Positions 1 to 41,689 of a stretch of DNA of 41,689 nucleotides are shown here, one piece after another. The translations under genes and the position numbers were made by a program. The stretch spans positions 1 to 41,689 of the forward strand of contig DUNO01000003.1 of the NCBI GenBank assembly GCA_012839295.1, written 5' to 3'. Each line of letters opens with the position of its first letter. Positions within the stretch are counted from its first letter, which is position 1. The DNA is from Clostridiales bacterium (lineage in GTDB: Bacteria; Bacillota; Clostridia; Lachnospirales; Lachnospiraceae). The notes below the pieces were generated by a model. That model did no database searches. It was not told the origin of the DNA and worked only from the letters and a program-made list of their open reading frames with translations.

Positions 1-68
1 CGAGACGGGATTCGAACCCGCGACCCTCGCCTTGGCAAGGCGATACTCCACCACTGAGCCACTCGCGC
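1..68 (-). tRNA. tRNA-Gly (GCC), 3' end cut by window edge
   Basis: Read on the minus strand, the sequence folds as a tRNA. A GCGCGAG acceptor 5' arm is followed by a D arm, an anticodon stem with loop TTGCCAA (anticodon GCC, glycine), and a T arm with GGTTCGAATCC. Only the first four bases of the 3' acceptor strand (CTCG) are inside the window; the last bases and discriminator lie outside. A consensus promoter sits just upstream. Confidence 0.95.
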
Positions 69-106
69 ATATTTTGTTTTGGCCTGTTTTGCTAGGCACA
101 TTTGAT

Positions 107-135
107 AATATACTATAGAATGGTTCGTTTGTCAA
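107..135 (-). promoter_or_regulatory. Promoter of tRNA-Gly
   Basis: On the minus strand a perfect TTGACA (-35) at 135-130 is followed by a 17-bp spacer and TATATT (-10) at 112-107. This would start transcription about 30 bp before the mature tRNA 5' end at 68, as expected for a tRNA operon leader. Confidence 0.75.
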
Positions 136-203
136 CAGGTTTTTATAAGATTATCGCATTTGATTATCACATTTATGTCAACTAAACCAGTGGTAGAATT
201 CCT

Positions 204-617
204 CTAATTTTGGGTATGGATCGTATTATTTAATATATTGACCAATGCATCCTGGAGAACTTGGGAGAAATTAATATTTTGCTTCATTGCTGCTTCATTT
301 AACCACGACGGAATACTTAATGTCTTTTTAACAGCTTTCGACTCATGTTTCTTCAGATATTCCAACATGTCAAATTGTATAATAACAATAGACTGATTTT
401 CATCTAGCTTTATATCCTCCGGTTTAGACGGCCGAGGAACCGATATCTTGTTGTCTCCCATATATGATATCATTAATCCTAATGCATCAAATGCCATTTC
501 ATATGCCTCATTAATATCCTCACCCTGTGTATTGCATCCTTCTATATCCGGAAAAAACACGAAATATCTTCCATCATTTTCTCTCTGAAATATTGCTGGA
601 TAGAATATTTTTTTCAT
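204..617 (-). CDS. hicB: HicB-family antitoxin
   Basis: 137 aa. The N-terminal half (about 1-75) is a HicB-like fold seen in type II antitoxins: a YPAIF strand, then FPDIEGCNTQGED, then a helix ending in ALGLMI. The C-terminal part (about 98-130, SIPSWLNEAAMKQN...FSQVLQDAL) looks like a ribbon-helix-helix DNA-binding domain, so this antitoxin probably neutralises HicA and also represses its own promoter. It lies 52 bp downstream of hicA on the same strand, with a good AGGAGG site before the ATG. Toxin-first order is normal for hicAB. Family call is firm; the DNA-binding role is inferred. Confidence 0.88.
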   Translation of the reverse strand: MKKIFYPAIFQRENDGRYFVFFPDIEGCNTQGEDINEAYEMAFDALGLMISYMGDNKISVPRPSKPEDIKLDENQSIVIIQFDMLEYLKKHESKAVKKTLSIPSWLNEAAMKQNINFSQVLQDALVNILNNTIHTQN

Positions 618-669
618 AAATACCTCCTGTTTATAAAAATACCTAATGACTTATTAAAGAACAAGGAAC

Positions 670-858
670 TCATCTAAGTCCTGCATCCTTGAGGATTTTA
701 TTCTCTAATCCCTTTGCTAAACCTTTACTATGATAGGGAACTGTTGTGCACCTGTTAGTTTCCGGGTTCTTAAAAAATTTATGTGAACCGTCCTGCCGCT
801 CTTCATAAAATCCATGTTGCCTTAATAACTTTATCATTTGTTTTGGTGTCATTGGCAT
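670..858 (-). CDS. hicA: HicA-family mRNA interferase toxin
   Basis: Short double-stranded-RNA-binding-like toxin that in characterised members cleaves mRNA. The hallmark GSHKFF histidine is present (His26 if translation starts at 858), as are the N-terminal MTPKQMIKLLRQHGF helix and the C-terminal KGLENKILKDAGL helix. I start it at ATG 858 (62 aa). An in-frame ATG at 882 would give 70 aa, but it lies only about 4 nt after the predicted transcription start and the GGAGGAAAGG ribosome-site-like sequence is inside it. First gene of a two-gene unit with hicB. Confidence 0.88.
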   Translation of the reverse strand: MPMTPKQMIKLLRQHGFYEERQDGSHKFFKNPETNRCTTVPYHSKGLAKGLENKILKDAGLR

Positions 859-892
859 CTTCTGTAATATCCTTTCCTCCATCTATGTACTT

Positions 893-943
893 ATTATATT
901 ACGTATTATTACGTATGTCAATATTTTTACGTATTATTACGTA
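893..943 (-). promoter_or_regulatory. hicAB promoter with two 16-bp operators
   Basis: Minus strand: TTGACA at 921-916, exactly 17 bp, TATAAT at 898-893, a perfect sigma-A promoter. The spacer is filled by the 16-mer TACGTATTATTACGTA (900-915), and an identical copy lies just upstream of the -35 (928-943). Each copy is two palindromic TACGTA boxes around TTAT. A repressor, most simply HicB, bound here would block RNA polymerase. Binding is inferred; promoter and repeats are seen. Confidence 0.8.
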
Positions 944-1011
944 CTAAAAAAATAGGATGTATTGTATTTCTGTTTTTATCGTCAGATCAAAAAAGTGCAA
1001 CTTCATTAAGC

Positions 1012-1041
1012 CCTATAAAACAGCGGCTTTTTAAGCCACCG
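1012..1041 (-). terminator. Intrinsic terminator of sugar operon 1
   Basis: On the minus strand a 9-bp stem (two G-U pairs) with a 3-nt A loop at 1041-1021 is followed by TTTTAT. It lies 85 bp past the dhaL stop and closes the long operon. Confidence 0.7.
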
Positions 1042-1125
1042 TTCTGGTCAATGTTAAATTTAGACATAATACTTCCGCAAAATCAGTAGTATCAAAAGCT
1101 GATTCTACCACCTAAGTACAGCTAT

Positions 1126-1764
1126 TCACCTGATCAGCTGCTGTATGGCTGATGCCATCGCATGCAACATCAAATAACAGCTGGTGGCACCGGCATCAAG
1201 CACTCCCCTGGAGCGCTCCCCCAGCCTGCTTGCCCTTCCGATCCTTGCAACCATCTCTTCTGTTGAGCACCATCCTGTCCTTGCTGCCTCCTTCAGCTCC
1301 ACCAAGGCCGTATAAAAGTCCATTCCCTCTGCTAAAGCTGAGGAATAAGCTTCTACCGCGGGAATCAGCGTATCCAGCAGTGTTTTATCACCGCGTTTCG
1401 CATTCCCTATTTCCTGTACCTCTTCCAAGGCAGCCTGCAGCATTTCCCCAAAAATAGCTGCATCGATTTCCTCTTTACCCTCTGAGGCATCTGCCATTGC
1501 TTCAAAAAATACGCCGTACAGGGGGCCCATGGAGCCTCCGATATCTGTCAGCAGGGTGGAGCTTAACACCTGCAAGGCCTCCGACATGTTGTACTCCCTT
1601 CCTTTGATCCGTGCCCCGCAGAGGGTAAACCCCTTATTCATGTTGATGCCATGGTCACCATCCCCGATTTTCCCGTCGATTTCGCTCAGATAATCCCTAT
1701 TTGCCTGGATTGTGGTAATCAGGCTTTCAACAATGGCTATTCCGTCCTTATTTTTGAAAGTCAT
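1126..1764 (-). CDS. dhaL: Dihydroxyacetone-kinase L subunit (DhaL-like)
   Basis: 212 aa, the usual DhaL length. DhaL binds ADP/ATP and two Mg ions and passes phosphate to the ketose held covalently by DhaK. The metal-ligand signature is intact: Asp30, Asp35 and Asp37 in EIDGKIGDGDHG. The glycine-rich nucleotide cap GGSMGPLYG and C-terminal DAGATS are also present. Last gene of the operon, 16 bp after dhaK. No DhaM phosphodonor or fused kinase domain is encoded nearby, so the phosphate source is unclear: ATP directly, as in fused DhaK-DhaL kinases, triokinase and the tetrulose kinases DerK/LerK, or a DhaM encoded elsewhere. Confidence 0.9.
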   Translation of the reverse strand: MTFKNKDGIAIVESLITTIQANRDYLSEIDGKIGDGDHGINMNKGFTLCGARIKGREYNMSEALQVLSSTLLTDIGGSMGPLYGVFFEAMADASEGKEEIDAAIFGEMLQAALEEVQEIGNAKRGDKTLLDTLIPAVEAYSSALAEGMDFYTALVELKEAARTGWCSTEEMVARIGRASRLGERSRGVLDAGATSCYLMLHAMASAIQQLIR

Positions 1765-1780
1765 TTGCCTTCCCTCCCCT

Positions 1781-2779
1781 CTAGAATTGTGTTAATCCTA
1801 CGGATTCTGCAGGCATATCGATCAATTCCTTCAATTCTTCATCCAGCCTCATGACCGTTAAGGTAACTCCCATCATTTCCAGTGACGTAAAATAATTCCC
1901 CACATAGGCCCGGTGAACCTTGATTTCTTTTCTGTCCAGGATTTCAGCCACCTTATTGTAGACGATATACTGCTCCATGACGGGAGTCGCCCCTAACCCG
2001 GATAACAACACAACTACCTCATCCCCCGTATGAAAGGGCAGATCCGGCAGGAGGATCTCCAGCATCTGCTTCGCTATTTCATCGGCTGTCTTCAGGGGCT
2101 GGACACTGACCCCGGGTTCTCCGTGGTGTCCGATCCCTACCTCCATCATGCCCTCTTCAATTGTAAAATTAGGATGACCCACTGCAGGAATTGTACAGGG
2201 TCTGGTTCCTATTCCTACGCTGCGCGTATTGTTGATGGCCTTTTGTGCCGCAGCAATTACTTCATCCAGCCCGGCTCCCATGGCTGCTTTGGCTCCGGCG
2301 ATCTTCCACATAAGGACTTCCCCGGCCACACCCCTTCTCCGCTGTGCTTCCTCAGGGGGTGCAGAGGCGGCGTCATCATTTGCAACTACGGTTTTTACAA
2401 GGATTCCTTCCTTCTTGGCCATTTTCACCGCCATCCTGACATTCATATTGTCTCCGGCATAATTTCCGTACAGGCACGCTACTCCCTTACCGGAGTCAGC
2501 CTCCTTCATCGCCTGGAAAAATGCCTGGGCGGCCGGGGATGAAAATATCTCGCCCACGGCAACGGCATCACACATGTTTTTCCCTATATACCCAATGAAT
2601 GCAGGCTTGTGGCCGGAGCCTCCCCCGGTTACGATGCCAACCTTACCCTCCACCGGGGCGTTTTTATATTTTAACACCCGGGGATTGTCCGTCCCTGCCA
2701 AAAGGTTGGCATGGGCTTTGACGTAGCCCTTTAGCATGTCTTCTACAACAAAGTCAGGATTATTAATAATTCTGCTCAT
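1781..2779 (-). CDS. dhaK: Dihydroxyacetone/erythrulose-kinase K subunit (DhaK-like)
   Basis: 332 aa, full length. DhaK binds short ketoses as a hemiaminal on a histidine. That histidine is present as His219 in GIGHHGEPG. The substrate loop GGGSGHKP (52-59) and GNYAGDNMN with Asp110 are also intact. Members phosphorylate dihydroxyacetone, glyceraldehyde (triokinase) or D-/L-erythrulose. The adjacent RpiB-type isomerase recalls the tetritol pathways in which erythrulose-4-phosphate is isomerised to erythrose-4-phosphate. The two aldolases upstream would equally supply C3 aldehydes or ketoses. Start ATG is preceded by a GGAGGA site. Family sure, substrate not. Confidence 0.9.
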   Translation of the reverse strand: MSRIINNPDFVVEDMLKGYVKAHANLLAGTDNPRVLKYKNAPVEGKVGIVTGGGSGHKPAFIGYIGKNMCDAVAVGEIFSSPAAQAFFQAMKEADSGKGVACLYGNYAGDNMNVRMAVKMAKKEGILVKTVVANDDAASAPPEEAQRRRGVAGEVLMWKIAGAKAAMGAGLDEVIAAAQKAINNTRSVGIGTRPCTIPAVGHPNFTIEEGMMEVGIGHHGEPGVSVQPLKTADEIAKQMLEILLPDLPFHTGDEVVVLLSGLGATPVMEQYIVYNKVAEILDRKEIKVHRAYVGNYFTSLEMMGVTLTVMRLDEELKELIDMPAESVGLTQF

Positions 2780-2794
2780 GGCATCCTCCTCCGA

Positions 2795-3247
2795 TTATCG
2801 AATATACTCCCGTTCTATCTCTGTAATGCGGGCTACCTTCTGCTTGGAGGCACCGCCTGCAAAATCACATCCTAACCAGATATCGACAAGGCATTTGCAC
2901 AGCTCAACCCCTATGACACGCTCGCCCATACATAGGATCTGTGCATTGTTGCTTTTCCGGGAACGCTCTGCGGAATAAGGATCATGGCATACAGCTGCCC
3001 GTATTCCCGGAACCTTATTTGCCGTAATCGCCATGCCGATACCCGTGCCGCATAAAAGGATCCCACGCTCAAAGCTTCCTCCAGCAACAGCTTCGGCAAC
3101 ACTTTTCGCTATGTCAGGGTAAAAAACCGTTTCCCCCGGACCAGCCCCAAAGTCTTTGAGCTCTATTTCTTCCCTGCCCTTTAAATGTCCTATAATCTCC
3201 AGTTTTAAATGATATGCCGCTTCATCGCATCCAATGGCAATCCTCAT
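2795..3247 (-). CDS. RpiB/LacAB-family sugar-phosphate isomerase
   Basis: 150 aa, normal for the family. Cofactor-free aldose/ketose phosphate isomerase; members act on ribose-5-P/ribulose-5-P, allose-6-P, galactose-6-P or D-erythrulose-4-P. Seen: N-terminal IAIGCDEAAYHLK with Asp8, the CGTGIG loop with catalytic-type Cys66, His89 in VCHDPYSAERSRKSNNAQ, and C-terminal REYIR. It sits between the fucose-isomerase-like gene and dhaK with short gaps. This suggests it isomerises the DhaKL product or a pentose-phosphate intermediate. An ordinary ribose-5-P isomerase role is the simpler alternative. Confidence 0.88.
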   Translation of the reverse strand: MRIAIGCDEAAYHLKLEIIGHLKGREEIELKDFGAGPGETVFYPDIAKSVAEAVAGGSFERGILLCGTGIGMAITANKVPGIRAAVCHDPYSAERSRKSNNAQILCMGERVIGVELCKCLVDIWLGCDFAGGASKQKVARITEIEREYIR

Positions 3248-3271
3248 ACAATATCCCCCTCATCATCAAAA

Positions 3272-4684
3272 TCATTCCCCAAGTACTTCCACATCGATTT
3301 CCAGCATCCTGCAGATAGTCTTAAGCTCATCTATGCAGTCACCATATACGGCATGGCAATGGTTCGCGCTGAACCGTTCCAGGAAAATCCTATGATCGAA
3401 GGGCAGCTTTGCAAACACATGGGGCCACTCCCTGGTAGTCTCCGCCATCTTTTCCTCGGGAAGGCTTACAAATTCGGCAGGTATGACCGTCATGCGGTAT
3501 TTTCCCTTATAGCGGTTTAAACGGGCAATGGTGGCCTGGCCGGGGCTCGTCATGCAGTTCACGTGACAGCCGCCTCCTGCGTAGATCTCCAGGCAGGGAT
3601 ACAGCTTTACTTTCTTTAGGTTCTCCTCGGGATCCTTACTGCGTCCCGCATAATAGGTTGATTCCGAGCCGCAGTTGCAGAAGACCATGACATCATAATC
3701 CGAATCATAATGGCGGACATCCATGAATAAAACAGGGTCATCTGTCAGCAGCTTCAGTATCTGCATTGTCATGGCCGCATCAGAATCCGCTTCGCAGGCA
3801 TAGGCCACCGGCTCCTTTTCCCCGTCCCAGTCATAGGGGTCATTCATAAAGGCTGCCGCGATACATTCTGTACAGTAATGCCTGCTCATTTCATAATGGC
3901 ATTTCACACCTACAAAATCATAGCTGTTGTCCCTTACGATTTTTTTAACCGCCTCATAATGCCTGATCTGCTCCTTTAATTTTTCCGGCGTCAGACGGTT
4001 ACCGTCATATAAAATCTCGCCGCAATGCCCACTGAGCCAGTCAAAAGCCTTCTCCACCTGCTTCTCCGGCACTTCCTCCGCCAGACGGACAATTTCAGAT
4101 TGATCCATGTGGTCCACATCTACACCGAATTTCTCCTGCCAGTCCTGCATGCTCACGGTGGCGCTGTACATCCCTAAGCTTCTTCCCCCGATCAAGCCGT
4201 ATTTCTGTCCTTTCAGCCTGTTTACGACGCCGGCGCAGCGTGCAAAATGCACTATTTTCCCTAATATCTCCGGATTCCTGAAATCTCCGGCCACCCGGAA
4301 ATGGTCAATTCCCAAATGATCCAAGGCTCCTCCCGCTGCCAGCATGGATACCATTCCAGGCCAGTCAGGATTCAAATTCGCACACAACAGGAAAGGTCCT
4401 TTTCCAAATTTTGCAATGATTGCTGAAAAATTAGGGAAGGCAAAGACACCATGGGAGATAACCGTGCCGTCAACCCCCTGCTTATTCAGAAATTCCGCCT
4501 GCTCCTTCGCTGACTGGACGGAATTAACCAGACATTCCGCCCGGACGACCTCTATCCGCCCGTCCTTCTCCAGCTCTTCCACTATCGTATCAACCTGGGC
4601 CTGGACGATCTCCTTTAGGGTCTCATGAACCTCCATATCCCCGTCAGATACTCCGACAATACCGATCACCGGTTTTCTACCCAT
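3272..4684 (-). CDS. L-fucose/L-arabinose isomerase-family protein
   Basis: 470 aa. Related to L-fucose isomerase (aldose-ketose isomerase, Mn-dependent, using Glu, Asp and His ligands). Candidate ligands are seen in order: Glu in AYACEADSDAAMTM, Asp in LFMDVRHYDSDYD and His in FSANHCHAVYGD, so the active site looks complete. Fucose isomerases are usually nearer 590 aa, so this belongs to the shorter fucose-isomerase-like group of poorly defined substrates. It lies directly downstream of FGGY kinase 2, in keeping with making the ketose that the kinases phosphorylate. Specificity cannot be read from sequence. Confidence 0.82.
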   Translation of the reverse strand: MGRKPVIGIVGVSDGDMEVHETLKEIVQAQVDTIVEELEKDGRIEVVRAECLVNSVQSAKEQAEFLNKQGVDGTVISHGVFAFPNFSAIIAKFGKGPFLLCANLNPDWPGMVSMLAAGGALDHLGIDHFRVAGDFRNPEILGKIVHFARCAGVVNRLKGQKYGLIGGRSLGMYSATVSMQDWQEKFGVDVDHMDQSEIVRLAEEVPEKQVEKAFDWLSGHCGEILYDGNRLTPEKLKEQIRHYEAVKKIVRDNSYDFVGVKCHYEMSRHYCTECIAAAFMNDPYDWDGEKEPVAYACEADSDAAMTMQILKLLTDDPVLFMDVRHYDSDYDVMVFCNCGSESTYYAGRSKDPEENLKKVKLYPCLEIYAGGGCHVNCMTSPGQATIARLNRYKGKYRMTVIPAEFVSLPEEKMAETTREWPHVFAKLPFDHRIFLERFSANHCHAVYGDCIDELKTICRMLEIDVEVLGE

Positions 4685-4706
4685 AATTAGTCCTCCTATC
4701 CTTCTC

Positions 4707-6176
4707 CTATCTCAAACGGCTTCTTATGTCCTGATATTTCTCAAATAATCCGTCATAATCCTTTGATGCATAAAAAACCTCTTTTGTCCTCACAAACTGG
4801 GCAACCGCCTCCCCATAGCTGCCATAATCGCCGCATGCCACAGCGCAGATAATGGCAAGCCCCGTAATTCCAGCCTCCCTATTCTCCAGCACATGGATCT
4901 CCTTCTTCAGGATATCCGCCTTCAGCTGCATAAACATCCTGGATTTTGTAATTCCTCCCGTTGCGCTGAGGTACCCGATGGGGAACCCGGTTTTCTGCAG
5001 CGTATCCAGGTTGATCCTGGATTCAAAATTCAGCCCCTGCAGCACCGCCCGGTAGAATTCCCACCTGTCCGTATCCAGGGTAATGCCGATAAATGCCCCC
5101 GGCACCTTCGACTCAGGATCCATAATATTAACCTTGCTTAAATGGGGCAAAAAAATCAGCTCCGTATCCTCCCGGCTGTTTTTCTCCAGATAGGCATAGA
5201 TATCCTCCCCTTCCTCCAGGCTGTCCTTTATCCCCGCCTCAAAGGTGCGGATATACCATCGGAGGGCGTTCCCATAGGTTAAGAAGGAAGCCGGTATCAG
5301 GTACAGACCCTTTTCCAGGAAGGGCTCCACACACATGCTGCGTTTGACCAGCTCCCCGGAAGACTGGAATACGGCTTCCCCCACAACAAGATTAATGCTC
5401 TCTGTCGAGCCTTCTCCGATCATGGCTGCACCCGGCGCATACACACCGCCTCCGATGGTTGCACTGCACTGGTCATGGCATCCCAGATAAATCCCAAGCT
5501 CCGGGGACAATCCTAATTCCTCTGCCAGCCCGCTCCTGATCTTCCCAAGGAAAGTCCCCACCGGAAGCACCGGCGAAAACCACTCCCCGGGAAGCCCAAG
5601 GGCTTCGAGCAGCTCCTCCGACCAGCTGCCCAGGTGTATGTCAAAAAGAAGGGTTTTGGATGCCGTGCCTGCATCTACACCCCTGCTTCCGCTCAGCAGA
5701 TAATTATAATAATCATTTGCCAGGTAGATGCTCCTTGCCTTCTCCATGACCCCGGGACAGTTATCCCTCAGCCATAAAAGCCTAAACAATGAAAATGTCT
5801 CGTTCGGCACAACCCCTGTGATATCAAATATTCTTTCATCCGTATATTGTTTGGACAGCCGCTTCTCCATGCCTTTGCACCGGCTGTCTGCATAGGTAAT
5901 GAAATTATGTAACGGGACATCACATTCATCCAGGAGGACGAATGCTTCCCCAAAGCTCGCAAGCGATAAGGCCTTTACGGAGCCTGCCTTTGGCGAAAGC
6001 TCCTTCAGAACCTGCTTCACCTTAGCATAAATCTCTAATGGGTCTAATTCCACAAAGCCCCGCCGGGGAAATTTCAGGCTATATTCCGCATGGGCAGCAG
6101 CAACCACCTCAGCCTTTTCCGTGATAATGGAGGCTTTGCAGCCGGAGGTTCCTATATCAAGTCCTATGTATGCCAT
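4707..6176 (-). CDS. FGGY-family carbohydrate kinase 2
   Basis: 489 aa, two-domain actin-fold sugar kinase, xylulokinase-like in length. N-terminal IGLDIGTSGCKAS is the phosphate-1 motif; GCHDQCSATIGGG carries the likely catalytic Asp; the C-terminal SATGGITKSRMFMQLKADIL and AGITGLA motifs bind ATP. Paired with aldolase 2 immediately upstream and the isomerase immediately downstream. FGGY enzymes phosphorylate ketoses or polyols; with a class II aldolase beside it, a ketose-1-phosphate product is plausible. It differs clearly from FGGY kinase 1 in this operon, so the two probably have different substrates. Confidence 0.88.
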   Translation of the reverse strand: MAYIGLDIGTSGCKASIITEKAEVVAAAHAEYSLKFPRRGFVELDPLEIYAKVKQVLKELSPKAGSVKALSLASFGEAFVLLDECDVPLHNFITYADSRCKGMEKRLSKQYTDERIFDITGVVPNETFSLFRLLWLRDNCPGVMEKARSIYLANDYYNYLLSGSRGVDAGTASKTLLFDIHLGSWSEELLEALGLPGEWFSPVLPVGTFLGKIRSGLAEELGLSPELGIYLGCHDQCSATIGGGVYAPGAAMIGEGSTESINLVVGEAVFQSSGELVKRSMCVEPFLEKGLYLIPASFLTYGNALRWYIRTFEAGIKDSLEEGEDIYAYLEKNSREDTELIFLPHLSKVNIMDPESKVPGAFIGITLDTDRWEFYRAVLQGLNFESRINLDTLQKTGFPIGYLSATGGITKSRMFMQLKADILKKEIHVLENREAGITGLAIICAVACGDYGSYGEAVAQFVRTKEVFYASKDYDGLFEKYQDIRSRLR

Positions 6177-6268
6177 TTCAAGACTCCTTTCCCTAAAATC
6201 TTGACACAGATAATGCGAAACTCAGAAATTGCTGCTGTTTTTCACTGACTATACTGTTTTGCAATTCC

Positions 6269-7123
6269 TTAAAATCTCGACAGCTTTAGCTTAGCCTCTA
6301 AATATGTTTCCAGCCTTTCCTGCACGAACCTGGGAACCTCCAGAAGCTTGAAGGGATTATCCTCTTTTTCCTTTAGTCTTGTATAATCCACCAATGCTTT
6401 ATAATATTCCCCTATAAATTCAGTTCCTACATTGAATTTATTGATGCCTTTTTTGAAGGCTTCCCTCAGCTGGTCATCCGGGATCCCGCTGCCTCCGTGG
6501 AGAACCAGGGGCACCTTGGTAGCTGCGTTGATCTCCTCCAGCCTTTGGATATCCAGAACCGGTTTCTCCCTGTATACCCCATGTGCATTTCCAATGGAAA
6601 TAGCCAGGGAATCAATATTGGTTTCCCTGCAAAAGAGCCCTGCTGTCTCCGGGTCGGTATATATTCCCTTTTTCTCTGCACTGTCCGAGGTTTCCAGACC
6701 TATCGTCCCCAGCTCGGCCTCCACGTCCGCACCCAGGATATGGGCTGCTTCCGCCACTTTTTTTGTCAACTCTATATTTTCCTTTAACGGCCTTGCGGAG
6801 CCGTCAATCATTACTGAGGGAAATCCCAGACGGATTGCCCTGATTACGCTTTCATAGTCATAGCTGTGGTCCAGGTGCAGCCCGATGGGTACCCTGACCC
6901 CTGCCGCCAGATCCTTTGCTGTCTCCGCAAAACCTTTGATGCTAAAGGTATTATTCTTCCCTGAGTGCTCCGGCAGCAGCATAACAAGTGCAGGTGTGTT
7001 TGCCTTTTCAGCTGTTTTAATCACGGAATACACCATGTTGTAATCAATACAGATGAATGAGATGACCGAAGTACCCGCTTCATCCGCCATCCTTAATATG
7101 TTTTTAACACTCTCCAGTGCCAT
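6269..7123 (-). CDS. Class II (zinc) ketose-phosphate aldolase 2
   Basis: 284 aa, FbaA/GatY/KbaY/IolJ superfamily: cleaves a ketose (bis)phosphate to DHAP plus an aldehyde. Zinc and catalytic motifs are intact: HLDHS with the catalytic-type Asp, EAELGTIG, ISIGNAHG, VLHGGSG, and the phosphate loop FNVGTEF. A good AGGAG site precedes the ATG. It is separated from the transketolase genes by a 213-bp repeat tract and followed by FGGY kinase 2. About the length of tagatose-bisphosphate-type aldolases. Substrate unknown. Confidence 0.87.
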   Translation of the reverse strand: MALESVKNILRMADEAGTSVISFICIDYNMVYSVIKTAEKANTPALVMLLPEHSGKNNTFSIKGFAETAKDLAAGVRVPIGLHLDHSYDYESVIRAIRLGFPSVMIDGSARPLKENIELTKKVAEAAHILGADVEAELGTIGLETSDSAEKKGIYTDPETAGLFCRETNIDSLAISIGNAHGVYREKPVLDIQRLEEINAATKVPLVLHGGSGIPDDQLREAFKKGINKFNVGTEFIGEYYKALVDYTRLKEKEDNPFKLLEVPRFVQERLETYLEAKLKLSRF

Positions 7124-7140
7124 AGCTTTCTCTCTCCTAT

Positions 7141-7336
7141 TGCCTTCTACTTTTCTAGCGTCACCTTCCTGGCATTGCTTTTCTTAACACTATTTCTTCT
7201 GTCATTACTTCTCTAACGTTACACTTCCATAACATTACTTTTCTAACATTACTTTTCTAACATTACTTCTCCAGCATTACACTTCGCTAGGGTTGCTCCT
7301 TTAACATTGCTTTTCTTAACATTTCCTTTTCCAACT
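7141..7336 (-). repeat. Degenerate 14-16-bp tandem repeat tract
   Basis: The whole space between the transketolase C stop and aldolase 2 is about 13 imperfect copies of a unit that reads AATGTTAGAAAAGT on the coding strand. The middle copies (7235-7277) are nearly identical. Each of these three reads as a mini-ORF M-L-E-K-stop whose UAA overlaps the next AUG (UAAUG): 7277-7263, 7263-7249, 7249-7235. The tract is transcribed with the operon. No protein, terminator or promoter is evident in it. Confidence 0.8.
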
Positions 7337-8290
7337 TCACTTTTTCCCAGCCTTACGCTCAATTGCACTTTTTGCCTTGCCTACAATATTCTCCACTGTA
7401 AGCCCGTACCGCTCCAGCAGCGCTTCTGCAGGCCCCGAGTGGCCGAACTCATCTTCCACTCCCACCCGTTCAACGGGTACCAGCACATTCTCTGCAATTA
7501 CCTCTGATACTGCCGAGCCAAGGCCTCCGATGATGTTATGCTCCTCGACGGTAACAATTGCCCCCGTCTCCTTTGCTGAGGCAAGGATTAATTCCTTGTC
7601 AAAGGGCTTCATGGTATGCAGGTTGATTACCCTTGCCGAAATCCCTTCCTTTTCAAGCTCTTCTGCCGCCGCATAGGCTTTCTGGACCATAATCCCATAA
7701 GCTGCAATCGTCACGTCCCTGCCTTCCTTTAAAATAATTCCTTTTCCCAGTTCAAATTTATAATCCTTTACCCTGTCCGTAATCTCCTCCACAGCCAACC
7801 GGCTGGTGCGCAGATAGCAGGGGCCGTCATAGGCAATCATAGCCTTTACCGCCTCCCGTGTTTCCCTTGCATCACAGGGGATGACCACCGTCATATCAGG
7901 GATGGTCCGCATGAGGCTCACGTCCTCGATACATTGATGGGTGGCTCCGTCCTCCCCGACCGTTAATCCTGCATGGCTTCCTACCACCTTTACATTCAGA
8001 TGGGGATATGCCACGCAATTGCGGATCTGGTCATAGCCCCTCCCCGCCGTGAACATGGCAAAGGAATGGCAGAAGGCAATTTTCCCCGTGGCGGCAAAGC
8101 CTGCCGCAATATCAATCATATTGGCCTCTGCAATTCCTATATTATAGAATCTCTCCGGATATTGCTCCGCAAAATTAACGGACATGGTACAGCTGGCTAA
8201 ATCCGCATCCAGCGCCACGATATCCGGGTTATTGCCAAATTCACACAAGGCCTTCCCATATGCAACCCTGCTCGCTATTTTTTCACTCAT
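7337..8290 (-). CDS. Transketolase, C-terminal subunit
   Basis: 317 aa from ATG 8290, which has GGAGGG 8 nt upstream; a longer upstream reading frame would overlap the N subunit and carries no family sequence. Contains the pyrimidine-binding and C-terminal domains of transketolase. The catalytic-type Glu is in NIGIAEANMIDIAAG; SHAGLTVGEDGATHQ and the GHSG near the C-terminus are conserved. Together with the N subunit it forms one thiamine-diphosphate enzyme that moves a two-carbon ketol unit. Split transketolases occur in many anaerobes and in dedicated pathways (apulose-4-P transketolase AptAB, sulfo-transketolase SqwGH), so presence inside a sugar operon suggests a dedicated substrate. Confidence 0.9.
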   Translation of the reverse strand: MSEKIASRVAYGKALCEFGNNPDIVALDADLASCTMSVNFAEQYPERFYNIGIAEANMIDIAAGFAATGKIAFCHSFAMFTAGRGYDQIRNCVAYPHLNVKVVGSHAGLTVGEDGATHQCIEDVSLMRTIPDMTVVIPCDARETREAVKAMIAYDGPCYLRTSRLAVEEITDRVKDYKFELGKGIILKEGRDVTIAAYGIMVQKAYAAAEELEKEGISARVINLHTMKPFDKELILASAKETGAIVTVEEHNIIGGLGSAVSEVIAENVLVPVERVGVEDEFGHSGPAEALLERYGLTVENIVGKAKSAIERKAGKK

Positions 8291-8294
8291 CTGA

Positions 8295-9137
8295 TCAACC
8301 CTCCAGTTCCTTCCGCCTGGAATCCAGCTCCTTGAAAGCAATATGAAATTCCGCCTCCGTCGGCCTTCCTCCATGGAATCTTACCTGATTCTCAAACACG
8401 GAGCACCCCTTGCCCTTTGTGGTTTCCGCAATGATTGCGGTCGGTATGCCCTTTTTCTCCCTGGCCTGCCCCAGCGCTTTTGCAATCTGTGTGACATCAT
8501 GCCCGTTAATGGTTATGGTATTCCACCCAAAGCTTTCAAATTTCTTATCAATCGGCAAAGGTGACATGATCTCCTCCACGGTGCCGTCCAGCTGGAGCTT
8601 GTTGCTGTCCACAATTGCCACCAGGTTATCCAGCTTGAATTTGCCGGCACTCATGGCCGCTTCCCACACCTGGCCTTCCTGGAGCTCTCCGTCCCCAAGG
8701 ATGCAATAGGTTCTGTAGCCCTTCTGATAGGTTTTCGCTGAAAGCGCCATTCCTACCGCGGCGGACAAGCCCTGCCCCAGGGAGCCTGCGGACATATCTA
8801 CCCCGGGCACATGCTTCATCTCGATGTGGCCGGACAGATAGCTGTCTATCCTCCTTAAGGTAGCCAGATCCTCCATAGGGAAAAATCCTTTGATTGCCAA
8901 TGCCGCATAAACAGCAGGGGCACAATGGCCCTTTGACAATACAAACCTGTCCCTGTCCTCCATTTTTGGATTTTCCGGGTCTATATGCATTTCATGAAAA
9001 TATAATACTGACAATAGCTCTGCTATGGAGAAAGAACCCCCGACATGGCCGGAACCGGCCGTTTTAATTGCCTGAAGGCTTTCCTTCCTGATTTTCACAG
9101 CAATTCTTTCTAAATCACGCTTTTTTTCTATATCCAT
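8295..9137 (-). CDS. Transketolase, N-terminal subunit
   Basis: 280 aa, the thiamine-diphosphate/Mg-binding half. Seen: GHVGGSFS, the VLSKGHCAP loop with the cofactor His, MSAGSLGQGLS, and the GDGELQEGQVWEAAM...SNKLQLDG motif that binds Mg and diphosphate. Followed after only 4 bp by the C subunit, so the two are translationally linked and together equal one full transketolase. Preceded by FGGY kinase 1. It could link a phosphorylated ketose of this pathway to xylulose-5-P, or regenerate pentose phosphates from erythrose-4-P made by RpiB. Confidence 0.9.
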   Translation of the reverse strand: MDIEKKRDLERIAVKIRKESLQAIKTAGSGHVGGSFSIAELLSVLYFHEMHIDPENPKMEDRDRFVLSKGHCAPAVYAALAIKGFFPMEDLATLRRIDSYLSGHIEMKHVPGVDMSAGSLGQGLSAAVGMALSAKTYQKGYRTYCILGDGELQEGQVWEAAMSAGKFKLDNLVAIVDSNKLQLDGTVEEIMSPLPIDKKFESFGWNTITINGHDVTQIAKALGQAREKKGIPTAIIAETTKGKGCSVFENQVRFHGGRPTEAEFHIAFKELDSRRKELEG

Positions 9138-9157
9138 AGATTACCTCCCAGCGGGTG

Positions 9158-10648
9158 TTAAAGTAAATGGTTGATTTCCTTAAGCTTCTGGTACAATTCT
9201 TTATAAATGCACAATTTCTCCCGGTATACCTTTACAAAACGGCTCTCCGGTTCATAAGTCCGTCCCATCCTTACCATCTTTTCCACTGCCTCGGCAACCG
9301 TAGGAAAATCTCCCGCCGCTACTGCACCCAGGATGGCACCGCCCAACGTACCTGTCTGTTTGCTTTCTACCGTATGTACCTCCATGTCCAGCACATCTGC
9401 CTTAATCTGAAGCAGCTGCTCTGAGAGGGCACCTCCGGTAGCCGTCAGCCTCCCAGGCTGCAGCCCTGCCTTTCTCAGGCAATCCAGAATCAGTGCCAGC
9501 TCATAATTCGCCCCTTCCATAAGCGCCTTATAAATATCCTCCCGCCTGGTTCCCAGGGTCAGGCCCAGGATGGCACCCTTTGACCTGTCATCCATGTGGG
9601 GGGTGGCTGCTCCTGAAAAATGAGGAAGCACCAGCAGTCCGGTAGGCTCTGCCGCCATCCCTTCATTTAATTTCCTGAAAACTTCCCTTATGCCTGCTGT
9701 TCCTTCCTCCCGGACAAATTCCTGCACAAACCATTTCAGCAGGATACCGGAGGTGTTATTCCAGGCAACGGTATTGAACATCCGGGGCAGCACAAAGGGT
9801 TCACAGGAAATCTGGTACCGGTTGATGCTGTCGGTGCTTAACTGTGCCCTGTGCAAAAGAGCCGTCAGACCCTCCGTGGTACCCACCGTGTTGGCACAGT
9901 CCCCATAATTGACGGAGCCGCTTCCGATGGCATTGCAGATATGGTCATGGGTGCCCACGACCACCTTGATACCGGGGGAAAGCCCCAGCTCCCCTGCCAC
10001 CCTTCCCTCCATGGTTCCCACGATACTTCCGCCCCTGGCCGGCTCTGACAGCTTATTCCTGTCAATTCCAAGAGCCCGCAATATTTCCTCCGACCAGCTG
10101 TTCGTACCTATATCAAAGAGCAGGGTGCGGGAGGCCATGGAATAATCGATAACTGCACTGTGGGTCAGGCGGTATATGACATAATCCTGGAAGGTCACGA
10201 TCTTCCAGGCCTCCTCATACAATTTGGCAGCCTGTTTCTTTAGCCAGAGTATTTTATTCCCGGAATAAATCGTACTGAGGTTTAGCCCGGTGATATCCGT
10301 CAGCCGTTCCCTTCCCAGCAGGTACTGTATCTCCTCCAGCTCCTGTGTACCCCTGATGTCCGTTCCGCTGATGCTTTTACACAGGGGTCTGCCGGATGCA
10401 TCCATCGGAATTATGGCTTCTCCCAGAGCAGAGACCGTAATGGTCCTTATGCCCCGGTGGCCTCCTACCGCAGCTAGGCAGGCCTTCACCGCATCCCATA
10501 CCTCATCTGCATTAAGCTCCCGGTAACCATTTTCTGTATTGCAGAATCCATACGCAACCTGGTGATCCTTTAACAGCCTTCCTTCTTCATTAATTAAGGA
10601 GGCCTTTGTTCCAGATGTCCCTATATCAAGACCTATGTACATCTTCAT
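9158..10648 (-). CDS. FGGY-family carbohydrate kinase 1
   Basis: 496 aa, xylulokinase/gluconokinase-like. YIGLDIGTSGTKAS at the N-terminus, candidate catalytic Asp in GTHDHICNAIGSG, VGTTEG, LPHFSGAATPHMD, and C-terminal TATGGALSEQLLQIKADVL with GTLGGAI for ATP binding. Between aldolase 1 and the transketolase N subunit. Distinct from FGGY kinase 2 in the same operon. The context favours a ketose substrate produced from the imported sugar; which one cannot be stated. Confidence 0.88.
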   Translation of the reverse strand: MKMYIGLDIGTSGTKASLINEEGRLLKDHQVAYGFCNTENGYRELNADEVWDAVKACLAAVGGHRGIRTITVSALGEAIIPMDASGRPLCKSISGTDIRGTQELEEIQYLLGRERLTDITGLNLSTIYSGNKILWLKKQAAKLYEEAWKIVTFQDYVIYRLTHSAVIDYSMASRTLLFDIGTNSWSEEILRALGIDRNKLSEPARGGSIVGTMEGRVAGELGLSPGIKVVVGTHDHICNAIGSGSVNYGDCANTVGTTEGLTALLHRAQLSTDSINRYQISCEPFVLPRMFNTVAWNNTSGILLKWFVQEFVREEGTAGIREVFRKLNEGMAAEPTGLLVLPHFSGAATPHMDDRSKGAILGLTLGTRREDIYKALMEGANYELALILDCLRKAGLQPGRLTATGGALSEQLLQIKADVLDMEVHTVESKQTGTLGGAILGAVAAGDFPTVAEAVEKMVRMGRTYEPESRFVKVYREKLCIYKELYQKLKEINHLL

Positions 10649-10667
10649 TACGCCTTTCGTTCAAAAT

Positions 10668-11555
10668 TTACCATGATTTTTTACAGGTCATGAACAGCTC
10701 CAATGCCTGTTTTGCACCCTTTTTCAATTCCTCCATGGCTACATTGACCATTAAGGAATAATTTAAGGGGCGGCCTTCATAACCATCAATCATCTGCTGT
10801 ATTGCAGGGGTGATACCGGTATCCATGGCGGTAAAATAATTGATCTTCCTGATTCCGGCATTGATGGCGGCGACCACCTGGTCAGGCTCCGTCCCGGAGC
10901 AGCCGTGGATGCCAAGATATGTACCGGTTCCTTCCACGGCCTTTTTGATGTCCTTGATGCGCTGTATGTCCAGATTTGATTTTTCCGTATACATACCATG
11001 GACAGTGCCTATGGAAATGGCCAGAACCTCAACTCCCGTAGCCCGGGCAAATTTCTCGGCCTCCTCCACCCTTGTAAAATACTTTGTCAGGTCGCTTAAG
11101 TCCGACTGCTCCTGGCCCGGGACGCAGGAAGGCATATTATTAGGCATTGCTCCCAGCTCCGCCTCTACCGTAATTCCCAAGGGGCGCACCAGATCAACGA
11201 AGGCCTTCGTTAAAGCGATATTTTCCTCCAGCGGATAGGCGGAGCGGTCGCACATAATGGAAGTAAAGCCGGCCCTGACCGCCCTCATGCAGAAATCAAT
11301 ATCAAGACCGTGATCGATATGCATAGCCACCGGAACCTTCGCATTCTCTGCGTACAGCTTCATTAACGGGGCAATAACCTCTAAGGCGACTACCGGCTCA
11401 TGCCCCTGGGCATGGTTAATGATAATGGGACAGCCCAGTTCCTCCGCTGCCCCAATGACAGCCCTCAGGGTTTCCAGGTTCGGCGTGTTTAAAGATCCAA
11501 TTGCGTAATTGTGTTTCTCGGCATCTGCGAGCATTTCCTTCATGTTAACTAACAT
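10668..11555 (-). CDS. Class II (zinc) ketose-phosphate aldolase 1
   Basis: 295 aa, FbaA-like superfamily. MHIDHGLD carries the zinc His and catalytic Asp; EAELGAM, ISIGTVHG and GIHGCSG supply the remaining ligands. Two points differ from standard enzymes and from aldolase 2: the usual HGGSG reads HGCSG, and the phosphate loop reads KINYFTAMDTG rather than the usual NxDTD form. An insertion with MPNNMPSCVPGQEQ follows EAELG. First enzyme gene after the transporter. Probably a monophosphate aldolase of altered specificity, inferred from those loops. Confidence 0.85.
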   Translation of the reverse strand: MLVNMKEMLADAEKHNYAIGSLNTPNLETLRAVIGAAEELGCPIIINHAQGHEPVVALEVIAPLMKLYAENAKVPVAMHIDHGLDIDFCMRAVRAGFTSIMCDRSAYPLEENIALTKAFVDLVRPLGITVEAELGAMPNNMPSCVPGQEQSDLSDLTKYFTRVEEAEKFARATGVEVLAISIGTVHGMYTEKSNLDIQRIKDIKKAVEGTGTYLGIHGCSGTEPDQVVAAINAGIRKINYFTAMDTGITPAIQQMIDGYEGRPLNYSLMVNVAMEELKKGAKQALELFMTCKKSW

Positions 11556-11582
11556 AATGTTGTCTCCTTTAATAATTTATTG

Positions 11583-12581
11583 TCATTCACTCCTGGCTTT
11601 CTTTTTATTCTGCCGGATCATATCCAGGTAGACAGCCAGCAGTATAATGATTCCCTTTGCAATGTACTGCCAGTTCGAATTTACATGGAGCAGGGTAAGG
11701 CCGTTGCTGATAACACCGATCACCAACACCCCTATCAGGACGCCCCCGGCTCCTCCTACACCCCCGTACATGCTCACCCCGCCCAGGACACTTGCGGCAA
11801 TGGCATCGGTTTCCGCACCCACTGAGGTGCTTGGCTGTCCTGAGGATAATCTTGCTGCCATGACGATGCCGGCAAAGGATGCCAGCACACCGCTGATGGT
11901 CCAGACCATGATTTTGACTCTTTTGATGTTAATTCCGGAAAACTGGGCAGCCGTGGCATTTCCACCCACTGCATATATGTACCTTCCCATCCTTGTTTTA
12001 TTTAAGAGCAGATACAGCAATAAAAAGCAGATCAGCATATAGATGATCGGATAGGGGATGATCCCCAAGGATCCGGTACCAATAATGGGAAATTTCTCGT
12101 TCACATACAGGGATACCGGCTGCCCGTTGGCGATCAGATAGGCCGCACCCCGCAAAATACTTTGCATGGCCAGCGTCACCACAAAGGGGTGGATCCCGCT
12201 GTAGGCAATAATGACGCCGTTTAGAAGGCCTGCCCCGATGCCCAGGAGGATTCCAAGCAATATGGCGATGGCCATTGGGATCCCCAGCCTTTCCATGGCA
12301 ACCACACAAAGACATCCGGAACAGGCAATCATGGCTCCTGCAATCAGGTCAATGCCTCCGAGCATAATGGCTAAGGTAACACCGATGGCCAGCATGCCTG
12401 TGGTAGATACGGTGCGCAAAATTGTAATCCAGTTATTTACGGTGGCAAAATTAGGTGCTGCAAGGCCCAGTATGATACACAAAACGATAAAGGCCGTTAA
12501 TATGCCCAGATTTTGCTTAAAGTACCGGTAAACCGATCCTAAAAGCGGATTGTCTTCATATTTATTGAATCTATCCTTCAT
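11583..12581 (-). CDS. Ribose-type (CUT2) sugar ABC transporter permease
   Basis: 332 aa, RbsC-like inner-membrane permease with about 8-10 hydrophobic segments. The motif SGIHPFVVTLAMQSILRGA and the cytoplasmic SGINIKRVKIMVWTISGVLA are typical of the family, as is GGVSMYGGVGG near the C-terminus. ATGA overlap with the ATPase stop (12578-12581) indicates translational coupling. The N-terminus has a cytoplasmic leader of about 25 residues. CUT2 systems import monosaccharides (ribose, xylose, arabinose, galactose, apiose). Confidence 0.92.
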   Translation of the reverse strand: MKDRFNKYEDNPLLGSVYRYFKQNLGILTAFIVLCIILGLAAPNFATVNNWITILRTVSTTGMLAIGVTLAIMLGGIDLIAGAMIACSGCLCVVAMERLGIPMAIAILLGILLGIGAGLLNGVIIAYSGIHPFVVTLAMQSILRGAAYLIANGQPVSLYVNEKFPIIGTGSLGIIPYPIIYMLICFLLLYLLLNKTRMGRYIYAVGGNATAAQFSGINIKRVKIMVWTISGVLASFAGIVMAARLSSGQPSTSVGAETDAIAASVLGGVSMYGGVGGAGGVLIGVLVIGVISNGLTLLHVNSNWQYIAKGIIILLAVYLDMIRQNKKKARSE

Positions 12582-14050
12582 TTAATACCCTCCGCAACTG
12601 CATAATGCAAAATTTTCTGCTGTTCAAACTCCGACCTATCCAAATTGCCCCGGATCCTGCCTTCGCTCATGATTAATATCCTGTCGCACATATTAATAAT
12701 TTCCGGCATCTCGGAAGAAATCATGATGATGGCCATTCCTCCCGCTGCCAGGTTATTCATAATACTGTAAATCTCCGCTTTCGCACCCACGTCCACTCCC
12801 CGGGTGGGTTCATCCAGGATCAGCACATCCGGGTTCGAGGCCAGCCATTTTGCCAGAACCACCTTCTGCTGGTTTCCACCGGATAAATTGCTTACTGTCT
12901 GGTCCCTTGACGGTGTCTTAATATTCAGGTCGGCAATTCCTTTGTCTACGATAGCCTTTTCTTTTTTTGTATTCACCCGCAGCTTCTTAATAAACTTTCC
13001 CAGTACGGAGACACTGATATTAAATTGGATGGTATTTTTCAATATTAGGCCTTCCAGCTTCCGGTTTTCCGGAACCAGCGCCAAGCCTCTTTCCTGTATT
13101 TTCATCGTGGAAAGCTTCGATACATCCTTTCCCTTTAAAAATACGGAGCCGCTGTCCCTGGGGTAAAGCCCCATGACCGCTTTTATGAGCTCGGAGCGTC
13201 CCGCACCCACCAGCCCATAAAATCCCAGGATTTCCTTCTTGCGGACCTGAAAGCTGCAGTCAATTACCCGGCTGCCGGAATTGATGTTCCTGGCCTCTAA
13301 TACAACCTCCCCCGGCTCATTGAAGGATCTCACATAATAACTGCTCAATTCCCTTCCGACCATCATCTGCACTAATTCAGCCTGGCTGCTTTCCTGGGTA
13401 ATGACAGTTCCCACATAACCGCCATCCCGCATGACACATACCCTGTTTGTAATGGCAAAGATCTCCGACAGCTTATGGGAAATGTAGATGATCCCAATAT
13501 TTTTTTCCTTAAGCCGGTTGATCATGGCAAATAACAGCTCCACTTCCTTTTCCGATAAGGAAGAGGTCGGTTCATCCATAATCATAAGCTTCATGTTCAA
13601 GGAACAGGCCTTTGCAATTTCCACCATCTGCTGCCTGCCAATGCTTAAGCTGTTTACCATGGTTGCGGGATTTACATCCAGGCCTACCATCTCCAGCCAC
13701 TGCCTGGCTTCCCTGTACATCTTGTTCTTATCCACCATGCCCGCCGTCATTCTTTCCCGTCCCAGGAAAATATTTTCTGCCACGGACAGATAGGGCACCA
13801 GCGCTATTTCCTGATGGATAAATGCAATTCCAAGATTCTGGGCAGCCACCACGTTATCAATCCTGGCATCCTGACCGTCAATCCTTATCTCTCCTGAATC
13901 CGGTCTGTAAATACCACCAAGCACATTCATCAAGGTGGATTTGCCTGCCCCGTTCTCACCCAGCAGCCCAAGAACTTCTCCCTCATATAATGTCAGCTGC
14001 GCATTATCGAGTGCCTTAACCCCCGGAAAAGTTTTCATGATATCTTTCAT
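12578..14050 (-). CDS. Ribose-type (CUT2) sugar ABC transporter ATPase
   Basis: 490 aa from the first conventional ATG. Two fused nucleotide-binding domains as in RbsA/XylG/MglA. Domain 1 has Walker A LLGENGAGKST, signature LSIGRQQ and Walker B LMIMDEPTSSL. Domain 2 has the usual degenerate Walker A LVGAGRSE, LSGGNQQKV and LILDEPTRGVD. The ATG at 14050 has no ribosome site. The in-frame codons before it encode PKVLVE, the expected first beta strand, and begin at an ATA codon (14071-14069) five bases after GAGGTG; the preceding in-frame stop is at 14089. The true start may therefore be ATA at 14071 (497 aa). Confidence 0.92.
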   Translation of the reverse strand: MKDIMKTFPGVKALDNAQLTLYEGEVLGLLGENGAGKSTLMNVLGGIYRPDSGEIRIDGQDARIDNVVAAQNLGIAFIHQEIALVPYLSVAENIFLGRERMTAGMVDKNKMYREARQWLEMVGLDVNPATMVNSLSIGRQQMVEIAKACSLNMKLMIMDEPTSSLSEKEVELLFAMINRLKEKNIGIIYISHKLSEIFAITNRVCVMRDGGYVGTVITQESSQAELVQMMVGRELSSYYVRSFNEPGEVVLEARNINSGSRVIDCSFQVRKKEILGFYGLVGAGRSELIKAVMGLYPRDSGSVFLKGKDVSKLSTMKIQERGLALVPENRKLEGLILKNTIQFNISVSVLGKFIKKLRVNTKKEKAIVDKGIADLNIKTPSRDQTVSNLSGGNQQKVVLAKWLASNPDVLILDEPTRGVDVGAKAEIYSIMNNLAAGGMAIIMISSEMPEIINMCDRILIMSEGRIRGNLDRSEFEQQKILHYAVAEGIK

Positions 14051-14090
14051 TTCAACTAATACTTTTGGTATCCCTACACCTCTTTTTTAA

Positions 14091-14118
14091 CTAAGGGCAG
14101 CAAGCCTGCCGCCCTTAG
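14091..14118 (-). other. Stem-loop between binding-protein and ATPase genes
   Basis: Perfect 8-bp arms CTAAGGGC/GCCCTTAG, extended by an inner GCA/TGC pairing, about 40 bp after the binding-protein stop. On the minus strand it is followed by TTAAAAAAG, not a U tract. It therefore looks like an mRNA 3'-end stabiliser or partial processing site that keeps the binding protein more abundant than the rest of the operon, not a full terminator. Confidence 0.6.
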
Positions 14119-14158
14119 CCATCGATACATTATATTTTGTCTAATGCCTTAATTCCCC

Positions 14159-15217
14159 TTACTGCCAGCCGTCGGTACCATACTGGTCTACGTTATCGGC
14201 AGAGATTAAGAAGGTGTCGACCACCACGTTTTTCTCAAGGGTGCCGCCCTCTAAGAAGGTAAGGGCTGCTATCATGGAATCATAGCCAAGGGTCTCAGGA
14301 GATTGTGCGCCGGTTCCTTCCATCTTTCCGTTTTTAACCATTGTCTTGGCATCCGGGTTCCCATCCACTCCGTATACCATGATCTTATTTTCTAAGGTAA
14401 CGCTGGACTGGTCAATTGCATTTACAGCGCCCATGGCGGAAGGATCGTTAACCGCAAATATGATTGACAAATCCGGGTCAGCCACGACTGCATCTGCAAC
14501 CAGGCCCATGGAGGTCTCCTGATCGCCCTTCCCATCCAGTACATTTACCACTGTGTATTTCTTTCCGCTCTCATCCAGGGCTTTTATAAATCCGTCATAA
14601 CGCTGTACACAGGCACTTGCCCTCGGGGAATGCAGCACCAGTATTTTAGCTCCGTCCTTCATCTTCTGGGCCGCATCCGCTCCTACTACATAGCCGGCAT
14701 TATAGTTATCCGATGCGATGATCGTCTCAACAAGATCGGCTGCATCCACAGGCGTATCAAAGTTAATTACCGGAACGCCCGCATCCTTCAGCTGGTTTAA
14801 CGCGGAGGTACAGGCCGTTGAATCTGCCGGAGCCAGTAACAGGGCATCTATGCCGGAGCTGATGAGGTCGCTGATCCTGTCATTCATGATGGATTGATCC
14901 CCGTTTGCATCAACCTCTACTAAATTTACCTTTGCACCTTTTTCTTCAATGGCTTTTTTCACGCCGTCCTCAACTGCCAGCCAGAAGGCATTGTTCAAGG
15001 TGGCCGGTGAATACCCGATTACATAGCTTTTACCGCTATCCGTTGCTTCTGCTGTCCCCCCTGCCGTAACAGTTTCACCGGTCTCTTTTGTCCCTGCCTC
15101 ATTTGTTGTCTGCTGTGTCCCTGTTTCTTTGCTTTTGTCGTTTCCATTGCCCGCACATGCCGATAAGCTAAGTGCTACCAATACTGACATTACTACTGCT
15201 ACAAATTTCTTTTTCAT
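14159..15217 (-). CDS. Sugar-binding lipoprotein of CUT2 ABC transporter
   Basis: 352 aa, RbsB-type periplasmic-binding fold. Signal peptide with lipobox LSLSAC, lipidation at Cys21, then a Gly/Thr/Glu-rich linker to about residue 65. The mature fold starts at YVIGYSPATLNNAFW; VDANGDQSIMNDRISDLIS and DALLLAPADS are typical of the ribose/galactose group. First gene of the 13-gene operon, preceded by GGAGGG. It captures the sugar outside the membrane; its ligand would define the pathway. The exact sugar is not predictable by eye. Confidence 0.92.
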   Translation of the reverse strand: MKKKFVAVVMSVLVALSLSACAGNGNDKSKETGTQQTTNEAGTKETGETVTAGGTAEATDSGKSYVIGYSPATLNNAFWLAVEDGVKKAIEEKGAKVNLVEVDANGDQSIMNDRISDLISSGIDALLLAPADSTACTSALNQLKDAGVPVINFDTPVDAADLVETIIASDNYNAGYVVGADAAQKMKDGAKILVLHSPRASACVQRYDGFIKALDESGKKYTVVNVLDGKGDQETSMGLVADAVVADPDLSIIFAVNDPSAMGAVNAIDQSSVTLENKIMVYGVDGNPDAKTMVKNGKMEGTGAQSPETLGYDSMIAALTFLEGGTLEKNVVVDTFLISADNVDQYGTDGWQ

Positions 15218-15342
15218 CTTAAACCCTCCACTTTTTTATTATTTCAAAACAACGTGAGCCTCCCAATATAGCCTCCGTCATTATGACCAATAATTAATCC
15301 CCCGTGATGTTTATTATATGTATTTTGTCTAGCTATAAGGTG

Positions 15343-15371
15343 ATTGTAGCACATGGCTGTCGTCATTACAA
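15343..15371 (-). promoter_or_regulatory. Likely promoter of sugar operon 1
   Basis: Minus strand TTGTAA (15371-15366), 17-bp spacer, TACAAT (15348-15343); start near 15336 and a leader of about 120 nt. GTCATTA occurs twice here (15277-15283, within the palindrome GTCATTATGAC, and 15362-15368 overlapping the -35). These are possible regulator half-sites, perhaps for the RpiR-type gene next door (inference). The rest of 15218-15537 is AT-rich and holds no other gene that I can support. Confidence 0.5.
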
Positions 15372-15537
15372 TACTGTTTTTAATTTTTTTTATTATTTTT
15401 TATTTATATTAAATTTTTTTTACAACATAATACATGTAATTTCTCCCGCATTCTACCTACCACCACAAAAACCTGCCTGCAAAATCCAACATGGGCCTTT
15501 GGACAAGGCCGGCTGGCAGGGCTGCTTCACCGGCCAC

Positions 15538-15572
15538 GAAAAAAGGGCAAAGCCCTGGCAGGCTTTGCCCTT
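15538..15572 (-). terminator. Terminator of the RpiR regulator gene
   Basis: Perfect 12-bp stem AAGGGCAAAGCC/GGCTTTGCCCTT (15572-15561 with 15554-15543), 6-nt loop, then TTTTTT on the minus strand. It separates the regulator gene from the operon downstream. Confidence 0.88.
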
Positions 15573-15615
15573 AAATTAAACAGTGGAACCTATTGGTTTT
15601 TAGATTGTTATATGC

Positions 15616-16509
15616 TTAGATCCTTTCACTTTCCAGGCACTTCGTAGTCTCATAATATTTATCTATGATAGAGCCCTTTACCCGTAAGGCCGTATACATG
15701 TAAAGGCAATCCACCAAGGTTATTTGTACCACGTTTTCGGAGGATGGCTCAAAGGGTGTGGTTCCTTTCCTGCTAAGGTTATCCGTACCGGATACGGAGA
15801 AAAACGGATATTCAACGGCGTTGGCAAGGGGTGAATTCTTCGCGCTGGTAATCCCCACCGTAATAGCTCCCCTCTCTCTCGCCAATTCCGTTGCATTGAC
15901 TACGGACCTGGAACGCCCCAGATTACTTATGGCTATCACTACATCCCCCTTCTCGCACAGATAAGCTCCCACGATCTGTTCATGGGGATCACGGTAGCAG
16001 ACGCTGTTAATTCCCATTCTATAGAACCTGTTTTTGCCGCTCTCGGCTGCCAGGTAAGAACGCCCGACTCCAAAAAACAGGACCCGTTTTGCCTTTAGTA
16101 TGTATTCACTGACCTTGCTCATTTGTTCCACATCCAGGATGGAAAGGGTGTCTGTCAGCATCTGGATATTGGTACGGAATACCTTTTGGCAGATTTCCTG
16201 CATATCATCATTTTCAGATATTCCTCCATAAATGAAGGGAGCTGATTCCTCTTCCGCCTGGCCAGTATCCTTCTGTCCCATGGAAACAGCAATGGCAAGC
16301 TGAAACGCCTTATAATTCTTATAGCCCATCTCCTTCACATATCCGGTAACAGAGGCCGCACTGACACCGCTGTTTTTCGCCAGCTCATGGATTCCCAGGA
16401 AAGCAGCTTCGCTATAGTGGCTGATTAAATAATCGGAAATCTGCTGCATCGCCGGATTCATGTTATTGTAACGGTTATTGATTTCAATTATGATACTCGG
16501 AGTAGTCAT
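15616..16509 (-). CDS. MurR/RpiR-family transcriptional regulator with SIS domain
   Basis: 297 aa. The N-terminal RpiR helix-turn-helix (about 1-80) has LAKNSGVSAASVTGYVKEMGYKNYKAF as recognition region. A linker leads to a SIS sugar-phosphate-binding domain (about 125-260) with VLFFGVGRSYLAAE and ISNLGRSRSVVNA loops. Such regulators sense a phosphosugar of the pathway they control, here most likely an intermediate of the operon downstream, from which it is separated by a strong terminator. Its own leader is about 130 nt. Whether it activates or represses cannot be told. Confidence 0.9.
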   Translation of the reverse strand: MTTPSIIIEINNRYNNMNPAMQQISDYLISHYSEAAFLGIHELAKNSGVSAASVTGYVKEMGYKNYKAFQLAIAVSMGQKDTGQAEEESAPFIYGGISENDDMQEICQKVFRTNIQMLTDTLSILDVEQMSKVSEYILKAKRVLFFGVGRSYLAAESGKNRFYRMGINSVCYRDPHEQIVGAYLCEKGDVVIAISNLGRSRSVVNATELARERGAITVGITSAKNSPLANAVEYPFFSVSGTDNLSRKGTTPFEPSSENVVQITLVDCLYMYTALRVKGSIIDKYYETTKCLESERI

Positions 16510-16649
16510 TTAGTACCTCCCTTGGCTTTACTTTGATTTATTTTGACGCTGCTTTTGCCCTACATTTACTTTATTTCTCCTACAGAATTATTTTGCTGGT
16601 TGATCTCAATATTAAATTTAATTTATCATTATAATTTATAACAAAATAA

Positions 16650-16678
16650 ATTTTATCAATATTATTAAAATATATCAA
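16650..16678 (-). promoter_or_regulatory. Possible promoter of the RpiR regulator
   Basis: Minus strand TTGATA (16678-16673), 17 bp, TAAAAT (16655-16650). The surrounding 16600-16690 is so AT-rich that other pairings are possible. Apart from this and the GNAT terminator, I see nothing definite in 16510-16934. Confidence 0.4.
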
Positions 16679-16803
16679 GTTTATTTTTGTAAATTCAGTT
16701 ATTTATTCCTACATTTAAGATCCATATGAACATTGAAGCTAAGCCAAAAGCCTAAAATCACCTTAAAATCAGGCTGGAAATGCCCCCTTATTTTCCCCCT
16801 GAA

Positions 16804-16850
16804 ATATAAAAACAGCGGAGAATCCCAGAATATCATCTGTCCTTCCCCGC
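16804..16850 (-). terminator. Terminator of the GNAT gene
   Basis: Minus strand 8-bp stem GCGGGGAA/TTCTCCGC (one G-U), partly structured loop, then TGTTTTTATAT. Lies 85 bp after the acetyltransferase stop. Confidence 0.6.
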
Positions 16851-16934
16851 CGGTAATAGCATCCTTTACTTTATCTCATGATCTTTAAAAAAGACGTCCC
16901 TAAATTCATTTCAGGCGGCAATGAAACGCAGCCT

Positions 16935-17423
16935 TCAATTAATCGGAAAATACATGATATGCATATCCGAATACGTACCATCCTTTAAACGGAAGCCCCC
17001 AGGAATTGTTCCCACAATCTCAAATCCAATTTTCCGGTAGGTATGGATCGCCGCCAGGTTCCCTACCACAACCGCATTAAACTGCATTCCCTTAAAGCCC
17101 AGCTCCTTTGCCTGCTCAATTGATTTCCTTACCAATGGCTCAGCTAATTTCCTGCCGCGGTACTCTTTGGCTATGGCATAGCTGGCATTTGCCACATGGC
17201 TGCATCTTCCGATGTTGTTGGGATGCAGGATAAAGCAGCCGGCAATTTTCCCATCCACTAGAATGCAGGTCACGGCGGATTGTTCCTCCAGCATTTTCTC
17301 AAATTCCCTTTCGTCATATGGATTTTCCCCGGGAAAAGCAACCCCATCGGTTACAATGTCATTCCAAATATCCCTCAGTAAGCCTATTTCTTCTTGTCTA
17401 TAAGATCGGAACGTAATGTTCAT
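16935..17423 (-). CDS. GNAT-family N-acetyltransferase
   Basis: 162 aa, single GNAT domain using acetyl-CoA. The acetyl-CoA loop reads ASYAIAKEYRGRKLAEPLV (Q/RxxGxG/A-like), followed by AKELGFKGMQFNAVV and the C-terminal IHTYRKIGFEIVGTIPGGF of small-molecule acetyltransferases. Monocistronic: it has its own promoter upstream and a terminator downstream. Acceptor substrate unknown. No link to the neighbouring sugar or amino-acid genes can be shown. Confidence 0.88.
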   Translation of the reverse strand: MNITFRSYRQEEIGLLRDIWNDIVTDGVAFPGENPYDEREFEKMLEEQSAVTCILVDGKIAGCFILHPNNIGRCSHVANASYAIAKEYRGRKLAEPLVRKSIEQAKELGFKGMQFNAVVVGNLAAIHTYRKIGFEIVGTIPGGFRLKDGTYSDMHIMYFPIN

Positions 17424-17453
17424 CCTTGTTCTCCTTTGTTATTATAATAAATT

Positions 17454-17482
17454 ATCATATAGATTATGCCCATAAATATCAA
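17454..17482 (-). promoter_or_regulatory. Promoter of the GNAT gene
   Basis: Minus strand TTGATA (17482-17477), 17-bp spacer, TATGAT (17459-17454), start near 17447. The leader is short and carries the AAAGGAG ribosome site. Confidence 0.65.
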
Positions 17483-17502
17483 GCCCATCTTTTGTTAAAA
17501 TT

Positions 17503-17554
17503 AAAAAAGAAAGAGCCATTTCAATAATCCTCCGATTATTAAAATAACTCTTTC
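17503..17554 (-). terminator. Terminator of the amino-acid ABC operon
   Basis: Long imperfect stem with GAAAGAG/CTCTTTC outer arms (17554-17548 with 17515-17509) and AATAATC/GATTATT inner arms, followed by TTTTTT on the minus strand, 55 bp after the binding-protein stop. Confidence 0.8.
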
Positions 17555-17609
17555 CTTTGCTATATTATATTGCCTTTTCGTACAATAACCAGGAATTATA
17601 TCTTACAAA

Positions 17610-18506
17610 TTACTCGATAACTCCGCCCTCGACAACAAGGTTATCCGGAGATGCAGCATCACCATAAACGGGTGCTAAGGTTTCAGCATAATTTGCATGG
17701 AAGAACTTCTCCTCCCCTAAGGCCTTGATCTCATCATTTAACCAGGTTAAAAGCTCTGTATTTCCTTTTTGTACTGCCGGTGCTATGGAATCAAGGCTGC
17801 CTAAGGATTCAATTCCAACGGTAAAGCCTTTATTTTCAATCGCCCACGCCAGTACCTCAGTGTTATCGGTAGAAAATGCATCTCCCCTGCCATCCAGCAG
17901 TGCACCGTAAGCATCAGCATACTGGTCAAATTTAAGCAGCTTTACATCAGGATAGTTCTCCGTAAAATATGTTTCAGCCGTAGTTCCTTTTGCAATGATT
18001 AAGGTTTTACCGTTCAGCTGCTCCGGTGCTGTAATTAATGCGCTGTCAGGAGATACCACACCAAGTGCTACCTTCATATAAGGAAGGGCAAAATCAACCT
18101 TTTCTGCACGCTCCTTTGTAACGGTAAAGTTCGCAAGTATAATATCTACCTTCGCTGTTTCCAGGTATTCCACACGGCTTGCAGGATCTACTGCAACATA
18201 CTCCACCTCTACTCCCAGATCCTTTGCGATCCTGTTCCCAAAGTATACATCATAGCCCTGGTATGTGCCATTTTCATCCACATAGCCAAAGGGCTTCTTA
18301 TCACTGAATACCCCGATAATAACCTTGCCGCTTTCTTTAATCTCGTTCAGTGTCCTGGCGGTTCCTGCGGGAGTTTTCGTACCTTCTGCTGTGGGAGCAG
18401 TCCCCTGGCCATCTGTTGTTCCATTATTGCTTTTGCAGGCTGTAAAAGCTGTTGCCAGCAGGGCAAGGCTTAAAAGTAAGACTAATAATTTTTTTGTTTT
18501 TTTCAT
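17610..18506 (-). CDS. Amino-acid ABC transporter substrate-binding lipoprotein
   Basis: 298 aa from ATG 18506 (AGAGGAAGG just upstream); a 19-residue upstream extension in frame has no signal-peptide character and is rejected. Type 3 (polar amino acid) binding fold. Lipobox AFTAC with Cys24, then SGKVIIGVFSDKKPFGYVDENG, the ligand loop typical of the cystine/glutamine/aspartate group, DIILANFTVTKERAEKVDFALPY, and a type 3 end. Last gene of the four-gene operon, which is unusual for a protein needed in excess. Exact ligand unknown. Confidence 0.9.
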   Translation of the reverse strand: MKKTKKLLVLLLSLALLATAFTACKSNNGTTDGQGTAPTAEGTKTPAGTARTLNEIKESGKVIIGVFSDKKPFGYVDENGTYQGYDVYFGNRIAKDLGVEVEYVAVDPASRVEYLETAKVDIILANFTVTKERAEKVDFALPYMKVALGVVSPDSALITAPEQLNGKTLIIAKGTTAETYFTENYPDVKLLKFDQYADAYGALLDGRGDAFSTDNTEVLAWAIENKGFTVGIESLGSLDSIAPAVQKGNTELLTWLNDEIKALGEEKFFHANYAETLAPVYGDAASPDNLVVEGGVIE

Positions 18507-18566
18507 ATTCCTTCCTCTTTTCCTGGGCAATAGTGCCGTGCCCGGCACTACCCCATAATTCATAAT

Positions 18567-19337
18567 TTATTTATTTGAACCGTGATGCACGGAATCAAAA
18601 TCAAAGATATTTAAGAATTGCTTTGCTCTTTCTGTCTTTGGATTCGTAAAAAATTCCTCCGGCCCGCTCTCTTCCACGATATTCCCTTCATCCAGAAAGA
18701 TAATACGGTCCGCTATTGCCCTGGCAAACTGCATTTCATGGGTTACAATGACCATGGTGCTGCCTTCCCTTGCCAGCTCCAGCATAACATCCAGCACTTC
18801 CCTGACCATTTCCGGGTCAAGGGCTGCCGTCACCTCATCAAACAGCATGACCTTTGGATGCATGCAAAGAGCCCTGACTATGGCCACCCTCTGCTTTTGT
18901 CCGCCGGATAATTGTCTGGGATAAGCTTTTTTCTTCTCGTACAGGCCTATGCGCTTTAACAGCTCCTCCGCTTCTGCGGCGGCTTCTTCCTTCTTTCTCT
19001 TCTGCGCCTTCTTAGGCCCCAGAAGAATATTGTCAAGCACAGTCATATGGGGGAACAGGTCATAGCTTTGGAATACCATTCCGATATGCTGCCTGACCAA
19101 ATGCATGCTCTTCTTCTGGTTGCTGATCAGGTCACCATTTAACAGGATCTCTCCTTCCTGGATCCCTTCCAGCCCATTGATACATCGGAGCAGGGTACTC
19201 TTTCCACAGCCGGAGGGGCCTAATACAACCACCACCTCACCCTTGTGGATATCCAGTGAAATATCATTTAACACCGGCGTATTGTCAAATTCCTTTTTCA
19301 AATGTTTTATCTCTAATATTTTCTCAGTAGATTCCAT
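18567..19337 (-). CDS. Amino-acid ABC transporter ATPase
   Basis: 256 aa, GlnQ/HisP-type. Walker [16 protein letters not shown]-loop [11 protein letters not shown], signature [11 protein letters not shown], Walker [16 protein letters not shown], switch His in VTHEMQF. The family more often has DEPTSALD; here the segment reads DEVTAALD, a common variant. The ATG follows the permease stop by 1 bp, with GGAGG inside the permease's last codons, so translation is coupled. Confidence 0.95.
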
Positions 19338-19338
19338 G

Positions 19339-20025
19339 TTAACCTCCCATGCTTACCCAGCGTTTCTCCAGTTTTGCTGAAAGCCGTGAAATCGGGTAGC
19401 AGACGATAAAGTAAAGAAAGAAAATAAATCCATAAATCCATAGGGATGCCGTCGGAGTTGTCAGCCTGGAGGCCTCAATGATCTGCTGGCCTACCTTTAC
19501 CACCTCAACGACACCGATCAGGACAATTAATGAGGTGGTCTTAATCATTCTCGTAACCAGATTGATCGCCAGCGGAATTAACCGCCTTACTGTCTGGGGG
19601 ATTATGATATATAAGTATATCTGGAAGCCCGTAAGCCCGATGGCCTTTCCGCTCTCGTACTGGTGCTTTGGGATGGAGGACAGCGCTCCCCGGACCAAAT
19701 CCCCCATTTCCGCCGTTCCCCACATGGTAAATACAATGATGGCGGATACTTCACCGGACAGGTTGATGTGAAAGGTCCTCGTCACTCCAAAATACACAAG
19801 AAATAACAGTACCAGCTGCGGCATAATCCGTATAAACTCCAGATATATCCGGGTGACAGCTTTTGTAACCGGATTTTTAAGATTCATGACCATTCCCAAT
19901 ATAATCCCCAGGAAGATGGAGATGATTACCGCAATTAGGGAAATGCTGACCGTTACCCATAAGCCCTCTAAAATCCTGACAAAATTCCTGCCCTGAAAGA
20001 ATAAATTAATTCCCAAATCCTGCAT
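19339..20025 (-). CDS. Amino-acid ABC transporter permease B
   Basis: 228 aa, HisM/GlnP-type with about 5 membrane helices. The conserved EAA-type loop reads [22 protein letters not shown]...[12 protein letters not shown]. Its start overlaps the end of permease A by 20 bp. With permease A it forms a heterodimeric channel. Confidence 0.92.
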
Positions 20026-20665
20026 ATCTCAGTTTCCTCTCTATTATTCTAAATACAGCCGATATTGGCAGTAAGATAATGCAATAAGCGGTTACCAGCA
20101 TGAGCAGCGCTTCATCCGTCTTATAGTAAAGCCCGATCAGATCCTTCGCCACAAACATCAGGTCCGCCAAAGCTACTGCACTAAATACTGATGTCTCCTT
20201 AAATAAGAAGATTACATTTGCACTAAAGGCAGGTATGGATACCGATATGGCCTGGGGCAGTATGATATAGCGGAACACCTGCAGGTTCGTCAAGCCTATA
20301 CTGAGCCCCGACTCCTTTTGTATATCTGAAATGGAATCCAGCCCGCTCCGGAATGCCTCTGCCATGTAGCTTCCTCCCAGGAAAACCAGGCCTATGATTG
20401 CACATGCCTCTGAGCTAAGCATAATCCCCAGCTTTGGAAGACCAAAGTAGAGAAAGAATAATTGGATCAGCAAGGGTGTATTTCTTGACAGCTCTATGTA
20501 TATTACTGTGATCCTGTTCAGTACCGGTATTTTAAAATATCTGACCAGGCTGCAGATTAACCCTAATAGAATCGATAACAAGACACCTTTGACGGTAATA
20601 TTCAGCGTCAACAATGCGGCTTCTACGTATAATGGCGTGTATTGTTTTATAAAATCAAAATCCAT
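20006..20665 (-). CDS. Amino-acid ABC transporter permease A
   Basis: 219 aa, same family as permease B with about 5 helices. EAA-type loop LDSISDIQKESGLSIGLTNLQ...IILPQAIS. First gene of the operon; GAGGAG lies 5 bp before the ATG. Preceded by a long leader with structured repeats (see 20724-20910) and a promoter near 21128-21156. Confidence 0.92.
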   Translation of the reverse strand: MDFDFIKQYTPLYVEAALLTLNITVKGVLLSILLGLICSLVRYFKIPVLNRITVIYIELSRNTPLLIQLFFLYFGLPKLGIMLSSEACAIIGLVFLGGSYMAEAFRSGLDSISDIQKESGLSIGLTNLQVFRYIILPQAISVSIPAFSANVIFLFKETSVFSAVALADLMFVAKDLIGLYYKTDEALLMLVTAYCIILLPISAVFRIIERKLRYAGFGN

Positions 20666-20723
20666 TGTCTCCTCTTTTCCCGAGAAACAGACACCTCATG
20701 TATCTGCCCTTTCCAATAATTAT

Positions 20724-20814
20724 ATTATCGGAACCAAATACATGTTCCGATAATCGAGATGCACGGCGCAAATGCAGCGCCTTTTATGAGAAGTTAAAAG
20801 TCACCTTCTCATAA
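20724..20814. repeat. Structured repeat element, copy A
   Basis: Three consecutive hairpins read on the plus strand: ATTATCGGAAC/GTTCCGATAAT (11 bp, 9-nt loop); GGCGC/GCGCC with loop AAATGCA followed by TTTT; and TTATGAGAAG/CTTCTCATAA (10 bp). Copy B follows with a period of 96 bp. Lies within the predicted leader of the amino-acid ABC operon, in antisense orientation to this description. Not coding. Family unknown to me. Confidence 0.85.
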
Positions 20815-20819
20815 CTTAT

Positions 20820-20910
20820 ATTATCGGAACCAGATACATGTTCCGATAATCGAGATGCACGGCGTAAATGCAGCGCCTTTTTCCCTGGAGTAAAAGGCAG
20901 CTTCTGATAA
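20820..20910. repeat. Structured repeat element, copy B
   Basis: Near-identical to copy A over its first 60 bp (11-bp hairpin, then GGCGT/GCGCC hairpin and a T run). The third hairpin is decayed on its left side, but the right arm CTTCTGATAA is kept. The stretch 20911-20960 beyond it is AT-only palindromic sequence. Confidence 0.85.
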
Positions 20911-21021
20911 TATATATTGGTAATATATATTATTGAAATAATTATATTATTAATCCAAGTGGGAACATGTGAATGAATACAGCTTAAATTAATCTGTTAT
21001 GAAATATCCAGACAGCATAGT

Positions 21022-21060
21022 TTATCTTACTGATACTGCTTGCACCATTGTTTGTGTCAT
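21022..21060 (-). CDS. Possible 12-aa leader ORF before the amino-acid ABC operon
   Basis: ATG at 21060, preceded at 4-nt spacing by AAGGGAG, opens a reading frame of 12 codons (MTQTMVQAVSVR) and a TAA stop. It lies about 60 nt after the predicted transcription start and about 360 nt before permease A. A good ribosome site on so short a frame in a transporter leader is suggestive of a leader peptide. There is no run of one amino acid, so classical attenuation is not obvious. Confidence 0.3.
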   Translation of the reverse strand: MTQTMVQAVSVR

Positions 21061-21127
21061 CCGTCTCCCTTGGTAAACATACAATGTATATAATATATAT
21101 AATTCATATATTTTTTATATGTTTTAT

Positions 21128-21156
21128 ATCATAATACCATTTTATGCAGTTGTCAA
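21128..21156 (-). promoter_or_regulatory. Promoter of the amino-acid ABC operon
   Basis: Minus strand perfect TTGACA (21156-21151), 17-bp spacer, TATGAT (21133-21128), start near 21121. This predicts a leader of about 455 nt before permease A. I saw no T-box, SAM or lysine riboswitch core in it. Confidence 0.7.
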
Positions 21157-21271
21157 TAAGTTTGTTATATTTTTTTGTCATCTTTTTTTAACAGCTTTTT
21201 TAACGTAGGATGGGATATTTTTATTTTTGGAAACCGCTTGAAGCTACAGCTTAAAGCCGGTCATAGAATAG

Positions 21272-21319
21272 ATAAGAGCATTGGAATTCCCACAACCCGG
21301 TTTATTCCAATGCTCTTAT
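21272..21319 (-). terminator. Terminator of the SDR gene
   Basis: Perfect 16-bp inverted repeat ATAAGAGCATTGGAAT/ATTCCAATGCTCTTAT with a 16-nt loop, 33 bp after the SDR stop. The U tract is poor on both strands, so efficiency is uncertain. Confidence 0.6.
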
Positions 21320-21352
21320 TGATCTTCGACCCTTCTGTTACTTGAGCCGGAT

Positions 21353-22228
21353 TTAGCCATTTACGATAATTCCGCCATTCACATGGATCGTTTGGCCACT
21401 CACATAGGAGGAATCCCCGGAAGCCAGGTATACATACGCTTTTGCCAGCTCCACGGGCTGTCCAGGCCTTCCCATCGGTGTATCCCCTCCAAACTTTCCA
21501 ACCTCCTGGGGGCTAAAGCTGGCAGGGATTAAGGGGGTCCATACCGGTCCCGGAGCCACCGCATTCACCCGGATATTCATTTCCGCCAGATTAAGGGCCA
21601 GGGAGCGTGTGAAGGCTAAAATTGCACCCTTGGATGCCGAGTAGTCAATTAAAGTTTCATGTCCTTTAAAGGCAGTTATGGAGGTTGTGTTGATGATGGC
21701 GCTTCCGCCTGCTAAATGGGGCAGCACCGCCTTTGTCATGAAGAACATTCCGAAAATATTCGTTTTGAAGGTTCTTTCCAGCTGTTCCTTGGTAATGTCT
21801 AAAATACTGTTCTGGGGATGCTGTTCACCTGCATTATTAACCAGGATATCAATCCTCCCCAGCTCCTTCACCACATTATTTACCACCTTGGAGGACAGGG
21901 ACTCTTCCCCTATATCCCCGCTATAGACCAGACATTTCCGGCCGGTGCCTTCAATGATTGCTTTCGTTTCCTGTGCATCCTCATGCTCATTGGAATATAC
22001 AATGGCAATATCCGCACCCTCATGGGCGAAAGCGATAGCCACAGCCCTTCCGATGCCGCTATCCCCACCGGTAACCAATGCCACCTTACCGGCCAGCTTG
22101 TTGGAGGATACATATTGGGGCTCCTGGTCTATGGGCTTGGGGTTCATTTTACTATTTAAGCCGGGTTGTTGGTTTTGATGCTGCTCCGGGACAGTCTTTG
22201 GGAATGATTGAATAAAGTTAAAATCCAT
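21353..22228 (-). CDS. SDR-family oxidoreductase (general-stress type)
   Basis: 291 aa from ATG 22228 (AGGAG 7 nt upstream); the longer in-frame start at 22300 is not supported. A 45-residue N-terminal extension rich in Gln/Pro precedes the Rossmann fold, as in B. subtilis general stress protein 39 and E. coli YghA. Cofactor motif TGGDSGIGRAVA, NNAG, catalytic Ser in TTSITAF and YSASK, then VNAVAPGPVWTPL. NAD(P)-dependent; substrate unknown. Monocistronic, with a terminator downstream. Confidence 0.9.
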   Translation of the reverse strand: MDFNFIQSFPKTVPEQHQNQQPGLNSKMNPKPIDQEPQYVSSNKLAGKVALVTGGDSGIGRAVAIAFAHEGADIAIVYSNEHEDAQETKAIIEGTGRKCLVYSGDIGEESLSSKVVNNVVKELGRIDILVNNAGEQHPQNSILDITKEQLERTFKTNIFGMFFMTKAVLPHLAGGSAIINTTSITAFKGHETLIDYSASKGAILAFTRSLALNLAEMNIRVNAVAPGPVWTPLIPASFSPQEVGKFGGDTPMGRPGQPVELAKAYVYLASGDSSYVSGQTIHVNGGIIVNG

Positions 22229-22414
22229 GGTTGAGCTCCTTTGGCAATAATATTTTAACCTTATTATGAGCGATATCCGGTCAAATATTCCAAAGATCAT
22301 CTAACTTTCCTCTTGTTTACTGCGGCTGCCTGCTAATGTATGCAAGGATACCCCATCAACATAAAGTACATGCCCTTTTACAAAACGGATGCACCGGATG
22401 CAAGAAAGTGGAGC

Positions 22415-23539
22415 TTATTCAGCCAGGCATAACGCCTCCGCCAAAGCCAGGATTGTCAGAGATTGTCCATACGCCATCGGCGCAATCACAATGTTCTTAT
22501 AATGCTCCGCATCATATCCCATGCCGGTTCCGGCGGATACGTTTAGGACTGTTCCGCCCTTGTCAATATTCTTCAAAATTGCCTGAACGCTCTTTTCCGC
22601 GCATCCCAGATAAGAATCATCCAAAATACCATACCGGATCCCTTTTAAGATACCGGCAGTGATCGCAGCAGAGCCTGATACCTCCTCATAGCTTGAGGGA
22701 TCCGGCAGAACCGTATGCCACAGCCCGCTTTTGCCCTGCAATTCCTTCAGCCTCTCTACCTGAGCCTTATATGTATCAATAATAAAGGTCTTAACTCCCG
22801 GGTTTAATGTGCCCTTAAACATATCCACATAATCCAGGACACCAAGGGTGAACCAGCTGTTCCCCCGGCACCAAAAAACTCCGCCAAAATTATCCCTTCT
22901 ATTAAAGGACCATCCATGATAGAAAAGTCCAGTCCGCTTATCATATAGATATTTGATGTGTAGCAGCATCTGATGGAGGGATTCGTTGATCCATTCCTGC
23001 CTCCCGTACCTTTGGCCCATCTTATTCAGGAATAAGACTGTCATAAATAAGGTATCAATCCACAGCTCGCTTTCATTTAGTCGAACTCCCTGTCTGTCCC
23101 CATTTGCACTTGTAACATGCTGAAACCCGCCTTCCTTTGTCCTTGGAATACAGTCCATCAGCCAGTTCGCCCAATCCAGGCACAGGTCTTCAAATTCTTT
23201 ATCCTGATACCATCTACTTAATTCTGCCAGTGTCAAAAGAGGTGTCGTTGTGTTGATGTTCCTGGAGGGGAGGCCATCAGCAATATTTCCCTTAAACCAA
23301 TCATACAGGTATTTTTTATAATCCTCCTTTCCCTGATATTCCATAACCTTCAAAAGTCCATAAAGACCTACTCCCTGGGGCCAATCCCATTCCGCAATTC
23401 CAAAATCACGGCGAAAGAAGCCGGCTGCTTCCCCGCCCGCTTTTAGTTCCTCTTCATTTTCCGGTCCGCCGAGATTCATTAGCTTTTGGGTCACTAGATC
23501 CAACTTCTGTTCAATGATTTCTTTTTTTATATTCTTCAT
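22415..23539 (-). CDS. GH105/GH88-type unsaturated uronyl hydrolase
   Basis: 374 aa from ATG 23539 (an in-frame TTG at 23557 is an alternative). Cytoplasmic (alpha/alpha)6-barrel of the YteR/YesR type, which removes unsaturated galacturonyl or glucuronyl residues by hydrating the double bond. Seen: EWDWPQGVGLYGL near residue 50, the catalytic-type Asp162 in SELWIDTLFM, GFQHVTSANG, FWCRGNSW, SGSAAI and YGQSL. No signal peptide, so it acts on imported oligosaccharides. Fits the uronate genes further right. The unsaturated substrate would come from a polysaccharide lyase not in the window. Confidence 0.88.
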   Translation of the reverse strand: MKNIKKEIIEQKLDLVTQKLMNLGGPENEEELKAGGEAAGFFRRDFGIAEWDWPQGVGLYGLLKVMEYQGKEDYKKYLYDWFKGNIADGLPSRNINTTTPLLTLAELSRWYQDKEFEDLCLDWANWLMDCIPRTKEGGFQHVTSANGDRQGVRLNESELWIDTLFMTVLFLNKMGQRYGRQEWINESLHQMLLHIKYLYDKRTGLFYHGWSFNRRDNFGGVFWCRGNSWFTLGVLDYVDMFKGTLNPGVKTFIIDTYKAQVERLKELQGKSGLWHTVLPDPSSYEEVSGSAAITAGILKGIRYGILDDSYLGCAEKSVQAILKNIDKGGTVLNVSAGTGMGYDAEHYKNIVIAPMAYGQSLTILALAEALCLAE

Positions 23540-23730
23540 TTCCTTTGACCTGCGCAATGTGCGCTAATCCTTTCTATTTTCAATTATTATCATCGCTCCC
23601 TTAAAGAAATTTCAGCTTGCCTGCAATCTTCCAGTTCTGTCAGCGGATACTGCCTTTTACATGTTCCATCTTTATGTGCATAGCATAGACACAACTGCCA
23701 AAAGCAAATTTACTGGCTTTGTAACAGCAA

Positions 23731-24552
23731 CTACGGATATCTTTTCCACAGTTCTCTCATATATAAAATGTCCTTCTGTGCTGTTTTTGGATTTAATTCC
23801 TCACGTACAACAACAATGTCAGGTTTATTTCTATTCATCCACTTCACAATCTCCGGATAACGTATTACACCTTCCCCGAGACAAACCGGGCAATATTCTT
23901 TATTCGGCCCTTCTATGAAATCCTTCATGTGGATGGCCTCTATTTTATCTCCGAGCAAATCCAGCCATTCTTTCCAGCAGGCCTCCTGATCGACTCCAGG
24001 GAATTCCAGCACATTAGCAGGGTCAAAAATCATTTTCAAATGACTGCTGTTTATTTTTTCAAAAACAGCCGCCGTAGTCTCCAGATCTTCCAATGGATGC
24101 CAATATACCGGCTCGATGGCCATATCCATATTCAGACGTTCTGCTTCTTCCACAAGGCCCGCGATACTGTCCAGCATATATGGGTACCAGATTTTCTTCT
24201 CCTCACGGCTTAAACGCGGATATGCCGTCTCCGTTCCTACAATAGATGCCCCCAGAAGCTTATTCCATGCCAGACACTTCTTAAAGGTCTCCACTGCGTC
24301 TCTTCGCACTTCATCCTCCGGATTCCCTAAGTCCATATAGCAGCCCAAAATGTGGATTTTGATTCCCCCCTCTTCAAAATTCCGATGGATTCTTTCTATC
24401 AATTCCGGCGTTACATCATCATAAGAGTTTATTTCTGAAAATGCTTTTGGCAGCACAAGCTGCGCTGCCTCAATGCCTTCGGATTTCAATAAGCCCGCAA
24501 GCTCATCGACTGGCTGTTTCCCATAATCATGTGTTCTCACTGCTACTAACAT
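23731..24552 (-). CDS. Xylose-isomerase-like TIM-barrel sugar isomerase/epimerase
   Basis: 273 aa, AP-endonuclease-2 superfamily. Likely metal ligands in order: Glu in MAIEPVYWH, Asp in MIFDPANV, His in EAIHMKDF, Glu in VVREELN. SIVGTETAYP is typical of the group. No signal peptide. Members isomerise or epimerise sugars or dehydrate inositols; the substrate cannot be read here. Between the GH105 gene and the membrane protein gene, in the same direction with gaps of about 170 and 157 bp, so probably part of the same uronate-oligosaccharide set. Confidence 0.82.
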   Translation of the reverse strand: MLVAVRTHDYGKQPVDELAGLLKSEGIEAAQLVLPKAFSEINSYDDVTPELIERIHRNFEEGGIKIHILGCYMDLGNPEDEVRRDAVETFKKCLAWNKLLGASIVGTETAYPRLSREEKKIWYPYMLDSIAGLVEEAERLNMDMAIEPVYWHPLEDLETTAAVFEKINSSHLKMIFDPANVLEFPGVDQEACWKEWLDLLGDKIEAIHMKDFIEGPNKEYCPVCLGEGVIRYPEIVKWMNRNKPDIVVVREELNPKTAQKDILYMRELWKRYP

Positions 24553-24709
24553 ATCATTCTCCTCTTACTTTAATATAAGTATTAAAATTTATTACTCCTC
24601 TCATAGTAATAACCTCAAATAATAGCTAATCCCATAACAACCTTAAGTAATGAACTCAAAGTGGGTTCTTCCTGGATACCAGACTTCCCAGACAAAATAT
24701 AAGAAAGAC

Positions 24710-25360
24710 TTATTCCAAAAAGTAATCCAGAAAATACCTGGCCTGCTCCAGGTGTTTTGACTTCTTAAGTACGCATAAATATGCCGGGGAATAAGAGGTA
24801 TATCCTCCCTCTTTCCATTTTTTTATACGTGACAAATCGATAACGTCATCTGCCATGTATGCCTCATATTCTTCACACTCATCACCCAGAATCTCCTTCC
24901 AATCCAGGAAAACCGATTCCTTGTGGAATCTGTCATACACCTCCTGGTTGCAGACTACCACATCCGTGTCACTAAGGACTGACATCACCATTACCAGTTT
25001 TGCCATATTTTCTTCCGTATCCGCAGAGGATGCCGATGTATCAATCACAACTTCGTCATGTTTATCTTCCTGCCCGATATACTGAAGCAAATTTTCTTCT
25101 AATTCCTCCATTGCTGCCATCTTTCCAAGATCAGTATCAATAATTGCGATGGATAACACTTGTGTCCGCTGCTGATTCCGAAGCATCGTTATACCTGTAC
25201 CGATAACCAGAACCACAGCCAGCGCAACAAAAATAAGATACCAGTAATAGGTCCACAAATATTCCACTCTCTTTTGCCCTCTCAGGCTTTTTATTTTCTT
25301 CCACTCAAACCTCACCTTCTCGTTGAGTGTAAGGTCTGATTCATATTTTTTCTCTATCAT
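24710..25360 (-). CDS. Membrane-anchored protein of unknown function
   Basis: 216 aa. About 37 charged cytoplasmic residues, one membrane helix (about 38-60, within YYWYLIFVALAVVLVIG), then an outside domain of about 155 residues with VLSIAIIDTDLG, SDTDVVVCNQEVYDRF and an end LKKSKHLEQARYFLDYFL. The outside part recalls a reduced solute-binding-protein lobe, by appearance only. GAGGG precedes the ATG. It is 96 bp after the GH115 stop and probably co-transcribed. I do not recognise the family. Confidence 0.75.
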   Translation of the reverse strand: MIEKKYESDLTLNEKVRFEWKKIKSLRGQKRVEYLWTYYWYLIFVALAVVLVIGTGITMLRNQQRTQVLSIAIIDTDLGKMAAMEELEENLLQYIGQEDKHDEVVIDTSASSADTEENMAKLVMVMSVLSDTDVVVCNQEVYDRFHKESVFLDWKEILGDECEEYEAYMADDVIDLSRIKKWKEGGYTSYSPAYLCVLKKSKHLEQARYFLDYFLE

Positions 25361-25456
25361 GCTTAACCCTCTCTAGAGCCGTTTATATATCAACCATCAT
25401 TCCCCGCCATCTTAAGAACCACAGATTGAATTGCAGGCAACCCTACTAATTCCTTC

Positions 25457-27508
25457 CTAATCCCATTTCTCCTTCATCAATACAAACAGCTCTTGATCCT
25501 TCAGATGGTTTTCCATAACCAGAATCAGCATGACACGCCGATCCTCCTCGGAGTAGAGGAAGTCCCGCTGCCACTGGTAGAAATGAGGGCCATCCCCCAG
25601 ATTTCTTACATAGCTCATGAGACCTTCCAGCATCCAGGCACTCTGCTTTATATCTGCCAGACATTCGTTGGCATAGAAATTATGCCACTTCCCATGCTCC
25701 CTGGAACGCATCACTGCATCAGCCGCCAGGTATTCCTCCCTGGCCTTCCCTGCATAGTAAAAGGATTTTTGGTACTGGCCGTCCATGGCCGCCAGAAGGC
25801 TTTGGCATACCTGGTATGCTCCGGTATAGCAGTGATAGTGGATTTGAACCTGCAGCAGCAGGGAATCCTCAAACAGCCTGCGTGATCCAGATATCGGCTG
25901 CTTGGATACCGTATTGTTTTCCTCTGTTATTTCCGCAGCCACCTTCTCACATCGATTTAAATATTCCCTATAGTTCCTTTCCCCTGTCAGGCATAACTGC
26001 TGATACCACTTCACCTGCCCCCTTAAATCCCCGGCATCCGTAGCCCACAGCAGGTGCCCGGAAGGGACGTCCTTCTGCTTCATATACTGGGAAATGAGCA
26101 TCCTCGCCACATGATTGGAAAACTGCTCCCCTGCACGGTCATCTTCATTCGGTCCGTAAGAAACGGCATATTTCGGATAATCTGCCAGACATGCCGATAT
26201 CCTGCTCTCATTTTCCGCCCCATAATAAGTGGTAACATAACGTCTCCGGTGCTCCTCTATATCAACACTGCCACTCCGCCAAATCTGTGCCAGCAAATCC
26301 AGAAAATATACATGGGGCTTTACATTGGAGCAGTTCACCAGCCAGTAATCCTTTACCCCATGCCTCATCACCTCCTGTAACTCCCTGTACACAAGCTCCG
26401 GAGAATTTGGAAGCATGGTGATGTGGTTGGCCGCTTGAAGATCGTAAAAAGACACATGATAATAAATCCCATGGCTTCCCCTGTCTTCCTCAGCGGGTAA
26501 TGCGGGAATTCTCGGATTGTGGTTTTCCTGGCGTCTGGTCACCATTTTCCCAAAGCCATTGTCTGCCCAGATCTTAATTACCTCCTCAGGCAAATCCAGG
26601 TATCCGTCCCGGTACAGCTCCATGGTTTCCCCGTACAGATTGGTACAGCACAGAGCCTCCGGTATCTCCTTCCTTACCATATCATATTGCATCCGGATAA
26701 GGCTGCTCATCAGCTTTCCTCTGGATTCTTGGGTCTGGTATCTGAGATCATCCTCCCAGAAGGGGCGGTCCCCCTGTCCCCGAAAGCCCAAATTCCAGAC
26801 GACTTTAAACCTTCTTTGATCCTCAATCCCCTGCCGCCAAAGCCCCTGAAATTTCTCAGGGTGAGCTTCATAAGACGGGTTCAGCTCCGGATAAGCCCTG
26901 GAAAACATCTCTGCCCCCAAGGGCTCCGCATGGTGGTGGGTAATATAAAATCCCATAGCCGCTGCCAACCCCCGGTAACGCTCCGAGCTTTTATCCGTTC
27001 CCGGTATCACCATGTTCCCGCCGCAGCGCAACAGTGTCTCAAATACCATTTCCCAAGGCTCTTCCTCCCTTCTGTTCACACTCCATGTGCGTATCAGCAC
27101 CTCATCATTCACAAACCACCCCCGCAAGTCCACCGCATAAGGCTCTGAATCAAACCGATAATCCCCGTCCACCAAGTAACCCTCACGCCGCTGGATCTGC
27201 TGGTCATTCCAAAACCAGAAATCTGTAATCCCCAGTATAGAACGGCTGATCTCATAGATCCCATACACAAAGCCCATTTCATCCCCTGCACAGAGGTACA
27301 GCCTGTTATTCTCCTGATCAGCAGCAAGAGAAAAGCATTCCCTGGGAAGCGGTTTTTCCTCCATAAAAAGAACGCACCCCTTCTCTCCGGAAGCCAGACA
27401 CGCCTTCTTTATATCCCTTTTCAGATTCTCCAGCGCCCTCCTGACCGGCTCCGAAGCCAAAGAAACCTTCGATACAATTTCCATATTCCTATTAATCACT
27501 AATCCCAT
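25457..27508 (-). CDS. GH115-family alpha-glucuronidase (short form)
   Basis: 683 aa from ATG 27508 (AGGAGGAG upstream; the longer TTG start would contain this ribosome site). GH115 enzymes remove (4-O-methyl)glucuronic acid from xylan. Family features seen: MGFVYGIYEISRSILGI, the RGWFVNDEVL segment, GGNMVIPG, WADNGFGKMVTRRQ, GIYYHVSFYDL and YWLVNCSNVKPHVYFL. Characterised members are usually above 800 residues, so the C-terminal accessory domain is probably missing. No signal peptide, so it would work on imported oligosaccharides. Context with a CUT1 importer, kdgK and uxuAB supports glucuronate release. Confidence 0.87.
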   Translation of the reverse strand: MGLVINRNMEIVSKVSLASEPVRRALENLKRDIKKACLASGEKGCVLFMEEKPLPRECFSLAADQENNRLYLCAGDEMGFVYGIYEISRSILGITDFWFWNDQQIQRREGYLVDGDYRFDSEPYAVDLRGWFVNDEVLIRTWSVNRREEEPWEMVFETLLRCGGNMVIPGTDKSSERYRGLAAAMGFYITHHHAEPLGAEMFSRAYPELNPSYEAHPEKFQGLWRQGIEDQRRFKVVWNLGFRGQGDRPFWEDDLRYQTQESRGKLMSSLIRMQYDMVRKEIPEALCCTNLYGETMELYRDGYLDLPEEVIKIWADNGFGKMVTRRQENHNPRIPALPAEEDRGSHGIYYHVSFYDLQAANHITMLPNSPELVYRELQEVMRHGVKDYWLVNCSNVKPHVYFLDLLAQIWRSGSVDIEEHRRRYVTTYYGAENESRISACLADYPKYAVSYGPNEDDRAGEQFSNHVARMLISQYMKQKDVPSGHLLWATDAGDLRGQVKWYQQLCLTGERNYREYLNRCEKVAAEITEENNTVSKQPISGSRRLFEDSLLLQVQIHYHCYTGAYQVCQSLLAAMDGQYQKSFYYAGKAREEYLAADAVMRSREHGKWHNFYANECLADIKQSAWMLEGLMSYVRNLGDGPHFYQWQRDFLYSEEDRRVMLILVMENHLKDQELFVLMKEKWD

Positions 27509-27557
27509 ATTTCTTTCTCCTCCTAAAAACCACAAAACCCGTCAATCTATAGACAAT

Positions 27558-27573
27558 GGCGTACTTTTACGCC
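27558..27573. other. Short palindrome before GH115
   Basis: GGCGTA-CTTT-TACGCC, perfect 6-bp arms, 50 bp upstream of the GH115 start and after the permease terminator. It could be an operator or a leader hairpin. Confidence 0.4.
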
Positions 27574-27587
27574 ACCTCCCCCTTCAA

Positions 27588-27626
27588 TACAAAAACAGGA
27601 CTGCCGCACCTAAAGCACAACAGCCC
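27588..27626 (-). terminator. Terminator after the CUT1 permease
   Basis: Minus strand 12-bp stem rich in G-U pairs (GGGCTGTTGTGC with GGTGCGGCAGTCC, 4-nt loop) then TGTTTTTGTATT, 7 bp after the stop. It partly insulates GH115 from the transporter. Confidence 0.6.
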
Positions 27627-27632
27627 TTCCCC

Positions 27633-28487
27633 TTAACCTTTGATGCCATCCATAGCGATGCCGTCCACCAGATATCTCTGAAAAATGATAAAGAATATAA
27701 GCGTGGGCATAAGGGACAATACGGACATAGCGAACAGCCCCCCGTAATTGTTGTATGCATTCGGATCCAGGAACATATTTAACGCCAGCGAAAGAGTATA
27801 TTTCTTGGGCGTACTCATGAAAATTAATGGTTGGAAGAAATCCTGCCAGATCCAGTAAAAGGCAAAAATGGATGCCGTAACGAGAGCCGGTTTTACCACT
27901 GGAACCAGGATGCGGAACAGGATGGAAATTCTGCCGCAGCCATCAATTTCAGCCGCCTCATCCAAATCCTTCGGCACTCCCCTAAAGAACTGTACCAGCA
28001 TGAAGATAAAGAATGCCGTTCCAAAGAACCATGGCAATGCAAGAGCGGTTCTGCTATCAATCAGATCCAGCTTCTTTAAGATAATATACTGGGGAACAAC
28101 CATGACCTGGGAAGGAATCATCATCGTAACCATAACGCAGGAGAACCAGAAATGTGAGCCCCTAAACTTAATTCTGGTAAAGGCATAGGCCGCAAACAGG
28201 GATATCATAACACATCCTGCCATACCGGTCACCGTGACAAACACCGTGTTTGAGAGGAAGGTCATGAAGGAAACCCCTCCAACTCCCCTCCAGGCACTCA
28301 GATAGTTTGTTCCCATATCAAAAACTTCCGGAATCAGGGAGTAGGCATCCTTAAACATAGTATCATTGCTCTTCATGGAGCTTGCAAAAAGCCAGAGCAT
28401 AGGATAAACCATCAAAAGTCCGACTGCACAGGAAACCAAATGGAACAGAACGGAATTTACTCTCTTTTTTTCTTTCATCCCTACCAT
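27633..28487 (-). CDS. CUT1 sugar ABC transporter permease (MalG/AraQ type)
   Basis: 284 aa from ATG 28487, the best-spaced start after AGGAGGG; in-frame ATGs at 28511 and 28478 are alternatives. Six membrane helices. EAA loop GVPKDLDEAAEIDGCGRISILFRILVPVVKPAL. C-terminal YLVDGIAMDGIKG is diagnostic for this partner. Follows the other permease with stop and start almost touching. Imports oligosaccharides with the MalF-type partner; the ATPase is not encoded here and is probably a shared MsiK-like protein. Confidence 0.93.
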   Translation of the reverse strand: MVGMKEKKRVNSVLFHLVSCAVGLLMVYPMLWLFASSMKSNDTMFKDAYSLIPEVFDMGTNYLSAWRGVGGVSFMTFLSNTVFVTVTGMAGCVMISLFAAYAFTRIKFRGSHFWFSCVMVTMMIPSQVMVVPQYIILKKLDLIDSRTALALPWFFGTAFFIFMLVQFFRGVPKDLDEAAEIDGCGRISILFRILVPVVKPALVTASIFAFYWIWQDFFQPLIFMSTPKKYTLSLALNMFLDPNAYNNYGGLFAMSVLSLMPTLIFFIIFQRYLVDGIAMDGIKG

Positions 28488-28488
28488 T

Positions 28489-29409
28489 CTAATCATCCCC
28501 TCCTGATTCATAGTGCACCCAGTTGTTCTGGGTCTTAAACAGTATTACCGTAAATACCGAAATAACGGCTACCAGTACCCAGGCCAGCGCACAGCTGTAA
28601 CCCATATCGAAATAATTAAATGCCCGGCGGTATAAATACAGCACATAGCTTAAAGTACTATTCAGCGGACCTCCATCCGTGATGACATAGCTCTCTGTAA
28701 ATACCCGGAATCCATTTACAATCTGAAGAATCAGATTAAAGAAAATGGTAGGTGTCAGCATGGGGATGGTAATCTTAAAAAAGATTCTTAAACTTTTTGC
28801 GCCGTCTACTCTGGCTGACTCGTACAGAGAGTTTGGAATCTGCTTCAATGCCGCCAGAAAAATCAGCATGGAAGAGCCGAACTGCCAGACACCCATCAGT
28901 ATGATAACTGCCAGGGCCGTCTTAGTATTTCCAAGCAGGGACAGCTTCTGTTCGATTCCAAAAACGGAAAGCAAGGACATGACAACGCCCTGGTTACCAA
29001 AAATCTGCCTCCATACAATTGAGACCGCAATACTTCCCCCGATAATAGACGGAATGTAGTAAATGGTCCGGTACAATCCCAGTCCCATATGCTTCGTATT
29101 CAACAGCATTGCCACGCAAAGGGCAAATGCCAGACGAAGGGGAACCAGAAAAATGGCATAGATAAAGGTTACCTTAAATGCCTGCCTGAATGTGTCATCA
29201 GCGGTGAATATCCGGATATAGTTCTTAAGTCCAATGATTTTTGCCTCATTGAGCAGGTTAAAATCCGTAAAGGAATAGTAGATGGATATTACCATTGGAA
29301 GAAACCACATCAGGATAAAGCCAAACAACCAGGGGGAGAGCATGATATAGCCCGCAATATTGTCCCTGCGCTTATAGCCTGATTTAGCCAAAGACCGTTT
29401 TCCTCTCAC
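28489..29409 (-). CDS. CUT1 sugar ABC transporter permease (MalF/LacF type)
   Basis: 306 aa, six membrane helices. N-terminal AGYIMLSPWLFGFILMWFLP is typical, as is the EAA loop KQIPNSLYESARVDGAKSLRIFFKITIPML. It lies 79 bp after the binding-protein gene; that gap is taken up by a strong hairpin. Forms the channel with the next permease. Confidence 0.93.
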   Translation of the reverse strand: MRGKRSLAKSGYKRRDNIAGYIMLSPWLFGFILMWFLPMVISIYYSFTDFNLLNEAKIIGLKNYIRIFTADDTFRQAFKVTFIYAIFLVPLRLAFALCVAMLLNTKHMGLGLYRTIYYIPSIIGGSIAVSIVWRQIFGNQGVVMSLLSVFGIEQKLSLLGNTKTALAVIILMGVWQFGSSMLIFLAALKQIPNSLYESARVDGAKSLRIFFKITIPMLTPTIFFNLILQIVNGFRVFTESYVITDGGPLNSTLSYVLYLYRRAFNYFDMGYSCALAWVLVAVISVFTVILFKTQNNWVHYESGGDD

Positions 29410-29440
29410 AAAACTTACCTCATTTCTTTATGTTATGCAT

Positions 29441-29475
29441 GAAGGAGGGGCTTTTCTTTTAACAGCCCCTCCTTC
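29441..29475 (-). other. Stem-loop between CUT1 binding-protein and permease genes
   Basis: Perfect 11-bp arms GAAGGAGGGGC/GCCCCTCCTTC, 13-nt loop, 14 bp after the binding-protein stop. No U tract on the minus strand (ATGCATAACAT). Probably a stabiliser or partial terminator giving more binding protein than permease, the same arrangement as at 14091-14118. Confidence 0.65.
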
Positions 29476-29488
29476 CATTGTCTACAAA

Positions 29489-30913
29489 TTATTTAGCGGC
29501 ATTGTTTCTTTCTAAAATCTCTGTAGCCTGCTTCCGGAAGGTTGCCGCAGCTTCCTGCGCCGTTGCCTGTCCGTACAGCACGCTGTTTCCTGCGTTTGCA
29601 AATGCTTCGTTTACCTCGGCGATTCCGCTTGGATCCGGCGCGGGGGTCTTACCGGCAACTGCCGCTGCCTTATCCACATATCCAAACATCTCAACCTGCT
29701 GTTCTGTCATGGTACCGGATTTCATCATGTAATCACGGATTGCAGAGGATACAGGGGTTCCCCTCTCACCGGCGATAATGTCGTTAGCCTCTTCGGAATT
29801 AATAAACCAACTGATGAATTTTGCACATTCCTCTTTCACCTTGGAGCTTTCCGAAACACTAAAGAACATCCCGGGCTTCAGCCACAGGCCGTTACCCTCA
29901 AAAGAGGACGGCATTAATGCCAGCTTTAGCTTATCATTGGCACCACTTACAATGGAGGTGAAATTGTTCCACTCAATGGTGGTAGCTGCCTTATCATTTA
30001 CAATCGGAAGGGCCTCCTTGCCAACTGCTGCCAGCTGGGACTGCTCATCCGGATCCGGAGACACATTTGCATCAGACATATCCTTCCACATCTGGAAGTA
30101 CTCTGCTGTGATGGCATCATCCTCGAAGCCAAGGCCTGTTCCGTCTTCCTTAAACAGCATCCCTCCATGCTGCCTTACCCAGTAGTTGAAGAAATTGCTG
30201 TCTCCAAAGGGGCCAATGATGGAATTCAGCGCGCTGGGCTCCCCGGTTTTCTGCGCCACCTTTGTATTCAACTCAATATAATCCTCCCAAGTCCAGTTGT
30301 CTGCAGGCACCGTGGCACCGGCCGCTTCAATTGCCGCAGGATTATAGGTGACTGCCAGGATGGAAGTGGATAATGGAATACCTGTCCTCTTGCTGCCGAT
30401 GGAGCCCGTATTTAAAATATTTTCGTCCACGTTACTTACATCAAGGACACCGCTGTCAATGAACTCCTGCAGGTCTGCCAGGGAATTGTTCTTTGCATAG
30501 GTAGATATGTACAAATAGTCCATCTGAACGATGTCCGGCATGCTTCCGGATGCCGCCTGGGTGGACAGCCTCTCAAAGTAACCGTCCCATCCACTGGGTG
30601 AAGCTTCAAATTTCACATTAGGATTCAGCTCTGTGTAAAGATCCAAAAGCTTCTGGGTGTACTCATGTCTTTTGTCACTGCCCCACCATGCAATCTTAAT
30701 GGTGACCGGCTCCTTCGCCGCCTCAGTGACCTTTGCATCACCGGATGTATCCCCTGATGCATTGTTTGATGCATTGTCTGATGTATTACTCGATGTATCG
30801 CTTGTTGCTTTGTCAGCGGGATCGGACTTGCCGCCGCATGCTGCCATAGAAAAAATCATTGTGCCTGCCAGAAGAAGTGCTGCAAGCCTTTTCATTCTGC
30901 TTTTCATTTTCAT
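29489..30913 (-). CDS. CUT1 sugar-binding lipoprotein
   Basis: 474 aa, family 1 extracellular binding protein for oligosaccharides. Signal peptide with lipobox SMAAC and Cys26 (if started at 30913; the second ATG at 30907 is better spaced from AAGGAGG). A Ser/Thr/Asp/Asn-rich linker (about 30-60) precedes VTIKIAWWGSDKRHEYTQKLLDLY. First gene of the transporter operon. Context predicts acidic xylo- or pectin-derived oligosaccharides as ligand. Confidence 0.92.
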   Translation of the reverse strand: MKMKSRMKRLAALLLAGTMIFSMAACGGKSDPADKATSDTSSNTSDNASNNASGDTSGDAKVTEAAKEPVTIKIAWWGSDKRHEYTQKLLDLYTELNPNVKFEASPSGWDGYFERLSTQAASGSMPDIVQMDYLYISTYAKNNSLADLQEFIDSGVLDVSNVDENILNTGSIGSKRTGIPLSTSILAVTYNPAAIEAAGATVPADNWTWEDYIELNTKVAQKTGEPSALNSIIGPFGDSNFFNYWVRQHGGMLFKEDGTGLGFEDDAITAEYFQMWKDMSDANVSPDPDEQSQLAAVGKEALPIVNDKAATTIEWNNFTSIVSGANDKLKLALMPSSFEGNGLWLKPGMFFSVSESSKVKEECAKFISWFINSEEANDIIAGERGTPVSSAIRDYMMKSGTMTEQQVEMFGYVDKAAAVAGKTPAPDPSGIAEVNEAFANAGNSVLYGQATAQEAAATFRKQATEILERNNAAK

Positions 30914-30971
30914 AATCCTCCTTTTTCATCTCTTTTTATCTCGCTGCTCATCTATCAGCTTTGATGATGTT

Positions 30972-31046
30972 ATTCTAGCAAAAGAAAGAAACAATAAGAA
31001 TGGAATTACGGGATGAACGATTTGAAAAAATCCGACTTTTTTAAAT
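30972..31046 (-). promoter_or_regulatory. Activator-type promoter of the CUT1 operon with CCGA box 1
   Basis: Minus strand -10 TAGAAT (30977-30972) with no recognisable -35 (17 bp upstream reads TTCTTA), as expected of an activator-dependent promoter. Box TGAAAAAATCCGACTTTTTT (31023-31042) is centred about 68 bp before the predicted start. Similar boxes lie at 32928 and 37426. Binding by the YesN-like regulator is inferred. The box could also act as part of the kinase gene's 3' end. Confidence 0.45.
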
Positions 31047-31069
31047 CCATTCCATCGCCCCATCGGATC

Positions 31070-32827
31070 TTACACCTCTGCATTCCCCTTCGTAACCTTT
31101 GGTATGCGGATCTGTATCTTTGTACCCACTCCTACCTGGCTGTCAATTGAAAATTCAAATCTTTCGTAGGTAATCCTCAAACGCTCATAGATGTTTTTAA
31201 TCCCAATTCCGTGTCCCTTTGGCTGTACGGTAAAGTTCCGGACCTTTTCCAGCTCCTCCTTCTCCATGCCGGGTCCGGTATCCTGCACTGCAAATAAGAT
31301 GGTATCCGCTTCCTCTACCGCCCGCAGCCGGACCAGGCAGGTTTTGAGGGAATTGTCCACTCCATAATAGATGGCATTTTCCACCAGAGGCTGCAGGATC
31401 ATCCTGGGCACCACATAGTTTTCCAAATTCCCCTCCGTGCTTACCTCAAACTCCGCACGGCTCTGATAGCGGAATTTCTGAATCACAATATAGCTTTTTA
31501 CCATCCTGATTTCTTCATCTACCAGTGCGTAGGGAGCATTTGCGAAGGTAGACCGTAACAGCGCTCCCAGCTCCACGATCATCTTCCCCGCGTCCTCATT
31601 GCGCCCCGCCTTTACCATCCAGTGGAGGGCATTTAAGGTATTATATAGGAAATGGGGGTTAATCTGAGCCTGAAGCATCTGGTATTTGGTTTCCTTCAAT
31701 AAGATCTGTTTTTCATAATTTTCGTGGATCAAAACGTCGATTTTGTCCAGCATGACCTGGAATTCCCGGGTCAAAAGCCCGACCTCATCCCTCCTGTCCC
31801 GTTCCACCGGAATCAGCTTCGCTCCCTGGAAATCTCCTGTTTCCACAATCTGCATGGACTGCGTCAGCTGCTCCAGAGGCTTTGTAATAGCGACAGAAAC
31901 TCTGTTCATGATAACCAGAATCATTACAAATGCGGTAGCAAAGCATATCAGCATGATATAACGGACCGATAGAAGCTGCCCGTAGATATCCGAATAGGGA
32001 AAGAAATTGACATACATCCAGTCTGTGGAGCTGGAATTGAGAAAACACATAAAATAGCGCTTCCCCTGATATTTGACAATCTGATATCCCTGCCCTTTCT
32101 GGAACGCGGGAAGCTTTGGCTGATCTTTCTCTTCCATGTCCTGATAGATGATGCTGTCCCGGGAATAAACAAACAAAGCCGCATTCGGAGATTCCAGGCT
32201 GTCTTTATATTGCGCAATGATCTTCCCCACATCACAGGTCAGTACCACGGTTCCCAGATTATCCAGGCTCATGTCCAGACTCTTTAATATGTCCCGTCCG
32301 CAGAGCAAATAAGGACACGCCTCTGTGGGACCATACATAATAGCGGCACCCTTGACCTCATGGAACTTCTCAAGCAATTCCTCATAAATCTCACTCGGTA
32401 TTTCCCAGGAAGAATCCCCCACCTCCAGGGTGGTATTATAGCTGTCCGTATAGCGGATGGAACGAATAGCAGAGCCCGGCTTGTATTCGTAGATCAGCTT
32501 ATAGCGGAGCTCTGTCAGTTCCCTCGTATACTCCCAGGAAAGCATTTCCACTTCTGCTATTTTCGAGAGCCTCTCCTGTATCTCCCTGTTTAGCGCCAGC
32601 TCATAACTGTAGCTTTGCACTTCTTTCAGGCTGTCATTGACATTCTGGGCATAAAAATCCAGCTCCTGCAGGGATTTCTCATACAGCTTTTCTGCAAAGA
32701 TATCCAGACTGACCTGCAGGGCGGCGGTAGAAATGCCGAAAAAGATACCGGCAAAGATAAAGTATACCAGCACCATTTTACTGGGCAATTTTAGGTTTTT
32801 AAATTTTTTTCTTATATCTTGTAACAT
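31070..32827 (-). CDS. YesM-like sensor histidine kinase
   Basis: 585 aa from ATG 32827 (GGGAGG at 7-nt spacing; upstream in-frame starts rejected). Two membrane helices (about 18-40 and 290-312) flank an outside sensing domain of roughly 250 residues; then HAMP, the HisKA_7TM/His_kinase block with phospho-acceptor His392 in INPHFLYNTLN, N box LVENAIYYG, and ATP motifs DTGPGM and GHGIGIKN. Characteristic partner of AraC-type response regulators controlling oligosaccharide ABC operons. Lies between the transporter and its regulator gene, so it probably senses the same oligosaccharide. Confidence 0.93.
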   Translation of the reverse strand: MLQDIRKKFKNLKLPSKMVLVYFIFAGIFFGISTAALQVSLDIFAEKLYEKSLQELDFYAQNVNDSLKEVQSYSYELALNREIQERLSKIAEVEMLSWEYTRELTELRYKLIYEYKPGSAIRSIRYTDSYNTTLEVGDSSWEIPSEIYEELLEKFHEVKGAAIMYGPTEACPYLLCGRDILKSLDMSLDNLGTVVLTCDVGKIIAQYKDSLESPNAALFVYSRDSIIYQDMEEKDQPKLPAFQKGQGYQIVKYQGKRYFMCFLNSSSTDWMYVNFFPYSDIYGQLLSVRYIMLICFATAFVMILVIMNRVSVAITKPLEQLTQSMQIVETGDFQGAKLIPVERDRRDEVGLLTREFQVMLDKIDVLIHENYEKQILLKETKYQMLQAQINPHFLYNTLNALHWMVKAGRNEDAGKMIVELGALLRSTFANAPYALVDEEIRMVKSYIVIQKFRYQSRAEFEVSTEGNLENYVVPRMILQPLVENAIYYGVDNSLKTCLVRLRAVEEADTILFAVQDTGPGMEKEELEKVRNFTVQPKGHGIGIKNIYERLRITYERFEFSIDSQVGVGTKIQIRIPKVTKGNAEV

Positions 32828-32930
32828 AGACATGCCTCCCAAGCGAAACTGGCCTCTGACTGTATTTCCGGCAGCTGATCTTTCTCCGGTCAAAATCCCC
32901 GTGGTTCCTTAATTGAAACATAATGATTTG

Positions 32931-32964
32931 AAAAAACCGACTTTGATTTATATAGTCGGTTTTT
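32931..32964 (-). terminator. Terminator/attenuator between regulator and kinase genes, with CCGA box 2
   Basis: Perfect 11-bp stem AAAAACCGACT/AGTCGGTTTTT with 11-nt loop, followed on the minus strand by T residues. It falls after the response-regulator stop and before the kinase. It works on either strand. The left arm also matches the shared box (TTTGAAAAAACCGACTTT, 32927-32944), so it may double as a regulator site for the kinase promoter. Confidence 0.7.
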
Positions 32965-33029
32965 ACTACGATTTTTCATGATACCTTTATACCTTGCAAG
33001 TGATATCTTTGGACTTCTTCCGAATATCT

Positions 33030-34565
33030 TTATCCTTTGCCAGTAATCCCTCTGCGGTTCTTCATAGCCTCCTTATACTCCGTCGGTGACAATTCTGTAA
33101 TTTTTCGGAATACCTTTGAGAAATACTGTCCGTCGGGAGAATAGCCGATCAACTCAGCCACCTGTGAAACCTTTAGCTCCGGATCATATTGCCATAGTCT
33201 TTGTGCAAGCATGATCCGCTGTTCCATCAGATAGGTCGAAAATTTTACTTTTCTGTTTTTGACAAATAACCTCCCAAAATAATCCTCGTTCATATATAAG
33301 ACCTCTTTTGCCAAAAACTGAATTCCTAATTCCTGATTTCTGATATGTAAAAATGCGGCCAGTAAAACACTTTTTAAACGCTCTCCCTCTTTTCCCCTGC
33401 CAATATCCATCGCTTTCAGCCGGACAATGGCATTCACCAGCTGTTCTAAAAGCTGCCATGGCTGCGGTTTATCTTCTGTGCTTTCATAGGTTATATTTAG
33501 CGATGTGCCGTAGAGTACCTTCACAATCCAATTACAAACCTCTTCCTTCTTCTGCAGGGTATAATGTTCCAAATCCATTTTCATAAATCCGAGATAAATC
33601 TCAAATAATAGTTCCCCATAGTCCTGTGTCTCCCGGATTTTGCCGTAATCCACCAGAAAAGATGAGCTGTCATGCATTTTTCGGAATAATTCATAATAAA
33701 GAAATCCCGTCTGGTGCTCTGCAATACCGACCTTTATTAATTCCTGGACTTGTTTATATAGATGACTTACCTCCTTCAGGGATCCCTGCTCACTGAGAAC
33801 TGCCAGGATTGGCTGCACGCTGATTCTCCCAAATTCCAGCCGGATTCTCTCTACCGCGCTTTCTACCTCCGGCAAGGCCTCTTCATCTATTAGAAACAGC
33901 ACCTCATTCTGGATGTATGTAAACAAATGAACATGGGATGTGCCGACCAGCTCTGTTAAGACATTGCCAAGGATAAAATACTCCAGGTAATCAAAGCCGG
34001 ATTCCGTCCAGAAGGCGAGGATTGCTGCCTTCGTATCCTCTGTACCGAATTCCTTCAGAAACATTTCATAATCTTTTCCGCTTTGCTCCTTTTCAAAGAG
34101 CATGTCCCGAAATATCTGCTCTTTGGCACGGGGCAATAACCGGTTAACCGTCCTTCTATATTCTTTTTCCCTTTGCTCTCTTTCCCGTTTTATATTAATT
34201 TCTTTCTTTACCTTATCCAGGACAACGGTAATCTGCTCTTCCGCACATGGCTTCAACAGGTAATAACGAACCCCCTCCTCCATTGCCTGACTGGTAAATT
34301 CATATTCTCCATAGCCGGAAAGAACGACAAATTCCACACCCGGAAAAGTTGATTTTGTCCGTCTGATTAACTCAATGCCATCCATCACGGGCATTTTAAT
34401 ATCAGTCAGTACAATGTCCGGCTTTTCGCTTTGAATTTTTTCAAATCCTTCTGCACCGTTCCAGGCAGTCCCTACCAATTCAATATCAAATTGTTCCCAT
34501 GATATGTACTTGGCCATTCCTTCACGTTCAATCTCTTCATCATCTATAATCAGCAGTCTGTACAT
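33030..34565 (-). CDS. YesN-like response regulator (REC + AraC HTH)
   Basis: 511 aa from ATG 34565 (GGGGGA upstream). Receiver domain 1-125: acidic pair Asp8/Asp9, phospho-acceptor Asp55 in LTDIKMPVMDG, LSGYGEY and LLKP. A middle region of about 280 residues is of the type usual for YesN proteins. C-terminal AraC helix-turn-helix pair (about 410-511) with QRIMLAQRLW, VSQVAELIGYSPDGQYFSKVFRK and SPTEYKEA. Expected to activate the CUT1 operon and perhaps itself and kdgK. Its own promoter was not identified. Confidence 0.93.
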   Translation of the reverse strand: MYRLLIIDDEEIEREGMAKYISWEQFDIELVGTAWNGAEGFEKIQSEKPDIVLTDIKMPVMDGIELIRRTKSTFPGVEFVVLSGYGEYEFTSQAMEEGVRYYLLKPCAEEQITVVLDKVKKEINIKREREQREKEYRRTVNRLLPRAKEQIFRDMLFEKEQSGKDYEMFLKEFGTEDTKAAILAFWTESGFDYLEYFILGNVLTELVGTSHVHLFTYIQNEVLFLIDEEALPEVESAVERIRLEFGRISVQPILAVLSEQGSLKEVSHLYKQVQELIKVGIAEHQTGFLYYELFRKMHDSSSFLVDYGKIRETQDYGELLFEIYLGFMKMDLEHYTLQKKEEVCNWIVKVLYGTSLNITYESTEDKPQPWQLLEQLVNAIVRLKAMDIGRGKEGERLKSVLLAAFLHIRNQELGIQFLAKEVLYMNEDYFGRLFVKNRKVKFSTYLMEQRIMLAQRLWQYDPELKVSQVAELIGYSPDGQYFSKVFRKITELSPTEYKEAMKNRRGITGKG

Positions 34566-34969
34566 AATCGTCCCCCATACTTGCATTCATTAGCTTGCAT
34601 TGATTACCCTTCCAAAACACCCTGATTTTATAATACAGAGATACTTATTTTCACCCTTCTTTCCTTTGACCCTTGCACCCATAGTACAAGTTATAGGTTA
34701 TAAGAAGTTGTATTTTAACTTCTGATAAAAGGCACTGTATTTCGCGCCGTGCATCTCGGTTATCGGAACATGGCTGCGCCTTCATTATATCTTTTTTTTA
34801 ACTGCTTGTATACGATGCATTTGTAATTTTATAGTAATTCCAGCACCCTTTATGTCTTCTTTCAGATACCTGTCATTTCCATAGTTTTTCCTGCCTCTCT
34901 TTATCCTTTTTGGTTTTATGCTTTGTTCCATTATAAAAATAAAACTCTAAAAATCCATATAAATATGAG
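34566..34969. other. Intergenic region before the regulator gene
   Basis: 404 bp, AT-rich. Contains repeat copy C (34698-34772). On the minus strand an AACTC/GAGTT hairpin followed by TTATTTTTAT (about 34930-34970) may terminate the chemoreceptor gene. I see no convincing promoter or small gene. Confidence 0.4.
34698..34772. repeat. Structured repeat element, copy C (truncated, inverted)
   Basis: In reverse orientation to copies A and B: the third hairpin (TTATCAGAAG/CTTCTTATAA read on minus), the GGCGC/GTGCC hairpin, CGAGATGCAC, and only the inner arm of the first hairpin (CATGTTCCGATAA). The outer arm is missing. Confidence 0.8.
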
Positions 34970-37069
34970 TTATAATTTAAACCTTAGAACTGCATGTGCT
35001 AAATCTGCAGAATTCTGATTTAAATTACTTGCCGACTGATGTAATGCTCCAATAGAGCCCACCTGATGATTGGAAATCTGGTTAACATTATTGGTTGATG
35101 CAGCGATTTCCTCCAAAACTGCGGATATATTTTCAACTGCACCTAAGGTACTTACCCTTGATTCTTCTATATTATTTACACTATCTATGACATACTTTAC
35201 TTGCAGCATTAGATTGTCTACACTTTCATTGATGCCCTGATAAGAATCTGTTGTATTTTTTACTGCCGTATCCTGAAGTATTAAGACATCTTCGGCATCC
35301 TTCGTTGCCTTTGACAGATCATTTGTATCATTCTGAATATCCTTTATAATAGACTGGATATTATATACAGATTGCTGTGTCTGATCTGATAATGTCCTTA
35401 TTTCATCTGCAACTACTGCAAAGCCTTTCCCCAACTTACCTGCTCTCGCCGCTTCGATTGATGCATTCAGGGAAAGGAGATTTGTCTGGCTGGAGATGTC
35501 GCTGATGACCTTCACAATGTCCCCGATTGATTTTGATTTCTCATCCAGTTTTTTAATGCCATTCACGACCTGCGTTGTAATCATTATCGTAGAATTAGTC
35601 TGGTCAGTAAGTTTTTCTGTTACGATTGTCCCCTCCTGAATCCGCTTCTTTGTATCTTCCCCTATTTTACCAATCTCATTGATGCTTTTGTCCATTTGTA
35701 CTATCTTTTGAGACAGACGATCCATCTGATGAAGGCATTCTTCTGCGTCCTTCGCCTGCTGCATAATTCCTTGTTCGATCTCTTTCATTGCATTTGATAT
35801 GTCCTTTGTTATTCCTGAAAACTCTTTGGAGGTATCTGATATACCTGCTGCTGCGGCTGATACACCTGAGCTCATCCTCTTTACCTGGATTATGAGTTCC
35901 TTCATATGAAAGAATGTATTATTTATTTCAGAAATCAAAATTCGGAATTCATCCTTCCGTTTTGTTATAAAATCAACCGACAAATCACCCTCCGCAGCCT
36001 TTTTTAAATTTGCTATGATATATTTAATCGTCCTATCAATACCTGTTGATAGGTATAATCCAGTTATAATTGCAATTGCACAGGCAATGATAACAATAAT
36101 AACTGTCAGCTTCTTGATACTGTCTGCCTGACTCACGATCCTGCTCTTCGGTATCAATGCACAGATCATCGCTCCTGTATTACCGATTTTGGAATAAAGA
36201 AATAGATTATCTTCTCCATGATAATCCACATAAAATGCGTTGCCGGTCTCTTCTGCTGTTACTGAATCCCGGTAGAACTCCTTGTCAAAGAAGGATTGAT
36301 CAGCACCAGCTTCCTGATTTCCGGATATTATTTCTTTTCCATCCGCTGTGACAAAGCCGATCATCCCTGTTTCCTCAAACCCCATGCCATTAAGGATATC
36401 CTGAATCGTTTTTACATCCATGTCAATTACCGCCAATGCATCTGCGGATTGGATTTTTCTCACAAGCCGCAACGAATAGCTATCGGTTCCACCTCCGATA
36501 TTCTCATCCAGGAAGGGATCTTTTCCAATCCAAAAAACCTCACCCGATTCGCTTATTCTTTTTCCTGTCTCTGTCTCTAAAAACCCTTCATAAATATTAT
36601 CCCGGACAGAAGCAGCTGTCGTTATTGCAGCTACATCAGCGGAAAATACGGAAATGCCGGATATAAATTCATCCGTAATTTCTTTTGCTGAAAAAGAGTT
36701 ATTGATTGATCGTTTATTCTGATTATTTTCCACTTTATCATTACTATAATTATATAGATACTTTAATAACATATCGTCAACTATATACTGCGTTGATAAT
36801 GCTTCTATGGAAGCTGCTCCGAACTGAACATATCGTGCAGTCGCGTTTATTGTCTGTCCTGCAGAATTTTCATAGCTGTTGCAAATACCCTCTGCTGCCT
36901 TTTCATAGGATGCGATACCAAGGAGGATAATAAATGCTATTGGTACTAAAAAAGCGGCTATCATTTTAATGCGTATTGTTGATGAAAACCAAACTGCTGA
37001 ACCCTTATCCACAACATTACCATGTTCCATATCAACTTTTTTTAATGATATTTTCTCCCCAGATTTCAT
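34970..37069 (-). CDS. Methyl-accepting chemotaxis protein
   Basis: 699 aa from ATG 37069 (AAGGAGAAGG upstream). Membrane helix 1 at about 35-55, an outside dCache-like sensor of roughly 260 residues, helix 2 near 315-340, HAMP, then the long cytoplasmic coiled coil with the conserved tip [19 protein letters not shown]...[16 protein letters not shown]. Signals to CheA/CheW, which are not in the window. Its position between the sugar regulator and kdgK suggests, but does not prove, a sugar or uronate attractant. The sensor ends with [10 protein letters not shown] and VIDMDVKTI, typical of dCache folds. Confidence 0.93.
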
Positions 37070-37425
37070 TATAATCCTTCTCCTTTGATTAAGCTTAAAA
37101 ATTGTTGGCACCATTTGTCCTTATAACAATTCTCACTTTATCTGTCTGCGTACAATAAATCCTTTATCCTATTTACATAAATACAATAGCTCTTGCCCAT
37201 AAAAAGCCACTGGATTTACGTTATAAAAAATACAGCTCCCCTCCTCTTGGCTTTTACAACTACGTTATGTAGGTTCAAATTTTTCACATTATAAGCTTAT
37301 TTCATCCATATTTACGTTACCTTGTACATTACCTCTTGAACTCCGGCAGTTAATTCCGTCTATGATTCACCTTTATTATAAGAAATATTGGTTGAAAGAA
37401 TAATACAAATATCAGACCCTTAGCC
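37070..37425. other. Intergenic region before the chemoreceptor
   Basis: First part of a 734-bp gap between divergent genes. The AT-rich leader of the chemoreceptor gene has its ribosome site at 37073-37085. I see no clear sigma-A or sigma-28 promoter, and no small gene or RNA. Confidence 0.4.
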
Positions 37426-37450
37426 TGAAAAAATCCGATATTTTTTAAAT
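37426..37450. promoter_or_regulatory. CCGA box 3
   Basis: TGAAAAAATCCGATATTTTT matches box 1 (31023) and the left part of box 2 (32928). It lies 128 bp upstream of the kdgK -35 and about 360 bp upstream of the chemoreceptor start. A regulator-binding role is inferred from recurrence. Confidence 0.4.
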
Positions 37451-37508
37451 ACTCATTTTTTTAAATGCCATCTCAAAATAATATTCCCAACATGATACGC
37501 ATTAAAAT

Positions 37509-37570
37509 ATATCAAAATTTCTACAAAATATATTTATATCAAAATCATAAAAATATATTTATATCAAAAT
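37509..37570. repeat. AT-rich direct repeats upstream of the kdgK promoter
   Basis: ATATCAAAAT occurs at 37509, 37536 and 37561. The last two are inside 21-bp identical repeats with a period of 25 bp (37525-37545, 37550-37570). They end 8 bp before the -35, as an UP-element or activator array would. Confidence 0.55.
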
Positions 37571-37577
37571 TTCTATA

Positions 37578-37605
37578 TTGACATTTGAGTTTTCTGACGT
37601 ATAAT
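37578..37605 (+). promoter_or_regulatory. Promoter of kdgK
   Basis: Perfect TTGACA (37578-37583), 16-bp spacer, perfect TATAAT (37600-37605). Predicted start near 37612 and a leader of about 190 nt. Confidence 0.8.
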
Positions 37606-37631
37606 TCAAATGTATCATATTACAAAACCAC

Positions 37632-37648
37632 GTTTCATATTATGAAAC
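37632..37648 (+). promoter_or_regulatory. Operator-like palindrome in the kdgK leader
   Basis: GTTTCATA-T-TATGAAAC, a perfect 17-bp palindrome about 20 bp downstream of the predicted start, placed to block elongation or initiation. It resembles IclR/KdgR-type sites (GAAAC/GTTTC half-sites). The regulator itself is not in the window. Confidence 0.6.
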
Positions 37649-37803
37649 ATTAAGGAGATAATAAACAGACCATTAAACAAAGGCCGCAAGCAGATATCAC
37701 ACCTATGTAAAAAAATATTGTTATTAGTCCAGGCTGCTGCCAATATCCTAATAAAATGCAGCACAAAGTAAATATTTTAACAGATATACAAGGAGGAAAA
37801 TTC

Positions 37804-38826
37804 ATGAACAAGCCCTATGATCTTTTAACTTTAGGCGAGGTCTTATTGAGACTATCTCCGCCTACCGGTGAGCGTCTCACCAGTGGAGATATGTTTCAGA
37901 AATACGTTGGCGGTGCCGAATTAAATGTCGCATCCGGTGTAGGCCTTCTGGGTCTGCGTACTGGTATCATTACAAAGCTTCCTCAGAATGCTCTCGGTAT
38001 TTATGCAAGAAATACGATGCGGAGCTATAATGTATATGATGCCTTTGTTTCCTATGACGATGATGCTGATGCCCGCCTGGGTATCTACTATTACGAAAGC
38101 GGTGCTTACCCAAAAAAGCCACATGTCGTATACGACCGCAAGTATACTTCTATTAATAAAATCTCTCTTTCTGACTTTACGGATGATATGTATACCGCTG
38201 CCCGCTGCTTTCATACCAGCGGCATTACACTAGCCTTAGGTCCCAGGTGCAGGGAAACTGCCACCGAAATGATAAAGCAGTTTAAAAAACAGGGAACCCT
38301 CATTTCCTTTGACGTAAACTTCCGGGGCAATCTCTGGAACAGCGCCCAGGCAAAAGCCTGCATTGAAGAAATACTTCCTTATGTAGATATTTTCTTCTGT
38401 TCCGAAACCACTGCCCGTATGACCTTCTTAAAAGAAGGCTCCCTGCAAGAGATTATGAAAAGCTTTACCCAGGAATATCCCATCTCCATAGTTGCATCCA
38501 CACAGAGAATTGTACATAGCCCCAAATCCCATACTTTTGGATCCATTCTCTACCATGCAGGCCAGGATACTTATTTTGAAGAAGAGCCTTACCGTTCCAT
38601 CGATATCGTAGACCGGATCGGAAGCGGGGATGCATATATCTCAGGTATCCTGTACGGGCTATTGACTGACCCGGATAACTATAGCCGCACACTACAATTC
38701 GGTAATGCTGTCAGCGCCATAAAAAATACAATCTCCGGGGACATGCAGGCTACCAGCCTTCCGGAAATAGAAGCGATTATCCATGACCACAAGAATATGG
38801 GCTTCCAATCAGAAATGAACCGATAA
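37804..38826 (+). CDS. kdgK: 2-keto-3-deoxygluconate kinase (PfkB family)
   Basis: 340 aa from ATG 37804 (AAGGAGG at good spacing; an earlier in-frame start at 37756 is rejected). PfkB sugar-kinase fold. N-terminal LTLGEVLLRLSPP and GGAELNVASGVGLLGL are typical of KDG kinases. The C-terminal signature DRIGSGDAYISG carries the catalytic base Asp276. It converts 2-keto-3-deoxygluconate, the product of UxuA, to KDPG. The only plus-strand gene here, convergent with uxuAB; a bidirectional terminator separates them. Confidence 0.9.
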   Translation: MNKPYDLLTLGEVLLRLSPPTGERLTSGDMFQKYVGGAELNVASGVGLLGLRTGIITKLPQNALGIYARNTMRSYNVYDAFVSYDDDADARLGIYYYESGAYPKKPHVVYDRKYTSINKISLSDFTDDMYTAARCFHTSGITLALGPRCRETATEMIKQFKKQGTLISFDVNFRGNLWNSAQAKACIEEILPYVDIFFCSETTARMTFLKEGSLQEIMKSFTQEYPISIVASTQRIVHSPKSHTFGSILYHAGQDTYFEEEPYRSIDIVDRIGSGDAYISGILYGLLTDPDNYSRTLQFGNAVSAIKNTISGDMQATSLPEIEAIIHDHKNMGFQSEMNR

Positions 38827-38904
38827 TATATTCCAAAATAGAGAACAAGCTTATCACCGCTTTTCTGATTGGCTCCTGTTCTAGTATAGAACTAATCTAT
38901 ATAG

Positions 38905-38943
38905 AAAGCACCGGTTGAAAACCTGATTTTCAACCGGTGCTTT
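38905..38943. terminator. Bidirectional terminator between kdgK and uxuB
   Basis: Perfect 17-bp stem AAAGCACCGGTTGAAAA/TTTTCAACCGGTGCTTT with a 5-nt loop, A and T ends on both sides. Serves the convergent ends of kdgK and uxuB. Confidence 0.88.
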
Positions 38944-38963
38944 CCAATTATATTACATCATGG

Positions 38964-40568
38964 CTAAACATATTTTTTTAAAGCTGCCCTTACCGCCCCT
39001 GGGCCTGACAGCATCTCATTTAAATAACCAACTACAGTCTCCGCCATCTCCACATCGTACAGGTTGACTCCGAAAATTCCCGCATTTTCCAGCAATGGTT
39101 TCAGCCTGCCTATATCCGCCTTATCTCCAAGCTTCAAGTCTGCAACATATGGCGTTACCGCATCCAAAAGGGGATCCGGGCTTAAGCGGAATTCGTTCCC
39201 TTCATCATCAAGCCCTGTCAGATAACGTAGCCAGCCGGCAAATACAAGCGGAATTCGTTTCAGGCTCTTTACCTCCAGTTCGGAGGACGCCTGATATGCC
39301 TTAATTGTCTCTCCAAAGCGGATTGCCAGCTTCTGGGACGTATCTGTGGCAATGCGCTGGGGTGTGTCCGGCATAAAGGGATTGGGGATACGCACCTTTA
39401 ATACGGTATCAATGAATTCTTTCGGATTCAGGATACCCGGGTTAATGACCACCGGAAGTCCCTCCTCATATCCTATGGCTTCTACCAGCTTCTTCAGTTC
39501 CCCGTCCTTCATTTCCTCGGAAATCTTCTCATATCCAAGGAGGCAGCCGAAGATAGCCAGTGCCGTATGCAGCGGGTTCAGGCAGGTGCAGACCTTCATC
39601 TTCTCCACCTTATCTACTATCTCGCGGCTGGTAAACATCACACCGCCTTTTTCCAGCTCGGGTCTTCCGTTCGGGAATGCATCTTCAATTACCAGATACT
39701 CACATTCTTCTGCGTTTACAAAGGGCGCTACGTAAGTATTTTTCCCTGTAATAACCGGCTCCAGCCCTTCTACGCCGTCATTCTTTAAGATTTCCTCCAC
39801 GGATGCATCGGGGCGAGGCGTAATCTTATCAATCATGCTCCACGGAAATGTTACCCTATCCGAATTTACATATGATTCAAACCCGGGATCCACAAGCTGG
39901 TTTCCTGCCCATTTTTTCGCAAAGGTATGGACTGCATCGTACAATTTATCACCATTATGGGAACAATTGTCCATACTTACCATGGCAATGGGCTTTTCCC
40001 CTGCCTCGAACCGGGTATACAGAAGGGCTGCCACCTTGCCGATATAGCTCCCCGGCTTCTCCGGTCCTTTCCTGAAGTCCTCCTCTACATCCGGTATCAG
40101 CTCCCCCTTCCCCGTCACAAGGCTGTATCCCTTTTCTGTAATAGTGAAGCTTGCCATCTGAAGGGAGTCCTTTCTGAAAATCTCTTTCAGCCGCTGAAAA
40201 TCGGTCCCGTTATCAGAATCTAAGGTAAGGGATTCTACTACACTTCCCACAACTTTCTTCTCTATGGTTCCATCTGCTTTCAAGGTGACCAGAATACTAT
40301 AGTCATCGTGGGGACGGTTCATTTTTTCAACAATTTCATAGTCGAACCCTTCCGCCACGACCAGACCACGATCCAGAATCCCCTGATTAAGGAGGTTCTG
40401 CACTACATTGGCCTGGAAGGCACGGAAGATGTTTCCTGCCCCGAAATGTACCCAAAAAGGATTCTCTTTTGTCCTGTCAGCTACCTTTTCCCTGTCAAAC
40501 TCAGGAAGTGCGTATCCTCCAGCCTTCCACTGCTCTATGTCTGCAAGCCCCTGTTTATTTAATTTCAT
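38964..40568 (-). CDS. uxuB: Fructuronate reductase / mannonate oxidoreductase
   Basis: 534 aa, long-chain mannitol-dehydrogenase family; reduces D-fructuronate to D-mannonate with NADH. Seen: WVHFGAGNIFRAFQ (Rossmann), VSMDNCSHNGDKL, the catalytic-type Lys/Asn block near TFPWSMIDKITPRP, and CTCLNPLHTALA with the His of the active site. Start overlaps the uxuA stop by ATGA, so the two are coupled. Together with UxuA it gives KDG for KdgK. Confidence 0.9.
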   Translation of the reverse strand: MKLNKQGLADIEQWKAGGYALPEFDREKVADRTKENPFWVHFGAGNIFRAFQANVVQNLLNQGILDRGLVVAEGFDYEIVEKMNRPHDDYSILVTLKADGTIEKKVVGSVVESLTLDSDNGTDFQRLKEIFRKDSLQMASFTITEKGYSLVTGKGELIPDVEEDFRKGPEKPGSYIGKVAALLYTRFEAGEKPIAMVSMDNCSHNGDKLYDAVHTFAKKWAGNQLVDPGFESYVNSDRVTFPWSMIDKITPRPDASVEEILKNDGVEGLEPVITGKNTYVAPFVNAEECEYLVIEDAFPNGRPELEKGGVMFTSREIVDKVEKMKVCTCLNPLHTALAIFGCLLGYEKISEEMKDGELKKLVEAIGYEEGLPVVINPGILNPKEFIDTVLKVRIPNPFMPDTPQRIATDTSQKLAIRFGETIKAYQASSELEVKSLKRIPLVFAGWLRYLTGLDDEGNEFRLSPDPLLDAVTPYVADLKLGDKADIGRLKPLLENAGIFGVNLYDVEMAETVVGYLNEMLSGPGAVRAALKKYV

Positions 40569-41638
40569 ACCTGTCTTGCCCCTTTCTCAATTGCTTCCCA
40601 CAGGCCGTTCAAATAAGCCGCTCCCAGTGCCCTGTCGTAGAGTCCGTAGCCTGGCATTGCTACCTCGCCCCAAATCATGCGCCCGTGATCCGGACGGATA
40701 GGGCCGTTAAAGCCGGTTTCATACAGGGCTTTCATAATCTCATACATATCAAATGTCCCATCCGAGGATAAGTGCGCCGACTCCTCAAAATCAGTGGGGG
40801 AATTAAACTTTAAGTTACGGACATGTGCGAAATGAATTCTTCCTTTCAGGGAACGGATCATATCCGGAAGATTATTCTCCAGGTTCGTTCCGTAAGAGCC
40901 GGAGCAGAAGGTCACGCCATTGTGGGGATTATCCACCAGCTTCATCATCCTCAGGATATTTTTCTTATTCCTGATAATCCTGGGAAGTCCGAACACGCTC
41001 CAGGCAGGGTCATCCGGATGGATTGCCATGTTGATATCATATTTATCACAAACAGGCATAATCCTGTCCAGGAAGTATTTCAGGTTTTCAAATAACTTCT
41101 CTTCATCCACATCCTTGTACAGTTCAAATAATTCCTTTACATGCTTCATTCTCTCAGGCTCCCAGCCAGGCATAACCATCCCGTTGGCATCCCCTGCAAT
41201 GGATTCAAACATTTTCTCCGGCTCCAGTGCATCCACCGCTTCCTGGGAATATGCCAGCACGGTAGAGCCATCCGGCCTTACACGCGCAAGCTCCGTTCTG
41301 GTCCAGTCGAACACCGGCATAAAGTTGTAACATACCAGGTGGACATCTTCCTTTCCAAGGTTCTCCAGTGTCTCAATATAATTGGAAATATACTGCTCCC
41401 TGTCTTCACTTCCGACCTTAATCGCATCGTGGACATTCACACTTTCGATTCCTGCAACATGAAGCCCTGCCGCCTCGACCTCCTCCTTCATTCCGCGGAT
41501 TCTCTCCCGGCTCCAGACCTCTCCCGGTGCCATATCATGCAAGGTCGTAATCACTCCTGTAACACCCGGGATTTGGCGGATTTGCTGCAAGGTAACCGTA
41601 TCAAAATCGGAACCGTACCATCTTAATGTCATTTCCAT
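40565..41638 (-). CDS. uxuA: Mannonate dehydratase
   Basis: 357 aa from ATG 41638 (GGGTG upstream; ATG 41632 also possible). Xylose-isomerase-like TIM barrel that dehydrates D-mannonate to 2-keto-3-deoxygluconate. MTLRWYGSDFDTVTL is the family start; metal-site residues lie in CYNFMPVFDWTRTEL, MAIHPDDPAW, FCSGSYGT, HFAHVRN and RPDHGRMIWGE. First gene of uxuA-uxuB; the promoter is at or beyond the window edge. Confidence 0.95.
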   Translation of the reverse strand: MEMTLRWYGSDFDTVTLQQIRQIPGVTGVITTLHDMAPGEVWSRERIRGMKEEVEAAGLHVAGIESVNVHDAIKVGSEDREQYISNYIETLENLGKEDVHLVCYNFMPVFDWTRTELARVRPDGSTVLAYSQEAVDALEPEKMFESIAGDANGMVMPGWEPERMKHVKELFELYKDVDEEKLFENLKYFLDRIMPVCDKYDINMAIHPDDPAWSVFGLPRIIRNKKNILRMMKLVDNPHNGVTFCSGSYGTNLENNLPDMIRSLKGRIHFAHVRNLKFNSPTDFEESAHLSSDGTFDMYEIMKALYETGFNGPIRPDHGRMIWGEVAMPGYGLYDRALGAAYLNGLWEAIEKGARQV

Positions 41639-41654
41639 AGTTTCACCCGTGCCT

Positions 41655-41689
41655 TTCACTTTTTGATGACCTATTCAAAAAGTGAATAG
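41655..41689. promoter_or_regulatory. Overlapping inverted repeats before uxuA
   Basis: Perfect 12-bp arms TTCACTTTTTGA/TCAAAAAGTGAA (41655-41666, 41675-41686). The right arm is also part of a second palindrome CTATTCA-AAAAG-TGAATAG (41671-41689). The two are mutually exclusive as hairpins. Immediately upstream of the uxuA ribosome site; operator or leader switch. Truncated by the window edge. Confidence 0.5.

Follow-up and report, generated by a model that had tools for sequence, protein, structure and literature searches.

Related known routes of sugar and polyol catabolism

The gene names DthD, DerK and DerI for D-threitol catabolism in Mycolicibacterium smegmatis reportedly go back to Huang et al. 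2015. For this route and its intermediates we follow PMC12780249, a 2025 source in which tetroses are described as rare in nature and their bacterial uptake and catabolism as still unknown. The sugar operon presented here shares with the D-threitol route an ABC sugar transporter, a DhaK-family kinase of the DthD-linked clade and an RpiB-family isomerase predicted to yield D-erythrose 4-phosphate; however, none of its 13 genes encodes a DthD-type dehydrogenase, and an aldose-ketose isomerase is found instead. Since an aldose isomerase takes the place of DthD, the entry sugar of this module would be an aldose and not a polyol.

The erythritol loci of rhizobia and Brucella (eryABCD, eryR-tpiB-rpiB; EryH, EryI) have in common with the operon an EryI-type RpiB and the SNNAQ motif (L151), whereas EryA-C and TpiB are missing from the 13 genes and the kinase substrate would be an unphosphorylated tetrulose. 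The OiaX apionate pathway (R. etli p42f, L147) ends with an RpiB showing the same residue pattern, but starts from an acid sugar via the RuBisCO-like OiaX and a TpiA-family isomerase. D-arabinose/L-fucose catabolism (FucI, FucK, FucA) shares the FucI fold and its metal triad, although the FucI equivalog cut-offs are not approached and an AraD-type FucA is absent from the operon. SqwI of the sulfo-TK pathway is, we assume, RpiB-like. Passages of PMC11659671 describe this pathway as comprising an SQ isomerase, a two-subunit transketolase and the isomerase SqwI. A sugar isomerase, a split transketolase and a tetrulose isomerase are thus common to the sulfo-TK system (SqvD, SqwGH, SqwI) and the operon, which differs in lacking sulfonate enzymes, in an isomerase far under the SftI cut-off, and in its additional kinases, aldolases and DhaKL.

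Organization of the operon

The window, i.e., the whole stretch of 41,689 nt analysed, is an entire contig (C79) within a 6.36 Mb genome. The 13 genes of the earlier note were recovered, with the families named there, as co-directional ORFs running on the minus strand from 15217 down to 1126 (Table 1). Gaps range from -4 to 27 nt at 9 of the 12 joints, the wider ones being SBP-ATPase (108 nt), TktC-Ald2 (213 nt) and Ald2-Kin2 (92 nt), and a purine-rich stretch lies 5' of most starts. For TktC, the start at 8290, 4 nt past TktN, is the most likely one and is preferred to 8374. Ald1 is likely a ketose-1-phosphate aldolase, and no ligand could be read from the PDB relatives of the sugar-binding protein. 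As had also been claimed, this enzyme set fits no single textbook pathway.

Table 1. Genes of the operon and neighbouring features in the window
Feature	Coordinates	Strand	Remarks
Sugar-binding protein SBP (RbsB-type, CUT2)	14159..15217	-	Conserved with ATPase, permease, Ald1 and Kin1 in L060-L062
ABC transporter ATPase (RbsA/XylG type)	12578..14050	-	
ABC transporter permease	11583..12581	-	
Ald1, class II FBA-family aldolase	10668..11555	-	82-87% in L060, L024; 53-54% in L061, L062
Kin1, FGGY sugar kinase	9158..10648	-	Adjoins Ald1 in window, L024, L060, L061, L062
TktN, N-terminal half of split transketolase	8295..9137	-	
TktC, C-terminal half of split transketolase	7337..8290	-	Four 67-69% matches in other operons
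Ald2, class II FBA-family aldolase	6269..7123	-	
Kin2, FGGY sugar kinase	4707..6176	-	42% relative adjoins 36% Ald2 relative in L101
FucI-like aldose-ketose isomerase, predicted aldotetrose (D-threose/D-erythrose) isomerase	3272..4684	-	Pfam Fucose_iso N1, N2, C
RpiB-family isomerase, EryI type	2795..3247	-	Predicted D-erythrulose-4-P to D-erythrose-4-P
DhaK-family subunit, predicted D-erythrulose kinase	1781..2779	-	
DhaL, other subunit of predicted D-erythrulose kinase	1126..1764	-	
RpiR-family regulator	15616..16509	-	Directly upstream of operon
Intrinsic-terminator-like hairpin	15543..15572	-	13 pairs + T-run; between RpiR regulator and operon

The kinase and isomerases of the last four genes

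In a tree of 48 DhaK rows, whose grouping labels were given partly by similarity, the window DhaK falls into a 35-row clade with a support of 100/100. The DhaKs of two further FucI-like loci, L027 (42%) and L050 (47%), had received the label 'other' and branch elsewhere. The 35-row clade holds 25 of the 27 FucI-linked rows, the window included, all 7 DthD-linked rows and 3 others; two of its kinases (L107, L108) have no DthD nearby. The rows of the DhaK and RpiB trees do not include M. smegmatis DerK and DerI, and L119, where DthD adjoins a GHHGEPG kinase, was left out of the DhaK tree. Moreover, the window DhaK carries GNYAGDNMNV and GHHGEPG, two pocket changes that are not found in dihydroxyacetone kinases in PDB alignments. 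All FucI-linked (27/27) and DthD-linked (7/7) rows carry GHHGE[PA]G, and GNYxGDNMN is found in 7/7 and 25/27 of the DthD- and FucI-linked rows, respectively (absent in L042 and L046), whereas the three canonical DhaK rows all show KNYxGD and GIH[GS]EPG. The window DhaK scores below the NCBIfam dhaK1 cut-off (358.6 vs 406.25 bits), while DhaL exceeds its own (175.8 vs 138.3 bits); a separate DhaK of canonical type is encoded in the same genome.

With 409 bits in L106 and 366 in each of L105 and L026, the dehydrogenase exceeds the 286-bit cut-off of the NCBIfam GolD/DthD model in these three loci, and two records name the DthD-family SDR 'D-threitol dehydrogenase'. In L026, this gene lies directly 3' of FucI-DhaK-DhaL-RpiB. 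L118 speaks against a strict link of DthD with DhaK, since its DthD-family gene accompanies a split transketolase and the stretch contains no DhaK. Judging from clade and pocket motif, the window DhaKL is most likely a D-erythrulose kinase of the DerK type.

The RpiB of the window has Glu and Ser at the positions of the first and second catalytic histidines, which we take to be H10 and H99 of E. coli. In the rows assigned to the module, the first histidine is missing and the second is replaced by Ser in 20/20 cases. In L029, L031 and L033, the RpiB gene is about 4 kb away from FucI and its product retains the histidines; these three were placed with the ordinary RpiBs, and counting them as module members would give 20 of 23. 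Six of six further proteins show the same Ser pattern, among them the OiaX-linked RpiB and the EryI encoded in the erythritol locus of R. leguminosarum. In contrast, 8/8 RpiBs classed as ordinary keep both histidines, and one of these (C11) is from the same genome as the window. These counts do not cover LacB (L160, first histidine only), a divergent RpiB of the same genome (L155, neither histidine), L049, which is encoded on the opposite strand and has Ser as well, L020, which shares its contig with L012, and L156, where no ORF could be read. The residues of the window protein are common to L151, L148 and L147, and its grouping with EryI has a support of 90/86, under the strict threshold. It passes the NCBIfam rpiB cut-off (TIGR01120; 163.4 vs 138.65 bits) and is below that of the rhizobial DerI model NF051858 (167.1 vs 240 bits). 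Its catalytic-residue pattern and clade make it most likely an EryI-type enzyme converting D-erythrulose 4-phosphate into D-erythrose 4-phosphate. Given the clade and pocket of DhaK and the EryI-type residues of RpiB, DhaKL and RpiB together most likely make D-erythrulose 4-phosphate and then erythrose 4-phosphate. The mention in the earlier note of an erythrulose kinase with an RpiB-type isomerase is therefore supported for these last genes.

The AF2 model of the FucI-like protein best matches D-arabinose isomerase (3a9r, TM 0.89). Its residues E298, D322 and H444, presumably the metal ligands, are invariant in 43 of 43 aligned sequences, and the protein scores far under the NCBIfam FucI equivalog cut-offs (77.8 vs 850 and 90.8 vs 775 bits). 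It is best explained as an aldotetrose isomerase standing in for the polyol dehydrogenase; since its nearest solved relative is a D-arabinose isomerase, there is still room for a pentose substrate.

Occurrence of the modules in other genomes

The earlier note had suggested a neighbourhood search for the 13 genes. Partial sets do keep their neighbours elsewhere, whereas the complete set was found in the window only, with no second locus among those examined. Each module also occurs in an operon of its own: [transporter + Ald1 + Kin1], [Ald2 + Kin2], [split transketolase] and [FucI-like + RpiB + DhaK + DhaL]. The last of these stands alone in Diplocloster agilis, adjoining an IclR-type regulator gene; transporter-Ald1-Kin1 is a separate unit in L062; relatives of Ald2-Kin2 occur with a transporter in L101; and close split-transketolase relatives lie within ABC-transporter/dehydrogenase operons in L096 and L098. 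Since operon parts have the same neighbours in other genomes, their grouping is not due to chance. The single combined pathway proposed from the sequence is nevertheless weakened by this separate conservation, which the earlier note itself had named as a finding that would refute it. Overall, the earlier interpretation is partly supported.

At an E value of 1e-90, Kin2 was found in 2 of 299 genomes, and at 1e-85 Ald1 was found in 4 of 397 genomes of the family, the own genome counted in both cases; among 391 genomes of the class, only the own one gave an Ald1 match at this threshold. Transketolase at 1e-105 was uninformative (144/299 genomes), and only the four 67-69% matches were taken as close relatives. 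A FucI-like gene is present in 3 of 4 Ald1-Kin1 genomes, or in 2 of 3 once G776 (L024), which had been found via this gene and hence biases the count, is set aside; no weight is therefore given to a Fisher test on the first of these counts. Because G097 has Ald1-Kin1 and neither a FucI-like gene nor a DhaK of the module type, the product of Ald1 need not be a tetrose.

A same-strand DhaK lies within 5 kb of the FucI-like gene in 24 of 39 FucI-like loci, and within 200 bp in 19. Fourteen loci have none in the stretch examined, 11 of which are not explained by a near downstream contig end; in G392, the FucI-like gene and RpiB-DhaK-DhaL are on separate contigs. Five other loci (L025, L027, L030, L046, L051) have their own CUT2 sugar ABC transporter within the module.

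Proposed route and alternatives

We consider it fairly probable that this is a composite sugar-catabolic operon whose last four genes form a recurrent module through which a four-carbon sugar would enter the pentose phosphate pathway. Upstream of them, the ABC transporter would take up a sugar, Kin1 and Kin2 would phosphorylate it, and Ald1, Ald2 and TktNC would cleave carbon-carbon bonds. The tetrose would probably be a cleavage product, released by an aldolase from a heptulose 1-phosphate or by transketolase from an unphosphorylated ketohexose. The FucI-like isomerase may then convert the aldotetrose (D-threose or D-erythrose) into D-erythrulose, which DhaKL would phosphorylate to D-erythrulose 4-phosphate and the RpiB-like enzyme isomerize to D-erythrose 4-phosphate.

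The wider proposal has about an even chance of being right: a dedicated bacterial tetrose pathway (CUT2 ABC transporter, FucI-family aldotetrose isomerase, DAK-type D-erythrulose kinase, EryI-type isomerase) would exist across Lachnospiraceae, other Bacillota and Spirochaetota, and would here be fed internally by ketose-1-phosphate aldolases and a split transketolase cutting a C6/C7 sugar to free tetrose. In the literature searched, we found no description of such an internally fed route. Since tetrose uptake and catabolism are stated to be unknown (PMC12780249), the module is a testable candidate. It supplies candidate genes for a tetrose transporter, isomerase, kinase and phosphosugar isomerase, including in the named isolates Diplocloster agilis and Extibacter muris. 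Two residue features, GHHGEPG in DhaK and Ser instead of His in RpiB, also suggest themselves as a simple rule to keep such genes from being misannotated as dihydroxyacetone kinase and ribose-5-phosphate isomerase.

Several independent sugar routes might instead lie under one promoter and share only their regulator, a possible but not favoured arrangement that would agree with the role proposed above for the last four genes. Every module is found apart elsewhere and the full set in the window only, as this would predict, but L024 unites nearly the same modules with other linkers (transporter parts, Ald1, Kin1, Kin2, FucI-like, DhaKL and RpiB), and an Ald1-like aldolase is joined to RpiB-DhaK-DhaL in another operon of this genome as well as in its relative in G170.

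It is unlikely that the operon serves a C3 route. There, the aldolases would split a ketohexose phosphorylated at C1 into DHAP and glyceraldehyde, and dihydroxyacetone formed by the FucI-like enzyme would be the substrate of DhaKL. Such a route would account for the two FGGY kinase/FBA-type aldolase pairs and for L060, where transporter-Ald1-Kin1 lies next to an isomerase and a Dha kinase that differ from those of the window. However, the tree places the window DhaK apart from dihydroxyacetone kinases, whose pocket motif it does not have, and the recurrent EryI-type RpiB would have no role. On the same grounds, the phosphorylation of released dihydroxyacetone or glyceraldehyde put forward earlier is disfavoured, as is plain salvage of these compounds.

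Quite improbable, too, is a C5 route, with the FucI-like protein as a D-arabinose isomerase giving D-ribulose, DhaKL as an unusual ribulose kinase and RpiB yielding ribose 5-phosphate. D-arabinose isomerase is indeed the best sequence and structural match of the FucI-like protein, the window RpiB passes the RpiB model, and HpcH- and DapA-type aldolases, which might free D-arabinose from KDO, are encoded in three module loci of Spirochaetes. Yet the RpiB lacks both catalytic histidines, which also disfavours plain D-arabinose or ribose use, and the DhaK clade is common to D-threitol dehydrogenase operons, where the ketose is C4. Least probable is an apiose-like or sulfo-TK-like route with the split transketolase acting on a branched or modified ketose: FucI-like, TktNC and RpiB would match SqvD, SqwGH and SqwI in the kinds of step, but the NCBIfam SftI model gives 68 bits against a cut-off of 700 and the 13 genes include no sulfonate enzymes, which together reject sulfo-TK membership, and TktNC occurs in 1 of 39 other FucI-like loci (L038), 5 kb from the FucI-like gene and without DhaKL.

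Regulator and control sites

On the minus strand, the promoter/terminator scan found no terminator-like site in the 213-nt TktC-Ald2 gap. Matches to CcpA cre-like sites were at the expected number (4 vs 4.0). Overall, the promoter/terminator scan stayed near chance (18 found vs 16.0 expected), the exception being the long hairpin at 15572-15543, and the RpiR-family regulator looks like a unit apart from the operon. An RpiR gene is also located 5' of the transporter in L061 and L062.

Organisation of the operon

The 13-gene operon described in the earlier note was confirmed. Its genes encode, in order, a binding protein, an ATPase, a permease, the class II aldolase Ald1, the FGGY kinase Kin1, the split transketolase halves TktN and TktC (TktNC), Ald2, Kin2, a FucI-like protein, an RpiB-family isomerase, DhaK and DhaL. 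Nine of the 12 joints measure -4 to 27 nt and the other three 108, 213 and 92 nt; the most likely start of TktC is at 8290. An RpiR-type regulator gene, ending in a 13-pair terminator hairpin, precedes the operon. The window spans contig C79 entirely, in a genome of 6.36 Mb.

Judged by eye, two small ORFs directly downstream of dhaL resemble a HicB/HicA toxin-antitoxin pair, the first having no match in the NCBIfam search. An apparent plant glucuronide/pectin utilisation region, also recognised by eye, fills the rest of the contig with GH105-, GH115-, UxuA- and UxuB-like ORFs and a CUT1 transporter.

Coordinates of the operons and of associated features
Feature	Location	Strand	Remark
13-gene operon	window 15217 to 1126	-	all 13 genes co-directional
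HicB/HicA-like ORFs	window 204-882	-	
Apparent glucuronide/pectin region	window 22415-41659	-	
Second erythrulose-type operon	L112 = G000:C6:76000-95500; L143 = G170:C110		Mga/PTS-type regulator also present
399-residue protein	L013:5896-7095		no Pfam match
669-residue protein	L054:13415-15424		no Pfam match

DhaK groups with kinases linked to D-threitol dehydrogenase

The window DhaK carries YGNYAGDNMNV and GHHGEPG where the DHA kinases of E. coli and L. lactis carry KNYxGDxxNF and GIH[GS]EPG, and it retains the His and Asp that we take to be catalytic. In a tree of 48 rows it falls within a 35-row clade (support 100/100) made up of 25 FucI-linked kinases, 7 adjoining a dehydrogenase of the D-threitol dehydrogenase (DthD) family, two proteobacterial kinases with no DthD nearby (L107 and L108) and the own-genome paralog from a second operon. 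Two FucI-linked rows (L042 and L046) lie just outside this clade, and three canonical DHA kinases, among them the C75 copy of this genome, group apart in their own clade, connected through long branches. The FucI-like loci L027 and L050 hold two further DhaKs of other types.

The DthD-family SDRs of L106, L105 and L026 passed the NCBIfam GolD/DthD cut-off, and two relatives bear D-threitol dehydrogenase as submitter name. Among seven stretches fetched out of 35 records with a DthD match, six showed DthD followed by a kinase with the window-type DhaK motifs; the same pair occurs in L105 and L106, which were located via the kinase. In L026 the DthD-family gene comes immediately after FucI-DhaK-DhaL-RpiB, tying the isomerase and dehydrogenase entries to one pathway. 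DthD and DerK are gene names in the M. smegmatis threitol route. According to PMC12780249, M. smegmatis converts threitols first to D/L-erythrulose, then to erythrulose phosphates and finally to D-erythrose 4-phosphate. The names LerK, LerI and DerI appear in PMC10733421, where selection was done with an E. coli tktAB deletion strain, which depends on erythrose-4-phosphate supplements.

The seventh stretch (L118, a Caballeronia plasmid) has a split transketolase beside DthD with no DhaK in view, and possibly represents a transketolase-based polyol route; an RbsABC-type transporter and an FGGY kinase also lie there. Close DhaK relatives off the tree (L144 in G384, 72%; L146 in G170, 66%) lie immediately behind genes for zinc-type dehydrogenases, which would fit a polyol dehydrogenase as a further source of erythrulose. 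Another pairing of an aldolase with a Dha kinase was seen on an E. coli conjugative plasmid (NZ_CP081708.1, L124), in a cluster of PTS, class II (AraD-type) aldolase, DhaK, DAK2 and HPr genes.

RpiB lacks the histidines of ordinary RpiBs

In the window RpiB, Glu and Ser occupy the positions of the two catalytic histidines of ordinary RpiBs. The Ser is present and the first His absent in 20/20 rows taken as module RpiBs (the module being FucI-like, RpiB, DhaK and DhaL), which form two separate lineages. Both histidines are kept in all eight rows taken as ordinary RpiBs, including the own-genome C11 copy and three that sit ~4 kb from FucI-like genes (L029, L031 and L033). Six RpiBs of related context share the module pattern (L151, from the R. 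leguminosarum WSM1325 erythritol locus; L148, from a similar tpiA-rpiB pair; the OiaX-linked L147; and L105, L149 and L150); the eryR-tpiB-rpiB suboperon is described in PMC3599248. The window lineage joins the erythritol-locus isomerase EryI and the OiaX-linked RpiB with support 90/86.

Free four-carbon ketoses do not form a ring (PMC12780249). If this extends to their phosphates, loss of the ring-opening His would suit such a substrate. Counting against this reading, the window RpiB passed the ordinary RpiB HMM and failed the rhizobial DerI model. Overall, comparison across loci provides good evidence that DhaKL would phosphorylate D-erythrulose and that RpiB would convert its 4-phosphate to D-erythrose 4-phosphate.

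The FucI-like protein as a candidate aldotetrose isomerase

The FucI-like protein contains L-fucose isomerase domains, and its AlphaFold model (mean pLDDT 92.6) best matches D-arabinose and L-fucose isomerases. A Glu-Asp-His triad, presumably the metal site, is invariant in 43/43 aligned relatives. Given the erythrulose-type kinase that comes next, an aldotetrose would be the simplest substrate; the evidence for this assignment is moderate. D-threose, D-arabinose and L-fucose share their C2-C3 configuration. An L-rhamnose isomerase has been put to use as a D-erythrose isomerase (PMC12012885), and tetrose-using bacteria have been isolated, their pathway being given as unknown (PMC12780249).

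A search of the open-access literature returned nothing on threose, erythrulose and fucose isomerase together, and no gene cluster of fucose isomerase, dihydroxyacetone kinase and transketolase; on tetrose isomerases and tetrose utilisation it returned PMC12012885 and PMC12780249. The predicted route would be a variant of known tetritol routes, new relative to the open literature searched.

In the L142, L047 and L055 clusters, module-type genes are accompanied by a protein of 399 residues that matches no Pfam family and by a TIM barrel resembling psicose-3-epimerase (171.7 of 300 bits); other tetrose isomers may plausibly enter through these proteins. Relatives of the L013 and L054 proteins adjoin the module in other loci.

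The gene set is a composite

Scanning GTDB species genomes with two peptide patterns, we found at least 39 loci with a FucI-like gene (a pattern-based, non-exhaustive count). A same-strand DhaK lies within 5 kb in 24 of the 39 and within 200 bp in 19; 17 loci have an RpiB no more than 5 kb away (14 of module type, three ordinary). The smallest form, in Diplocloster agilis, consists of FucI, DhaK, DhaL and RpiB adjoining an IclR-type gene, and a CUT2-type ABC transporter shares the cluster in L025, L027, L030, L046 and L051.

The other parts also occur separately. A transporter-Ald1-Kin1 unit is found without an adjoining module in L061 and L062 (Ald1 53–54%, Kin1 42–43%) and next to a different isomerase and a different Dha kinase in L060 (82% and 62%); L101 joins a transporter with Ald2-Kin2 relatives. 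L096 and L098 place close TktNC relatives (67–69%) among dehydrogenase and ABC transporter genes; the neighbours seen on short contigs are a dehydrogenase (L095) or transporter genes (L097). L024 (Candidatus Choladousia) holds transporter parts, Ald1, Kin1, Kin2, FucI-like, DhaK, DhaL and RpiB, with a third aldolase and a PfkB kinase where the window has transketolase. The full set was absent from every other locus examined, and is a composite. The earlier note, which saw no single textbook pathway and had DhaKL phosphorylate released dihydroxyacetone, glyceraldehyde or erythrulose, is supported in part: the kinase is of the erythrulose type, one of the options it named, and the occurrence of the parts in separate loci counts against it.

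In several Lachnospiraceae, FucI-like genes adjoin apparent glgB- and typA-like housekeeping genes, without DhaKL (L035, L039, L040, L052, L053 and L140). In the Spirochaetota loci L022, L028 and L036, HpcH and DapA-type aldolases and a YhcH/YjgK/YiaL-family protein adjoin FucI-DhaK-DhaL-RpiB, together with what by eye resembles a Tct-type transporter, which suggests a 2-keto-3-deoxy acid as the aldose source there.

Possible supply of the tetrose

The second operon and its G170 relative combine an Ald1-like aldolase (46–47%), a cupin, a TIM-barrel epimerase, RpiB, DhaK, DhaL and a fructose-type PTS; the L112 copy also has a HAD phosphatase. This recurrence of a ketose-phosphate aldolase with erythrulose-type salvage suggests that an aldolase releases the free tetrose, for which a ketoheptose 1-phosphate would be needed. 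Alternatively, TktNC acting on a ketohexose could provide it. For either way in which the remaining operon genes might supply the tetrose, the evidence is weak. G097, which has Ald1-Kin1 and lacks both the FucI-like gene and an erythrulose-type kinase, argues against a tight link between Ald1-Kin1 and the module. Besides this genome, three with Ald1-Kin1 were located independently of the FucI-like gene; two of them carry that gene, versus 4/298 other family genomes (two of these four at >70% identity); in one of the two, G392, it lies apart from DhaKL.
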